Assembly: GCA_030824275.1 (NCBI GenBank)
Contig: JAVBXY010000005.1
Span: forward strand, 304,351-368,350
DNA length: 64,000 nt
Direction: 5' to 3'
Origin: Rhodocyclaceae bacterium
GTDB taxonomy: Bacteria > Pseudomonadota > Gammaproteobacteria > Burkholderiales > Rhodocyclaceae
The notes beneath the pieces were generated by a model, which had not been told where the DNA came from, ran no database searches, and saw only the letters and a program-made list of their open reading frames with translations. Position 1 is the first letter of the stretch. Each line of letters starts with the position of its first letter. The position numbers were made by a program, and so were the translations under genes. Of the stretch, positions 1 to 64,000 are shown one piece after another.

Positions 1-2
1 CC

Positions 3-131
3 TGGCTCAACAATAAGCCGACCATCATCGTGTTGCTCGACTCCTGGGGCAAGATGACTCGCATCGGCGACGCCAACCGCATCAAGCGTTGGGTTGAAAG
101 CGCTTCGCTGGCCCGTCCTTCCGCCGGCTGA
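3..131 (+). CDS. C-terminal fragment of a D-alanyl-D-alanine endopeptidase / PbpG-like serine hydrolase (truncated by window start)
   Basis: Open frame ending ...NNKPTIIVLLDSWGKMTRIGDANRIKRWVESASLARPSAG*, typical of the PbpG/DacA family C-terminus. Confidence 0.6.
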   Translation, partial: WLNNKPTIIVLLDSWGKMTRIGDANRIKRWVESASLARPSAG

Positions 132-150
132 TCCGGCCACCGTTTGAAAG

Positions 151-178
151 AAAAGCCGCCTTCGGGCGGCTTTTTCGT
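151..178 (+). terminator. Rho-independent terminator
   Basis: AAAAGCCGCCttcgGGCGGCTTTTTCG: GC stem followed by a T tract, 20 bp after the stop codon at 131. Confidence 0.85.
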
Positions 179-365
179 TTCCAGGCGGCCGCACCAAGGC
201 AAGCACCTGCTTGTTACCTATCGACAACAGGAATGACCACGATTACATCGAGGGCGTACATCTCTATTGCACTGCAACATCCGGGGCAGGCAGAATGCGT
301 CGCTTAAAAACCAGAACCCATTGCCCCCGACAGAGAAAGGACCACGGGAAAGCAGAGATATCTTC

Positions 366-3326
366 ATGTCGCACGCGCTTGCCTATGAACGCATCACGAC
401 CCTGTATGCCATCACCGCCGACCAACAGTCGCCGCTGGAGGAAAAGTTTCGTGCGCTGCTCGATCTCGGGCAGCAGGCCTTCGATCTCGATATCGGTTGC
501 ATCGCTCGGATAAGCGGCGATGTCTATGAGGTCGCGGCCGTAGTGCCGGTGACCAATGGGCTGATGCCCGGTTCGCGTTTTCCCCTGGAACATACCTACT
601 GCGGCGTCACCATCGCATCGTCCGATCCTGTGGGTTTCGATCAGGCTACCGGATCCGATTGGGAGCGCCATCCCTGTTTCCGCAAATTCCGGCAGGAGGC
701 CTATCTGGGGGCCCGTATCCTGGTGGACGACCAGCCTTGGGGAACCCTGAGTTTTTCCAGCCTGAACAAGGTCGCTCATCCGCATCCGGAAGAGGACTTC
801 CTGTTCATCAATCTGATGGCCCAATGGATCGGGCATGAGTTGGAGCGGGCCGATCATCACGAGAAGATGTGGGCCCTGAACGAATGGCGTCAGGCCTTGC
901 TCGATAGCGCCAATCTTTCGATCATCGCCACTGATCCGGATGGTGTCGTGGTCAGCGTCAATCATGCCGCCGAGCGCATGCTGGGTTACTCGGCGGTGGA
1001 GCTTGTCGGGCAGCGTCGGCCGCGCTTCCACGATCGGGACGAAGTCATCGCCCGCGCCAAACAATTGAGCGAAGAGCTTGGCGAGACGGTGGAGCCTGGC
1101 TTCGAGGTCATCGTTGCCCGCGCCCGTCGCGGTACTGCCGATGAAAGCGAATGGACTTATGTGCGCAAGGACGGTAGCCGTTTTGCCGTGCTCCAGTCGG
1201 TAACGGCGGTACGGGATGCCAAGGGCGGCTTGCGCGGCTTTCTCGGCACGGCGGTGGATCTTTCGCAGCGCAAGGCCCTCGAGGTTCAGACGGCCATTGC
1301 CCGTGCCAATGAGATGAGCCGCACCATCGTGCGTGCCATCAGCGAGGGCGTGATCGGCGTCGAGGATGCCTTTCCCCATCGCATCCGTTTCATCAATCCG
1401 GCGGCGGAAAAAATGCTGGGCGTCAGCGAGGCCGAAGCCAGCGGCAAGTCCCTGGAGAACGTCATCGGCCTGGCACCGGAGGAGGGCGCCGGGCCGGGCT
1501 CCCTGTTCTGTCGCCTGGTCCACGGCAAGCCCTTTGAGGCGATGATCGTCTCCTCGGGCCGGGACATGCCTTTCCCCGCTGCGTTCGTCACCTCCCGCGC
1601 CCTCGATGACACGGGGCTGGTGGTGCTCACGGTGCAGGATGTCACCGCACGCTGGCAATCCGACGAGCAGTTGCGTCTGGCCGAGCAGGTTTTCGAATAC
1701 AGCCCGGAGGCGATTCTGGTCACCGATGGCGACGGCACCATCCTGCGCGTCAATCCTGCCTTTACGCTGATCACCGGCTATCTTCCCGAGGAAGCCATCG
1801 GCCAGAACCCGCGCATCCTGCGTTCCGGACGACATGATGCGGACTTCTACCGCGAGCTGTGGCGCAGCCTGGACCAGAACGGCCATTGGCACGGTGAAAT
1901 CTGGGACCGGCGCAAGAACGCCGACATCTATCCGAAGTGGCTGTGCATCAACGCCGTACACCTGCCCCACGGCGTCACCCGTTACGTCGCCCTGTTCGCC
2001 GATATTTCGGAACGCAAGGAACACGAGGAGCGGATCGACTATCTGGCCCGTCACGACGCCCTGACCGGTCTCGCCAATCGTCGTCTGCTCGATGACCGTA
2101 TGGGCAAGCTGCTGTCTTCTGCGCGCAAGGGCGACCAGGGCGTGGCCCTGCTGCTGATCGACCTGGACCGCTTCAAGCAGGTGAATGACAGCCTCGGCCA
2201 TCAGGTTGGCGACCAGTTGCTGGTGGAAGTGGCACGTCGGCTCAATGCCTGCGTGCGCGGTGGCGATACCGTCGCTCGCCTCGGTGGCGATGAGTTCGTC
2301 GTCCTGCTGGCCGGCATCGCCGACCATCGCGGCATTGCCCATGTCGCGGAAAAAATCCGCGAAGCCCTGGCCCGTCCCGTGGAAGTCGGCGGACACTTGC
2401 TGCATACCTCGCCGTCGATTGGCATCAGCCTGTATCCCAGTGATGGCGCCGACCTGGAGGGGCTCTTGCAGGCTGCCGACATCGCCATGTATCAGGTCAA
2501 GGCTGCCGGTCGCAACGCCTGGATGTTCTTCGAGGCGCGCATGAACGAGGAAGTACGCACGCGCCATCAACTGGAAATCGACCTGCGCCGGGCTCTGGCC
2601 GAGAAACAGTTCGAGCTGCACTACCAGCCCCAGTTCGATGTGGATGGCGCCCGCGTGATTGCCTGGGAAGCCCTGCTGCGCTGGCAGCATCCGGAGCGCG
2701 GCTGGATCGAACCGACCGAGTTCATTCCCGTAGCCGAGGACACCGGCATGATCCTGCCGCTGGGCGAATGGGTGCTCGAAGCCGCCTGTCGCGAAGCGAT
2801 GGACTGGACCGTGCGACGCGGCGACGGTGAACGGGTGGCCGTCAATCTGTCGCCGCGCCAGTTCGATCAGCCGGCGCTGGTGGATGTCGTTGCTCGCGTA
2901 CTCAAGGACACCGGCTTGCCGGCGAACCGGCTGGAACTGGAAGTCACCGAAAGCGCCTTGATGGCGAATACGCCGAAGGTGCGCGAGACACTGCTCGGTC
3001 TTAAGGCCCTCGGCGTGCATCTGACCCTGGACGACTTCGGCACCGGTTATTCCTCCCTCGGCTACCTGAGTTCCTTTGCCGTTGACCGTCTGAAGATCGA
3101 CCGCTCCTTCATGCTCGACGTGGAAAACAAGCCGAACAACGGCGCCATCATCCATGCCGTGATCGCCCTGGCCAAGGCGCTGGGTCTGGAGGTCGTCGCC
3201 GAGGGCGTGGAAACCTGCGAGCAACTGGCTTTTCTGATCGACAGCGGCTGCGTCAAGGCGCAGGGCTTTCTCTACGGTCGGCCGATTCCGGCGAACGCTG
3301 TGCCCGACTTCAGTTTGCGTCAATAA
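366..3326 (+). CDS. GAF/PAS-domain diguanylate cyclase/phosphodiesterase (GGDEF-EAL)
   Basis: [26 protein letters not shown] and [13 protein letters not shown] motifs; PAS-like repeats; internal ATG at 366 (MSHALAYERIT) preferred over the ORF-track start. Confidence 0.9.
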   Translation: MSHALAYERITTLYAITADQQSPLEEKFRALLDLGQQAFDLDIGCIARISGDVYEVAAVVPVTNGLMPGSRFPLEHTYCGVTIASSDPVGFDQATGSDWERHPCFRKFRQEAYLGARILVDDQPWGTLSFSSLNKVAHPHPEEDFLFINLMAQWIGHELERADHHEKMWALNEWRQALLDSANLSIIATDPDGVVVSVNHAAERMLGYSAVELVGQRRPRFHDRDEVIARAKQLSEELGETVEPGFEVIVARARRGTADESEWTYVRKDGSRFAVLQSVTAVRDAKGGLRGFLGTAVDLSQRKALEVQTAIARANEMSRTIVRAISEGVIGVEDAFPHRIRFINPAAEKMLGVSEAEASGKSLENVIGLAPEEGAGPGSLFCRLVHGKPFEAMIVSSGRDMPFPAAFVTSRALDDTGLVVLTVQDVTARWQSDEQLRLAEQVFEYSPEAILVTDGDGTILRVNPAFTLITGYLPEEAIGQNPRILRSGRHDADFYRELWRSLDQNGHWHGEIWDRRKNADIYPKWLCINAVHLPHGVTRYVALFADISERKEHEERIDYLARHDALTGLANRRLLDDRMGKLLSSARKGDQGVALLLIDLDRFKQVNDSLGHQVGDQLLVEVARRLNACVRGGDTVARLGGDEFVVLLAGIADHRGIAHVAEKIREALARPVEVGGHLLHTSPSIGISLYPSDGADLEGLLQAADIAMYQVKAAGRNAWMFFEARMNEEVRTRHQLEIDLRRALAEKQFELHYQPQFDVDGARVIAWEALLRWQHPERGWIEPTEFIPVAEDTGMILPLGEWVLEAACREAMDWTVRRGDGERVAVNLSPRQFDQPALVDVVARVLKDTGLPANRLELEVTESALMANTPKVRETLLGLKALGVHLTLDDFGTGYSSLGYLSSFAVDRLKIDRSFMLDVENKPNNGAIIHAVIALAKALGLEVVAEGVETCEQLAFLIDSGCVKAQGFLYGRPIPANAVPDFSLRQ

Positions 3327-3392
3327 CCCTTCAGGCGAAATAGTTCGCCATGCGACGCGTTCTCATCTAGTGTGAAAGCGGGGCCGGCGAAT

Positions 3393-3408
3393 ATCGACAC
3401 GAGTCGAT
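3393..3408. promoter_or_regulatory. Candidate TetR-type operator (perfect 6-bp inverted repeat)
   Basis: ATCGAC-ACGA-GTCGAT, 25 bp upstream of the tetR-like ATG. Confidence 0.35.
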
Positions 3409-3433
3409 GCGTCTCCTCAACGGGAGAGCGACC

Positions 3434-4093
3434 ATGAAGAAGAACAGCAATGGTCAGGAGTTGGTGCGTGAGGAAGGCAGTCGTCGCGCGGACTTGGTGA
3501 ATGCGGCAGCCCGCCTGTTCAGGGAAAAGGGATTCGATGCCACCACGATCCGCGATATCGCCGGCGCCGTCGGCATGGGATCGGGTTCTCCCTTTTGTCA
3601 TTTTCGCAGCAAGCAGCACATCCTCGGCAGCATCGTGCTGGAAGGCATGCAGTCGGTCTTGGAGGACGCCGAGGCCTTGGTGGCGCGGCGCATGTCCGCG
3701 CCGGATCGGTTCCGCGCGTTGATGAAACTCCACGTCGACGTCCTGCATCGACCCGGCAATGATTTCATCGCCGTGATGCTCTACGAATGGCGCGCCCTGT
3801 CGCCGGAAATCCGTGCCCAGTTGGTCACCCTGATGGATCGCTACGAAGCCCTGTGGCACGACTGCTTGCGGCGACTCCAGCGTGCGGGCCACATATCCGG
3901 CGACCTGCGCCTGATGCGACAGGTGATCCTCGGTGCCATGAACTGGAGCCTGCGCTGGTTCCGCCCGGAAGGCGAACTGTCTGCTGGCGAGCTGGCTGAG
4001 AATGCCGCCAGCTTGTTCCTTGGGCTCTCGCTGGAAACGCCAGCGGCAAGACGCAATGAACGCCGTAACCTCTACGGGTCACCTCCGGCCTGA
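3434..4093 (+). CDS. TetR family transcriptional regulator
   Basis: N-terminal HTH: RADLVNAAARLFREKGFDATTIRDIAGAVGMGSGSPFCHFRSKQHIL. Confidence 0.88.
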   Translation: MKKNSNGQELVREEGSRRADLVNAAARLFREKGFDATTIRDIAGAVGMGSGSPFCHFRSKQHILGSIVLEGMQSVLEDAEALVARRMSAPDRFRALMKLHVDVLHRPGNDFIAVMLYEWRALSPEIRAQLVTLMDRYEALWHDCLRRLQRAGHISGDLRLMRQVILGAMNWSLRWFRPEGELSAGELAENAASLFLGLSLETPAARRNERRNLYGSPPA

Positions 4094-4123
4094 CGGCCTC
4101 CCCGTGCCGCCAGCGCCGACTTT
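4061..4123 (+). repeat. 63-bp extended repeat, copy 1 (includes the tetR stop codon)
   Basis: CGCCGTAACCTCT[A]CGGGTCACCTCCGGCCTGACGGCCTCCCCGT[G]CCGCCAGCGCCGACTTT; matches 62630-62692 with 2 mismatches. Confidence 0.9.
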
Positions 4124-4124
4124 C
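4101..4124 (+). repeat. Dispersed 24-bp motif copy 1 (intergenic, convergent genes)
   Basis: CCCGTGCCGCCAGCGCCGACTTTC against consensus GCCGTnnnGCCARCGCCGACTTTT. Confidence 0.9.
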
Positions 4125-4153
4125 CCGTACCGAATCCCCAGCAGGCCTGACGC

Positions 4154-6772
4154 CTACTCCTGGTTTCGCAGCGACTCGCCGTAGTGTCGGAAGGCTTCGC
4201 GAATCGCGTCCAGTAGGTCGACTTCCTCCCAGGGTTTGGTTAGGAAGCGGAAAATCTCGCCACGGTTGATGGCATCGGTCAGGCTTTCCAGTCCGGTGTA
4301 GCCGGACAGCACCATGCGTACCGCCTTGGGGTGCATGACGCGGGCGCGGGCCAGCAGTTCCGTGCCCGACATGCCGGGCATGCGCTGGTCGGTCAGGATC
4401 ACCCCCACATCGTGTTCGGCCAGCAGGGCCAGCGCTTCCTCTCCGCTGGTAGCGGTCAATATCCGGTAGTTCTCACGCCGTAGCAGGCGCTTCACGGCTG
4501 AAAGCACATTGGCCTCGTCATCGACCAGTAATAGAGTGGATTGGGCCTCGTTGTCGACCGGTACCTGTGGCGGGCGGAAGGACATCAGGAAATGGGTCAT
4601 CTCGGCGGCCGGCAAGGGGCGGCTGATCAGATAGCCCTGGATGACATCGCATTGCAGCGAACGCAGATAGCGCGCCTGGCCCTGGTCTTCCACGCCCTCG
4701 GCGATCACTTCCAATCCCAGGCTGTGGCCGAGCGCGATGATCGCTTTGACGATGGAGGCATTGCCGCTGTTGGTGGTCATGTCGCGGACGAATGACATAT
4801 CCACCTTCAGCTTGTGCACTTCCAGTTGTTGCAGATAGGCCAGCGAGGAATAGCCGGTGCCGAAATCGTCAATCGACAGCCGCACGCCGAGCGCCTTGAT
4901 ATCGGCCAGCGAGCGGAATGACTGGTCGCGGTCCACCATCACGAAGCTTTCGGTGATTTCAAGTTCCAGCTGGTCGGGCGGGATGCCGGTATCGCGCAGC
5001 GCGGCACTGACGGATTCGACCAGCTTGCCCCGGCTCAATTGCACGGCGGAAACGTTCACCGCCGTCTGCCGTGGCGTCAACCCGGCGTCTGACCAGCGTT
5101 TGATCTGGCGGCAGGTTTCGTGCAAAACCCAGTCGCCCAGGCGGACCACCAGTCCGCTTTCTTCGGCCAGGGGAATGAACTCCCCGGGGGGAATCAGCCC
5201 CCGCTCGGGATGCTGCCAGCGGACCAGGGCTTCGAGACCGACGATCTCGCCGCTGATCAGGTCGATCTGCGGCTGGTAGTGAAGGATCAGCTCCTGGCGA
5301 TCCAGCGCACGGCGCAGATCGGCCTCCAGCGTCAGGCGCTGTTTGGCGCGCAGAGTCATCTCCGGCGAGGAGAAACGCAGGATGCCGCGGCCTTGCATCT
5401 TCGCCTGATGCAGGGCCGCATCGGCGCTGCTTTGCAGCGTGCCGGCATCCGCGCCGTCCGCCGGATACATGGCGATGCCGATGCTGGCGCCGACATACAC
5501 GCCGTGACCATCGAGTACGAAGGGCTCGGCCAGCGCATCGATCATGCGCTGCGCCAGTAGGTCGATCGAGGGCATGTCCTCGCGGGGCGTGAGGACGATG
5601 TTGAACTCGTCGCCGCCGATGCGGGCAATGCTGTCGGGGTCCGGCAACAGGCTTTGCAGGCGGTTACCTGCCTCCACCAGCAACTGGTCGCCGAGATCGT
5701 GGCCGAGACTTTCGTTGACGGTTTTGAAGTTATCGAGATCGACAAAGAGCAGGGCAAACTGCCCCTGGCTGCGCTCTGCCTGCGTGATCGAATGCGCCAG
5801 CACTTCGATGAACAGGAGCCGGTTGGGTAGCCCGGTCAGCGGGTCGCGGTGGGCCAGCACCTGATATTTCTCCTCGCTCATTTCGAGTAAGGCGGTGCGT
5901 TGCGCCACCGTATCCTCCAGCAAGCGCCGTAGGCGCGACAACTCAAGATGGGTGCGGATGCGGGCATGCACTTCATCGATGTCGAAGGGCTTGGTGATGT
6001 AGTCGGCGGCGCCAATGGCAAAGCCCCGAACCTTTTCCTCGGTGGCATCCACGACCGATACGAACACCACTGGAATGCGGTTTCCCACCGGATGCGCCTT
6101 GATGCGGCGGCAGACTTCATAGCCGTCCATGCCGGGCATCACGATGTCGAGCAGTACCAGATCGGGCGGCGACGCCCCGTCTATGATTTCCAGGGCCTTC
6201 GGCCCATTGCAGGCAACCTGGATGCGATAGTCGTTCTTCAGTGCCTCGATCAGGGCGTGCACGTTCTCCGGCACATCGTCCACCACCAGCAGGCAAGGCT
6301 GCTGTGCCGGATTGCTTGGGGCCGCCGTATCGAAGAGGAATGGGTTGCGGCGATAGCGCATCAATTCGAGTTGGGTGCGCACGCGCATCTTCAGCAGTTC
6401 GGGATTGATCGGCTTGGTGATGTAGTCGGCAACGCCCAGGGTCAGTCCGCGCGCTTCGTCGGCGGCTTCCGAGAGTGCTGTGACGAAGATCACCGGAATC
6501 GTTGCTGTCGTCGGGCTCGATTTCAGGCGCGCCAGAACCGAGTAGCCATCCATGCCGGGCATCCGGATGTCGAGCAGGATCAGGTCCGGGCGCGGCATGC
6601 GCTGCGCCAGTTCCAGAGCCTTCTCGCCGGAGGTGGCAGCAGCGATGGCGTATTCGTCGCGCAACACACTCATCAGCGCGTGCAGGTTCTCCGGGACGTC
6701 ATCGACAATCAGGATGCGGGGACGGCTATCGCCGGGGAGGGGATGTTTGTCGGTCATGGCGGGTTCATTCAT
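4154..6772 (-). CDS. Multi-receiver response regulator: REC-REC-GGDEF-EAL-REC
   Basis: Three receiver domains ([11 protein letters not shown]..., [11 protein letters not shown]..., [11 protein letters not shown]...), [38 protein letters not shown]. Confidence 0.9.
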
Positions 6773-9700
6773 TGTTCAGGCCTTCCTGCAACTGCTGCAG
6801 TCGCGCCAGGGCACGATCAGTATCGAACACCTCCACGTGTTCGGCAATCGCGGCAATGTCGGACGCGCAGGGGGTGCCGGCAACGCCGGTCTGCAACTCG
6901 GCGAGCAGGGATTCGGCGGCGCCCAGGTCAAAGCTCAGCGCGTGGGCGAGGCGGGCCAGGTGTTCGCGGAGCTGATCGGGGGATAGTGGCGTGGTAGCCG
7001 GGGGCGATGTTTGTATGGATGGGGTGGCGAGGCCAGCGATGTCGCGCAGCAGCTTGCGCATCAGCCCGTCCATCTCGTCCAGCATGGCGGGCTCAGGCTG
7101 TGTGCTCTTTTTCAAGCGTGCGTCGATGGCGCCAAGGTGTTCGTACAGTGCGTTGGCGCCGAGGTTGCCGGTCACGCCCTTCAGGGTATGGCAATACTCC
7201 TGTGCTGCCTGCATGTCCGGTTTTGCCAGAAGTCCGCGCAGTCTGTCGGCGGCATCGGCGTAATGCTCGCTAAAGCGCTGCAACTGCTTGCGGTAGGCGT
7301 CGGCCTTGCCGCCGATGCGGCGTATGCCTTCGCGTGCATCGAGGCTGTCCAGCGCCAACAGCTCGGGCGGCAGCTCCGCTGTTCCCGATGCAATGCTCAC
7401 GCGTTTTCCCGTTCCCTGCGCTGGCAAATGTATCCAGTTCGCCAGTACCGCCATCAGTCGGTCCGGCATGATGGGTTTGGTGACGTGGTCGTTCATGCCG
7501 GCGGCGGCGCATTTTTCTGCGTCCTGTGCCATTGCCAGTGCCGTCATGGCGATGATCGGCAGGCGGGCGAAGCGTTCGCTGCCGGGAAGCTCTCCATTGG
7601 CCAGGGCGCGAATCTGTCGCGTCGCGTCGAGACCATCCATCACCGGCATCTGGATGTCCATCAGCACCGCGTCGTAGTCCTGTTCCCTGACCTTGGCCAC
7701 GGCTTCCTCGCCGTTCACGGCCTCGTCCACCACCATGCCTTCGCTGCGCAAAAGTTCGATGGCGAATTCGCGGTTGATGTCGTTGTCCTCGACCAGCAGC
7801 AGGCGCGCGCCAGCCAGGCGGCCGCTGACGGCAAGATCGGGTTTGCTGCGCTGCCTGTCCTCGTGGCCCAGGATACGGCCTCGGCCGAGCACCGAGAGGA
7901 TGGTGTCGAGCAGGGTCGAAGGCGATACCGGCTTGATCAGGAAACCGTCGACGCCGGCCTGTTCGGCAAGACGGATCACATCCTCGCGGCCATAGGCGGT
8001 GATCATGACCACCCGTGGCTTGGGCGAGATGGCCGGGTCGCCGTGGATGCGCCGGGTCGCCTCGTCGCCGTTCATGCCCGGCATGCGCCAGTCCATCAGC
8101 ACCAGGTCGTAGGGTTTGCCTGTGGCCCTTGACAGGGCATCCAGGGCGGCCGCACCGCTGGCTTCGGTATCGACGTCGAGATGAATGAAGCGCAGCATCT
8201 CGGCCAGTATCTCCCGCGAGACCTGATTGTCATCCACCACCAGAACGCGTATGCCCTGGAGCAGCGGGCCGGCCTGCTCGATCAACGCGCTCGGCGTCGC
8301 CTGGCGGGCGATGCCGAGACGTACCGTGAAGCAGAAGGTGCTGCCCTGGCCAGGCTGCGAATCCTCGACCCAGATACGACCGCCCATCAGTTCGACCAGG
8401 TTCTTGCTGATCGCCAGCCCCAGGCCAGTGCCGCCGAAGCGGCGCGTGGTGGACTGATCGGCCTGGGTGAATTTGTCGAACAGCTTGCCCTGGATTTCCG
8501 GTGACATGCCGATGCCCGAGTCGCGCACCGTAACCTGCATGACGAGATCGCCGCTGCTCATGGACAGGGCGCGGAAGGCCAGTTCCACCTCGCCCTGTTT
8601 GGTGAACTTGACCGCATTGCCGCACAGGTTCAGCAGAATCTGGCCCAGGCGCAAGGGATCACCGACCAGGTGGGCCGGAATCGTCGCGTCGTAGCGGATG
8701 AGGAATTCGATGCCCTTGTGTTCGGCCTGGTAGGCGATGGCATCGGTCAGTTGTTCCAGCACGGCATCAAGGCCGAACTCGACCTGTTCGATGTCCAGTT
8801 TGCCGGCCTCGATTTTCGAGAAATCGAGGATGTCGTTGATGATGCCCAGCAGCGAGTGTGCCGCGCCCTGGGCCTTCATCAGATGGTTGTGCAAGGCTGC
8901 CGGCAGTTCGTTCTTTAGCGCCAGGTAGAGCATGCCGAGGATGGCATTCATCGGCGTGCGTATCTCGTGGCTCATATTGGCGAGGAAGTCGCTTTTCACC
9001 CGTGACAGGCGTTCGGCCTCTTCCTTGGCGGCCTGCAATTCCGCTGTGCGCGCCGCGACCAGATGTTCCAGATTGGCGCGCTCCTGTTCCAGTTCCTGTT
9101 TGGCGCGAACCAGGGCCCGGGTGCGTCGGTTGACCTGCCAGCGCAGCAACAGGGTGACGGCGATCAACAGCACCAGTGCCGCCCCGCCACCCGCCAGCGA
9201 CCACTGTATCCACTGAGGTACCAGGACTTCGGGGGGGGCCGCCATGCTCTTGTGCAGGGCCGAGAAATACGGTGAGCCCGAGGTCCGCCGCCAGTCGGTC
9301 AGATAGACGTCGATGCGCTCCAGCAGGTCGGCATGGCGGCCGTTGGTGGTGGCGAAATACAGGGTGCTGGGCAGGAAGACGATGGGCGTTTCCTGCAACT
9401 TGTATTTACCGCCGTTACGTGCGGCGAAGAAGCTGTTGGTGACCACCGCGTCGGCCTTGTCGGCGACCACAGCGGCATAGCCTTCATCCAGGGAATTCAC
9501 CCGTACAGGCAGAAAGGCGTGGCCGCCGCCGGCCATCAACTGGGCGAAGAACTGCTGCTGGATGCCGCCCTCGAGAATGGCTACGCGCTTGCCGGCGAGG
9601 TCGGCGAGGGTATGCGTCCTGTGCTGCGGCCGGCTGTACACCTGCGACCAGCTGTTGGCGACCGAGACCGTGTTGAAGTCGAAGCGCTGCGCCCGCTCGG

Positions 9701-10010
9701 CGGAAAAGGCCACGTCGGGCATCAGGTCGAGCTTGCCCTGTTCCAGTTGCGTCAGGCACTCCGCCCATTGGCAGGGCACGTAGCGCAGCTGCCAGCCTTC
9801 GCTGCGTGCGATTTCGTCGAGCAGTTCGACGAATAGGCCGGCTGGTCGGCCCCTGCTGTCCGTGTAGACCTTGGGCGCGTTTTCGTAGAGCCCGACCGTG
9901 ATGCTGCGCGGCTTCCGCCCATCATCGCCGTCGTCGCGCCATTGCCAGGCGAGGAGCGTCAGCACCATCAGGACGGCCGGACCAATAAGGAGGAGCGACG
10001 GACGTTTCAT
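6765..10010 (-). CDS. BvgS-like hybrid sensor histidine kinase (periplasmic SBP_bac_3 sensor, HisKA/HATPase, two REC, HPt)
   Basis: N-terminal TM plus SBP-like region; [22 protein letters not shown]-box; [18 protein letters not shown]; two REC domains; C-terminal HPt ([14 protein letters not shown]). Confidence 0.9.
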
Positions 10011-11290
10011 CGGAATGCCAGCGTGTAGTTGAGGATCAGATGATATTCGTCGGTGAGGTCTCGTACCCCTGCCAGTCGTTGTTCGAAACGCGCGGCGCGG
10101 GCGCGCAGCCAAAGAGGCCTGGCCCATGCCGGGCAGTGACTGGCCGTGAAGCGGTAGTCGACGTTGATGTCATGTTCGCGGTTCGTCGACAGGGCTGCGC
10201 CATTGGCGGCGTTGATGGCCCGGTCGCCGACCGTGGTGGAAAGGTTGAGGCTCAGGCCCGTGATCCCAAGTTTGGCAAAGTCCACGGCGGCATCAAGTCC
10301 GCGCACCCGTTCGCCGGCGCGATTGAAGTTGTTGATGATGCGACTGGCGTAGCCCGGCCAGGAACCGAAGGGCATGCGATAGGCCGCGCTGTCGGCGGTC
10401 TTCATCGCCAGGGCGGACAGGGTGAGCGGACCATGCAGCAGTTCCGCCCGCAGGCCGCCGGTCCATGTGTCGAAGGCGGCGCCGGTCAGCAGCCTGTCGC
10501 CGTTGCTGGACTGGCGAAAATACTGGGCGCCCAAACTCAGGCGGTTGTCGCTGCCGAGTGGCATTCGCCAGGCGGCGTCGGCGTAGCTGGAGGTCAGTAG
10601 ATGACGGATGCGGTAGCTGGCGAAGCCCAGGCTTAGTGCTTCGCTGGGGGCACCGCGCAGGCTGAGCAGCCACATCGGTTCATTGCGGTTGGCTGAAGCA
10701 CCGGCCACGGCGGCGACGGTGTCGAAATAATCCCAATGGCGGGATTTCATTTTGTCGAGACGGGCCAGGTAATAGCTGGCGCCCCCCAGGCTACCGGTGA
10801 GGGCGGCGCCCTGGAAGCTGCGCGGTGACATCCGCGTGTCCTGCGGGTTAACCTCGAACTGGTTGACCACGAAGCGGCCGGCAGTCAGGGTCTGCTCGGC
10901 GAGCTTCACGGCGCCATAGGATTCGCCGAGCACCGTATAGCTGCGCTGTCCCTGGGCCAGCACGGAGGCGCCATCCATATCGGCGGGGCCGTGCAGTTTT
11001 TGCGAGCTGTAAGCGGTCAGGCCGATGCGCAGCGTATCGCCGAGCCAGCCGGAGCGATAGTCGAGCCAGCCGCCGCCGGCCCAGGCCAGGCTGTCGGCAG
11101 CGCTGGACTTGTCGCGCTTCAGGTAGTGGGAGCGTAGTTGGAGCGTGAGCTCGCTGTCGCGGAAAAGGGCAGTGCCGATCGCATCCATGCCACCGTTTCC
11201 AGCGGTCGCTGCCGTAGCGAGAACAAGCAACGCCGTGCCTGCGTAAAGGCGAACAGGCATGCGTCGATCCGGTGAGGCGGGGATGGCCAT
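10007..11290 (-). CDS. OprD family outer-membrane porin
   Basis: Signal peptide, [18 protein letters not shown] start, repeated beta-strand pattern, terminal ...NYTLAFR. Confidence 0.75.
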
Positions 11291-11365
11291 GGGGACGAAA
11301 ACGGACAGGCAAATCTTGATGCAGCCATCCTACTCCGAAGCGCCGTCGGCCACTGATCCCACCTC

Positions 11366-11395
11366 CGCCAGCACCGATAAAAGTCGGCGCTGGCG
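11366..11395. terminator. Hairpin made by a 24-bp motif copy and a flanking inverted half copy
   Basis: CGCCAGCACCGA-TAAAAG-TCGGCGCTGGCG: 12-bp arms with one internal mismatch, located after the ppc stop. Confidence 0.5.
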
Positions 11396-11402
11396 ATACG
11401 GC
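11379..11402 (-). repeat. Dispersed 24-bp motif copy 2 (intergenic, 3' of ppc)
   Basis: Minus strand GCCGTATCGCCAGCGCCGACTTTT. Confidence 0.9.
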
Positions 11403-11439
11403 AAAAAGTGCGGCAAAAGCGCCGCGCGGCGCGCCTCGC

Positions 11440-14223
11440 TCAGCCGCTGTTGCGCAATCCGGCCGCGACGCCGTTGATGGTCAGGTGGATGCCGCGCTTG
11501 ACCTTCTCGTCTGTTGCTCCTGCCCGGTGGCGGCGCAGCAGTTCCACTTGCAGGTGGTTGAGCGGGTCGAGGTAGGGGAAGCGGTGGCGGATCGAGCGGC
11601 GCAGGAGCGGGTTGTCGGCCAGCAGTTCGGCCTGACGGGTGATCGCCAGCAGCGCATCGATGGACGCCTGCCACTCGGCCTTGATGCGCGGGAAGATCGC
11701 GTTGCGCAGCGCCTCGTCCTTGACCAGTCCCGAGTAGCGCTCGGCGATGCCGATGTCACTCTTGGCCAGCACCATGTCCATGTTCGACAAGGTGGTGCGG
11801 AAGAAGCCCCATTCGTTGTGCATGCGGCGCAGCAGGTCCATGCCGGCTTCGCCCTGTTCCGCTTTCCACGCAGCCACCGCCGCGCCGAAGCCGAACCAGC
11901 CCGGCAGCATCAGGCGACATTGCGCCCAGGAGAAGACCCAGGGGATCGCCCGCAGGTCTTCGATGGCGGTGGTCTTCTTGCGCGAGGCCGGGCGGCTGCC
12001 GATGTTCAGTGCGGCGATTTCGGAAATCACGGTGGATTCCCAGAAATACTGCTCGAAGCCCGGCGTCTCATACACCATGCCCCGGTAAGCCTTGAAGGCG
12101 GCGGCGGAGAGGAACTCCATGGCGTCGAGGAATTCCGGCGCCGGGTTATCGTGCTGGTGCGGCAGCAGCGTCGCCTCCAGCGTTGCGGCGGCGAGGATTT
12201 CCAGGTTGCGGCGGCCCAGTTCCGGGTTGGCGTATTTCGAGGCGATGACTTCGCCCTGTTCGGTGATGCGGATCTGGCCTTGCACCGCACCCTGCGGTTG
12301 GGCCAGGATGGCCTGGTAGCTGGGGCCGCCGCCGCGACCGACGGAACCGCCGCGACCATGGAACAGACGCAGGGTGATGCCGTGGCGGGCGAAGACGCGG
12401 GTCAGTTCGATTTCGGACCGGTACAGCGACCAGCCCGAGGTGAGGAAGCCGCCGTCCTTGTTGCTGTCGGAATAGCCGACCATGACTTCCTGCAAGCCGT
12501 CCCGCGAACCGAGCAGGCGGTTGTAGACCGGCAGCGAGAACAGGCGGTCCATGATCGCCGCCGAGTTCTCCAGGTCGCCGATGGTCTCGAATAGCGGCAC
12601 GATGTTCACGTCGAGGGCATTGTCCAGCGGCCGCAGCAGGCCCACTTCCTTGAGCAGCACCGCGACTTCGAGGATGTCGGAGACGCCGTCGGTTTTCGAG
12701 ATGATGACGTTGTCGATGGCTGCCTTGCCGTAGCGCAGATGGATCGAGCGGGCGGTGTGGAAGATCGCCAGTTCGCCCTGGGTCTCTTCCGAATAGACGA
12801 CGCCGGGCGCAGCGAGCGGGCGCGGCGTGGCGAGTTCCTCGCTGAGCAGGGCGATGCGGGCCTCTTCGTCGAGGCGCAGGTAGTCGATGCCGGGGCGAGC
12901 GACAGCCAGCAGCTCGGCGACGGTGCGGGCATGGACATCTGAGTTCTGCCGCAGATCGAGCGGCGCCAGATGGAAGCCAAAAATCGACACTGCGCGGCGC
13001 AGCCGGCGCAGGCGACCGCGACCGATCAACGCGGCGTTGTGGGCCAGTAGCGAGCGATGCAGCACATCGAGATCGGCGGCGAACTCGGCGGCTGTGGCAT
13101 AGGGCGCGGCTTCGGCGACGGCGTGGCGCAGTGGTTCCAGTCCATCGAGGACGCGGGCGGTGGCCGCGAGCCGAGCGTAGAGGCCGGTGATGGCGCGGCG
13201 GTAAGGCTCGTCTTCCCGGTGCGGGCTCCTGTCCGGCGAGGCGGCGGCCAGCGCTGCCAGTTCATCACTGACGTCGACGAGGATGGAGGTGGACGACAGC
13301 GAGGCGCCGAGGCGATGCAGTTGGTCGAGGAAATAGCCGATGGCCTTGCGGCTCTGGGCGCGCATGGCGGCTTCGAGGATTTCGGCGGTGACGAAGGGAT
13401 TGCCGTCCCGGTCGCCGCCGATCCAGGAGCCGGGGCGCAGGAATGGTTTGAGTTCGTCCCCTGGCCACTTGGCAACGTGCTTTGCCAAGTGGTCTTCGAG
13501 CCCGTTGTAAAGGCGCGGCAGTTCACGCAGGAACGTGGTGTCGTAGAAGGAGAGGGCATTGGCCACTTCGTCCATCACCGAAAGCTTGGCGCGACGGAGC
13601 ATGCGCGTTTGCCACAGAGTTAGTACGGCACGGCGAATGGCTTCTTCGTGTTCTTCGTGTTCTTCCGGCGTGAGCTGGCTGCGGTCGCGCTCGTCGAGCA
13701 GGCGGGCGATCTTCCACTGGCAATCGAGGATGCTCTTGCGCTGCACTTCCGTCGGGTGGGCGGTGAGCACGGGCCGCACTTCGGCGCTGGCGAAGAAGCT
13801 TGCCAGGCGCGGCGCATCAATGCCGGCGTCGCGGGCACGCTGCACCGAGTGCACCAGGCTGCCTTCACGGGGCGGTGAGCCGGCCAGGGCGTGGGCGCGG
13901 GCGCGGCGGATGTGCTGTTGGTCCTCGGCGATATTGGCCAGGTGCGAGAAATAGCTGAAGGCCCGCGCGACCTGCGTCGTCATCGGATTCGGCAGGGCGC
14001 CGAGCACGGCTTCCAGTTCGCGGCTGGCAGCATGGTCTTCGTCGCGATGGAAACGCAGGGCCAGCTGGCGGATGCGTTCGACGATGTCGAAGGCATCAGC
14101 GCCTTCCTGGTCGCGCAGCGTGTCGCCGAGGATGCGGCCGAGCAGGCGGATGTCCTCCTTGAGCGGGGCTTCCTTGGCATCGCTGCTTACGTCACTGTGG
14201 GCGTCGTGCGGGGTAGTGGTCAT
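11440..14223 (-). CDS. ppc: Phosphoenolpyruvate carboxylase
   Basis: [47 protein letters not shown]-terminal ...[14 protein letters not shown]; start at MTTTPHDAH. Confidence 0.96.
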
Positions 14224-14768
14224 CGGACTTGGCTCGGTTGGGCACTCAGTTGGGCGATATGTTGACGGGAGGTTTCGAGGGCGCGCTCGAGATAGGCGCC
14301 GTAGAAGTCGGCGGTGCGGAAGCCGACAATGGCTTCGGCGCTGGCCTGCCCCCTGGGGTCGTAGAACATCAGGGTGGGGGCGAAGCTGGCCTTCTGGGCT
14401 TTGGAAAAGTCGGCGCTGGTGGTACGGCGACCGGCGAAATCCACCAAGGGCTCGCGCTCGTCCATGTGGATTTCGCGGATCACCGCCTGCGGCGTCTTTT
14501 CCTTCGACAGCGGCAGCAGGTATTCGCGGCGCAGTTTTTCGCACCAGGAACAATCGGCGCGGGTGTAGAGCACCACCACGGGCACGCCGTCCTTTGCCGC
14601 CAGCTTCGCATCCGCAGCGAGATCGCGGGCCGTCGGCAGGCCGTGGGGCGAGTCCTTGGCGACGACCGGGGTGGTCCCGGTCACGACAATGGCGCATGCT
14701 AGAATCGCCAGCCAAATCAAGCCCCGGCCGGCATTTTCAGGCTGCCGGCGCAATAAATTCTTCCACAT
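14220..14768 (-). CDS. Thioredoxin-fold protein, exported or membrane anchored
   Basis: N-terminal hydrophobic segment, [24 protein letters not shown] (CSWC active site), [12 protein letters not shown]; start MWKNLLRRQ. Confidence 0.8.
14405..14428 (-). repeat. Dispersed 24-bp motif copy 3 (intragenic, thioredoxin-fold gene)
   Basis: Minus strand GCCGTACCACCAGCGCCGACTTTT; encodes RRTTSADF. Confidence 0.85.
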
Positions 14769-14794
14769 TCTGTTCTCCGTCGATCGGTCGTCCA

Positions 14795-15742
14795 GTGAGC
14801 CTTGCAACTTCTCCCGTTTCCACTCCCGAACGTCTTGTAATTGCCACGCGCGAATCGCGGCTCGCCCTCTGGCAGGCCGAACACGTGCGCAGTCTTTTGC
14901 AGGGATTGTATCCGTCCTGCACCGTGGAATTGCTCGGCATGACCACTCGCGGCGACAAAATTCTCGACCGCCCGCTGGCCAAGGTCGGCGGCAAGGGCCT
15001 CTTCGTCAAGGAACTGGAAACCGCCCTGCTCGACGGCTCCGCCGATCTCGCCGTGCATTCCATGAAAGACGTGCCGATGCAGCTGGAGCCCGAGTTCGCC
15101 CTGGTTGCCATCGGCCCCCGCGAAGTCCCGCTCGATGCCTTCATTTCCAACAAGTACGAGAGCCTGGCCGACATGCCGCCGGGTGCCGTGGTCGGCACCT
15201 CCAGCCTGCGTCGCGAAGCCCAACTGCATGCGCGTCATCCCTACCTCGCAGTGACACCCCTGCGCGGCAACCTCGATACCCGTTTGCGCAAGCTCGACGA
15301 AGGCCAGTTCGATGCCATCATCCTCGCCGCCGCCGGCCTGAAGCGCCTCGGCCTGGGCGACCGCATCCGTTCCGTGCTGACCGCCGAAGATTCACTGCCC
15401 GCCGCCGGGCAGGGCGCACTCGGTATCGAGGCACTGAGTTCCCGCGCCGATGTCGCCGCCTGGCTGGCGCCGCTCAACGACGCCGCCACCGCTGCCTGCG
15501 TGCGCGCCGAGCGCGCCGTCTCGCGGGCCCTGGCCGGTAGCTGCGAAGTGCCGCTGGGCGCCTATGCCGAGCAGCGCGATGGCGCCCTGTTCCTGCGCGG
15601 CTTCGTTGCCAGCCCCGACGGCGCGCGCTTCGCCCACGCCGAACTTACCGGCGCCACCGCCGATCCCGAAGCGCTGGGCCTGCAACTGGCTGCCGCCTTG
15701 CACGCGCAGGGCGCCGACGACATCCTGTCTTCGCTTGGCTGA
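14795..15742 (+). CDS. hemC: Hydroxymethylbilane synthase (porphobilinogen deaminase)
   Basis: [54 protein letters not shown] start inferred. Confidence 0.95.
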
Positions 15743-16520
15743 CACCGGTTTGCAGGATCGCCGCATCGTCGTCACCCGTCCTGCCGGACAGGCGGCGCAT
15801 CTCGCCACGGCACTGACGGAACAGGGCGCCGTGCCGGTCTTCTTCCCCGTGCTGGAAATCCGCGACATCGCCGACCCTGCGCCGGTACTCGATGCGGCCA
15901 TCCGCCTCGACAGCTTCGATCTCGCCGTCTTCGTCAGCCCCAATGCCATCGACAAGGCTCTGGCCCTGATCCTGCCGCGCCGTTCCTGGCCGGCGCATTT
16001 GCGCGTCGCTGCCCTGGGCAAGAGCAGCGAACTGGCGCTGGCCCGTCACGGCATCACCGAGGTGATCTCGCCGGCCCTGCGCTTCGATTCGGAAGCCCTG
16101 CTGGAACTGCCGGAACTCATCGACGTGAAGGGCCGCCGCGTGATCATCTTCCGTGGCGACGGCGGTCGCGAACTGCTCGGCGAGACGCTGCACGCGCGCG
16201 GCGCCAGCGTCGAATATCTGACCTGCTACCGGCGCGGTCGCCCCGACCTCGATCCCGCACCCCTGCTCAAGCTCTGGGAAGCCGGCCGCCTCGACGCGGT
16301 GACGCTGACCAGCAGCGAGGGCCTGCGCAATTTCTTCGGTATGCTCGGCCATCTCGGTCAGGCCTGGTTGAAGAAAACCCCCGCCTTCGTGCCCCACGCC
16401 CGCATCGCCGACCAGGCCCGCGCGCTGGGACTGAGCAAGGTCATTCCCACCGGCCCCGGCGACGACGGATTGGTGGCCGGACTCGTGCAATACTTCGTAT
16501 CCCATGGAAACTCCCGCTGA
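15735..16520 (+). CDS. hemD: Uroporphyrinogen-III synthase
   Basis: [19 protein letters not shown]..., [11 protein letters not shown], directly downstream of hemC; start (TTG, overlapping hemC) approximate. Confidence 0.88.
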
Positions 16521-17580
16521 AAATTCCGTTGCCGTTCCCGTCGCCACTCCTGCCACCTCGCGCTGGCGGGATGCGGTGAAAAAGCCGACCGTGCGCATCG
16601 CCGCCGTGGCGGTGCTGATCGTCGTCGCTCAATGGGTCGATACCCGCATGCAGGTTTCCCACCTGCAAGAGGAACTCGCCCGTCGTCTGGCCGAGGGCGA
16701 CAGCGTGGCCAAGGAAGGCCGCTCGCTGGCGAAACAGAACACCGATGCAGTGGCGGCGCTCCAGGCCAAGGTCGGCGTGCTGGACGCGAAACTGGCCGAG
16801 ACCCAGAATCAGGCCGTGGCGCTGGAAGCCATGTATCAGGAACTCTCCAGCAGCCGCGACGAGCGCGTGCTGGCCGAGGTCGAGCAGGCCGTCTCCATCG
16901 CCATGCAGCAACTCCAGTTCGCCGGCAACATCGAGGCCGCGCTGATAGCCCTGCAAGGCGCCGACACCCGTCTCGCCCGCTCCGCCCAGCCCCAGTTCAT
17001 TCCCGTGCGCAAGCTGATCGCCCGCGACATCGAACGCCTCAAGGCAACGCCGGGGGCTGATGTCACCGGCATCTCGCTGAAGATCGAAAGCGTTGTTGCG
17101 GTGGCCGACGGCCTGCCCCTGGCCTACGAACAGCGGCCGAAAGTGGAGATGCCGAAGCCTGCCGGTGCCGCCAAGCCCGCAGCGACCAGCGCCGTTACCG
17201 GTGAATTCTGGCGCGCACTGGGCGCCGATCTCTGGCGTGAGATGAAGCAACTGATCCGCATCGAGCGCATCGATCAGGGCGATCCGGCGCTGCTTTCGCC
17301 GACCCAGGCTTTCTTCCTGCGCGAGAACCTCAAGCTGCGTTTGCTCAATGCCCGTCTGGCCCTCTTGCAGCGGGATGGCAAGACTTTCCGCGAAGAGATT
17401 CGTCAGGCTCGCGAGCAGCTCGACCGCTATTTCGACGGCCGCACCAAGCCGGTCCAGTCCGCCCTGGCGACCCTGAAAGTGCTGGCCGCCACCGACGTCA
17501 GCTTCGACCTGCCAGGTCTCGCCGAAACCTCTGCGGCCCTGCGCAACCTGAAGATCGCCCGCGAGCGGGCTACTCGCTGA
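16504..17580 (+). CDS. hemX: HemX-like protein (uroporphyrinogen-III C-methyltransferase family annotation)
   Basis: Single TM then coiled-coil (QVSHLQEELARRLAEGD...) and HemX domain; hemCDXY synteny. Confidence 0.85.
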   Translation: METPAENSVAVPVATPATSRWRDAVKKPTVRIAAVAVLIVVAQWVDTRMQVSHLQEELARRLAEGDSVAKEGRSLAKQNTDAVAALQAKVGVLDAKLAETQNQAVALEAMYQELSSSRDERVLAEVEQAVSIAMQQLQFAGNIEAALIALQGADTRLARSAQPQFIPVRKLIARDIERLKATPGADVTGISLKIESVVAVADGLPLAYEQRPKVEMPKPAGAAKPAATSAVTGEFWRALGADLWREMKQLIRIERIDQGDPALLSPTQAFFLRENLKLRLLNARLALLQRDGKTFREEIRQAREQLDRYFDGRTKPVQSALATLKVLAATDVSFDLPGLAETSAALRNLKIARERATR

Positions 17581-17581
17581 C

Positions 17582-18763
17582 ATGCGCGCCCTGTTCTGGT
17601 TGCTGGTCCTGGCTGCCTCGGCCGTCGGCCTCGCGCTGGCCGCCCGTTACAACGACGGCTATGTGCTGCTGGTGCTGCCGCCCTGGCGCGCCGAACTGTC
17701 GCTGAATTTCTTCCTACTGCTTGCCGCAGTCGGCTTCATCGTTCTCTATCTGCTGGCGCGGGCCGTCAATCACACCCTGGCGCTGCCGCGTGCAGTGGCC
17801 GAATTTCGCCAGCGTCGCAAGCACGAAAAAGCCGAGGCCGCCCTGCGCGATGCCTGGCGTCTGCTCCAGGAAGGGCGTTACGGCCATGCCGTGAAGAGCG
17901 CGGAAAAAGCCTGGGTCGGTCATCCGGCCCCCGGCATCGTCGCCCTGGCCGGCTGGAAAGCCGCCCATGCCCTGCGCGATCCGCAGCGGGAGACCGAATG
18001 GGCTGCGCGCATTCATGCCTTCGATGCCGAAGGCATGTCCTCGGCACGACTGATGACCGAAGCAGAATTCGCCCTCGACGGACGCCGTTTCGACGACGCC
18101 CGCGCCGCTCTAGCGAAACTTGCCGAGAAAGAAGGCCGTCACATCGCCGCCCTGCGCCTCGCCCTGCGTGCCGAGCAGGGCCTGGGCAACTGGCGTGAAG
18201 TGGCGCGCCTCGCCCATCAGCTCGAAAAGCACAAGGCCCTGACGCCCGAACAGGCGGCGCCATTGCGCCGTCGCGCCGTGCGCGAGGCCCTGCGGGCCCT
18301 GAATACCGATCCGGTGGGCCTGATGCGTTACTGGCGCGAACTGGAGGACGCGGATCGCGCCGAACCGGCGCTGGCGCTGGAAACCGCCCGTGCCCTGATG
18401 GCCGCTGGCGATTGCCGCGAAGCCCAGCGTGTGATCGACGACGCCCTCGAAGAACATTGGGATGCGACCCTGTTGCTGGCCTATGCAGAATGCGCCAGCG
18501 GCGAGGCCGGCAATGCCATCGGTCGCATCGCCCAAGCCGAGAAGTGGCTGGCCCAGCGCCCCCGCGATGGCGCCCTGTTGCTGACCCTGGGCCGCCTGTG
18601 CCGCCAGCAGCAATTGTGGGGCAAGGCCCGCAGCTACCTCGAAGCCTCGCTGGCCATCGACGTCACCCGTGCCGCCCATGTCGAACTCGCGCAATTGCTC
18701 GAGCAGCTCGAAGAGTCGGCGCTGGCGACACGGCACTACCGGGCGGCGGCGCTGCTGAACTGA
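17582..18763 (+). CDS. hemY: HemY protein, TPR-containing
   Basis: Two N-terminal TM segments (MRALFWLLVLAASAVGLALAARYNDGYVLLVLPPWRAELSLNFFLLL) and TPR-like helices; hemCDXY synteny. Confidence 0.88.
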   Translation: MRALFWLLVLAASAVGLALAARYNDGYVLLVLPPWRAELSLNFFLLLAAVGFIVLYLLARAVNHTLALPRAVAEFRQRRKHEKAEAALRDAWRLLQEGRYGHAVKSAEKAWVGHPAPGIVALAGWKAAHALRDPQRETEWAARIHAFDAEGMSSARLMTEAEFALDGRRFDDARAALAKLAEKEGRHIAALRLALRAEQGLGNWREVARLAHQLEKHKALTPEQAAPLRRRAVREALRALNTDPVGLMRYWRELEDADRAEPALALETARALMAAGDCREAQRVIDDALEEHWDATLLLAYAECASGEAGNAIGRIAQAEKWLAQRPRDGALLLTLGRLCRQQQLWGKARSYLEASLAIDVTRAAHVELAQLLEQLEESALATRHYRAAALLN

Positions 18764-18794
18764 TCGTCCGCATTCGTCGGCGGGGTGCTGTCCC

Positions 18795-18818
18795 GCCGTA
18801 TCGCCAACGCCGACTTTT
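18795..18818 (+). repeat. Dispersed 24-bp motif copy 4 (intergenic, convergent hemY / DUF1631 genes)
   Basis: GCCGTATCGCCAACGCCGACTTTT. Confidence 0.9.
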
Positions 18819-18822
18819 TCGA

Positions 18823-20940
18823 TCAGGTGCGCCGGTCGAGCGACTTGATGGCGCCATGGATGGCGCGTTCGAAGATCGGCTGATCGGGCTTCACAATCTG
18901 CGCCGTCCCGTTCTTCAGGCGCACTGCCAATGCTTCCGGCGTGATCGAGAGTGCACAGGCGGAGGCGCTGTTGCTGAAGAGGATGAGCGTGCGGCTGGGA
19001 TTTATCCAGGTCAGTCGCTCGCGACGGGTTTGTCCCGTCGTGATGAAATCGACCCAGTCGCCGCGAACCAACTGACGCACGCGGCGCAGATCGACACGGT
19101 CTGGCGTGTTTTGCTCGTCGAGCCCGGCATCGTCCGGCAGCGAGATGTCCTGGACGCGAATACCGCTGTCCGTTGCGTGGCTGACCTGCAAGGTCGGCCC
19201 GGCGTCACGGGCGCGCGGCTTTTCTGCCACAGGCACCTCGCCCTCCACTTTTGTGACGGTATTCCTCTTTCCCCGCAAGGCGGCCAGTTGCAGGTCGATC
19301 AGCATGTCCATGAAGGACTTGCGTTCGGTGGGCGCCGTACCGATCTCGTCGAAGCCGGCAGTGATCTTCTTGAGCAGTGCCGGTAGCAGGTCGGCCTGCC
19401 GCTTCTGGTCCGCAGCCTCTTGCTTGGGGGTAATTGTCCACAGCAGATCGGTAACGACCTGCTGGGCCTCGATGGTCGGCGCGCCGTCCTCGCCAGACTG
19501 GGCGATGCGGCCCTGTATGACGTCGCGCCAGTAGGTGCGGAGAAAGCCCTCGATTTCGGCCGGTATCTCCGGCACCAGCAGGCGGGCAATGCACTCGTTT
19601 GCCGCCTTCTGTGCGCGCAACTGCGCCACCCGCTTGTGGCGCATTTCCTCCTCGCGGGCGTGCACCGCATCGGCCAGTGCGCGGTTCTGGTGTTCCTCAA
19701 GCTCTTCCCGCTCGGCCAGGAATGCATCCAGTTCGGCGTTGGCAGCGTCGAAAATCGCCATGTCGCCGTCGTAGCTGCCCTGCACCTTGTCGACCAGTTC
19801 CGAGAGCTTGATATAGAACGGGTCGTCCGAATTGACGATCTTGCCCCAGCGGACGGCTACGACCGAAATGCTGTCGAGGAAGCGTCTTGCCGGGTGGCCG
19901 CGATCTGCGAAGAAGCGCTGGTTGAGCACGGCGGCACGCAGCACGGTTGACTGTAGCCGCGCGACCAGTGCCTTGATGCCTTCCGAAACGCTGGGGTCGC
20001 TGAAGATCAGGTCAAACAGTTCGGCGACGATATCCAGCGTCACCGCCTCCATCGGCTTCACGTTCCGCGCCGCGTTGCTGTCGCGCGCCATGCGGACGAT
20101 GTTGGTGTGCGTGCCCGGGGTTACCGAAGGGGGCGTCGCCTGCAAGGTCTTCAGGGAACTGAACAGTTCGTGACTGCCGGCCGAGGATTTGTGCGTCTCG
20201 GTCGTATTCGCTGACTTGGTACGCTCCTTCACCAGGCGGTCCAGGGTGCTCGCCATCTTGGTGGATTCCGCAGCCACTTCATGGGCATCGACAGGGGTCG
20301 TGTCCCGGTAGCTGCGCTTGAGCCGAGGCAGGATGTCGGCCTCGATCAGCGCCTCATTGAGTACCCGGTAGAGCTGGGACATCTCTGCGGCAATCTGCTC
20401 GCCGATGAGTTTCAGCAGCAGGATGCGTGCGTTCGTGTCGGTCGTGAACTCGGCACAGACCGCTTCGATGCAGGACCACAGCGACGAGAGCTTGAAGGTC
20501 GCGTCCCCGGGCGGCATGGCCGAGCGCAGGACGAGGTAGGAAATTCGCTGCTCCAGCGGTTTGGTCTCGTCGCGACAGGCCGTCGCTATTCGGTCCAGAG
20601 CATCGTGCGCGGCGAGCTGAATGGACTCCTCCGCATCGCTCAACAGCCTCAGGTTTGCCGCATCGGTGTCGTCGGCGCCCGGCTTCGGTGCCTGTACGGC
20701 GCGCGCCGCGAGCTTGGCCCGCAAGGACGGCGTCACTTCCCCCCAGTTTGCCGACAGCGACTGCTTGAGGGTAGCGGCGGCAACGCGCCGGACATGGTCG
20801 CGCGCAGTGTCACCCCGTTTGATCGCGGCCTGAACCAGCGTGGGGCCCAGTTCCTCGAATATCTCGCACAGATCGTTTTCCATCTGCGCACGGCAACCCG
20901 CTATCAGCGTACCGAGGGTTGCGGCGTCTTTTTCGGCCAT
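18823..20940 (-). CDS. DUF1631 family protein
   Basis: 705 aa, MAEKDAATLGTLIAGCRAQMENDL..., C-terminal PilZ-like/DUF1631-like segment ...RLTWINPSRTLILFSNSASACALSITPEALA. Confidence 0.65.
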   Translation of the reverse strand: MAEKDAATLGTLIAGCRAQMENDLCEIFEELGPTLVQAAIKRGDTARDHVRRVAAATLKQSLSANWGEVTPSLRAKLAARAVQAPKPGADDTDAANLRLLSDAEESIQLAAHDALDRIATACRDETKPLEQRISYLVLRSAMPPGDATFKLSSLWSCIEAVCAEFTTDTNARILLLKLIGEQIAAEMSQLYRVLNEALIEADILPRLKRSYRDTTPVDAHEVAAESTKMASTLDRLVKERTKSANTTETHKSSAGSHELFSSLKTLQATPPSVTPGTHTNIVRMARDSNAARNVKPMEAVTLDIVAELFDLIFSDPSVSEGIKALVARLQSTVLRAAVLNQRFFADRGHPARRFLDSISVVAVRWGKIVNSDDPFYIKLSELVDKVQGSYDGDMAIFDAANAELDAFLAEREELEEHQNRALADAVHAREEEMRHKRVAQLRAQKAANECIARLLVPEIPAEIEGFLRTYWRDVIQGRIAQSGEDGAPTIEAQQVVTDLLWTITPKQEAADQKRQADLLPALLKKITAGFDEIGTAPTERKSFMDMLIDLQLAALRGKRNTVTKVEGEVPVAEKPRARDAGPTLQVSHATDSGIRVQDISLPDDAGLDEQNTPDRVDLRRVRQLVRGDWVDFITTGQTRRERLTWINPSRTLILFSNSASACALSITPEALAVRLKNGTAQIVKPDQPIFERAIHGAIKSLDRRT

Positions 20941-21107
20941 ATCAGGTCGGCTTCCGGGAATTATTTTCTTCGATTATCACATTCGGCGATTGCCGAATTT
21001 ACTTAGGGAACATATCAACGCGCACGCCTCGCCATAGACCCTCCGACAAAACTTTCGCGCTTGGCAAGCAGCACAGTGGCGAAGGATTTCCCGAAGCGGC
21101 TGCGCCT

Positions 21108-21836
21108 TTATCCAGCAGGGTCGCGCCGCTCTGGGTGACTTGGCGGATTGGGCTTGGTACGCCTCACCTCTTGTTCTGTCACGGTGTAATGCAGCGCATA
21201 GGTTGCGGTCACCGTGTCCGGCGCTGCGCCATGCCGCGCCAAGGCATCCGGTTCGAGATGTCCTGCGATGGCCTCGCGCAAGGCGTCGGCATCGTAGGCC
21301 ATCGCCAGGATGAGCCAGGCCATGGGCTTGTCCGGGCCGCGAATCGATTGTTCTTTCGTCATGGGCGGTGGCGGCGCGGGTTGCAGCAGGTGCACGCCGG
21401 CCATTCCTCGCCGCGACGCCATGGCCGGGAAAACTTCCTGCGCGAGCCAGTCCTTTAGCCCTGCTTCCTTGCCGATGACCGGCGTGAAGCGCACGGATAC
21501 CGCCGCATGGCCGATGCCGAATCCGGATCCGGCGACGACGGTGCAGAATCCCCGGACCATGCTGCGGAAGCGGCTCATCATCGCGGTGGTCCAGGGCGTC
21601 GGATTGTTCAGGCGTTCCAGGTAGGCCGGGGAGGTGGCGACATCGGTGTCGGTGACCTCGTAGATCACCATGTATTTCGGTGCGCCGGTGTTGGCCACCC
21701 AGCGTGTTGCGCGCAGGAAACCTGGAATCGAGAGCCGTTCGTGCAGGTGCTCGTAGGTGTGCCAATCGTCATGGTCGGCGTTGTCGCCGTCGATGTCGTA
21801 GTACAGAACCATTGCCGCGTCGCTGCAAAGTGCCAT
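21108..21836 (-). CDS. Conserved hypothetical, probable tandem dimeric alpha/beta-barrel (EthD-like)
   Basis: HDDWHTYEHLHERLSIPGFLRATRWVA...KYMVIYEVTD; two similar halves. Start may be 21812 (MVLYYDID). Confidence 0.55.
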   Translation of the reverse strand: MALCSDAAMVLYYDIDGDNADHDDWHTYEHLHERLSIPGFLRATRWVANTGAPKYMVIYEVTDTDVATSPAYLERLNNPTPWTTAMMSRFRSMVRGFCTVVAGSGFGIGHAAVSVRFTPVIGKEAGLKDWLAQEVFPAMASRRGMAGVHLLQPAPPPPMTKEQSIRGPDKPMAWLILAMAYDADALREAIAGHLEPDALARHGAAPDTVTATYALHYTVTEQEVRRTKPNPPSHPERRDPAG

Positions 21837-21948
21837 GGGTCGATTCTCCTGGGGGGCGAGGATTGCTCGAGGGCGACGAAACCGCTGATTGCCCCCGCCC
21901 GTAAAAAGCCAGCGTTGGCGGTATGAATGCCCCGAAGTGGGTAGGGCG

Positions 21949-22845
21949 TTACACCCAGTCGCGCGGCGGCAGGAAGTCGGTGTAGAGCTTCGCTTCTTCG
22001 CTGCCGGCTTCCGGTTGCCAGTCGTAACGCCATTTGACGATGGGCGGTAGGGACATCAGGATTGATTCGGTGCGACCGCCCGATTGCAGGCCGAAGAGGG
22101 TGCCGCGATCCCAGACAAGATTGAATTCGACATAGCGGCCGCGCCGGTAGGCATGGAAGTCGCGTTCGTGCTCGCCGTAGGGAATGTCGCGGCGACGTTC
22201 GAGGATGGGCAGATAGGCGGCAGTGAAGTGGTCGCCGACGCTTTGCGTCAGGGCAAAGCAGCGCTCGAAGCCTTCCTCGTTGAGGTCGTCGAAGAAGATG
22301 CCGCCGATGCCGCGCGCTTCGTTGCGATGCTTGAGGAAGAAGTAGCGGTCGCACCAGCTCTTGAAGTGCTGGTAGGTGGCGATGCCCCAAGGGGCGAGGG
22401 CATCGCGACAGGTGCCGTGGAAATGTACGGCATCCTGTTCGAAGCCGTAATAGGGCGTCAGGTCCATGCCGCCGCCGAACCACCAGACCGGCTCGGCGCC
22501 GTCCTTCTCGGCGACGAAGAAGCGCACGTTCATGTGCGAGGTCGGGCAGTGGGGATTGCGCGGATGCAGTACCAGCGAAACACCCATGGCTTCCCAGCGG
22601 CGCCCGGCCAGTTCAGGGCGATGGGCGGTAGCCGAGGCGGGCATGGCCTCGCCCTTGACGTGGGAGAAGTTGACGCCGCCGCGCTCGAAGAGCTGGCCTT
22701 CCTCGATCAGGCGCGAGATGCCGCCACCACCCTCGGGGCGTTGCCATTGGTCGGTGCGGAAGGGCTGGCCATCGGCGGCTTCGAGTTCAGCAACGATGCG
22801 GCTTTGCAGGCCGGTGAAATAGTCGCGGATGGGGTCAGTGTTCAT
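21949..22845 (-). CDS. hemF: Oxygen-dependent coproporphyrinogen-III oxidase
   Basis: [88 protein letters not shown]-like C-terminus. Confidence 0.97.
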
Positions 22846-24494
22846 GAGGCGAGCATTTCCGGGGTGAAGAATTCATAGCGGCCGCGACCGGCCTGCTTGG
22901 CCGCGTACATGGCGACGTCGGCGCGGTTGAGCAGGTGGTCCGCCGAATCGTCGCCGGGGGCATGAAGGACGATCCCGATGGAGACGCCGAGCTGGAGGGT
23001 GTGACCGCCGACGAAGAAGGGATTGCCGAGGGCGGCGATGCAGGTTTCGGCGACGGTAACGGCGATGCGACGGGAGTTGCCGGCGTCGGTATTGCCTTCG
23101 GCGTCGGTGAGCAGGAGCACGAATTCGTCGCCACCCAGGCGCGCCACGGTGTCGGTCTTGCGCCGGCCCACCAGCAGGCGCTCGGCTACCTGGCGCAGGA
23201 CGGCATCACCGATCTCGTGGCCGTGCTCGTCGTTGATCGGCTTGAAGCCATCGAGGTCGAGGAAGAGCAGGGCGATGGCGGTTTCGGCGCGCTCGGCGCG
23301 AGCGATGGCCTGATGCAGGCGATCCTCGAAGAGCAGGCGGTTGGGCAGGCCGGTCAGCGCATCGTGGTGGGCGAGATGGGCCATGCGGGCTTCGTTTTCG
23401 CGCAGCCTTTCGTCATTGTCGCGCAGCTTTTCCAGCAGGTAGTTGAAGCCGGCGGCGACTTCGCCGATCTCGCTCTTGCTGCCAACGGGCAGCGGCTGCA
23501 ACTCCTGCTTGCCGTCGGCCATGGCGCGCATCTGTCGCGCGGCCGTGGTCAGCGGGCGGAACATGCGCGGCAGGATAAGCAGCAGGGCCAAAAGCACGAC
23601 GACGGCGACAATGACGCTGTTGCGCAGGAACATCTTGCGCAATTGCACCATCGGCTGGAAGGCCTCGTCGGTCGGCATGCGGGCGACGACGAACCAGCCG
23701 GTTGAGGGCACGGTGACCATGGCGGAGAGTTCCTCGATGCCCTTGGCGTTGACGGTCACGCCCGTACCTCGATAGCCGGCCATGGCTTTGTCGTGAAGCT
23801 GGTTGACGCCCGGCGGCGGGGTCGGCTTCAGGACCATGGCCGGATCGGAGGCTGCGACGAAGACCTTGTCGGCGGGGGATACCAGCAGGAAGCCGCCGCT
23901 GTTGCCCAGGCGCATGGTTTGTATGGGTTTGAGAAAGCTTGGCGAATCGAGCAACTCGACTCCAGCCAGTACGGCAAGTACTTTGCCGTCGGCGGATCTG
24001 ACGGGCGCAGCCATGATGATGATGGGATCGCCATTGGCCCGCCCCCGGGTCGGGCGGCTGGTCACCTCCTGCCCGGCGAGGGCACTGCGGAACCAGTCGC
24101 GAGTCGCATAGTCGAGGCCCGCCCGGCCTGTCACCACAGGGGTTTCGGCGAGCAGTCCCTGGCCTGAGGCGGGGATCAGCATCAGGCCGCTGGAAAACAG
24201 CGGCGAATAGCGTTGCCGTTCGGCGAGCCAGGATGCCAGCGCCGTCCGCTGGTTCAGCAGGGCCGGTGGCAGGTCGGCAGTCAGACGGGTGATCAGGCTG
24301 CGACGTTCGATGATCTTTTGGTCGATGTCGCGGGCGACATAGTTGGCGATGGAAAGTTGCTGATTGGCGACCAGATTCTTGATGTCTTCCGCCAGCGTGG
24401 GCATGACGACAACGACGCGATAGCCGAGGCCCACCGTCACCAGCAGCATGCCGAAGAAGATCAGGCGAAAAACAAGGCTATTAATAAGGTGCAT
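22842..24494 (-). CDS. Cache/HAMP-containing diguanylate cyclase
   Basis: Two TM segments flanking a periplasmic Cache-like region; HAMP-like linker; [17 protein letters not shown]. Confidence 0.88.
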
Positions 24495-24540
24495 CGGTTG
24501 TGGGGACCACGATCCGCCAGTGAGAAAATATCCCAGAAGC

Positions 24541-25041
24541 TTACGCGTCCGGCAACTTCATTTCCAGTACGCGCTCGGTTTGGGCGGCGCGGAATGCATT
24601 CAATTTGTCGGCTAGCGCCTTGTCAGTGCCGGCGAGAATGGCAACGGCGGTGAGCGCCGCATTGACGGCGCCGGCTTCGCCGATGGCGAAGGTGGCGACC
24701 GGGATGCCCTTGGGCATCTGCACGATGGAGAGCAGCGAGTCCTGGCCCTGGAGGTGTTTCGAGGGCACGGGGACGCCAAGCACAGGGACGATGGTCTTCG
24801 AGGCAAGCATGCCCGGCAGGTGGGCGGCGCCACCGGCACCAGCGATGATGGCGCGCAGGCCGCGATCATGGGCCGAGGCGGCGTAGTCGAAAAGCAGGTC
24901 CGGCGTGCGGTGGGCGGAGACGACGCGGCACTCGTGGGGGACACCGAAATCCTTGAGGATTTTGGCGGCGGCCTGCATGATCGGCCAGTCGGAATCCGAG
25001 CCCATGACGACGCCGATGATGGGCTGATTGGGACCGATCAT
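24541..25041 (-). CDS. purE: N5-carboxyaminoimidazole ribonucleotide mutase
   Basis: [52 protein letters not shown]. Confidence 0.96.
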
Positions 25042-25901
25042 TTCTTTTCTCCTTGCAGCCGACGTTCGGCAGCCTCGAGGGTATTGGTGAGCAGCATGGT
25101 GATGGTCATCGGGCCGACACCGCCGGGCACCGGTGTGATGGCGCCGGCCACGTCCTTGGCGGAGTCGAAGTCCACGTCGCCGCAGAGTTTTCCATCGGGA
25201 AGCCGGTTGATGCCGACGTCGATCACCGTGGCGCCTGGCTTGATCATGTCGCCGGTGATCATCTTCGGCCGGCCGACGGCGGCGACCAGGATATCGGCGC
25301 GGCGGGTGTGGAAATTCAGGTCCCTGGTCTGCGAATGGCAGACTGTGACAGTGCAGCCCTGGGCCAGCAGCAATAGGGCCATGGGCTTGCCGACGATGTT
25401 GCTGCGGCCAACGATGACGGCTTCGGCGCCCTTGAGCGCCGTGCCGACGGATTCGAGCATCTTCATCACGCCATAGGGCGTGCAGGGAATGAAGCGCGGA
25501 TTGCCCTGGGCCAGGGCGCCGACGTTCTCGGCATGGAAACCGTCCACATCCTTGTCGGCGTCGATGGCTTCGAGCACGGCGTCGGAATCGAAATGCTTTG
25601 GCAGCGGCAACTGGACGAGGATGCCGTGCACGCTGGCATCGGCATTCAGTTCGGCGATCTTGGCGAAGACTTCTTCCGGCTTGGCGTCGGCGGCGTAAAC
25701 GAACTTCAGCGAACGAATGCCCGCCTTTTCACAGCCGGCGACCTTGTTGCGTACATAGACGGCGGAGGCGGGGTCTTCGCCGACGAGGATCACAGCGAGG
25801 CAGGGCGTCACGCCCTTGGCGCTCAGTGCGGCGGCGCGCTCGGCGAGTTGGCCGCGCAGCGTGGCGGAGAGGGCGTTACCGTCGATGATCTTGGCTGTCA
25901 T
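25038..25901 (-). CDS. folD: Bifunctional methylenetetrahydrofolate dehydrogenase/cyclohydrolase
   Basis: [62 protein letters not shown]. Confidence 0.97.
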
Positions 25902-26515
25902 GCTGCTTCTGCCGTTTGAAAGTCGGCGCTGACGGCACGGCGACCGGCCTCGAAGGCCTTGCGGTTCAATTCGACCATGTGCGGTTTGCGCGAGGAGAAA
26001 CGCTTGAGGATGGATTCCAGCAGCACCTCGGCGGAGAAGGGCAGGTGGTCGGCGATGGCACCGAGCATCACGGTGTTGCCCAGGCGCATGTCGCCCAGGT
26101 CGAGGGCGATGCTCATGGCGTCGAAGGCGTGCACCTCGATGCCCTTGGCGCGAATCTCGGCCACGGGATCGGCGGGGTAATCGTAGAGACCGCCATCCAC
26201 CACCGGCGGCACCAGGCGCGCGGTGTTCATCAGGATCATGCCGCCGGGCTTTAGGAAGTGTGACCAGCGCAGGGACTCGGCGGCTTCGAAGCCGACGATG
26301 AGGTCGGCTTCGCCGGCGGTGATCTGCGGCGACAGCACCTTGTCGCCGAAGCGCAGGTGGGAGGAGACCACGCCGCCGCGCTGGGCCATGCCGGCGACTT
26401 CGGTTTTCTTGGCGTCGTGGCCGAGGGAAATCGCCGTCTCGGCAAGAATCTCGGTGGCGGTCATGACGCCCTGGCCGCCGATGCCGACGACGAGGATATT
26501 GGTGACGTTGTTCAT
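25898..26515 (-). CDS. iorB: Indolepyruvate:ferredoxin oxidoreductase beta subunit
   Basis: [24 protein letters not shown]...[21 protein letters not shown]; adjacent to iorA. Confidence 0.92.
25918..25941 (-). repeat. Dispersed 24-bp motif copy 5 (intragenic, 3' end of iorB)
   Basis: Minus strand GCCGTGCCGTCAGCGCCGACTTTC; encodes RRAVSADF. Confidence 0.85.
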
Positions 26516-28377
26516 TTGCGGACGAAGCTCACGGTTTGGACCGGCACGGCGGCGACGATGGCGTTCGGCGCGCAGGGCTGTAGGCAGAGGCCGCAGCCGG
26601 TGCAGGCAGCGGTCTCGATGTTCACGAATTGCAGTTCGACTTCCTTGCCCGAGGGCTTGATCACCTTCTCGCGACGGTTGACGTGGATCGCCGGGCAGCC
26701 GATATCCACGCAATTGCCGCAGCCGGTGCACTTGGAGTCCTCGACCTGATAGGAGGGCTGGCGCTTGTAGTCGTCCACCAGCACGCAGGGGCGGTCGGTG
26801 ATGATCACCGAAGGCTCGTCGATCTTGGTCTCTTCGCGCAGGGTCTTGAACAGCACTGGCAACTGATAGGGGTCGACCTGGCGGATGCGCTCGGGCTTAA
26901 CGCCGAGGGCTTCGACCAGCTTGACGAAGTCGACGCGGGGTGCCGGATCGCCGTGGATGTTGCGGCCATTGGCCGGATTGTCCTGGCCGCCGGTCATGCC
27001 CACGGCGCGGTTGTCGAGCAGCAGCACGGTGACGTTGCCGCGGTTCCAGGTGATGTCCACCATGCCCTGCATGCCCATGTGCAGGAAGGTCGAGTCGCCG
27101 ATCACGGCAACGATCTTCTTGTCCTTGTCGGTCTCGCCGCGGCCTTTGTCCATGCCCAGCGCCATGGGCAGCGAGGCACCCATGGAGATGCAGGAATCCA
27201 GCGCATTCCACGGGTGGCCGGCACCCAGGGTGTAGCAGCCGATGTCACCGGAGATGGTGACGTTCTTCAATTGCGAGAGGGTGTAATAGACGCCGAGGTG
27301 CGGGCAGGCCACGCACATGGTGGGCGGGCGGGGGAAGACGTTGGCCGGCGTCTGCGGCAGGGATTCGACGGGAACGCCGAGCAGCTTGGCGATGCCGGGG
27401 CGCAGCACGTCGGGCGCCAGTTCGCCGATGGTCGGCAGCACGTCCTTGCCATGACAGGCGATGCCGGCGGCCTTGAGTTCCATTTCCACCAGCGGCTCGA
27501 CTTCCTCGACCACCACCAGCATGTCCACGCCGGCGGCGAAGGCACGGATTTTTTCGACGGGGACGGGACAGGAAAGGCCCAGCTTGAACAGCGGCGCATC
27601 GGGGAAGGTCTCGCGCACATGCATGGCGGCGGGGCCGGATGAAACGAAGCCGATGCGCTTGTCCTTGCCGTCCTCGACGATGTTGAGCGGCGAGTTTTCG
27701 GCGGCGATGCGCAGGGCCTTCTCGCGCTCGAACATCAGCGGGATGCGGCCCTTGGCGTTGCCGGGCACCATCACCCAGCGGCGCGGATTCTTCTCGAAGC
27801 CCTTGGCCTCATGCACCTCGCGCTCGCCGACGGTGACCAGGGCTTTGACGTGGCAGATGCGGGTGGTCAGGCGCAGGATCACCGGGCATTGGAATTCCTC
27901 GGAGAAGGCGAAGGCAGCCTTGGTCATCGCGTAGGCTTCCTGCGAGTCCGCCGGCTCCATGATGGGCAGGTGAGCGAAGCGGCCCCAGTAGCGCGAATCC
28001 TGCTCGTTCTGCGAAGAGGACAGGCCGACGTCGTCGGCGACGGCGATCACCAGGCCGCCGTTGGTGCCGGTCAGTGTCAGGGTCATCAGGGCGTCGGAGG
28101 CGACGTTGAGGCCGACGTGCTTCATGGCGCAGAAGCTGCGCGAGCCAGCCATGGAGGCGCCGATGGCAACTTCCAGCGAGACCTTCTCATTCACCGACCA
28201 TTCGGCGTAGAGGTCCGGATAAGTGGCGATCTCCTCCAGCATTTCGGTGGAGGGCGTGCCGGGATAGGCGGCGGCGACGCGCACGCCGGATTCCCAGACG
28301 GCACGGGCGACGGCTTCGTTGCCGGACAACAGGAGCCGGCTGGCGGCGAGAGCGGGAGTGATGGAGGCGGAGGCCAT
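26512..28377 (-). CDS. iorA: Indolepyruvate:ferredoxin oxidoreductase alpha subunit (TPP enzyme with C-terminal 2[4Fe-4S])
   Basis: [78 protein letters not shown] and [11 protein letters not shown]. Confidence 0.94.
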
Positions 28378-28570
28378 GGGCGGGGTCTCGGGCAAGGGAG
28401 AAATAAGCGGCTGGGTCGCGCTGCCGGAAGCGACGGGGCTGGGCACCTGGGTACTAAGCTCCCAGGCCCTCGACTCCCGAAGGCGATATTTTAATCGCTC
28501 TGAGAGAACATTCGGCGACACGGGCACACGTTTGTAGTGGAATGCCCCAGCATTGCCGTAGGGCATTCAG

Positions 28571-28603
28571 GGGCGCTATTCGGGCACTACTCGGGCGCTA
28601 TTC
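28571..28603 (-). repeat. 11-bp tandem repeat (about 3 units) spanning the stop codon of the downstream-encoded HD-GYP gene
   Basis: Minus strand CCCGAATAGCG|CCCGAGTAGTG|CCCGAATAGCG; TAG triplets at 28598-28600, 28587-28589 and 28576-28578. Confidence 0.85.
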
Positions 28604-30493
28604 GGGTAGTTTCATTCCGTTGTCCCGCACGACACGGATGCAGGCGGCGACCACCGCCGGATCGTAGTGGGTTCCTGCGCCGGCTTCGATTTCGGCGATT
28701 GCCGCTTCCATGCCCAGGCCGGCGCGATAGGGGCGGTGGGACGACATGGCCTCGACCACGTCGGCGACGGCGAGGATGCGTGCTTCGATGGCGATGGCGT
28801 CACCGGTCAATCCTTGTGGATAGCCGCTGCCATCCTGGCGCTCATGATGCTGGACGATCATCTCCGCAACCGGCCAGGGGAAGTCGACGTCATGCACGAT
28901 GCTGTGGCCGGTGGTCGGGTGCTGTTGTATCAACTGGTATTCCAGCGGCGTCAGTCGTGAGGGTTTGGCCAGGATTTCCGCCGGTACCGCGATCTTGCCG
29001 ATGTCGTGGATCATGGCGCCGAAATAGAGTCCCTCGATGACCTCCCTGGTGAGCCCCATCTCCTCGGCGATGGCCTGCGCCAGTGTGGTTACCCGTTGCT
29101 GGTGGCCGGCGGTATAGGGGTCGCGCATTTCCAGGGTGCGGGCAATGGCGGCCACGGTGTTCTGCATCGCCTGACGGTAGCGTTGCAGGTAGTTGTCGCG
29201 GTCTACACGGGTGCGCAGAGCGGCGATGCCGTAGGCAAGGTCGGCAGCGAGTTCTTCCATGAGCCGGATTTCAGCCGCATCGAAGGCATTGATCTGCCTT
29301 GAAAAGATCGTCAGGACGCCCAGCACCTGTTCACCGGCCAGCAGCGGCAGGGCCAGCTTGGCACCAACTCCAGCTTGGGACAGGCGCTCGAATCCCTGCT
29401 CGTACATGCCGGATAGCTGATTGTGCACAACGGTGCGGCGCTCACGCAGGGCCAGCGGCACCAGGCAGTGCTCGGCGTGGCCTGGTTCCATTTCCAGTGC
29501 GCCATGCAGACTGAACGCCTCTTCGTTGCCATGATGGGCGGCGGTGCAGACGGTTTCCGCGCGTTCGTGATCGGGGAAAGCTACCCAGGCGAGCAGGAAG
29601 CCACCCACCTCGATGATGTCGCGGCAGATGGCCTGTAGCAGAGCCGGTTCGCTGTCGGCCCTGACCAGGCTTTGGTTGCAGGCGCTGATGGTTCGCAGGG
29701 TGCGGTTGAGTTGTTGCAACTGGGCATCGCGGGCCACCCGCTCGGAGATGTCGCGGGCGATACCGATTGCATGCCGCTGACCACGCACCAGAGTGCCGGA
29801 GATCGACAACTCGGCGGGAAACTCGGTGCCATCCTTGCGCAGGGCGATGACTTCGGTCACCTTGCCGATCACCGCGCCGTCGCCCGTGGCGAGGAAGTGC
29901 TGCCAGCCCCTGGCAAAGGCATCGCGTGCCGCAGGGGGGGCGATCAGCTCATGCATTTCCCGTCCCATGGCCTCGTCCGCCGCATAGCCGAATATCCGCT
30001 CGGCGGCAGGGTTCCAGAACGAGACGCGGCCGCTCGCATCCATCATGATGATTGCATCTTGTGCGGAGTCGGCGATCTTGTGGAAGCGTTCCTCCGCTTC
30101 CCGTCGCTGTGCTTCGCGTGTCGTGTCGTCCAGGGCACGGCGTACTGCGGCTGGCAGTCGCGCCAGACGGTCTTTGATAATGTAGTCGGTGGCGCCGCGC
30201 TTGATGCTCTCGACCGCCAGCTCTTCGCCCATGGCACCAGAGACGAAGAGGTAGGGAATTTCCGGATGCCGGTCGCGCGCAAGGCCCAGCGCCTGCATGC
30301 CATCGAAGCCGGGCAGGTGGTAGTCGGCGAGGATCAGGTCGGGCCGGAAATCGTCGAGGGCAGCGGTAAAGTCGGGCAGTGTCGCCACCCGCAGGGAGAT
30401 GAAGTCGATGTCGGCCCGGCGTAATACCCGCTCGTTGAGTTCGGCGTCTACCGGGGAGTCTTCGAGCATCAGCAGGCGTAGCGGGTTTGTCAT
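28598..30493 (-). CDS. Response regulator with REC-PAS-GAF-HD-GYP (c-di-GMP phosphodiesterase)
   Basis: REC N-terminus (LRLLMLEDSPVDAELNERVL), PAS, GAF, TAGHQQRVTTLAQAIAEEMGL, MIHDIGKIAVPAEIL, HHERQDGSGYPQGL. Confidence 0.92.
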   Translation of the reverse strand: MTNPLRLLMLEDSPVDAELNERVLRRADIDFISLRVATLPDFTAALDDFRPDLILADYHLPGFDGMQALGLARDRHPEIPYLFVSGAMGEELAVESIKRGATDYIIKDRLARLPAAVRRALDDTTREAQRREAEERFHKIADSAQDAIIMMDASGRVSFWNPAAERIFGYAADEAMGREMHELIAPPAARDAFARGWQHFLATGDGAVIGKVTEVIALRKDGTEFPAELSISGTLVRGQRHAIGIARDISERVARDAQLQQLNRTLRTISACNQSLVRADSEPALLQAICRDIIEVGGFLLAWVAFPDHERAETVCTAAHHGNEEAFSLHGALEMEPGHAEHCLVPLALRERRTVVHNQLSGMYEQGFERLSQAGVGAKLALPLLAGEQVLGVLTIFSRQINAFDAAEIRLMEELAADLAYGIAALRTRVDRDNYLQRYRQAMQNTVAAIARTLEMRDPYTAGHQQRVTTLAQAIAEEMGLTREVIEGLYFGAMIHDIGKIAVPAEILAKPSRLTPLEYQLIQQHPTTGHSIVHDVDFPWPVAEMIVQHHERQDGSGYPQGLTGDAIAIEARILAVADVVEAMSSHRPYRAGLGMEAAIAEIEAGAGTHYDPAVVAACIRVVRDNGMKLPE

Positions 30494-32430
30494 GCCATGA
30501 ATTCCGGAGAGTTGCCACCATCGGGCAGGGCGAAGCTGAAGCAGGCGCCGCCCTTGGTTTGGCCTTCGGCCCAGACGCGGCCGCCATGCTTGAGGACAAA
30601 ACGCTTGACGATGGCGAGACCAATGCCGGTGCCTTCGATTTCGCTGCTGCCGGACAGGCGCTGGAACAGATTGAAAAGGTTTTCCGCATCGGCCGGGTCG
30701 AAACCGATGCCGTTGTCGCGGACGTGATAGACGAGTTCGCCGCCGCTGGCTTCGCCATTGACTTCGATCACCGCAGGAGCGCTCTGGCGGCTGAATTTGA
30801 GGGCATTGCCGAGCAGGTTTTGCCAGACCTGGCGAATCACCGCCAGGTCGCCATGGGCGGGCGGCAGCGTCGCCAGCCGCAATTCAACGTGACGTCCCTC
30901 GTGCTGGGGTTCGAGCACCTGCCAGACTTCCCGCACCAGCGCGGTCATGTCGATTTCCGTGATCATCATTTCGTGACGGCCGGCGCGGGAGAACGCCAGG
31001 ATGTCATCGATCATCTGGCCCATTTTTCTGGCATTGGCGCTGACGACGCCCAGCAGCCGTCGGCCTTCCTCATCCAGGCGGGCGGCGTAGTCCTCGGCCA
31101 GGATGCTGGCGAAGCCATCGATGCCGCGCAGCGGAGCGCGCAGATCGTGAGAGACCGAGTAGCTGAAGCTTTCAAGATCCGCATTGGCGGCTTCCAACTG
31201 GGCCGTGCGCCGCAGCACTCGCCCTTCGAGGTCTTCGTTGAGATGGCGAATCTCGTCATGGGCCTGGCGGATCTGCATTTCTGCCGTCTTGCGGGCGGTG
31301 ATGTCGCGGGCGATGCCGAGCACGCCGACGATGTTGCCATCGGCGTCGCGCATGGGGGTCTTGATGGTTTCGAACAGACCCCGGTAGCCGCCTTCGGCGA
31401 AAGTAAGCCATTCCTCGTTGGTGCTTGGACCGCCTGCGGCCATGGCACGGCGGTCGTTGTCGAGGAAGGCATCGGCCAGATCGCGGGCAACGAAGTCGTA
31501 GTCGGTCCTGCCGATAATCTCGGTTTCGGGGGCGCCGAAAAAGCGTGCGAACTGAGGATTGCAGGCTCGGTAAACGCCCTCGGTATCCTTTAACCAAACC
31601 AGATCCGGGATAGTCTGTATCAGGGTGCGCAGACGGGTTTCACTATCGCGCAACGCGGCCTCGCTGGCGCGGCTTTGCATGAGCGCGATTTCCCGGCTCT
31701 GTACCGACTCCTCCAGGTTCCGGTTCATGGTTTCCAGGCTGGCCTGACGCAGCATGAGATGCTGTCTCATCTCGTCCAGATCCTCGGCCAGTTGATGGAT
31801 TTCGTCATCGCGGGCGGACAGTCGGGTGACCGGCAGGCTCAGGGGCTGAGCAAGGTCGCCGCTGGCAAAGCGACGGGCTGTGCCGGCAATGCTTTCCAGT
31901 GGGTAGGTAATCATGCGCCGGACCAGCAGGAAGATCAGGGCGGCGACCAGCGCCGTCTTCAGCGCGTTCAGCAGCAACACGAACCAGAGGCGTTGCCAGG
32001 TGCGCCGGATAGGCCCGTCGAGGGAGGCGCCAACCTCCAGTTGGCCGATGTTGAGTATCTGGCCGCGGAATTCATAGGTAAGAGGGAACTTCCGGATCAG
32101 ATCTTCGGTCGCCGGTCGCTGGCCGTTGCTGGCGAAAGGCTTGCCGTCGACAATGACTTCGGCGAATTCGAAATCCGGCAGCTGGTCGATGCCTTCCAGC
32201 AGGGTATGCAATCGCCCCGGGTCGGCCACCCAGACGTTCTGCACGATGCTCGGCAGATAGGCCTTTTCGACTTGCGTGAAGCGCTCATGGATGTAGCCGA
32301 GATCGCGCTGAAACTCCAGGTAGAGTTGGGCAGCGGTAATCAGCAGGGCAATCAGCGAACTGAACAGGACGATACGGAATGCCAGCCGGCGTGCCAATCG
32401 ATGACCATTCGGGGGCAGAGATGTCGTCAT
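30490..32430 (-). CDS. PAS-domain sensor histidine kinase with HAMP
   Basis: Two TM segments, HAMP-like linker, PAS, SFSYSVSHDLRAPLRGIDGFA H-box, GIGLAIVKRFVLKHGGRVWAEG. Confidence 0.92.
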   Translation of the reverse strand: MTTSLPPNGHRLARRLAFRIVLFSSLIALLITAAQLYLEFQRDLGYIHERFTQVEKAYLPSIVQNVWVADPGRLHTLLEGIDQLPDFEFAEVIVDGKPFASNGQRPATEDLIRKFPLTYEFRGQILNIGQLEVGASLDGPIRRTWQRLWFVLLLNALKTALVAALIFLLVRRMITYPLESIAGTARRFASGDLAQPLSLPVTRLSARDDEIHQLAEDLDEMRQHLMLRQASLETMNRNLEESVQSREIALMQSRASEAALRDSETRLRTLIQTIPDLVWLKDTEGVYRACNPQFARFFGAPETEIIGRTDYDFVARDLADAFLDNDRRAMAAGGPSTNEEWLTFAEGGYRGLFETIKTPMRDADGNIVGVLGIARDITARKTAEMQIRQAHDEIRHLNEDLEGRVLRRTAQLEAANADLESFSYSVSHDLRAPLRGIDGFASILAEDYAARLDEEGRRLLGVVSANARKMGQMIDDILAFSRAGRHEMMITEIDMTALVREVWQVLEPQHEGRHVELRLATLPPAHGDLAVIRQVWQNLLGNALKFSRQSAPAVIEVNGEASGGELVYHVRDNGIGFDPADAENLFNLFQRLSGSSEIEGTGIGLAIVKRFVLKHGGRVWAEGQTKGGACFSFALPDGGNSPEFMA

Positions 32431-32585
32431 CTGCCTTCCAGCCTCGGCAGGCTTTGTTCATGGATGCGGCGATAGCTGCCATTGACCTTGGCTGTGCGCA
32501 AGGCTTTCGCAACAAGGGAGGCAGGGAGTCCGGTCGCCAATGCCACTACCGGTACGGCCAAAAGGAGAACGGATGACTTGATCAT
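32427..32585 (-). pseudogene. Short signal-peptide ORF, possibly an internally deleted periplasmic solute-binding protein
   Basis: 52 aa: MIKSSVLLLAVPVVALATG followed by LPASLVAKALRTAKVNGSYRRIHEQSLPRLEGR, which resembles the C-terminal helix of SBP_bac_3 proteins; overlaps the kinase start by 4 bp. Confidence 0.4.
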
Positions 32586-32720
32586 GGTCGGAAGGCCCCT
32601 GCGGGCGATGCGCTTTGCGGGAGTCTCTCTATACGGAAACTCTCGAGTCATTGTACTGCCGTGGTGAAGACCTCGCATCCTGTAAAATCAAGAGCTTTCA
32701 CGCTCAGCCTGACAGGAATC

Positions 32721-33791
32721 ATGAAGCACATCACCGACGACGTCCGCATCCGGGAGATCAAGGAACTCTCGCCCCCTGCCCATATCCTGCGCGAGTTTCC
32801 AACCACCGATGCGGCGGCGGCGACCACCTACGAGGCCCGCCAGGCCGTACATCGCGTGCTGCACGGTGCCGACGACCGCCTCGTCGTCGTCGTCGGTCCC
32901 TGCTCGATCCACGACTACGATGCGGCCATGGAATACGCCCGCCGCCTCAAGGAGGCCGTGCCGACATACGCCGATGATCTGCTGTTGCTGATGCGCGTCT
33001 ATTTCGAGAAGCCGCGCACCACGGTGGGCTGGAAGGGCCTGATCAACGATCCGCACATGGATGGCAGCTTCAAGATCAACGACGGTCTGCGCCTGGCCCG
33101 CAAGCTGCTGTGGGACATCAACGAACTGGGCCTGCCGGCGGCCACCGAGTTCCTCGACACCATCACGCCGCAATACACGGCCGACCTCATCAGCTGGGGG
33201 GCCATCGGCGCCCGCACCACCGAATCGCAGGTGCATCGCGAATTGGCCTCCGGCCTCTCCTGCCCGGTCGGTTTCAAGAACGGCACCGACGGCAACATCA
33301 AGATCGCGGTGGACGCCATCAAGGCCGCTGCCAGTCCGCACCATTTCCTCTCGGTGACCAAGGCCGGCCATTCGGCCATCGTTTCCACCAACGGCAACGA
33401 GGACTGCCACGTCATCCTGCGCGGCGGCAAGAGCACCAACTACGATGCCGCCTCGGTGGATGCGGCCTGTATCGAACTCGGAAAGTCGGGTCTGGCGGCA
33501 CGGGTCATGGTGGACTTCTCGCATGCCAACAGCAGCAAGCAGTTCAAACGCCAGATCGACGTGGCGCAGGACGTCGGTACGCAACTCGCCGCCGGCGACG
33601 AGCGCATCTTCGGCGTCATGATCGAATCCCATCTCAACGAAGGCCGCCAGGATTTGACCCCAGGCAAGCCGCTGGACTATGGCGTCTCCGTCACCGATGC
33701 CTGCCTGGGCTGGGCCGATACCCTGACCGCGCTGGACATTCTGGCCAAGGGCGTGCAGCAGCGTCGTCTGGCACTGGCAGAAAAGAACTGA
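32721..33791 (+). CDS. aroG: 3-deoxy-7-phosphoheptulonate synthase
   Basis: DDRLVVVVGPCSIHDYDAAMEYA, MRVYFEKPRTTVGWKGLINDPHMDGSF, GARTTESQVHRELASGLSCPVGFKNGTDG. Confidence 0.96.
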   Translation: MKHITDDVRIREIKELSPPAHILREFPTTDAAAATTYEARQAVHRVLHGADDRLVVVVGPCSIHDYDAAMEYARRLKEAVPTYADDLLLLMRVYFEKPRTTVGWKGLINDPHMDGSFKINDGLRLARKLLWDINELGLPAATEFLDTITPQYTADLISWGAIGARTTESQVHRELASGLSCPVGFKNGTDGNIKIAVDAIKAAASPHHFLSVTKAGHSAIVSTNGNEDCHVILRGGKSTNYDAASVDAACIELGKSGLAARVMVDFSHANSSKQFKRQIDVAQDVGTQLAAGDERIFGVMIESHLNEGRQDLTPGKPLDYGVSVTDACLGWADTLTALDILAKGVQQRRLALAEKN

Positions 33792-33795
33792 GTTC

Positions 33796-35292
33796 ATGAC
33801 CGGCCGCCTGTTTTTCGCGTTGCTGGCGGCCACGCTGGTCTTCCGCGTCTGGCTGGGCGCGGCGTTTCCGATGAGCGGCGACGAAGCCTATTTCGTCTGG
33901 TGGGGCTGGCAGCCGGACTGGGGTTTCTACGACCACCCGCCGATGATCGGCTGGTGGCTGGCGGCCCTGTCCTCGGTTAGTCACGCGGAAGCCTTGCTGC
34001 GTCTGCCGGTGATTCTGCAACCGGCGCTGCTGGCGCTGGCAGTGCGCTGGGCGTTGCCGCATCTGGTGCGGGGCATTGAAGGCGAACGACGCGACTGGAT
34101 CGCTACCCTGGTGCTGCTGGCGCCGGTGAATGTCTGGAATGTCTTTATCACCACCGACACGCCGCTGGTCTATTTCAGCGTGCTCTCTGGCCTAGCCTGG
34201 CTGCGCGCGGCCAAGGACGATGATCTGCGTTGGTATCTGGTGGCCGGCCTGTTGCTGGCGGGTGCCGTGCTGTCCAAGTATTTCGCCGCCATCCTCGGCT
34301 TCGCCTACCTAGTGGACGTGCTCGTCCGGCGCCGGGGCTTCAGGGGCCTGATCATCGCCTACGCCTGCACGCTGCCGGCATTGCTGCTGATGGCCTGGTG
34401 GAACAGCGAACACTGCTGGCCCAACTACATGTTCAACTTCGTCAACCGCCACGGCGACGCAGGCTGGTCGGCGAAAACCCCGCTGCTCTACGCCGTGACG
34501 CTGCTCTACATGTTGACGCCGCCTGTCCTGTGGCTGGCGCTGCGTAATCGCCGTCCCGCCAACGCCGACTTTTCCGTGCCCGGCCTCGGCGTGCTGGCCT
34601 GGGTGCCCTTCCTGCTCTTCGCCGTCCTCTCGCTGGTCAAGCAGATCGGCCTGCACTGGCTGCTGTCCTTCGTCCCCTTCGCCCTGATCTGGGTCGGCCT
34701 GCGCCTGCGGCCGGCGAGCCTGGGGCGCCTGGGCCTGTTTTTCGCGGGCTTCGCCGCCCTGCACATCGGCGCCATCCTCGTCGTCTCGCGCCTGCCGCTG
34801 GAAACCTGGCAGAAGACCCGGCTCTACGACGGCATCGTGCTGACTTTCGAGCATGAGGCGCTGGCTAAGGAATTGGAGCCCTTCAGGAAGGATTGGACTC
34901 TGGCCATGGACGGCTATTCCAATGCCGTCACCTTGGGCTACAACCTGCGCCAGTACGTCGCGGTTTTCGGCGAGGCTTCGAGCCACGCCCGCCACGACGA
35001 CATCCTCACCGACTTCCGCGCCCTGGCCGGCAAGAACATCCTGATCCTGCGCAAGTCGGCGCCCACGGAGGGTGATTACGCCAAATACTTCCGCAGCGTC
35101 AGCGTCGATAGTTTCGAAGTGCGTGGTGCCCGCTTCTGGCGTGTCAAGGGCGAGGGCTTCGATTACCCGGCCTATCGCGACACGGTTTTGGCCAGCGTGC
35201 GCAGGAAGTACTACGCCGTCCCGCCCTGGCTGCCGCAGATGGCCTGCTACTTCTGCGACCGCTATTTCCCCGGTGAGCCATGCCGCCGCTGA
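33796..35292 (+). CDS. GT39 / ArnT-like membrane glycosyltransferase
   Basis: SGDEAYFVWWGWQPDWGFYDHPPMIGWWLA; many TM helices; typical of the PMT_2 family. Confidence 0.85.
   Translation: MTGRLFFALLAATLVFRVWLGAAFPMSGDEAYFVWWGWQPDWGFYDHPPMIGWWLAALSSVSHAEALLRLPVILQPALLALAVRWALPHLVRGIEGERRDWIATLVLLAPVNVWNVFITTDTPLVYFSVLSGLAWLRAAKDDDLRWYLVAGLLLAGAVLSKYFAAILGFAYLVDVLVRRRGFRGLIIAYACTLPALLLMAWWNSEHCWPNYMFNFVNRHGDAGWSAKTPLLYAVTLLYMLTPPVLWLALRNRRPANADFSVPGLGVLAWVPFLLFAVLSLVKQIGLHWLLSFVPFALIWVGLRLRPASLGRLGLFFAGFAALHIGAILVVSRLPLETWQKTRLYDGIVLTFEHEALAKELEPFRKDWTLAMDGYSNAVTLGYNLRQYVAVFGEASSHARHDDILTDFRALAGKNILILRKSAPTEGDYAKYFRSVSVDSFEVRGARFWRVKGEGFDYPAYRDTVLASVRRKYYAVPPWLPQMACYFCDRYFPGEPCRR
34550..34573 (+). 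repeat. Dispersed 24-bp motif copy 6 (intragenic, GT39 gene)
   Basis: GCCGTCCCGCCAACGCCGACTTTT; encodes RRPANADF. Confidence 0.9.
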
Positions 35293-36164
35293 TCCGCCTG
35301 ATGCGTCCGCACCAGTGGCTGAAGAACGGCTTCGTCTTCGTCGGCCTGCTCTTCGGCCACGCCTGGAACGACCCGGAGAAAGTGACGCAAGCCCTGGCCG
35401 CCTTCGCCGCCTTCTGCCTGCTGGCCTCCGGCATTTACGTGATCAACGACCTGATCGACCGCGAGCAGGATCGGGTGCATCCGAAGAAAAAGTCGCGGCC
35501 CTTGGCGGCGGGTACGGTCAGCGTGCATGCAGCCTTGTTTTTGGCGGCGTCCTGTTTCATCGGCGGTAGCGCCGTCGCATTGCTGTGGGCTGGCTCGGCG
35601 CCGTGGATATTTGCCGCCTACGTGATCATGAACATCGGCTATAGCTTCGGTCTCAAGCATGTGGTGATCCTCGACGTCTTCATCATCGCCGCCGGCTTCA
35701 TGTTGCGCATCCTCGCCGGCACGCTCGGCATCGGCATCGCGCCTTCCCACTGGCTGCTGCTCTGCGGCCTGATGCTGACGCTCTTCCTTGGTTTCGCCAA
35801 GCGTCGCGCCGAACTCAATGCGCTGCTGGCAGAGTCCGCCGGCCACCGCCGCGTGCTGGAACACTACACAGAGGGCATGCTCGACCAGTTCATCACCATC
35901 GCTGCCGCCGGCACGGTGATTTCTTATGCGCTCTATACCGTGAGCGCCGAGACCGTCGCGCTGCACGGCACGCGGGGCCTGATCGCCACCGTGCCCTTCG
36001 TCCTCTACGGCATGCTGCGCTACCTGTGGCGCCTGCATCGGGCGGGCGGCGGTGGCGATCCGGCGCGGGAACTGCTGACCGATCCGCACCTTTGGGCGGC
36101 GACGGCCGGCTGGCTACTGCTGGTTCTTGCCCTGCTGGGCGGGTCTATAATTCCACGGCCATGA
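35280..36164 (+). CDS. UbiA-like prenyltransferase, decaprenyl-phosphate phosphoribosyltransferase type
   Basis: LMRPHQWLKNGFVFVGLLFG, NDLIDREQDRVHPKKKSRPLAAG. Confidence 0.85.
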   Translation: MPPLIRLMRPHQWLKNGFVFVGLLFGHAWNDPEKVTQALAAFAAFCLLASGIYVINDLIDREQDRVHPKKKSRPLAAGTVSVHAALFLAASCFIGGSAVALLWAGSAPWIFAAYVIMNIGYSFGLKHVVILDVFIIAAGFMLRILAGTLGIGIAPSHWLLLCGLMLTLFLGFAKRRAELNALLAESAGHRRVLEHYTEGMLDQFITIAAAGTVISYALYTVSAETVALHGTRGLIATVPFVLYGMLRYLWRLHRAGGGGDPARELLTDPHLWAATAGWLLLVLALLGGSIIPRP

Positions 36165-36691
36165 GTGCCATCGATCATATTCCCGGTGTCGAATTTCTCG
36201 GCGATGCGCTGCCCTTCGTCGGCCGCATCCGCGAGATCATCGAGGCCATCCAGCTCTTCGAGGATTTCGATCCCGATGAACTGGACGGCTTGGCCCGCTA
36301 CATGCGCTGCTACCGCGCCCCGCTGGGCACCGAGATCATCCGCGAGGGCGACCAGGGTGACTTCCTGCTGCTGGTGCTCGACGGCGGCATCGAGATCGTC
36401 AAGAAGGATGTGCGTGGTCTGCCGCAGATCATCGGCTCCGCCGGCCCCGGCAAGACCCTGGGGGAAATGTCGCTGATCGACGGCGAACCACGCTTCGCCA
36501 GTTGCATTGCTCTCGGAGTGGTCGAACTTGCAGTCCTCGACCGCGACAGTCTGTCGCGGATCATCACCGAAGAGCCGCGCATCGGCGTCAAGCTGATGAT
36601 GGAACTGCTGATGCTGCTCAATCAGCGCTTGCGTACCGTCAGCGCCCAGCTTATGGAATGCATGGAAGCGCGGCGCTCGCGCATCCGCTAA
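36161..36691 (+). CDS. Cyclic nucleotide-binding (CNB) domain protein
   Basis: GTEIIREGDQGDFLLLVLDGGIEIVKKD...GKTLGEMSLIDGEPRFASCIAL; no obvious C-terminal HTH; ATGA overlap with the preceding gene. Confidence 0.82.
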   Translation: MSAIDHIPGVEFLGDALPFVGRIREIIEAIQLFEDFDPDELDGLARYMRCYRAPLGTEIIREGDQGDFLLLVLDGGIEIVKKDVRGLPQIIGSAGPGKTLGEMSLIDGEPRFASCIALGVVELAVLDRDSLSRIITEEPRIGVKLMMELLMLLNQRLRTVSAQLMECMEARRSRIR

Positions 36692-36697
36692 AAGTCC

Positions 36698-37942
36698 TTA
36701 CTTCTCGTCGCCGTCGAGCGGCCACAGGGCGTGGCTATCCAGCATGATGCGATAGCGCGCTTCGTTGGCATCCAGTCGGGCCTGGGTTGCCGCCAGTCGG
36801 GCATCGATGGCTTGGCGACGGGCCTGTTGCAATTCCCCGAACTGCCCTTCACCGAGGCGCCATGCCTTGTCCAGCAGGTCGGCATTTGCGTCCATGCGTT
36901 GCGCCACGTCGCGCAGCCGGCGCCACTGTTCCCGTGTCGATTCCATCTGGCGCCAGGCGCGACGGATTTCATTGTCGACGCGAGCGCGGATGCCTCCCTC
37001 CCTGGCTGCCGTGGCCTCGGCTTCACCGCTGGCCACGTCCACGGCGGCGGCACGATAGGAACCCGGCAGGGGGATACTCAGGGACAGGCCGAGAACTTTC
37101 TCCTGGCCGTCCCGTTCGCGACTGACCTGCAGGCCCAGCGTCGGATCGGGCACGCGGTCGGCATCGGCGCGACGCACCAAAAGTCGGCGCTGGCGGGACG
37201 CCGTCGCCGCCAGCTTGAGTTCGTGGTTGTGTTCCAGGATGCGTTCCCGCCAGCTGTCGATGCTGCCATCCAGCGTCATTGGCTCCGTGGTCTCGATATT
37301 GGCTGGCAGCGGCAGGGAGGGGAAGTGCTGAGCGAAATCGGCGACGGCCCGGGCCAGAGCATCGACGGCTAGCGCGTAGCGGGCCTCGGCCTGTTGCAAC
37401 TGGGCTTGTGCCTGGTGAAGATCAAGGGCGGCGGCATCGCCCAGTTCGACGCGTCGCGCCGCCACATCGGCTTGTCGACGCAGGATATCGCGCTGGGCCT
37501 CCCATTGCCGGGCCGCTTCCCGTTCGCGCAGCCAGTCGAACCAGCTACGCAGCAGCAGTCGGCCGGTCTCGTGCAGGGCATCGCCGGCGGCAGCATCGGC
37601 CATTTCCTCGGCAACGGCGCCGAGTTCCGTATCTGTCGCGGCCTTGCCCGGCATGCGCAGGGCGCGTTCCAGGGCAATGTCCTGCTCCGCATACTGACGC
37701 GGCAATGAGAGATCGCGGCGGCGCTGGGCGCCGATCTTGACCACGAATTCATGCGGTCCTGCTTCGAACTGGCGACGCTGGCCGGCAGCCGTGCGCAACC
37801 CGGCACGCGCGGCGAGGACATCCGGATGGGCGTAGAGGGCGCGGGTCACCGCTTCGACAGGGGGCAGGTCTTGCGCGTTGGCGGTCACCGCGTGCGTGGG
37901 AATCGCTGCCGCCAGCAGTAGCATCAGGATGCTGGGTTTCAT
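36698..37942 (-). CDS. TolC-family outer membrane protein (CzcC-like)
   Basis: Signal peptide, coiled-coil rich OEP repeats, adjacent to CzcA/CzcB-type genes. Confidence 0.85.
   Translation of the reverse strand: MKPSILMLLLAAAIPTHAVTANAQDLPPVEAVTRALYAHPDVLAARAGLRTAAGQRRQFEAGPHEFVVKIGAQRRRDLSLPRQYAEQDIALERALRMPGKAATDTELGAVAEEMADAAAGDALHETGRLLLRSWFDWLREREAARQWEAQRDILRRQADVAARRVELGDAAALDLHQAQAQLQQAEARYALAVDALARAVADFAQHFPSLPLPANIETTEPMTLDGSIDSWRERILEHNHELKLAATASRQRRLLVRRADADRVPDPTLGLQVSRERDGQEKVLGLSLSIPLPGSYRAAAVDVASGEAEATAAREGGIRARVDNEIRRAWRQMESTREQWRRLRDVAQRMDANADLLDKAWRLGEGQFGELQQARRQAIDARLAATQARLDANEARYRIMLDSHALWPLDGDEK
37179..37202 (-). repeat. Dispersed 24-bp motif copy 7 (intragenic, TolC-like gene)
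   Basis: Minus strand GGCGTCCCGCCAGCGCCGACTTTT; encodes SRQRRLL. Confidence 0.85.
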
Positions 37943-38250
37943 GCCGTAAAGCTCCCATTTTTCAGCACCGGCGCCAGCCACCAGTCGATGTTGGCACCGG
38001 TCATGTCCTCATGCAAATGATCGATCAGGCGCTGTCCGTCGGCGGCATTGACCAGCACGTCGACGCGCACGCGGCGGGCGCGGCCCCGCACCTGTTCGCC
38101 GACGCTGGCGATATGCTCCGGCGCACCGTGGCCATCGACGGCGACGGTGACGAAGGGGCCGATCCATTCCGGATGTTGCAGCAGATGGTCGATCAGCTCC
38201 TCCTCCAGCGTATGGGGCAGGACGAGCGTCAGGCAGGCATCACGATTCAT
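37939..38250 (-). CDS. DUF3240 family protein
   Basis: 103 aa, ACLTLVLPHTLEEELIDHLLQHPEWIGPFVTVAVDGHG; position between czcA- and czcC-like genes. Confidence 0.75.
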   Translation of the reverse strand: MNRDACLTLVLPHTLEEELIDHLLQHPEWIGPFVTVAVDGHGAPEHIASVGEQVRGRARRVRVDVLVNAADGQRLIDHLHEDMTGANIDWWLAPVLKNGSFTA

Positions 38251-41200
38251 GGATTTCCCCAGCGGCGATAAAGAATGGGCAGGACGATCAGCGTCAGCAG
38301 CGTCGAGGTGACGAGGCCGCCGATGACGACGATGGCCAACGGCTTCTGGATTTCCGAACCAGGACCGCTGGCGAGCAGCAGCGGAATCAGGCCGAAGCCG
38401 GTGATGCTCGCTGTCATCAGCACCGGCCGCAGGCGGCGACGGGAACCCTCGACCACCACGCGGGCGATGGGCATGCCCTGGGCCAGCAGTTGATTGAAGT
38501 GGGAAATCATTACCAGCCCGTTGAGCACGGCGATGCCGAGCAGGGCGATGAAGCCGACGGAGGCCGGGACCGACAGGTATTCGCCGGTGACGAGCAGGGC
38601 GAAGATGCCGCCGACGAGGGCGAAGGGAATGTTGGCGAAAACCAGTAGCGCCTGCCGTGCCGACCCGAAGGTGGTGAACAGCAGGTGGAAGATCAGGGCC
38701 AGAGCCACCGGCACCACCAGCAACAGCCGCTTGGCCGCCCGCTGCTGGTTCTCGAACTGGCCACCCCATTCGATTCGATAGCCGGCGGGAAGGGCGACAT
38801 CCTTGGCTACTCGTGCCTTGGCTTCCTCGACGAAGCTGACCAGGTCGCGGCCCTGAACATTGCTCTGGATCGTCACCAATCGGGCCGCATCCTGATGGTC
38901 CACCTTGACCGGGCCGACGCTGCGGTGCAGTTGCGCCACTGACGATAGCGGGACGCTGCCGCCGCCGGCAAGGGCGAGCTGGATCTGGCTGAAGGCAGCC
39001 GGGGCCAGACGTTCAGCATCACCGCCACGAAGTACCAGCGGCGTGCGCCGGCCGCCTTCGATCACCAGTCCGGCATGCTGGCCTTCCAGCGACATTCGCA
39101 AGGCACTGGCGATATCCTCCACCGACAGTCCGAGACGGCCGGCGGCAAGTCGATCAATGGCGACGGTGAAATACTGCACGCCTTCGTTCTTGGTAGTCAG
39201 TACGTCCTCGGCGCCGGGCAGGGCTTTCAGCACTGTCGCAATCTGTGCGGCGAGACGGTTCAGTTCGCCCAGATCGCTGCCGAAGACCTTGATGGCCAGG
39301 TCGCCACGGGCGCCGGTGAGCATTTCGGCGATGCGCATCTCGATGGGCTGGGTGAAGGCGATGTCGCGGCCGGGGAAGTCGGCCATCACCTTGCGGATTT
39401 CTTCTGTCAGCCATTCTTTGCTCGGCTGGCGCCAGGTATCGCGCGGCGCCAGCACCATGAAGGTGTCGGTGTCCTCCAGTCCCATCGGGTCGAGACCGAG
39501 TTCATCGGCGCCGGTGCGGGCGACGATGTCCTTGACTTCTGGCACGCGGGCGAGGATGGCTTGCTGTACGGCCAGGTCTTCGGCCGCGCTGGCCGAGGCA
39601 TTGATCGATGGCAGCTTGTTCACCTGCATCAGGATGTCGCCCTCGTCCAGCGTCGGCATGAAGGTCTTGCCGACGAACGGAAAGACTGCGACGGCTGCAG
39701 CCAGCAGGATCAGTGCTCCGATCATGACTTGGCGGGGCTTCGCCAGTGCCCGGTCGAGCAGGGGTGCGTAGATGGCCTGTGCCTTGGCCGGTAGCCAGGG
39801 TTCGTGGGCTGGGCCGTGTTTGAGCAGGGCCGAGGCCAGCACTGGAATCGCCGTCAGCGAAAGCACCAGTGCGGCGGTCAGGGCGAAGACGATGGTCAGT
39901 GCCACGGGGATGAAGAGCTTGCCCTCGAGTCCTTGCAATGTCAGCAGTGGCAGAAAGACGATGACGATGATGGCCATGCCGGCAACTACCGGAACCGCCA
40001 CTTCGCGCACGGCGCGAAAAATTCGATGGAGCAGGGGCAGGTCGCTATCGTGTGGGTCGGCGAGCCGACTTTCGATGTTCTCCACCACCACCACCGCCGC
40101 GTCCACCAGCATGCCGATGGCAATGGCAAGGCCGCCCAGGCTCATCAGATTGGCGCTCATGCCGGTTAGTCGCATCAGGACGAAGGTACCCAGTGCGGCC
40201 AGGGGCAAGACGCTGGCGACCACCAATGCCGCGCGCAGATTGCCGAGGAAGGCCAGCAGCAGGATCACCACCAGCACGATGGCTTCGCCCAGTGCCTTGG
40301 TGACGGTGCCGACGGCGCGATCCACCAGGGCGCCGCGGTCATAGAAAATTTGTGTGCTGACACCCGCCGGCAGTGACGGGGCGATCTCCGTCAGGCGCTT
40401 GCGTACGCCTTCCACCACCTGTCGCGCATTGGCGCCGCGCAGGCCGAGCACCAGCCCTTCCACAGCTTCCCCCTTGCCACCCTGAGTGACGAAGCCATAG
40501 CGGGTGAGATGACCGATGGTCACGGTCGCCACGTCTCCAACCCGCACTACGGCGCCGGCGGACGGTTTGCCCACCACGACGGCGCGCAGGTCATCGAGGG
40601 TTTTCACGCTACCCTCGATGCGCACCAGCAGAGATTCCTCGCCTTCGGCGAGGCGGCCGGCACCTTCATTGCGGTTGTTGGTTTCCAGTGCATCGCGCAG
40701 GTCGGCCAGCGTCAGGCCGCGGCTTTTGAGCGCCACCAGGTCGGGGCGGATCTCGAAGCTGCGCACGTAGCCACCCAGGGCGTTTACGTCGGCGACGCCG
40801 GGCAGGGTCCGTAGCTGGGGACGGATAACCCAATCGAGCAGGCTGCGCTTCTCCGCCAGCGGAATGTCGCCTTCGATGGTGAACATCAGCATCTCGCCCA
40901 AGGGAGTGGTGATTGGTGCGAGACCGCCGTCGATGCCCGGCGGCAGGTCTTTCATGACGCCGGCAAGGCGTTCTGAAACCTGCTGACGTGCCCAGTAGAT
41001 ATCTGTGCCTTCCTCGAAGTCGAGGGTGATATCGGCGATGCCGTACTTGGCCATGGCCCGCAGCATTTTCTTGCCCGGCACGCCGAGCAGTTCCGGTTCG
41101 ATGGGGGCGACGACACGGGTTTCGACTTCCTCCGGCGTCATTCCCGGTGCCTTGAGAATGATCTTTACCTGCGTCGAGGAAATATCCGGGAATGCGTCGA

Positions 41201-41306
41201 TGGGTAATTGGCGAAAGGCGGCAATGCCTGCCGCCGTCAGCAACAGCGTGGCGATGAGCACCAACAGGCGCTGGCTCAGCGCGAACTCGACCAGGCGATT
41301 GAGCAT
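38247..41306 (-). CDS. Heavy-metal efflux RND pump (CzcA family)
   Basis: 1019 aa, LVEFALSQRLLVLIATLLLTAAGIAAFRQLPIDAFPDIS, AIAIGMLVDAAVVVVENIE (HME-RND motif). Confidence 0.93.
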   Translation of the reverse strand: MLNRLVEFALSQRLLVLIATLLLTAAGIAAFRQLPIDAFPDISSTQVKIILKAPGMTPEEVETRVVAPIEPELLGVPGKKMLRAMAKYGIADITLDFEEGTDIYWARQQVSERLAGVMKDLPPGIDGGLAPITTPLGEMLMFTIEGDIPLAEKRSLLDWVIRPQLRTLPGVADVNALGGYVRSFEIRPDLVALKSRGLTLADLRDALETNNRNEGAGRLAEGEESLLVRIEGSVKTLDDLRAVVVGKPSAGAVVRVGDVATVTIGHLTRYGFVTQGGKGEAVEGLVLGLRGANARQVVEGVRKRLTEIAPSLPAGVSTQIFYDRGALVDRAVGTVTKALGEAIVLVVILLLAFLGNLRAALVVASVLPLAALGTFVLMRLTGMSANLMSLGGLAIAIGMLVDAAVVVVENIESRLADPHDSDLPLLHRIFRAVREVAVPVVAGMAIIVIVFLPLLTLQGLEGKLFIPVALTIVFALTAALVLSLTAIPVLASALLKHGPAHEPWLPAKAQAIYAPLLDRALAKPRQVMIGALILLAAAVAVFPFVGKTFMPTLDEGDILMQVNKLPSINASASAAEDLAVQQAILARVPEVKDIVARTGADELGLDPMGLEDTDTFMVLAPRDTWRQPSKEWLTEEIRKVMADFPGRDIAFTQPIEMRIAEMLTGARGDLAIKVFGSDLGELNRLAAQIATVLKALPGAEDVLTTKNEGVQYFTVAIDRLAAGRLGLSVEDIASALRMSLEGQHAGLVIEGGRRTPLVLRGGDAERLAPAAFSQIQLALAGGGSVPLSSVAQLHRSVGPVKVDHQDAARLVTIQSNVQGRDLVSFVEEAKARVAKDVALPAGYRIEWGGQFENQQRAAKRLLLVVPVALALIFHLLFTTFGSARQALLVFANIPFALVGGIFALLVTGEYLSVPASVGFIALLGIAVLNGLVMISHFNQLLAQGMPIARVVVEGSRRRLRPVLMTASITGFGLIPLLLASGPGSEIQKPLAIVVIGGLVTSTLLTLIVLPILYRRWGNP

Positions 41307-42380
41307 TTACTTGCCCCCGGCTGCGCCGAGACCCAGCCAGGCCGCCTTGATCGCGGCCACACCGTGCACGGCGATGCGGCTATCGGCGCTCAGGCCGTCG
41401 GCGACGACGCGGATCGAACTGTCCGTCTCGCTCTGCACCTTGACGGCGAGCGGCAGAAAGCCGGCCTTGGTTTCCTGGAAGACCCAGGCCTGCCCTCGAT
41501 GCCGCACCATGGCGGCGGTCGGCAGTGACCAGCCAGGCATTGTCTTGCCTTCTTTCACCGCGACCTCCAGGGTCTGGAAGGGCTTGACGCAGCCTTGGGT
41601 GTTCTTGAGTTCGGCCCGCAGCAATACCGATTGACTTCCGGCCGAGAGGTGAGGGGCGATGCGCGCGATGCGTGCCGGCGTGGCGCAGCCGGGAACGTCG
41701 ATCTCGTCACCGACGGCGATGCGAGCGGCTTGATTCGAGTTCGCCTGGATTTCTAGCCACAGCGGCTCGAGCCGGGCGATACGCACCAACGGTGTGCCGG
41801 CATCGGCACGACTGCCGGGTTCTGCCGGAGCCTCCAGTACGACACCGGCGAAGGGAGCTCGAAGTTCGGCTGCGTCGCCAGCAGCGCCCATACCCGAAAG
41901 GGCCAGGGTCTGGCGGCGCTCGTTGAGCATGGCCTGGGCTTCGCGCTCGGTGGCGCGCGCGGCGGACACCCGGCTGCCTGGAATGATGCCGTCCGCAAAA
42001 AGGGCTTCGTCCCGGATGCGGGCTTCACTGGCAAGTCTTGCGCGGGATTCCGCCAATACATGGTCGCGACGGGCTTCGAGTATCTGGGCACCTTGCAGGC
42101 GCAACAGTGGCTGGCCTTTTTTGACGGTATCTCCCCAGGCCACATGTATCTTGGCCACCACGCCGGTCAGTGGCGCCGCAACCACGGCGATCTGGTCGGG
42201 GGGGACTCGTACCTGGGCCGGCAGGCGCAGTGCACCAGTGGCGGCCAATGCCGATAGCGGCTGGACGGTGATAGCCAGTGCGCGGGTTTGCTCGGCGTTG
42301 AAGATGATCGGGGTTTCCTGCGCGGCGGCGAGCGCAGGGACGAGGAACAGGGCCGCGAGGGACAGACGATGGAGGTTCAT
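41307..42380 (-). CDS. Efflux RND periplasmic adaptor (CzcB-like)
   Basis: Signal peptide, HlyD/lipoyl pattern (VAAPLTGVVAKIHVAWGDTVKKGQPLLRL), directly upstream of the czcA-like gene. Confidence 0.88.
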   Translation of the reverse strand: MNLHRLSLAALFLVPALAAAQETPIIFNAEQTRALAITVQPLSALAATGALRLPAQVRVPPDQIAVVAAPLTGVVAKIHVAWGDTVKKGQPLLRLQGAQILEARRDHVLAESRARLASEARIRDEALFADGIIPGSRVSAARATEREAQAMLNERRQTLALSGMGAAGDAAELRAPFAGVVLEAPAEPGSRADAGTPLVRIARLEPLWLEIQANSNQAARIAVGDEIDVPGCATPARIARIAPHLSAGSQSVLLRAELKNTQGCVKPFQTLEVAVKEGKTMPGWSLPTAAMVRHRGQAWVFQETKAGFLPLAVKVQSETDSSIRVVADGLSADSRIAVHGVAAIKAAWLGLGAAGGK

Positions 42381-42396
42381 GCGCCCATTGTCCTGT

Positions 42397-42425
42397 CCGG
42401 AGATTAAGGCTTCCTTAATCTCCGG
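42397..42425. promoter_or_regulatory. Perfect 13-bp inverted repeat between phaZ stop and czcB-like start
   Basis: CCGGAGATTAAGG-CTT-CCTTAATCTCCGG, no T tract on the minus strand. Confidence 0.6.
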
Positions 42426-42450
42426 TTGCGCCTGCCGGATTTACATGCGA

Positions 42451-43692
42451 CTACTCGTCGAAGTCGTGCATGAAGGCCCGGATGCGCGGGTAGATCTGGC
42501 TTTCCCAGCGCCGGCCGTTGAATACGCCATAGTGGCCGACGCCAGGCTGGAGATGGTGCAGCTTCTTGTAGGGCGCCAGCTTGCTGCACAGGTCGTGGGC
42601 GGCGAGGGTCTGGCCGATGGAACAGATGTCGTCCTTCTCGCCTTCCACCGTCAGCAGCGCAGTGCGACGGATCGCGGCGGGATTCACCACGCGGCCCCTA
42701 TATTCCAGCTTGCCCTGCGGTAGTTCGAATTCCTGAAAGACCTTCTGCACGGTTTCGAGAAAGAACTCGGCCGGCAGGTCCATCATCGCCAGATACTCGT
42801 GATAGAAGTCGCGGATGTCCTCGGCCTTGCCGTGGTCGCCGGTGGCCCGGCTGTGGAACATGTTCTTGAAGGAATCCATGTGCCTTTCCGCGTTCATGCT
42901 CATGAAGGCGGAAATCTGCATGTAGCCGGGATAGACGCGGCGCAGGCCGCCCTGATAACGCAGCGGCACGACGCCGATCATGTGGCGCTTGAACCATTCG
43001 ATGGGCTTCTCGGTGGCCAGGGTATTCACCACCGTCGGGTTGATGCGACAGTCGATGGGGCCGGCCATCAGCGTCATGCTGCGCGGCTGGTTGGGGTTGC
43101 CGTCCTCGGCCATGATGGACACGGCGGCCAGCGTGCCCACCGTCGGCTGGCAGACGGAGACCAGATGGGTGTCCGGCCCCAGCCATTCCATGAAATCGAT
43201 CATGTGATCGATGAATTCGTCGAGGCCGAACTTGCCGGCAGAGAGCGGCACGTCGCGGACGTTGTGCCAGTCGGTGATATAGACGTCGTGATGTTTGAGC
43301 AGAGTGCGCGCGGTGCCCGTCAACAGGGTGGCGAAATGGCCGGAAATCGGTGCGATCAGCAGCACCTTGCGGCCGGCCACCGGCGTTTCCTTGCGGAAAT
43401 GGAGCAGGCTGCAAAAGGGCGTGGCGTGCACGATTTCCTCATGCACCTTGACCGGCTGCCCCATGATTTCCACCGTATCGATGCCGAAACTGGGCCGTTC
43501 GTGGGTAAGGCCGGAGAGCGCGATCATCTCGGCCGTCGCCGTCATCTTGCGCAGGGTGTGGCTTTCCGGCAGCCAGCCCATGCTGTAGCGCAGCCAGGGC
43601 GCGATGCTGCGGGCGATGGTGCGGGCGGGATGGGCGGCGTCGAACAGGGCCTGGTAGCCCTGATAGTGGGGAGCGGCGATGGAATTCAGCAT
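42451..43692 (-). CDS. phaZ: Intracellular polyhydroxyalkanoate depolymerase
   Basis: MLNSIAAPHYQGYQALFDAAHPARTIARSIAPWL, ITDWHNVRDVPLSAGKFGLDEFIDHMIDFMEWLGPDTHLVSVCQPTV. Confidence 0.9.
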   Translation of the reverse strand: MLNSIAAPHYQGYQALFDAAHPARTIARSIAPWLRYSMGWLPESHTLRKMTATAEMIALSGLTHERPSFGIDTVEIMGQPVKVHEEIVHATPFCSLLHFRKETPVAGRKVLLIAPISGHFATLLTGTARTLLKHHDVYITDWHNVRDVPLSAGKFGLDEFIDHMIDFMEWLGPDTHLVSVCQPTVGTLAAVSIMAEDGNPNQPRSMTLMAGPIDCRINPTVVNTLATEKPIEWFKRHMIGVVPLRYQGGLRRVYPGYMQISAFMSMNAERHMDSFKNMFHSRATGDHGKAEDIRDFYHEYLAMMDLPAEFFLETVQKVFQEFELPQGKLEYRGRVVNPAAIRRTALLTVEGEKDDICSIGQTLAAHDLCSKLAPYKKLHHLQPGVGHYGVFNGRRWESQIYPRIRAFMHDFDE

Positions 43693-43864
43693 GGTCTGTC
43701 GGGCTCCGGGGCAGGAGGTGATTCGGGCCGGGATGCATTGTGTCCCGTCGTCTTTTGGTTACGACTTTGCTGCAATGCGGTAAATTACCACGATTGCCAC
43801 GTCAGCAACGTGGTTCGATCCATCAAATACACCCCCCAAGGGATGTGAAATTCCGGAGTTGCCC

Positions 43865-44521
43865 ATGGCCAAAGCCAGCCTCACCATCAGCAGCAAGAAT
43901 TATTCATCCTGGTCCCTGCGGGGCTGGCTGTTGGTTCGTTTTGCCGGCTTGCCTTGTGCCGAGAAGCGCGTCGAGGAAGACAATGCCTCGGCCAGGGCGG
44001 AACTCCTGCTGCTTGCTCCTTCGGTGCGCGTTCCCCGTCTCGAACACGATGGCGTCGCGGTCTGGGATACCCTGGCCATCGGCGAATACTTGAACGAGGT
44101 GAAGCCGAAAGCCGGCCTGCTACCCGCCGATCAGGCGGCCCGCGCCCATTGCCGTGCCGTTTGCGGCGAAATGCACTCGGGCTTCTCGGCCCTGCGTTCG
44201 GCGTTGCCGATGAACCTGAAACTCAAGCTCGACAGTTTCACGGTCTGGTCGCGGGCCAGGGGCGACATCCAGCGCATCACCGAAATCTGGCGGGACTGCC
44301 TGGAACAGTACGGCGGTCCCTACCTGTTCGGCGCCAAGCGCGGCATGGCCGATGCCATGTACGCGCCGGTGGCCACGCGCTTCATCAGTTACGGTGTGCA
44401 ACTCGATCCGGCCTGTGCGGCCTATTGCCAGACTATCCTTGCCATGCCCGAAATGCAGGAATGGATTGCCGCTGCGCAACAGGAACCCGAGGACATCGAG
44501 GAACTCCAGGTCGAGTTCTAG
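43865..44521 (+). CDS. Glutathione S-transferase family protein
   Basis: AKASLTISSKNYSSWSLRGWLLVRFAGLP, SVRVPRLEHDGVAVWDTLAIGEYLNE, RGMADAMYAPVATRF. Confidence 0.88.
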   Translation: MAKASLTISSKNYSSWSLRGWLLVRFAGLPCAEKRVEEDNASARAELLLLAPSVRVPRLEHDGVAVWDTLAIGEYLNEVKPKAGLLPADQAARAHCRAVCGEMHSGFSALRSALPMNLKLKLDSFTVWSRARGDIQRITEIWRDCLEQYGGPYLFGAKRGMADAMYAPVATRFISYGVQLDPACAAYCQTILAMPEMQEWIAAAQQEPEDIEELQVEF

Positions 44522-44522
44522 G

Positions 44523-45422
44523 ATGGACCGGCAGGAGCCTGGAGGGGCATGGCCACCACTCTTCGAGGTGGATAGCCCTTTCTTTGCCGACCACGGGCGC
44601 CTGCGCCTGCTCGATGATCTGGGCGCCTCGCCGAAGGAAATCCGCGAACGCTTGCTCGATGGCAGCTACCGCAAGCCTTTCATTGTCGAAAACGGCCCGC
44701 TGCGCTACCTGCATTTCGGCCTGACCTATGTGCAAAGCGTGATGCGCATCGGCGAGCCGGACGCCCTGGACCTGCGTTACACGCAGAAGATGATGGGCTT
44801 CCTGCTTTTCCAACCGCAGCCGTCACACCTGTTGATGCTCGGCCTTGGCGGTGGCTCACTGGTGAAGTTCTGCCATCGTCAGTTGTCCGAAACAGCCATC
44901 ACCGTCGTCGAGATCGACCCGGACGTGATCGCCTTGCGCAAGCATTTCCTGGTGCCGGAGGACGACGCGCGGCTGCGCGTGATTCAGGACGACGGTGCTG
45001 CCTATGTTCGCCGCCAGCGCGAGCAATACGACGCTTTGCTGGTGGATGCGTTCGACGAAAGCGGAATGGCGCCCTCGGTGGCTGACGTCTCATTCCTGCG
45101 GGCCGCCTATGCCGCCCTGCGGCCGGAGGGTGTGCTGGTGATGAATCTGGCGGGAGAAAAGCGTCGCTATACGGAGATATTCGACGATGTGCTGGATGTG
45201 TTCGAGCACCAGGTGCTATTGCTCTCGGTGCCCGACGACGGCAATCATGTGCTGTTCGCTTTCAAGACGTCTAGCTTTGAACCCAACTGGCGGCGTTTGC
45301 GTGTCCAGGCGAAAGAACTCAAGGCGCGCCACGAACTCGATTTCCCGGCCTTTGTGCAGAAGATGGAGCGGGCTGCACGGCTCGGTATCGACGCCTGCTT
45401 TCCCCTGCGCGGGGATTATTGA
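44523..45422 (+). CDS. Spermidine synthase-like methyltransferase-fold protein
   Basis: LMLGLGGGSLVKFCHRQLSETAITVVEIDPDVIALRKHF, YDALLVDAFDESG. Confidence 0.82.
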   Translation: MDRQEPGGAWPPLFEVDSPFFADHGRLRLLDDLGASPKEIRERLLDGSYRKPFIVENGPLRYLHFGLTYVQSVMRIGEPDALDLRYTQKMMGFLLFQPQPSHLLMLGLGGGSLVKFCHRQLSETAITVVEIDPDVIALRKHFLVPEDDARLRVIQDDGAAYVRRQREQYDALLVDAFDESGMAPSVADVSFLRAAYAALRPEGVLVMNLAGEKRRYTEIFDDVLDVFEHQVLLLSVPDDGNHVLFAFKTSSFEPNWRRLRVQAKELKARHELDFPAFVQKMERAARLGIDACFPLRGDY

Positions 45423-45442
45423 GGCGCCAGGCTGCCTCGTTC

Positions 45443-45466
45443 GCCGTCCTGTCAGCGCCGACTTTT
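45443..45466 (+). repeat. Dispersed 24-bp motif copy 8 (intergenic, convergent genes)
   Basis: GCCGTCCTGTCAGCGCCGACTTTT. Confidence 0.9.
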
Positions 45467-45473
45467 CGGCGCT
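45454..45473. terminator. Bidirectional terminator-like hairpin built from the 24-bp motif
   Basis: AGCGCCGA-CTTT-TCGGCGCT perfect 8-bp stem between convergent stop codons (45422 and 45480). Confidence 0.65.
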
Positions 45474-45479
45474 TTGAAC

Positions 45480-46031
45480 TCAGGCGTTCTTGCCCTTTTG
45501 CCAAAGCACGTCGCCACCGCCGGCTGCCTTGTTGAGCCAGCGGCCAAGTACGAACAACAGATCGGAGAGCCGGTTCAGATACTGCCGGCCGGCGTCCGAT
45601 ACGGATTCGTCGGCGGCCAGCGCCACCACCACACGCTCGGCGCGGCGGCAGACGGTGCGGGCGAGATGGGTCAGCGCTGCTGCGCGATTGCCGCCGGGCA
45701 GGATGAACTCCTTGAGCGGCGAAAGCTCCGCGTTGTAGCGGTCGATGGCGGCTTCCAGTCGTGCCGGCTGGGTGTCCTTGAGCAGCGTCGCGCCGGGGAT
45801 CGACATCTCGCCGCCGAGATCAAAGAGATCGTGCTGGATGCCGGTGAACAGCTCGCGTATTTCGGCCGGCAATTCCTCGCAGAGAATCACGCCGATCAGC
45901 GAGTTGAGTTCGTCCACGTCGCCCATCGCGGCAACGCGCATGGAATGTTTCGGTGTGCGCGATCCGTCGCCAAGGCCGGTGGTGCCGGCATCGCCGGTGC
46001 GCGTATAGATTTTAGATAGTCGGTGTCCCAT
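45480..46031 (-). CDS. Cob(I)alamin adenosyltransferase, PduO type
   Basis: SKIYTRTGDAGTTGLGDGSRTPKHSMRVAAMGDVDELNSLIG, RTVCRRAERVV. Confidence 0.93.
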   Translation of the reverse strand: MGHRLSKIYTRTGDAGTTGLGDGSRTPKHSMRVAAMGDVDELNSLIGVILCEELPAEIRELFTGIQHDLFDLGGEMSIPGATLLKDTQPARLEAAIDRYNAELSPLKEFILPGGNRAAALTHLARTVCRRAERVVVALAADESVSDAGRQYLNRLSDLLFVLGRWLNKAAGGGDVLWQKGKNA

Positions 46032-46074
46032 GGCGGCATTGTAGAATGCTTCCTTTCCAAGGGGAGACGCTCTG

Positions 46075-47517
46075 GTGCTGAGCCTGCTGCTGCTGACGCC
46101 GCTGCTGGGAGCTTTGGCGGTGGCAATGCTGCCGCAGCAGCGAGGCGAATGGGCGCGTCTTACGGCATTGGGTACTGCCGCACTTACCCTCCTCTTTGCT
46201 GGCTGGATGGCCTCGCGCTTCGACAGCAGCGTTGGCGGTTTCCAGTTTTTCGAGACTCATGCCTGGAACCCGCGCCTGGGCTCGGCCTTCTCCCTCGGTG
46301 TCGACGGTTTGTCCATGGCGCTGGTGGTGCTTGCCGCGCTGCTCTTCCTAGTTGCCCTTGCCGTCTTCCGCGTTCCCCGTGCCGCCGCCCGCCTGCACTA
46401 CATGTTGCTGCTGGCCCTGGAAGCGGCGGCCATCGGCGTCTTCATGGCCCGCGACTGGTCGCTGTTCTATGTGTTCTGGGAACTCACGCTGATCCCGCTG
46501 TTCTTTCTCATCGAACGCCTCGGTGGTGCCCGGCGGCAGCGCGCCGCACTGAATTTCGTGCTCTACACCCTGGGCGGTTCGGTCTTCATGCTGGTGGCCT
46601 TGCTTCTGCTGTATGACGCAGCGCCCGGCCACAGCTTCGACATGGCCTCCATGGCCGCCGGTGGTCGTGGCCTGGGCGTGGAAACCCAGACCATGATTTT
46701 CCTTGGCCTCTTCGTCGGTTTCGCCGTCAAGATGGGGCTCTTCCCCTTGCACGGATGGATGCCCTTGGTATACGCCGAGGCGCCGCCCGCCGTGCCGGTG
46801 ATCTCCTCCGGCGTACTGCTGAAGATGGGCGCCTATGGCGTGCTGCGGGCCATCGAGACCTTGCCCGGCGCCGCACAGGCGCTGTCGAGCGCGCTTTCGT
46901 GGCTGGCGCTGACCAGCATGCTCTACGGTGCCCTGCTGGCCTGGCAGCGGCGCGACCTGATTGGCATGGTCGCCTATGCCTCGATCTCGCACATGGGCGT
47001 GATGCTGCTCGGCGCCGTGACCCTGCTGCCTGCCGGCTTCAACGGCGCCATGCTGCAAATGCTGGCGCATGGCCTCGCCGCCGGCGCTATGTTTCTGCTC
47101 GTCGGCATGCTGGCCGAACGCGGGGGCGACTATGCCGGTGTGATGAATCGGGCACCCCGCCTCGCGGCGCTGCTGATCCTGGCGCTGCTGCTGGGCCTCG
47201 GCTTGCCAGGCAGCTTCGGTTTTGTCGCCGAGCTGCATGTGCTGAGTGCCGGCTTCGGCCTGTGGGGCGGACGCGTGGCCCTGATCTCGCTGGCGCTGCT
47301 GGTCGGCGCCGCCTGGGTGCTGCGCGAGATTACCCGCATCACTGGCGAGTCGATACCCAATGCATTGCCTGTCGCCGATCTCAGCCACCGCGAAACCCTG
47401 GCCAGCGGCGGCCTGCTGCTGCTGATCCTCGCTCTGGGCTTCGTGCCGGGACCGATGCTGGTGCTGGCCGGCAACACCGCGCGACGCATGGCGCAACTTT
47501 TCGTGCCCATGCCATGA
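46075..47517 (+). CDS. NuoM-like proton-translocating membrane subunit (DabA-associated)
   Basis: FYVFWELTLIPLFFLIERLGG, FAVKMGLFPLHGWMPLVYAEAPPAVPVISSGVLLKMGAYG; TM5 Glu and TM7 Lys retained; GTG start. Confidence 0.88.
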   Translation: MLSLLLLTPLLGALAVAMLPQQRGEWARLTALGTAALTLLFAGWMASRFDSSVGGFQFFETHAWNPRLGSAFSLGVDGLSMALVVLAALLFLVALAVFRVPRAAARLHYMLLLALEAAAIGVFMARDWSLFYVFWELTLIPLFFLIERLGGARRQRAALNFVLYTLGGSVFMLVALLLLYDAAPGHSFDMASMAAGGRGLGVETQTMIFLGLFVGFAVKMGLFPLHGWMPLVYAEAPPAVPVISSGVLLKMGAYGVLRAIETLPGAAQALSSALSWLALTSMLYGALLAWQRRDLIGMVAYASISHMGVMLLGAVTLLPAGFNGAMLQMLAHGLAAGAMFLLVGMLAERGGDYAGVMNRAPRLAALLILALLLGLGLPGSFGFVAELHVLSAGFGLWGGRVALISLALLVGAAWVLREITRITGESIPNALPVADLSHRETLASGGLLLLILALGFVPGPMLVLAGNTARRMAQLFVPMP

Positions 47518-50500
47518 ACGAACCCATGAGCGAAAATCAGCACGATTTCCGTGCTCGTTTCGATCACTGGATCGAACACCTTGAACACGTGCTGCCGGGA
47601 CAGGCCTCGATCCGCGATTTCGTGCACCACAACACCTTGCACGGCTACGCCCATCTGCCCTTTCATGAAGCGCTGGCCGCTGCCCGACGCGAGCTGGGGA
47701 TCGCCGGCTACTGGTCGGCCGAGCGTTTCCGCGCCGAGCATGCGGCGGGCCGTATCGCCGACGCCGACATCAATGCCGTTCTCGACACCGTGCCCGACAT
47801 CGACGCAGTGCTGGCCGGTGCCATCACCCGCCGCCAGCTCTGGAACGCCGCCCTGCGTCAGGATTGCGGCCCGCTCTCCGTCGCGCGCCTGTGCTGGGAA
47901 TTGGACGAGGGCCGCGATCATCGCAGTGATGCGGGGGCCGCCCTGTGGGTGACCTGCGTCGAACTGGCGCTGGGTGACGTTACTGAGTTGGCGATGGCCG
48001 AGGAGCGCTTCTCCGTATCCGGCGCGACCAGCTTGCGCGAACTGATCCGGCAATTGGGCGGCGAGGACATCCTCGACGCCGTGCGCGGCGAACTGGTGCG
48101 TCATCTCGCCTCGCATCTCGATCTCGGCATCGCGCCCTGGCACAACCCGGCGCGGGGCGAGGGTTTCTACGCCGCCTGGCGACGTCTGTCAGCCCGCGAT
48201 CCGGCCTGGGTGCTCGGCTCGCAGAACGAGGCCCAGGCCGAGATTGCCGAATTGCCTGCCGATCCCGCCGAATTCATCGAGGCCGAACTGCGCCGCATCG
48301 GCTTCGCCGAGACGCAGTGGCAAGCCGTGCTGCGTCGCCTGGCGCTCGACCTGCCCGGCTGGTCCGGCATGTTCCTCTGGCGCTCGCAACGCCCGGGCTA
48401 TGGGCATACCGAGGACGTGCCCGTGCACATAGCCGACTACCTGGCCGTGCGCCTCCTCGTTGAGCGTCTCGCCGCTGATGCCGTGGCCCGCCGTCTCTGG
48501 GGTGTGCCCGCTCGCCTGGCCGAACTCGCCGCCTATTTCGATCAGCATCCGGTGGAGTTGCGCCTCCGTCTGGCCTGCCATCGCGGTGAACTGCCCGAAT
48601 CCCTAGCCAGTCGCGTGCAGCAGATGGAAGCCCCCGGCGAGCGTCCCGAAGAAAGCCGCGCCGCCTGGGCCGAATTGGCGCACGAAGCTGCCGCCAGTCT
48701 CGATCACGAATTGCTGCGCAAGGCACGGGTGGCCTGGCCGCTGTATCGTCTGGCGCGACAACTCGGCATGGATGCTGCCGCCCTGCATGCCCTCGGTCGG
48801 GATGGCATCGCCGCCTTGCACGCCGCGTTGGCCGAACTCGATGCCGACCGCATGGGTGCCGTGTGGCTCGGCGCCTACGAGCGGCACTACGCCGAACAGG
48901 TGTTCACCGCACTGGCGGCCAACCACGGTCGCACCACAGTTTCCACTAGCACCAGCGCGCAACTGGTGCTGTGCATGGACGACCGCGAGGAGGGCTTCCG
49001 CCGCCATCTCGAAGAAACCGATCCGCGCCTGGAAACCCTTGGCGGTGCCGCCCACTTCGGTGTGTTCCAGAATTTCTACGGCGTCGATGACAGCGAGCCG
49101 ACCGCCCTGTGTCCGGTGGTGCCGGTAGTTGTTCGCCCCGCTCATGCAGTGCATGAGACTTTGCGCGACGAGACCGAATTGCCGTCCCGCCAGCGCCGAC
49201 TTTTTCAACGGAGCCGCTATCGCCGCATCGAAAACGAAGCGACGCGCCTGGCGCCTCTCGCCGGTACGTTGACCTCCTTATTGCTGGCGCCGAAAGCCCT
49301 TGCCGCGCTGCTGCTGCGCAGCTTCGCACCGGCCATCCTGCGCGATGTGCCGCCACCGCCAGCGACGCGCCTCGATCTGACGGCGGCGGAGAACACGCCA
49401 GCGACACCGGATTCACCCCGGCGCGGTTTCACCGACGATGAACAGGCCGAGCGGATATTCAACTTCCTCGCCAATCTCGGCCTGACCAAAAATTTCGCGC
49501 CCCTGGTGGCGATCATCGGCCACGGCTCCTGGAGCCAGAACAATCCGCACCTCGCCGCCTACGATTGCGGCGCTTGCGCCGGGCGCCATTCCGGCGCCAA
49601 TGCGCGGCTCTTCGCCGCCATGGCCAATCGTCCCGAGGTGCGCGCACGGCTCGCGGCGCGGGGGATCGACATCCCCACGGCTACCTGGTTCCTCAGCGCC
49701 GAGCACAACACCGCCGACGATGGCATGCAGTGGTACGACACCGAGGACATCCCGCCTGCCCTGGCGACGGCCTTCGTCACACTCGCCGCAACGGCGCGGC
49801 AGGCCGGCGCACGCCACGCCGTGGAACGCTGTCGGCGGCTGATGTCGGCGCCCCTCGATGCGCCACCGGAGCAAGCCTGGCGTCATGTCGCTGGTCGCCG
49901 CCGCGATTTTGCCCAGCCGCGCCCGGAACTCGGCCACGTCACCAATGCCGCCGCCTTCGTCGGCCGCCGCAGCATGAGTCGCGGCGCTTACTTCGACCGT
50001 CGCGCCTTCCTGATTTCCTACGATCCGTTCAACGATGAGGACGGCCGCATCCTCGAACGCCTGCTGCTGGCCAACGGCCCGGTCGGCGCTGGCATCAGCC
50101 TCGAATACTATTTTTCGTCGGTGGACAACGAGCGCTTCGGTTGCGGCACCAAGACCATGCACAACATCGTCGGCGGCCTTGGCGTCTATGCTGGTGGCGG
50201 TGGCGACCTGCGCACCGGCCTGCCCTGGCAGATGATCGAAATCCACGAGCCGATGCGCCTGTTGATCGTGATCGAGCAGACCCTTGAGAGCATCACCGCC
50301 ATCTACCAACGCCAGCCGCCCTTGCAGGAACTGGTTGGCAAGGGCTGGGTGCTGCTGGCGGCGAAAGACCCCGTGAGCGGTGCGATCCATCGCTTCGATC
50401 CGGCACGCGGCTGGTTGTCCTGGCAAGGCGAGGCGACATTGCCGACGGCCACTGATTCGCTGGCCTGGATCGCCGGTCGTCGCGATCCGCTGCCACCGGC

Positions 50501-50531
50501 CCTGCTGTCGCGGCCACTGGAGGCGGCATGA
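47514..50531 (+). CDS. dabA: DabA (DUF2309) inorganic carbon transporter / beta-carbonic-anhydrase-like subunit
   Basis: HVLPGQASIRDFVHHNTLHGYAHLPFHEAL, QLVLCMDDREEGFRRHLE (CxD), IIGHGSWSQNNPHLAAYDCGACAGRHSGANAR (His then Cys 15 residues later); ORF-track N-terminal extension rejected. Confidence 0.93.
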   Translation: MNEPMSENQHDFRARFDHWIEHLEHVLPGQASIRDFVHHNTLHGYAHLPFHEALAAARRELGIAGYWSAERFRAEHAAGRIADADINAVLDTVPDIDAVLAGAITRRQLWNAALRQDCGPLSVARLCWELDEGRDHRSDAGAALWVTCVELALGDVTELAMAEERFSVSGATSLRELIRQLGGEDILDAVRGELVRHLASHLDLGIAPWHNPARGEGFYAAWRRLSARDPAWVLGSQNEAQAEIAELPADPAEFIEAELRRIGFAETQWQAVLRRLALDLPGWSGMFLWRSQRPGYGHTEDVPVHIADYLAVRLLVERLAADAVARRLWGVPARLAELAAYFDQHPVELRLRLACHRGELPESLASRVQQMEAPGERPEESRAAWAELAHEAAASLDHELLRKARVAWPLYRLARQLGMDAAALHALGRDGIAALHAALAELDADRMGAVWLGAYERHYAEQVFTALAANHGRTTVSTSTSAQLVLCMDDREEGFRRHLEETDPRLETLGGAAHFGVFQNFYGVDDSEPTALCPVVPVVVRPAHAVHETLRDETELPSRQRRLFQRSRYRRIENEATRLAPLAGTLTSLLLAPKALAALLLRSFAPAILRDVPPPPATRLDLTAAENTPATPDSPRRGFTDDEQAERIFNFLANLGLTKNFAPLVAIIGHGSWSQNNPHLAAYDCGACAGRHSGANARLFAAMANRPEVRARLAARGIDIPTATWFLSAEHNTADDGMQWYDTEDIPPALATAFVTLAATARQAGARHAVERCRRLMSAPLDAPPEQAWRHVAGRRRDFAQPRPELGHVTNAAAFVGRRSMSRGAYFDRRAFLISYDPFNDEDGRILERLLLANGPVGAGISLEYYFSSVDNERFGCGTKTMHNIVGGLGVYAGGGGDLRTGLPWQMIEIHEPMRLLIVIEQTLESITAIYQRQPPLQELVGKGWVLLAAKDPVSGAIHRFDPARGWLSWQGEATLPTATDSLAWIAGRRDPLPPALLSRPLEAA
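49181..49204 (+). repeat. Dispersed 24-bp motif copy 9 (intragenic, dabA)
   Basis: GCCGTCCCGCCAGCGCCGACTTTT, an exact consensus match; encodes PSRQRRLF. Confidence 0.9.
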
Positions 50532-52015
50532 ATCCGGCGATGCTCAACATCTTCCTGTCCCTGCTCTGGCTGCTGCCGCTGTTTGCCGCGCTGGCGATAG
50601 GCGCGCGCATGCTCGGTGGCGCGACAGGCGACGCGGCGGAACCCGGAACAGCACGCTGGTCTACCTTCACCGCTGCATCCGGCTTTTTGTTGCTGGCGGC
50701 AATGGATGTCATGGCCCTGCTGCACGGCGCACCCGGCCGCGTCGAGTTCGGTGACTGGTTCGCCAGCGGCGATCTCAGTCTGCCGCTGGCCGTGCTGGCC
50801 GACGCCCGCGCCCTGGCCTTCGCCACGCTGGTGCAATTGATCGGCTGGATCGTGCTGCGTTTCTCGCGCACCTACCTGCACCGCGAAACCGGCTATCACC
50901 GTTTCTTCCTCGGCATGAATCTGTTCATGGCCGGCATGCAGCTCATCGTCCTCGCAGGCGATGGCGCGCTGACTTTCGTCGGCTGGGAACTGGCCGGCTT
51001 CAGCTCCTGGTTGCTGATCGGCTACGACCTGCCGCGCCCGGCGGCCACCGGCAACGCGCTGTTTGCCTTCATCACCAACCGCATTGGTGATGAAGGCTTC
51101 ATCCTCGGCCTGGCCCTGGCCTTCCTCTGGCTCGGCAGCAGCGACTGGCTACAATTGAGCCAACACAATCTCGACAAGGTTTCGGCGCGCATGCTGCTGT
51201 TCGGCTTCGTCATCGCCGCCTTCGCCAAGTCGGCGCAACTGCCTCTGTCATCCTGGCTGCCGCGCGCGCTGGAAGGGCCGACGCCGTCCTCGGCGATCTT
51301 CTACGGCGCGATCATGGTGCACGCCGGCATCTGGTTGCTGATCCGCCTCGAACCGGTGTTCCTGCGCGTGCCCGACATCATGGTCCAGGTTGCACTCTTC
51401 GGCGCCGCCACGGCCTTGTGGGCGACGCTGGCCAACCGCAGCCAGGGCGACGTCAAGACCTCGCTGGTTTTCGCCACGCTGACCCAGCTCGGCCTGATGG
51501 TGCTGGAGATCGGCCTCGGCCTGTTCGACCTGGCCTTCGTGCACATGCTGCTGCACGCCACCTGGCGCGCCTGGCAATTCCTGCTGGCGCCGTCCTACAT
51601 GGCGCGGGTGGATGGGCCGGCGCGGGAAAGTCCCTGGCTCGACCGGCTGCTGGCCCGCTGGCCGGAAAGTCGGCGCTGGCTATACGGCGCTTCCCTGCAA
51701 CGTGTCTGGCTTGAACCCCTGACACAGACCGTCGTCATGGACCCGGTGCAGACCATTGGCCGCGATCTCGCCGGCTTTGACCAGCGGGTGATGCGTCCCT
51801 TGCTCGGTGAGCGCGGCCCGGCTGCCCGGCTGTTGAGCTTCGTCGCTGGCCGCTGCGCGGCACTGGAGGAACGACTGACGCAACTGGCCAGTTCCGGTCG
51901 CGCCACCCAGTTGCTGCGCGCTGCCGCCGGCTGGTTCCTCGAAATCGAGGCCTTGCTGGAACGGCCCCGCTATCTGCTGCTGATGATCGCGGCGACCTTC
52001 ATGGTGATCCTGTGA
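50528..52015 (+). CDS. NuoL/DabB-like proton-conducting membrane protein
   Basis: TFVGWELAGFSSWLLIGYDLPRPAATGNALFAFITNRIGDEGFILGLA, FAKSAQLPLSSWLPRALEGPTPSSAIFYGAIMVHAGIWLL. Confidence 0.87.
   Translation: MNPAMLNIFLSLLWLLPLFAALAIGARMLGGATGDAAEPGTARWSTFTAASGFLLLAAMDVMALLHGAPGRVEFGDWFASGDLSLPLAVLADARALAFATLVQLIGWIVLRFSRTYLHRETGYHRFFLGMNLFMAGMQLIVLAGDGALTFVGWELAGFSSWLLIGYDLPRPAATGNALFAFITNRIGDEGFILGLALAFLWLGSSDWLQLSQHNLDKVSARMLLFGFVIAAFAKSAQLPLSSWLPRALEGPTPSSAIFYGAIMVHAGIWLLIRLEPVFLRVPDIMVQVALFGAATALWATLANRSQGDVKTSLVFATLTQLGLMVLEIGLGLFDLAFVHMLLHATWRAWQFLLAPSYMARVDGPARESPWLDRLLARWPESRRWLYGASLQRVWLEPLTQTVVMDPVQTIGRDLAGFDQRVMRPLLGERGPAARLLSFVAGRCAALEERLTQLASSGRATQLLRAAAGWFLEIEALLERPRYLLLMIAATFMVIL
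51665..51688 (-). repeat. Dispersed 24-bp motif copy 10 (intragenic, NuoL/DabB-like gene)
   Basis: Minus strand GCCGTATAGCCAGCGCCGACTTTC; the coding strand reads ESRRWLYGA. Confidence 0.85.
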
Positions 52016-53499
52016 GTTCCGGCTATCCCCTGTTGTGGGCACTTCAGGTGCTGCCCCTGCTCGGCGCGGTGGTGGTCTATCTGATGCGCTCCTCGCCGTG
52101 GGCGGTCAGCGTGTCCCGCGCCGTGGCGCTGGCCGAGCTGGGACTGGCCATCCTGTTGCTGGAGCGTGTCGATGCGACATCGGCAACCCTGCAATTGACG
52201 GAGCGGGTGGATGTCTTCGGTCTCACGGTGTATCACGCCGGCGCCGATGGGCTGACCGTGCTGTTCGTCCTCCTCAATGCGCTGCTGACCGTGCTGCTGA
52301 CGCTCTACGGGCTGGTTCAGGGACTCGGCTCGACGGGCCGCGTCGGCGTTCTGGTCCTCGCTGCCGAGGCCTTGCTGATGAGCATGCTGGTCACGCTCAA
52401 CGTGCTCTGGTTCGCCCTGGCCTCCTTCGCCGAGTTGATGGTAGTGGCCTATTTGCTCGGTCGCTGGTCCACCTCGACCGAGGAAAACCGGGTTCTGGCA
52501 ATGACCCGCTTCATCCAGTTCCAGACCGTCGGCGCCATCGCCCTGCTGTTCTCCATCGGCATCCTCGCCTGGGGTCATGCCGACGTCACAGGACGCTGGA
52601 GCTTCGATCTCTTCGATCTGATGCAGGTGCCACCGGCCGGCAAGTTCCAGTCCGCTGCTTTCTTCCTGATGTTCTACGGCCTGGCTGTGCGCACGCCGCT
52701 GTTCCCGCTGCACGGCTGGCTGCCCCATGTCGCCCAGCGCGGCATGGTAGCCGTGGCGCCGGCGCTGTTGCTCGGCATCAAGGTCGGCATCTACGGCATG
52801 CTGCGTTTCCTGCTGCCGCTGATGCCCGACGCGGTGATGGCCTGGCAGCTCTGGGTGGTCGGCTTCGCCATGGCCGGCGTCTTCTACACCGCTGTGCTCG
52901 CCTTCCTGCAAACCAATTTGCGTCGCCTGCTGGCCTTCGCCGTGGTTAGCCACACCAGCCTGATCGTGATCGGCCTGTTCACCCTGGAGGATGTCGGTCT
53001 TCAGGGCGCTGTGCTGCTGACGGTGAACTTCGGCCTCGCCGTTACCGTGATGCTGTTCATGGTCGGCTTCGTTTTCCGGCGTACGCACACCACCTACCTC
53101 GATCAGCTCGGCGGTCTCTTCGAGCGGATTCCCTTCATCGCTGTCGTCTTCCTCATTGGCGGTCTGGCGATTGTCGGTATGCCCGGCACGCCGGGCTTCG
53201 ATGCCGCCCATCTGGTGCTCGAAGCCTCCATCGAGCGTTTCGGCGCCTTGCCCACGGTGGCCACGGCGCTGGGCAACGTGGTGGCGGCCGGCTTCCTGCT
53301 CTGGGGCTTTCAGCGCGCCTTCCTGGCGCCGCGTGCCGATGGCTCCACCTCTCGCGTCGACCGCACCGAGCCGATGGAATATTTCGTCGGCGGTCTGGCC
53401 GTCGCCCTGTTGCTGGTGGCCGGTTTTTATTCCGAGCCCTGGCTCCATCTCACCGATGCGGCGGTCAAGGCGCTGGCCGCGAGGTTCGGACATGGCTGA
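52012..53499 (+). CDS. NuoM/N-like membrane subunit with Lys-to-Arg at the TM7 pump position
   Basis: SFAELMVVAYLLGRW, GLAVRTPLFPLHGWLPHVAQRGMVAVAPALLLGIKVGIYGMLRF; GTG start overlapping the previous stop. Confidence 0.83.
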   Translation: MSSGYPLLWALQVLPLLGAVVVYLMRSSPWAVSVSRAVALAELGLAILLLERVDATSATLQLTERVDVFGLTVYHAGADGLTVLFVLLNALLTVLLTLYGLVQGLGSTGRVGVLVLAAEALLMSMLVTLNVLWFALASFAELMVVAYLLGRWSTSTEENRVLAMTRFIQFQTVGAIALLFSIGILAWGHADVTGRWSFDLFDLMQVPPAGKFQSAAFFLMFYGLAVRTPLFPLHGWLPHVAQRGMVAVAPALLLGIKVGIYGMLRFLLPLMPDAVMAWQLWVVGFAMAGVFYTAVLAFLQTNLRRLLAFAVVSHTSLIVIGLFTLEDVGLQGAVLLTVNFGLAVTVMLFMVGFVFRRTHTTYLDQLGGLFERIPFIAVVFLIGGLAIVGMPGTPGFDAAHLVLEASIERFGALPTVATALGNVVAAGFLLWGFQRAFLAPRADGSTSRVDRTEPMEYFVGGLAVALLLVAGFYSEPWLHLTDAAVKALAARFGHG

Positions 53500-54964
53500 T
53501 CTGCCCCTGCTGTTCCTCCTGCTCGCCGCCCCCCTGGCCGGCATCGGCCTGGTCTGGCTGGCACCGGAGAAGAGCGCCCGCGATGCCGCCGGCCTTGCCA
53601 GCCTGTTGGCGTTCGCCCTCTGCGTCGCGATCCTAGTCCGCTTCGACAATGCCGTCACCGGCTTCCAGTTTGCGGCCGAGCTGCCCTGGCTGCCTGATCT
53701 CGGCATCGCCTTTCGCGTCGGCATCGACGGCATCTCGCTACTTTTTCTGCCCGCCACCACGCTGCTCTTCGCTGCCGCCATCGGCAGCCTGCGGGCGACG
53801 CAAGTTAACGCCCGGCTGTTCTTCAGCCTGATCCTGCTGCTCGAAGCGGCAACCCTCGGCGTTTTCGTCGCCGTGGACCTGGCTTTCTTCTTCGCCTGTT
53901 GGGAACTGACGGTGCTGCCCTTGTGGCTGCTGATCCGCCTCTGGGGTGTTGGCCCGCGCCGTGCCGAAGCGGCGACGCAATATGCGCTGCTGATGCTCAC
54001 CGGCGGTGTGCCAATGCTGTTCGGCCTGCTCACCGTGGCACTGGCCGGGCCGGTGCCGCAATTCGATCTGGCCGTGCTGCTGGCATCGGCCAGAGAGCAA
54101 CCGCTGTCACTGGCGACGCAAACCCTCGTCTTCGTGCTGCTGCTGATCTGCTTCAGCATCAAGATGCCGCTGGTGCCCTTGCATACCTGGCTGCCGAAGA
54201 TTGCCATGGAAGGCCCGGTGGCCGTCGTTGCCCTGGTGGCTGGCATGAAGCTCGGCATCTATGGCCTGCTGCGCCTTGCCGTACCCTTGGCGCCTGAGGC
54301 TGCGGTATCACTGGCCTGGCTGCTCACCGGCCTTGGCGTCATCACCCTGTTGTTCGGCGCGCTGGCCGCTCTGGTGCAAACCAATCTGCGCGTCATGCTC
54401 GCTTATGTCGGCGTCTCCCACATCGGCCTGCTGCTGCTGGGTATCGCCGGCTTCCGCCTGCCGGCCTTGCAGGGCGTGCTGCTGTTGGCGCCGAACTTCG
54501 CTCTGGTGGCCGGTGGCGGCATGCTGGCAGCGAGCTTCCTTCAGGCCCGCACTGGCTCCTGCGATGTGCAGAATCTCGGTGGCGTGGTTCAGCGCATGCC
54601 ACTACTGTCCACCTTCTTCCTGCTCTGCGGCCTGGCCGGTCTCGGCCTGCCGCTGACCTCCGGCTTTGCCGGCGAATGGCTGATTCTCGTTGATACCCTG
54701 CGCCTGCGCACCGGCGCCGGGCTGGCGGCGCTGGCCGCTCTGGTGATCGGCGCCGCTGCCTTCCTCGGCCTCTACCGCAAATGCTTTTTCGGTCCGGTGC
54801 TGCGCGATTCGGTCAGGGACGCCGCCGATCTGCTGCCCCGCGAGGCCGGCGCCGCGCTGGCCATTGGCGCCGCGATTCTCGTTCTCGGCATCTTTCCCCA
54901 GCCCCTGCTCGATTTCACGCGCGGTGCGGCGATGGCCTGGCTGGCGGCACTGCCAGCGCGCTGA
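53492..54964 (+). CDS. NuoM-like proton-translocating membrane subunit
   Basis: FACWELTVLPLWLLIRLWGVGPRRAEAATQYALLML, CFSIKMPLVPLHTWLPKIAMEGPVAVVALVAGMKLGIYGLLR; ATG at 53492 preferred over the ORF-track start. Confidence 0.86.
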   Translation: MADLPLLFLLLAAPLAGIGLVWLAPEKSARDAAGLASLLAFALCVAILVRFDNAVTGFQFAAELPWLPDLGIAFRVGIDGISLLFLPATTLLFAAAIGSLRATQVNARLFFSLILLLEAATLGVFVAVDLAFFFACWELTVLPLWLLIRLWGVGPRRAEAATQYALLMLTGGVPMLFGLLTVALAGPVPQFDLAVLLASAREQPLSLATQTLVFVLLLICFSIKMPLVPLHTWLPKIAMEGPVAVVALVAGMKLGIYGLLRLAVPLAPEAAVSLAWLLTGLGVITLLFGALAALVQTNLRVMLAYVGVSHIGLLLLGIAGFRLPALQGVLLLAPNFALVAGGGMLAASFLQARTGSCDVQNLGGVVQRMPLLSTFFLLCGLAGLGLPLTSGFAGEWLILVDTLRLRTGAGLAALAALVIGAAAFLGLYRKCFFGPVLRDSVRDAADLLPREAGAALAIGAAILVLGIFPQPLLDFTRGAAMAWLAALPAR

Positions 54965-54972
54965 TTTAGCAG

Positions 54973-55161
54973 TCAGCGACCCACATTCGAGATCAGCCAC
55001 TCCGGCAATTCTCGATTGCCGGCGTTATCCACGATGTATTGCCGGATCAATTGGCGCACGACCTGGGACGGCGTCAAATCCTTGGCGGCGCAGATTTCAT
55101 CGAACAGTTTTTTCTTGTCCGGGTCGATCAGGACGGTCAGGCGGGCGGTTCGATTTTCCAT
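54973..55161 (-). CDS. Small ribbon-helix-helix (CopG/Arc-like) DNA-binding protein
   Basis: 62 aa: MENRTARLTVLIDPDKKKLFDEICAAKDLTPSQVVRQLIRQYIVDNAGNRELPEW. Confidence 0.72.
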   Translation of the reverse strand: MENRTARLTVLIDPDKKKLFDEICAAKDLTPSQVVRQLIRQYIVDNAGNRELPEWLISNVGR

Positions 55162-55370
55162 CGATTCATATCCCTTCATTGGTTGAAGCCGGGGGCGCGG
55201 CATCGAGGCATTCAAGGTCGGCATACCGGTCACCCGTCGTCACCGGAGTCTGCTCGATGAATCCGCCATGTGTGAATAGCATTATAATAGCAGTCTACTT
55301 CTATGTGCTTCATTAGACATCCCTTCCGGCAAACGTCCCGCATGACGACGGGCGTGGGGATCTGTCGTCC

Positions 55371-57389
55371 ATGAACGCGCTCATCCTCGCCGTCCTGATT
55401 CTGATGCTGGGCGCGGGGCTGTGCCTGCTGCCACTGCGCAATGGCCTGCGCGCTGCCATGGGGCTGGCCTCACAGGCGCTGGCCACGCTGGTGGCCTGCT
55501 CGGTGATAGTCCCGGTTCTGCTTGGCGGGGCCGAGATTGCGTGGGAAATGCCCTGGGCCTATCCCATCGGTGAATTGCATTTCCGGTTGGATGCCCTGGG
55601 GGCCTTTTTCCTCAGTTGGTCGCTGCCCATGACTTTCCTCGGCAGCGTCTACGCAGTCGGCTACCTGCGGAAATATTTCGATGGGCCCCGTCATCTCGGC
55701 GTGCATTTCGCGCTGCTCAACATGGTGGCTGTCTCCTTCCTGCTGGTCTATACCGGCGAACACGCGGTGACTTTTCTGTTCGGCTGGGAAATCGCCGCGC
55801 TGGCTGCCTGGCTACTGGTGATCTGGGACTATTCCAACCAGAAGGTCCGCTTCGCCGGCTTCAATTACCTGGTGTCCACCCACATCGGCCTGATCTTCCT
55901 GGTGGCGGCGGTGATGATTCTCTACACCCGCACCGGTTCCTGGTTCCTCGATGACTTCGGCGACTGGCTGCGACAGAATCCGGGCACGCTGCGCAACACC
56001 GTGTTTCTGCTGCTGGTGACCAGCTTTGGTCTGAAGTCGGCCTTCTTTCCCTTCCATTCATGGTTGCCCCGTGCGCATGCGGCGGCCCCTGCCCATGTCT
56101 CCGCCTTGATGTCGGGCGTGATTCACAAGGCAGGTCTGTACGCCCTGGTGCGATTTCTCCTCCTCTCGGGCAAGCCGGACGAGTGGATGGGCTGGTTCCT
56201 GATCGCCTTCTCGCTGGTTTCGGCGCTGATCGGAGGTTTGTACACCGTGGGGCAACGCGACTTGAAGCGCCTGCTTGGCTATTCCTCCACCGAGAACGTC
56301 GGCATTGCCGGTATCGGCTTCGGCATCGGCTGTCTCGGGCTCAGTTGGGATGTCCCGGCGCTGGTCGCGCTGGGCTTCGGCGGTGGCCTTCTGCATGTGC
56401 TTAACCACGCTTTCTTCAAGTGCCAGCTGTTCTATGCGGCGGGCTGCGTGTATCAGGTCAAGCATGTGGTCGACCTGGAGCGCCTCGGTGGCTTGTTCAA
56501 GCCGATGCCGATCACCGCCCTGAGTTTCCTCATCGGCGGTTTGGCGATCTCCGGTCTGCCGCCCTTCAACGGCTTCGCCAGCGAGTTCATGATCTACGCC
56601 GGCTTGTTTGGAAGCCATGCGGGCCACCCCAGCGTCGGCATCTGGGCCACGCTGAGCCTGGGCCTGGTCGCGGCTGCCCTGGCCTTCGTCGGTGCCGTCT
56701 CGGCGCTCTCCATCACCCGCGCCTTCGGCGTGATCTTCCTCGGCACAGCCCGTGACAGCGGACTGCCGGAGGCACAGGAAGCCAATCGCTGGATGCTGAT
56801 TCCCATGGGCGTACATGCGCTGGGCACCGTGGTGCTCGGCGTCGTGCCCGTGCTGGGCTTTGCGCTCGTCGCCGGTCCCACCGCGCTGCTGCTGCACGGC
56901 ATGCCGGACGTGGTCGCGACGGACATGCTGCAAGCGACCCTCGCCACCCTGACGCGCATCGGCGCGATCTCCGCCGGCCTGGTGCTGGCCGTCGCACTGG
57001 TGCTGTGGCTGCGCTTCGGTCGAGGGGCGGCGGCGGTCAGCTGCAATGCCACCTGGGGCTGCGGCTACGAGGTGCCGAATACGCGCATGCAATATTCCGG
57101 TGCCAGTTTCTCGACGGACTTTGCCGAGCGTTTCAGGAACATCCTCGTCCTGGTCAAACGCCGAAAAGCCCCCGTGGGCTATTTCCCGCGCGATAGCTAT
57201 GTCATCACGGATTGCGTCGATGCCGTGGAACGACGTCTGTACTCGGTGATCGGGCAGGGCGACGACACCGCCAGCGAGATATCGCAAAAGATGCAGGAGG
57301 ACGATCCGCGCTTCGCGTTTTCCCTGGGCCTGGCCGCCCTCGTCCTCATCGCCGCGCTGGTGCTTCTGGTCGAAGGGGCGTTGCCATGA
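55371..57389 (+). CDS. Hydrogenase-4 subunit B-like (HyfB/HycC, NuoL family)
   Basis: FLFGWEIAALAAWLLVIWDY, FGLKSAFFPFHSWLPRAHAAAPAHVSALMSGVIHKAGLYALVRF, C-terminal ...SCNATWGCGYEVPNTRMQYSGASFS. Confidence 0.92.
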   Translation: MNALILAVLILMLGAGLCLLPLRNGLRAAMGLASQALATLVACSVIVPVLLGGAEIAWEMPWAYPIGELHFRLDALGAFFLSWSLPMTFLGSVYAVGYLRKYFDGPRHLGVHFALLNMVAVSFLLVYTGEHAVTFLFGWEIAALAAWLLVIWDYSNQKVRFAGFNYLVSTHIGLIFLVAAVMILYTRTGSWFLDDFGDWLRQNPGTLRNTVFLLLVTSFGLKSAFFPFHSWLPRAHAAAPAHVSALMSGVIHKAGLYALVRFLLLSGKPDEWMGWFLIAFSLVSALIGGLYTVGQRDLKRLLGYSSTENVGIAGIGFGIGCLGLSWDVPALVALGFGGGLLHVLNHAFFKCQLFYAAGCVYQVKHVVDLERLGGLFKPMPITALSFLIGGLAISGLPPFNGFASEFMIYAGLFGSHAGHPSVGIWATLSLGLVAAALAFVGAVSALSITRAFGVIFLGTARDSGLPEAQEANRWMLIPMGVHALGTVVLGVVPVLGFALVAGPTALLLHGMPDVVATDMLQATLATLTRIGAISAGLVLAVALVLWLRFGRGAAAVSCNATWGCGYEVPNTRMQYSGASFSTDFAERFRNILVLVKRRKAPVGYFPRDSYVITDCVDAVERRLYSVIGQGDDTASEISQKMQEDDPRFAFSLGLAALVLIAALVLLVEGALP

Positions 57390-58312
57390 GACTGTCCTTG
57401 TCGCTGCTGCACTGGCTCCTCGTCCTCGGCATGCCGATCCTGCTGGTCGGCACGATCAACCGGACCAAGTCCTGGTGGGTCGGCCGTCGGGGGCCGGGCT
57501 TGCTGCAATCCGCCTGGGATCTTTGGCGCCTGCTCGGCAAGCAGCCGGTGGTCAGCACGACGGCCAGCCCGCTGTTTCGCGCCGGTGCCTATGTCGTGCT
57601 GGTCGGTAGCCTGCTGGCGATGAGCATGATTCCCCTGCTGGGACGCTTCGCGCCTTTCCAGTTCGCCTACGATTTCGTCGTGGTTGCCTATACCCTGGGC
57701 CTGGCGCGCATCCTGTTGATGCTCTCCGCCATGGACGTCGGCAGTTCCTTCGAGGGCATGGGCGCGGCGCGCGAAGCCGCGTTCTCCACCTATGCCGAGC
57801 CGGCCCTTTTCCTGCTGCTCGGCACGGCCAGCGCCGCCACCGGGCTGAGCAGTTTTGCCGACGTGATCGGTGCGCTGCACGGGACAGTGCACTTTTCGCT
57901 GATCGTAGTGCCCCTCGTCGCGGCCCTGCTGATCCTGCTGCAAACCGACGCCGCCCGCGTGCCGGTGGACGATCCGCTGACCCACCTGGAGCTGACCATG
58001 ATCCACGAGGTCATGGTCCTCGATCACAGCGGCCCGGAACTGGCGGCCATGCAATACGCAGCGGCGCTGAAGATGACCCTCTACGCCGGCCTGATCGCCG
58101 CCCTGGTCAATCCCTTCGATCCGCTGGTGTCGCCGCTGGCTGCCGTGCTGGTCTCCTTCGGCGTGATGCTGACCGTCGCTGTCGTCGTCGGCTGCATCGA
58201 GTCGCTTACGGCACGCCTGCCGATGCGCCGGGTGCCCGCCTATGTGCTGCTGGCCTCGGCGGCGGCACTGCTCAGCATGGCCATCGTCGGTTTCGGAGTC
58301 GGCGCCCGATGA
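57386..58312 (+). CDS. HyfC/HycD-like (NuoH family) membrane subunit
   Basis: RTKSWWVGRRGPGLLQSAWDLWRLLGKQPV, DPLTHLELTMIHEVMVLDHSGPELA. Confidence 0.9.
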   Translation: MRLSLSLLHWLLVLGMPILLVGTINRTKSWWVGRRGPGLLQSAWDLWRLLGKQPVVSTTASPLFRAGAYVVLVGSLLAMSMIPLLGRFAPFQFAYDFVVVAYTLGLARILLMLSAMDVGSSFEGMGAAREAAFSTYAEPALFLLLGTASAATGLSSFADVIGALHGTVHFSLIVVPLVAALLILLQTDAARVPVDDPLTHLELTMIHEVMVLDHSGPELAAMQYAAALKMTLYAGLIAALVNPFDPLVSPLAAVLVSFGVMLTVAVVVGCIESLTARLPMRRVPAYVLLASAAALLSMAIVGFGVGAR

Positions 58313-58920
58313 CCCTGCCTTTGGTACTGTGCCTGGTGGCGACCATCATTCCGGTGTTTTTCGCCAGAGTCTCGGCGGCCCCTGTCTGGTTGAGCCTGCA
58401 AGCCCTGGCTCTGGGCTGGATTACGCTGACCCATCACGAGCATGTTTCCTGGCACGCCCTGCTGGCCGGGCTGGAAGTGCTGCTGGTGCGTGCGCTGCTG
58501 GTGCCCTGGCTGCTGCGCCGCGCCTTGAAGCAACAGCTGCGGGTGCAGGGCAACCTGATGCCGTCGAATCTCTTTGCCTGGGGCATCGCCATCAGCCTGA
58601 TCATCATCGCCTTCAAGTTCGGTGATGGCGCGCGGGCCGACGTGCGGGCGCTGACCCTCGGTGTGGTGGCTGCCACGGTGATGATCGCCTTCCTGATCCT
58701 GGCCACCAATCATCAGCCGATGGCGCAACTGGTCGCCCTGCTGTTCATGGAAAACGCACTGGCCCTGTTCGAGTCGCTGATGGCCGAGCCCTGGCCGTTG
58801 CCGGTGCATCTCGCCGTCAGCGGCGTGTACATCCTGACCGTGTCGGTCGGCAGCTGGCTGGTCGGCAGTCAGGCAGCGGCCGATCCGCAGTCCGTCGGCA
58901 TGCCGGGGGAAACGCCATGA
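58309..58920 (+). CDS. HyfE-like (NuoK-related) membrane subunit
   Basis: 203 aa, multiple TM, NHQPMAQLVALLFMENALALFESLMAEPWPLPVHLAVSG; operon position. Confidence 0.78.
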   Translation: MTLPLVLCLVATIIPVFFARVSAAPVWLSLQALALGWITLTHHEHVSWHALLAGLEVLLVRALLVPWLLRRALKQQLRVQGNLMPSNLFAWGIAISLIIIAFKFGDGARADVRALTLGVVAATVMIAFLILATNHQPMAQLVALLFMENALALFESLMAEPWPLPVHLAVSGVYILTVSVGSWLVGSQAAADPQSVGMPGETP

Positions 58921-60356
58921 ACCCGCTTGTCACTGCAACCATTGCCAGCGCCGAAATGGAATCCACCACCGATGGCGGACGCTGGATACTCCCCGCACTG
59001 GTGAGCATCGCCCTGATCGGCTGGCTGGTGTCGATGGGTATCTTCCTGTTCCAGCCGCTGGCCGAACTGCCGCAATATTTTGCCCACGGCTACCTGATCC
59101 TCGATCCGACCTCGCTGCTTTTCGTCGTGGTCATCAACACGGTATTTCTCGGCATCAGCGTCTACATGCTGTCGCGGGAACGGACCGATACGCAACTGAC
59201 GCGTGACATCCGCATCCGCGCGGGCTGGTCGCTGCTGTTCATGCTGGTGATGAACCTGGGGGTGATGTCGAACCACCTGATCCTGCTCTGGGTGCTGATC
59301 GAGGTGAGCACCCTGTGTGCCGCGCTGATGATGGTCTGCGGCGAGTTTGGCGCGCCCAAGGCCGTGGCCTGGCGCTACATGCTCTACTCGTCGATGACCC
59401 TGGCCATCACCTTCCTGGGCTTCATGTGCCTGACCCAGTCGGCTGCACTGCGCGGACTGGAGATCAGCTTCCAGGTGGATCAGCTGGGCGCCGCGCTCAC
59501 CACTGAAAAAGACCCGTGGCAGCGGCTGGGCCTGGCCTTCATCCTCTTTGGCCTCGGTGGCAAGCTGGGGTTGGCGCCGTTGTACAGCTGGCTACCGGAA
59601 ACCTACGAGGCGGCGCCGACCAGCAGCAGTGCGCTGCTGGCGGCCGTGCAATTCAATATCAGCGTGGTGGCGATGTTTCGCGTGCTGCAGATATTCCACG
59701 GCTTCGAGGCGGGATTCGTGGCGCAGGAACTGCTGGTCATGGGCTATGCCTCGCTGGTCGTCGCCGCCGTCCAGATCATGGCGGTGCGCAACTACAAGCG
59801 CCTGATCGCCTATGCCTGCATCAGCTCATCCGGGGTCATCGCGCTGGGCCTGTCGGTCGGCAAGGCGGCTGCCTATGGCGTGGTGCTCTATATCGTCAGC
59901 AATGCCTTCGTGAAGGCCCTGCTGTTCCTCACCGCCGGGCGGATGCGAGCGGTATACGGCACCAACGATGTTGCTCCGCTGAATGGCGTCATCCGCGTCC
60001 TGCCCTTTGCTGGCCTGCTGTTCGCCGGCGGCGTGTTCGCCCTGCTCGGCTTCCCGCCTTTCGCCAGCTTCCTGGCGGAAATGCTGATCCTATCCGGCAT
60101 CGTTCAGGCAGGTAATCTGCTGGCCTTCACGCTGATGTGCGTGATGCTGACCATCATTTTCGTCGCCACCGGCCGCACCATTTTCCCCATGCTCTGGGGC
60201 ACGCCCGATCAGGTCGTGCCGCCGGTCAAGGAATCGCGGATGTCGCTGATCCCGAAACTCGGCTTTGTCGGCGTGCTGACCATGCTCGGCACCTACACGC
60301 CGGAGCCGGTCACCCAACTGCTGAGCGCGGTGGCCCGTTCCATCGGAGGAACATGA
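58917..60356 (+). CDS. HyfF-like (NuoL/N family) membrane subunit
   Basis: LLWVLIEVSTLCAALMMVCGEFGAPKAVAWRYMLYSS, GLGGKLGLAPLYSWLPETYEAAPTSSSALLAAVQFNISVVAMFR. Confidence 0.9.
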   Translation: MNPLVTATIASAEMESTTDGGRWILPALVSIALIGWLVSMGIFLFQPLAELPQYFAHGYLILDPTSLLFVVVINTVFLGISVYMLSRERTDTQLTRDIRIRAGWSLLFMLVMNLGVMSNHLILLWVLIEVSTLCAALMMVCGEFGAPKAVAWRYMLYSSMTLAITFLGFMCLTQSAALRGLEISFQVDQLGAALTTEKDPWQRLGLAFILFGLGGKLGLAPLYSWLPETYEAAPTSSSALLAAVQFNISVVAMFRVLQIFHGFEAGFVAQELLVMGYASLVVAAVQIMAVRNYKRLIAYACISSSGVIALGLSVGKAAAYGVVLYIVSNAFVKALLFLTAGRMRAVYGTNDVAPLNGVIRVLPFAGLLFAGGVFALLGFPPFASFLAEMLILSGIVQAGNLLAFTLMCVMLTIIFVATGRTIFPMLWGTPDQVVPPVKESRMSLIPKLGFVGVLTMLGTYTPEPVTQLLSAVARSIGGT

Positions 60357-61858
60357 TGGCGACGGGACAGTCCCTGGTGCTCTGTGATCTGCGACAAGAG
60401 GCGCCGCTTGCACTGTCCGTTTTCATCGGGCAATGCGCCGAGCGGCTGCACGCGGGCGAGCGCCTGCTAGCCCTGTTTGGGCGCTCGGAGGAGGGCGGTG
60501 GCATCCGCGCCACGGCCGTGTTTCATTCACCCGAAATCCCGGCCAGGCTGACGGTACTGCGCGGGCAGGCCAAGGCCGGCGAGCACTATCCCTCGCTCAC
60601 CGTCGAGCATCCGGCGGCACAGAGCCTAGAGCGCGAATTCTGGGAGCAGACCGGCCTGCATCCCGATGGCCATCCCTGGCTGAAGCCGATCCGTTTTGAA
60701 GGCGCGCGGCAACAGCAGATGGGGGAATACCCGTTCTTCAGGGTGCGTGGACAGGAAGTGCACGAGGTCGGCGTCGGGCCGATTCATGCCAGCGTGATCG
60801 AGCCCGGCCACTTCCGTTTCATGTGCCTGGGCGAGAAGGTGCATCACCTCGAGATCCAGCTCGGCTACCAGCACCGGGGCGTGGAAGCCCTGCTGCTCGG
60901 CCGTTCGCCGTGGTCCTTGACGCCCCTCGTGGAATCGATCTGCGGCGATTCCAGCATCGCCTACGCCTGGGGTCATTGCGCAGCCATCGAGGCCCTGGCC
61001 GATATGCCTGGCGGCCTGGAGACCGATCTGCTGCGCGGCGTCGCGCTGGAGATGGAACGCATCGCCATCCATATTGCGACCCTCAACGGTCTCGCCACCG
61101 ACATCGCTTTTTTGCAGGGCGGCGGCACCTACGGCCGCTTGCGCACCGCCATCATCAACGCCACTCAGCGTCTGTGCGGCAACCGCTTCGGCCGAGGCTG
61201 GCTGCGTCCGGGACGAAGCCGAGGTCTCGCTGCCGCACAACGCGAGGAATTGCTGAAGACGCTGCGGGATTTCGCGCAGGACTTCGCCGGGATCAATGAG
61301 CTGATGCTCGCCAGCCACAGTGTCCGCGCCCGTTTTCAAGGGACTGGCACGGTCAGCGAAACAGCCGCGCGGGAAATCGGCCTGGTCGGACTGGTGGCAC
61401 GTGCCAGCGGCATCGCCATTGATGCGCGCAGCCAGTTGCCGGGCCGCTTGTACGACCGGCATCCCCTTCCCATGCTGACCGAGTCCGGCGGCGATTGCTG
61501 GGCACGCATGAGCTTGCGCATGCGCGAAGTCGAGGCCTCGCTGAACTGGTTGTGTGCGTTACTCGGGGATGCGACGCTGGATTTGAGCACCCGGCATGCT
61601 CAGCACGCGCAGCCGTCGACAACGCCGCCCGCACTGCGCCCGCACAGCCTGTGCGTCTCGCTGGTCGAGGGCACACGCGGGCCGGTGATCCAGGCGCTGG
61701 AAACCTCGGCCGAGGGGCAGTTACTGCACTACAAGGTGCAGGACCCGTCGATGCCCAACTGGTTCGGTCTGGCGCTGGCGGTCAGGGAAAACGAGATATC
61801 CGATTTCCCGATCTGCAACAAGAGTTTCGACCTTTCCTACTGCGGCAACGACCTGTAG
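60353..61858 (+). CDS. HyfG/HycE-like large subunit (NuoC-NuoD fusion), [NiFe]-hydrogenase-related but lacking canonical CxxC pairs
   Basis: GEKVHHLEIQLGYQHRGVEALLLG, VESICGDSSIAYAWGHCAAIEAL (CGDS instead of CGxC), C-terminal NKSFDLSYCGNDL instead of DPCxxC. Confidence 0.88.
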   Translation: MMATGQSLVLCDLRQEAPLALSVFIGQCAERLHAGERLLALFGRSEEGGGIRATAVFHSPEIPARLTVLRGQAKAGEHYPSLTVEHPAAQSLEREFWEQTGLHPDGHPWLKPIRFEGARQQQMGEYPFFRVRGQEVHEVGVGPIHASVIEPGHFRFMCLGEKVHHLEIQLGYQHRGVEALLLGRSPWSLTPLVESICGDSSIAYAWGHCAAIEALADMPGGLETDLLRGVALEMERIAIHIATLNGLATDIAFLQGGGTYGRLRTAIINATQRLCGNRFGRGWLRPGRSRGLAAAQREELLKTLRDFAQDFAGINELMLASHSVRARFQGTGTVSETAAREIGLVGLVARASGIAIDARSQLPGRLYDRHPLPMLTESGGDCWARMSLRMREVEASLNWLCALLGDATLDLSTRHAQHAQPSTTPPALRPHSLCVSLVEGTRGPVIQALETSAEGQLLHYKVQDPSMPNWFGLALAVRENEISDFPICNKSFDLSYCGNDL

Positions 61859-61866
61859 CGACCATC

Positions 61867-62616
61867 ATGTTCAAGTCCATTTCCGTTCGCCGTTCCCAGG
61901 GCTCGCAATACATTCCCGACCCGCGACAGGCCCAGCCGGCCGGATTTCGCGGCAAGCCACTGATCGGCGAGGCCGCCTGCGCTGCCGGCTGCGGGCGTTG
62001 TCAGGAGGTCTGCCCGAGCCGCGCCATCACGCTGAGCCCGGTGCAAATCGACCTCGGACGCTGCGTGCTGTGCGGCGATTGCGAGCTGGCCTGCCCAAGC
62101 GGAAAGATCGGCTTCGACAATGATTTCAAGCTCGCTGCCACCGAGCGTGAGGGGCTGCTGATCAGCGCGGCGCGTCCGCACATCGATCCGGTCAAGGTCT
62201 CCGCCGAATTGCACAAACGCTTCGGCCGCTCGCTCAAGCTGCGCTCGGTGTCGGCCGGCGGCTGCAATGCCTGCGAGATGGAAATCAACGCGCTGGGTAA
62301 TGTGAATTTCGATATTGGCCGCTATGGCATCGATATCGTCGCTTCGCCGCGCCATGCCGATGGCCTGGTGCTGTCCGGCCCGATCAGCCGCAACATGACG
62401 GCGGCCCTGCAAATCTGCTGGGATGCGATGCCGGCACCGAAACTGGTGATTGCCGTCGGCGCTTGCGCCATTTCAGGGGGCGTGTTCGCCGACAGCGAAG
62501 GCGTTGATCGCCGCTTTCTGGAGACCGTCAAGCCGACGCTCTATGTGCCGGGCTGCCCCGCCCATCCACTGAGCTTCATCTCGGGAATCCTCGATCTGCT
62601 GGGAATTTCCAGCTAG
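61867..62616 (+). CDS. HyfH-HyfI-like fusion: N-terminal 2[4Fe-4S] ferredoxin domain plus NuoB-like small subunit
   Basis: CAAGCGRCQEVCP, CVLCGDCELACP; then GGCNACEMEINAL...VGACAISGG...VPGCPAHP. Confidence 0.9.
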   Translation: MFKSISVRRSQGSQYIPDPRQAQPAGFRGKPLIGEAACAAGCGRCQEVCPSRAITLSPVQIDLGRCVLCGDCELACPSGKIGFDNDFKLAATEREGLLISAARPHIDPVKVSAELHKRFGRSLKLRSVSAGGCNACEMEINALGNVNFDIGRYGIDIVASPRHADGLVLSGPISRNMTAALQICWDAMPAPKLVIAVGACAISGGVFADSEGVDRRFLETVKPTLYVPGCPAHPLSFISGILDLLGISS

Positions 62617-62629
62617 TCGCAAGCCGTGT

Positions 62630-62692
62630 CGCCGTAACCTCTTCGGGTCACCTCCGGCCTGACGGCCTCCCCGTTCCGCCAGCGCCGACTTT
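62630..62692 (+). repeat. 63-bp extended repeat, copy 2 (between hyfI-like and chrA)
   Basis: CGCCGTAACCTCT[T]CGGGTCACCTCCGGCCTGACGGCCTCCCCGT[T]CCGCCAGCGCCGACTTT; 61/63 identical to 4061-4123. Confidence 0.9.
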
Positions 62693-62693
62693 T
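62670..62693 (+). repeat. Dispersed 24-bp motif copy 11 (intergenic, convergent genes)
   Basis: CCCGTTCCGCCAGCGCCGACTTTT. Confidence 0.9.
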
Positions 62694-64000
62694 ATAGACT
62701 GCCGAGCAGTCCCAGCAGCGCGCAGGCGCCGATCACTTTCATGATGTCCAGCTTGTAGCGGAACAGGGCGATGCCTGCCGCCAGGGCAATCAGTGCCGGC
62801 AGCCATTCGAATCCCCCGGCGAAAGGCGCAGCGGCCGTGGCGTGAGGCCACAACACATGCCAGGCGAAGAACAGGGCCAGGTTGGCGATGACGCCGACGA
62901 CGGCAGCGGTGATGCCGGTCAGGGGTGCGGTGAACTTGAGGTCGCCATGGGTGGCTTCCACCAGCGGCGCGCCGGCGAGGATGAAGAGGAAGGAGGGCAG
63001 GAAGGTGAACCAGGTCGCCACTGCCGCGCCCACCAGGCCAGCCAGGAAGAGCGTCTCCGGGCCGAAGATTTCCCTGCTCCAGGCGCCGACGAAACCGACG
63101 AAGGCCACCACCATGATCAGCGGGCCGGGCGTGGTCTCGCCCAGGGCCAGACCGTCGATCATCTGCGCGCCGGAGAGCCAGCCGTAGGTTTCGACGCCGC
63201 CCTGATAGACGTAGGGCAGCACCGCGTAGGCGCCGCCGAAGGTGAGCAGCGCGGCCTTGCTGAAGAACAGGCCCATATCATGCAGTACCGGCTGATCGAG
63301 GGCGACGAGGCTGCCGATCCAGAGCCCGATGCCGACGACCAGCAGCAGGGCGAAACGGACAGGATTGAAGCGCGCATGAGGGGGCGGCGGCGTGTCGTCG
63401 TCGATCAGCGCCGGACCGTAATGTTCATCGTGATCCTTGGCACTGCCATGGCCGCCAACGGTGAATTTCGTCGGCGCGATGCGACCACCGACGTAGCCGG
63501 CGATACCGGCGGCAAGCACGATGGCGGGGAAGGGCAGGTCGAAGACGAAGAGGCCGAGGAAAGACAGCAGGGCGAAGCCGCGCAGCAGATTGTTCTTCAG
63601 CGCCCGTGAGCCGATGCGCCAGGCGGCGAAGGCCACCACCGCCACCACGGCGGGCTTGATGCCGGCGAAGACGCCGGCTACCAGCGGCACCTGACCATAG
63701 GCCAGATAGACCCAGGAGAGCAGGCTCAGGATCAGCAGCGAGGGCAGCACGAAAAGCGTGCCGGCGACGATGCCGCCCCAGCTCCGGTGCAGCAGCCAAC
63801 CGATGTAGATGGTGAGTTGCTGCGCCTCCGGGCCGGGCAGCAGCATGCAGTAGTTGAGCGCATGGAGGAAGCGCCGCTCGGAAATCCAGCGGCGCTTTTC
63901 CACCAGTTCCTGGTGCATCACGGCGATCTGCCCGGCAGGGCCGCCGAAGCTGATGAAGCCCAGTTGCAGCCAGTAACGGAAAGCGGCGCCGAAGCTGGGG
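62692..64000 (-). CDS. chrA: Chromate transporter, CHR family (N-terminus beyond window end)
   Basis: FRYWLQLGFISFGGPAGQIAVMHQELVEKRRWISERRFLHALNYCMLLPGPEAQQLTIYIGW; frame open to the window edge. Confidence 0.93.
   Translation of the reverse strand, partial: PSFGAAFRYWLQLGFISFGGPAGQIAVMHQELVEKRRWISERRFLHALNYCMLLPGPEAQQLTIYIGWLLHRSWGGIVAGTLFVLPSLLILSLLSWVYLAYGQVPLVAGVFAGIKPAVVAVVAFAAWRIGSRALKNNLLRGFALLSFLGLFVFDLPFPAIVLAAGIAGYVGGRIAPTKFTVGGHGSAKDHDEHYGPALIDDDTPPPPHARFNPVRFALLLVVGIGLWIGSLVALDQPVLHDMGLFFSKAALLTFGGAYAVLPYVYQGGVETYGWLSGAQMIDGLALGETTPGPLIMVVAFVGFVGAWSREIFGPETLFLAGLVGAAVATWFTFLPSFLFILAGAPLVEATHGDLKFTAPLTGITAAVVGVIANLALFFAWHVLWPHATAAAPFAGGFEWLPALIALAAGIALFRYKLDIMKVIGACALLGLLGSL

Follow-up and report, generated by a model that had tools for sequence, protein, structure and literature searches.

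Hundreds of copies of a 26-bp word are scattered on both strands of the genome of this Rhodocyclaceae bacterium, and the word is quite likely a DNA uptake (self-recognition) sequence, whose reader is probably a minor pilin of the type IV pilus, ComP- or FimT-like in kind. This interpretation draws on the abundance of the word on both strands, its genus-level dialects, its change through substitution while positions stay fixed, and a placement resembling that of known uptake sequences. The consensus TCGCCGTNYCGCCAGCGCCGACTTTT was obtained from 117 aligned sites in ~464 kb (13% of the genome), the sample on which the detailed statistics on the word are based; it is non-palindromic, carries ~37 bits, and its information drops to about zero immediately beyond either end. 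True sites scored between 20 and 46, the interval from 10 to 20 was empty, and the reversed sequence never exceeded 10. The unit therefore starts two bases further 5' than the 24-bp motif described in the sequence-only reading, and the core reported there as invariant, CGCCGACTTT, is nearly so, the copy at 18711 reading CGCCGACTCT.

In the window, that is, the whole stretch of 64,000 nucleotides that was analysed, a search allowing up to three mismatches yielded 12 clear copies, where dinucleotide shuffles predict 0.02, in agreement with the earlier estimate of essentially zero chance matches. The coordinates and strands of the eleven copies reported before were all confirmed; a twelfth, at 18711(-), had been overlooked and lies in a HemY-type gene, raising the clear genic copies from the six claimed to seven. 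The five intergenic copies, four of them in convergent gaps, were recovered unchanged with independent gene calls. The strong copies scored 33-45, and one additional weak copy scored 20.2 on a scale reaching ~46. The copies are as follows:

4099-4124 (+), convergent gap, with a longer repeat fused on the 5' side
11379-11404 (-), intergenic, with tandem genes on either side
14405-14430 (-), within a thioredoxin-like gene, 14220-14768(-)
18711-18736 (-), close to the 3' end of a HemY_N gene, 17582-18763(+)
18793-18818 (+), convergent gap, inverted relative to the copy at 18711
25918-25943 (-), 3' end of a POR-family (iorB-like) gene, 25898-26515(-)
33481-33506 (-), the weak copy, within a DAHP synthase gene, 32721-33791(+)
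34548-34573 (+), within a PMT_2 glycosyltransferase gene, 33796-35292(+)
37179-37204 (-), within an OEP (TolC-like) gene, 36698-37942(-)
45441-45466 (+), convergent gap
49179-49204 (+), within the dabA gene, 47514-50531(+)
51665-51690 (-), within a NuoL/DabB-like gene, 50528-52015(+), beyond the region conserved with solved homologues
62668-62693 (+), convergent gap, with the longer repeat of the copy at 4099 fused to it

Conservation of the word at the protein level is ruled out, as the sequence-only reading had argued, because all six combinations of frame and strand occur. The odd in-frame peptides found in the affected proteins ([16 protein letters not shown], RRxxSADF, SRQRRL) are explained as by-products of the word.

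Genome-wide, the 15-base core GCCARCGCCGACTTT had 353 exact matches and its reversed control none, while the 22-base form CGTNNCGCCAGCGCCGACTTTT had 780 matches with up to three mismatches against 3 for the reversed control; the 780 copies divide into 397 and 383 between the strands, without orientation bias. Simple local duplication, which had been named as an outcome that would overturn the idea of a genome-wide word, is not the pattern. Within the 464-kb sample, in which genes were called with a simple codon-usage finder, genes cover 93% of the sequence yet hold 68% of the copies, so that 37 of the 117 copies are intergenic where 8.3 were expected (p = 4e-15). The excess is strongest in convergent gaps (11 copies against 0.7 expected, p = 2e-10), and divergent gaps hold about what was expected (3 against 2.7); the density is 0.19 copies per kb within genes, and it comes to 4.0 for convergent, 1.2 for tandem and 0.28 for divergent gaps. 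Genic copies lie in the same orientation as their gene in 32 cases and in the opposite one in 48 (p = 0.09), and every frame is used, with one avoided. Spacing along a 300-kb stretch is marginally more even than random (CV 0.79, against a 95% range of 0.80-1.21 for random placement), and the largest word-free gap of that stretch is the ribosomal-protein operon (S10-spc-alpha, L144:1-14437). In Haemophilus influenzae, 65% of the uptake signal sequences (USS) are found inside ORFs, which cover ~86% of the genome (PMC2346458).

The same or a closely similar word is abundant in several related genera, as expected for a functional word. Among 150 relatives screened, it was enriched in nine genera of a single family, which the names of matching records identify as the Rhodocyclaceae. 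Copy counts reached 827 in G008, 718 in G001, 631 in G068, 501 in G079, 417 in G063, 364 in G019, 328 in G045 and 219 in G044, with lower yet raised counts in G065 (59) and G023 (47). In the rest of the order covered by this screen the word stayed at chance level, and each of 368 further genomes from across the class had 0-2 copies. Exact matches in named records were mostly from Rhodocyclaceae (Sulfuritalea, Rugosibacter, Sulfurisoma, Propionivibrio and Rhodocyclaceae MAGs). On a tree of argJ, the motif-bearing genomes form two clusters that require 3 changes of motif status against 9.2 for shuffled labels, and at least two of the three are forced by well-supported branches. Exact copies were also seen in 106 stretches filed as viral contigs, which could be phage, prophage or misfiled host DNA. 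A k-mer excess in the motif-free genome G018 was traced to a local YD-type (Rhs-like) repeat region.

At least four dialects of the word occur among the related genera. The form used by G044 contains GCGTCGACTTTT, the one preferred by G019 and G079 begins with TGCCGT and accepts replacement of the C of GACTTT, and G065, in a 70-kb sample, has a form resembling GGCGTNYCGCCANGGCTGACTTTC. Orthologous copies differ in dialect at one and the same position: at the argJ site, the same codons are written as GCCGTACCGCCAGCGCCGACTTTT in the genome studied here (G000) and as ACCGTCTCCCCAGCGTCGACTTTT in G044 (...CCAGCGCCGACTTTT versus ...CCAGCGTCGACTTTT), and the codons found there in relatives that lack the word are unrelated. 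Likewise, at one orthologous position of a gene encoding 427 amino acids, G000 has CCGTCCCGCCAGCGCCGACTTTT and G065 has CCGTACCGCCACGGCTGACTTTC (CGCCAGCGCCGACTTTT versus CGCCACGGCTGACTTTC), and in a third gene the position occupied in G000 holds the form proper to G019 and G079 in those two genomes. Such switching in place requires a reader that acts in trans and has changed its preference, and it is hard to reconcile with the plain inheritance of a repeat.

A reader acting in trans, which the dialects imply, could also be a protein that organises the chromosome or associates with the nucleoid, or a component of a recombination or repair system that recognises the word along the chromosome. 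This is the main rival, since it shares the formal properties of an uptake sequence, and a footprint that is sharp and rich in information, repeated hundreds of times at fairly even spacing, would suit it; nevertheless, we regard it as less likely than uptake, the most parsimonious account, and, on balance, improbable. In the relative G019, whose main contig measures 2.56 Mb and for which sampled GC skew defined the replichores, 35 copies lie on the leading and 33 on the lagging strand, and the copies are uniform along the chromosome (p = 0.79). Uniformity would agree with a chromosome-binding protein, but the lack of replichore bias and of clustering at the origin or terminus separates the word from Chi and KOPS on the one hand and from parS and matS on the other, with which it shares only being a short word repeated in a genome. 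The partition-site and Chi/KOPS-like options raised earlier are thus unsupported, and the absence of strand skew is the outcome proposed there for a DUS-like (DNA uptake sequence) word. Moreover, a non-palindromic 26-mer would be an unusual site for a nucleoid protein, genic copies alter amino acids, and copies pile up in convergent gaps, all of which count against this alternative.

A second alternative, that the word is a tiny mobile or REP/MITE-like element inserting as a 26-bp unit, or the remnant of one, appears very unlikely. Its sharp boundaries could be read that way, but a 26-bp insertion would shift the reading frame, and in all 30 genomes compared the argJ alignment has no gap at the site, nor has it one against solved homologues. 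Of 56 distinct genic sites for which a motif-free homologue was available, 37 align to it gap-free, although these pairs are not fully independent, and the remaining sites show varied length differences of -10 to +8 residues, as loops would. Differences of 8-10 residues at a few genic copies are what an insertion might leave, and those copies (net -8 and -10) may have arrived together with an indel; the predominantly gap-free alignments nonetheless contradict mobile insertion, and copies appear to arise mainly through substitution, with a minority showing indels. The change of dialect in place at orthologous copies is a further point against an inserted unit. REP and BIME sequences are likewise short, interspersed and partly intergenic, but in this genome the word lacks self-complementarity and the palindromic or inverted ends of REP/MITE elements, and it is written by substitution within genes.

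Longer repeated structures were observed around some copies, and among them a fused repeat and the hairpins of genus g20 are the other features that would speak for a mobile element. At three places in 364 kb, the 5' side of the word is fused to a repeat, CGCCGTAACCTCTWCGGGTCACCTCCGGCCTGACGGCCTCCCCGT; this repeat contains a small interrupted palindrome around GGCCTGACGGCC and may be a separate REP-like element. Another repeat, GCTCGACCGCCYTGTAGCGCAGTWGYTTCATCAGCGCCGACTTTT, was seen twice with the right half of the word only. In genus g20 alone, some copies pair with an imperfect inverted copy to make a 49-bp hairpin, which was matched at 14 places in 380 kb (L168:6159-6400 and further loci of G019); some of these matches stand in tandem arrays in which a 54-bp unit is repeated up to five times. 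The repeats in the present genome are located as follows:

4055-4124 of the window, CGCCGTAACCTCTWCGGGTCACCTCCGGCCTGACGGCCTCCCCGT repeat with the word
62624-62693 of the window, CGCCGTAACCTCTWCGGGTCACCTCCGGCCTGACGGCCTCCCCGT repeat with the word
~293323-293392 of the contig (L158, C16), CGCCGTAACCTCTWCGGGTCACCTCCGGCCTGACGGCCTCCCCGT repeat with the word
L145 near 1537 (C16:21537) (-), GCTCGACCGCCYTGTAGCGCAGTWGYTTCATCAGCGCCGACTTTT repeat
L146 near 7862 (C16:47862) (-), GCTCGACCGCCYTGTAGCGCAGTWGYTTCATCAGCGCCGACTTTT repeat

The g20 hairpins and the strong enrichment in convergent gaps might instead suggest a transcription terminator or another RNA element, which is still harder to sustain, since 68% of the copies are genic, in either orientation and in all frames, and the word has no self-complementarity; around the intergenic copy at 45441, the one examined, no terminator was called. 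A product of chance, composition or assembly, conceivable for a draft of 38 contigs that is 85% complete, is of negligible probability and is refuted by the 0.02 copies expected in the window, by the 353 core matches against none in the control and by the recurrence of the word in single-contig genomes of other genera.

The machinery that an uptake sequence would require was examined through ComEC, prepilins and the minor-pilin cluster, none of which was exclusive to motif-bearing genomes. ComEC was found in 22 of 22 genomes, motif-bearing or motif-free, and G000 encodes a minor-pilin cluster of a canonical type IV pilus with PilE-like, FimT-like, PilV, PilW, PilX-like and PilY1-like proteins. 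The PilE-like protein passes the curated cut-off of the Pfam family ComP_DUS (46.4 against 27.3 bits, E = 7.6e-12), and pilins of this family were detected in 10 of 11 motif genomes and in 18 of 18 others searched (28 of 29 in total). Competence and pilus genes are therefore present, as an uptake sequence would predict, but neither ComEC nor ComP_DUS discriminates between genomes with and without the word, so that the ComP_DUS pilin is a candidate receptor and not evidence for function. The net charge of these pilins, with many loci missed, was uninformative as a marker. The one motif genome without a ComP_DUS match is G044 (98% complete, 330 contigs), in which only two prepilins were recognised; this dialect-bearing genome may have lost competence, or its assembly may lack pilin genes. 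In the genome studied here, a copy of the word lies inside the leader peptide ([24 protein letters not shown]...) of a prepilin gene, L211:3429-4166 (+).

Uptake sequences are known from two other families. Like the DUS of Neisseriaceae, whose receptor is ComP, the word is abundant, non-palindromic, both genic and intergenic and found at gene ends, it has genus-level dialects, and the genome encodes a ComP_DUS-family pilin. However, it is an unrelated and longer word (26 bp) in another family, its receptor is only a candidate, and ComP_DUS pilins occur here in motif-free relatives too. The neisserial DUS is GCCGTCTGAA, and the letters GCCGT that it has in common with the present word may be due to chance. 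Eight DUS dialects have been described in Neisseriaceae (PMC3630211). With the USS of Pasteurellaceae, the word shares a long extended motif, an excess outside ORFs, the existence of more than one version and a copy number of similar order, the H. influenzae USS being modelled as 31 bp (PMC7811141) with ~1300 copies (PMC5217627); nonetheless, it is unrelated to AAGTGCGGT or ACAAGCGGT. The receptor proposed for the USS is another minor pilin, ComN/PpdA (PMC12616744). A length of 26 bp is long for the footprint of a pilin, which is a point against the uptake reading, although the modelled USS of H. influenzae is longer still.

If the word is an uptake sequence, cells would import DNA via the type IV pilus, and a surface receptor, probably the ComP- or FimT-like minor pilin, would favour fragments bearing the word. 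Recombination of imported fragments into the chromosome would then spread and maintain the copies, which would settle wherever protein or promoter constraint permits, and a shift of receptor preference in a lineage would be followed by its copies, giving rise to dialects. Import, receptor and drive are what we infer; the counts, the presence in relatives, the lack of strand skew and the com/pil genes all support the earlier proposal of a genome-wide functional word, with an uptake sequence as the first option.

According to an earlier description (PMC3630211), uptake sequences are confined to Neisseria and Pasteurellaceae, and in the open-access literature we found neither an earlier report of one in Rhodocyclaceae nor a report of natural transformation in the motif-bearing species. 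Taken together, our results make it fairly likely that Rhodocyclaceae have an independently evolved or deeply diverged system of uptake-specific transformation, with a 26-bp word in at least four dialects, a minor pilin as its reader and groups of DNA exchange defined by it. If true, Rhodocyclaceae would follow Neisseriaceae and Pasteurellaceae as the third such family, now among environmental betaproteobacteria and with an unrelated word, which would imply that uptake specificity evolves repeatedly, also outside host-associated bacteria. Besides, the dialects would offer a new natural series of receptors and words in which to study the origin of uptake specificity, its shifts and its part in isolating species, and DNA tagged with the appropriate word might transform groundwater and wastewater bacteria that are hard to engineer.
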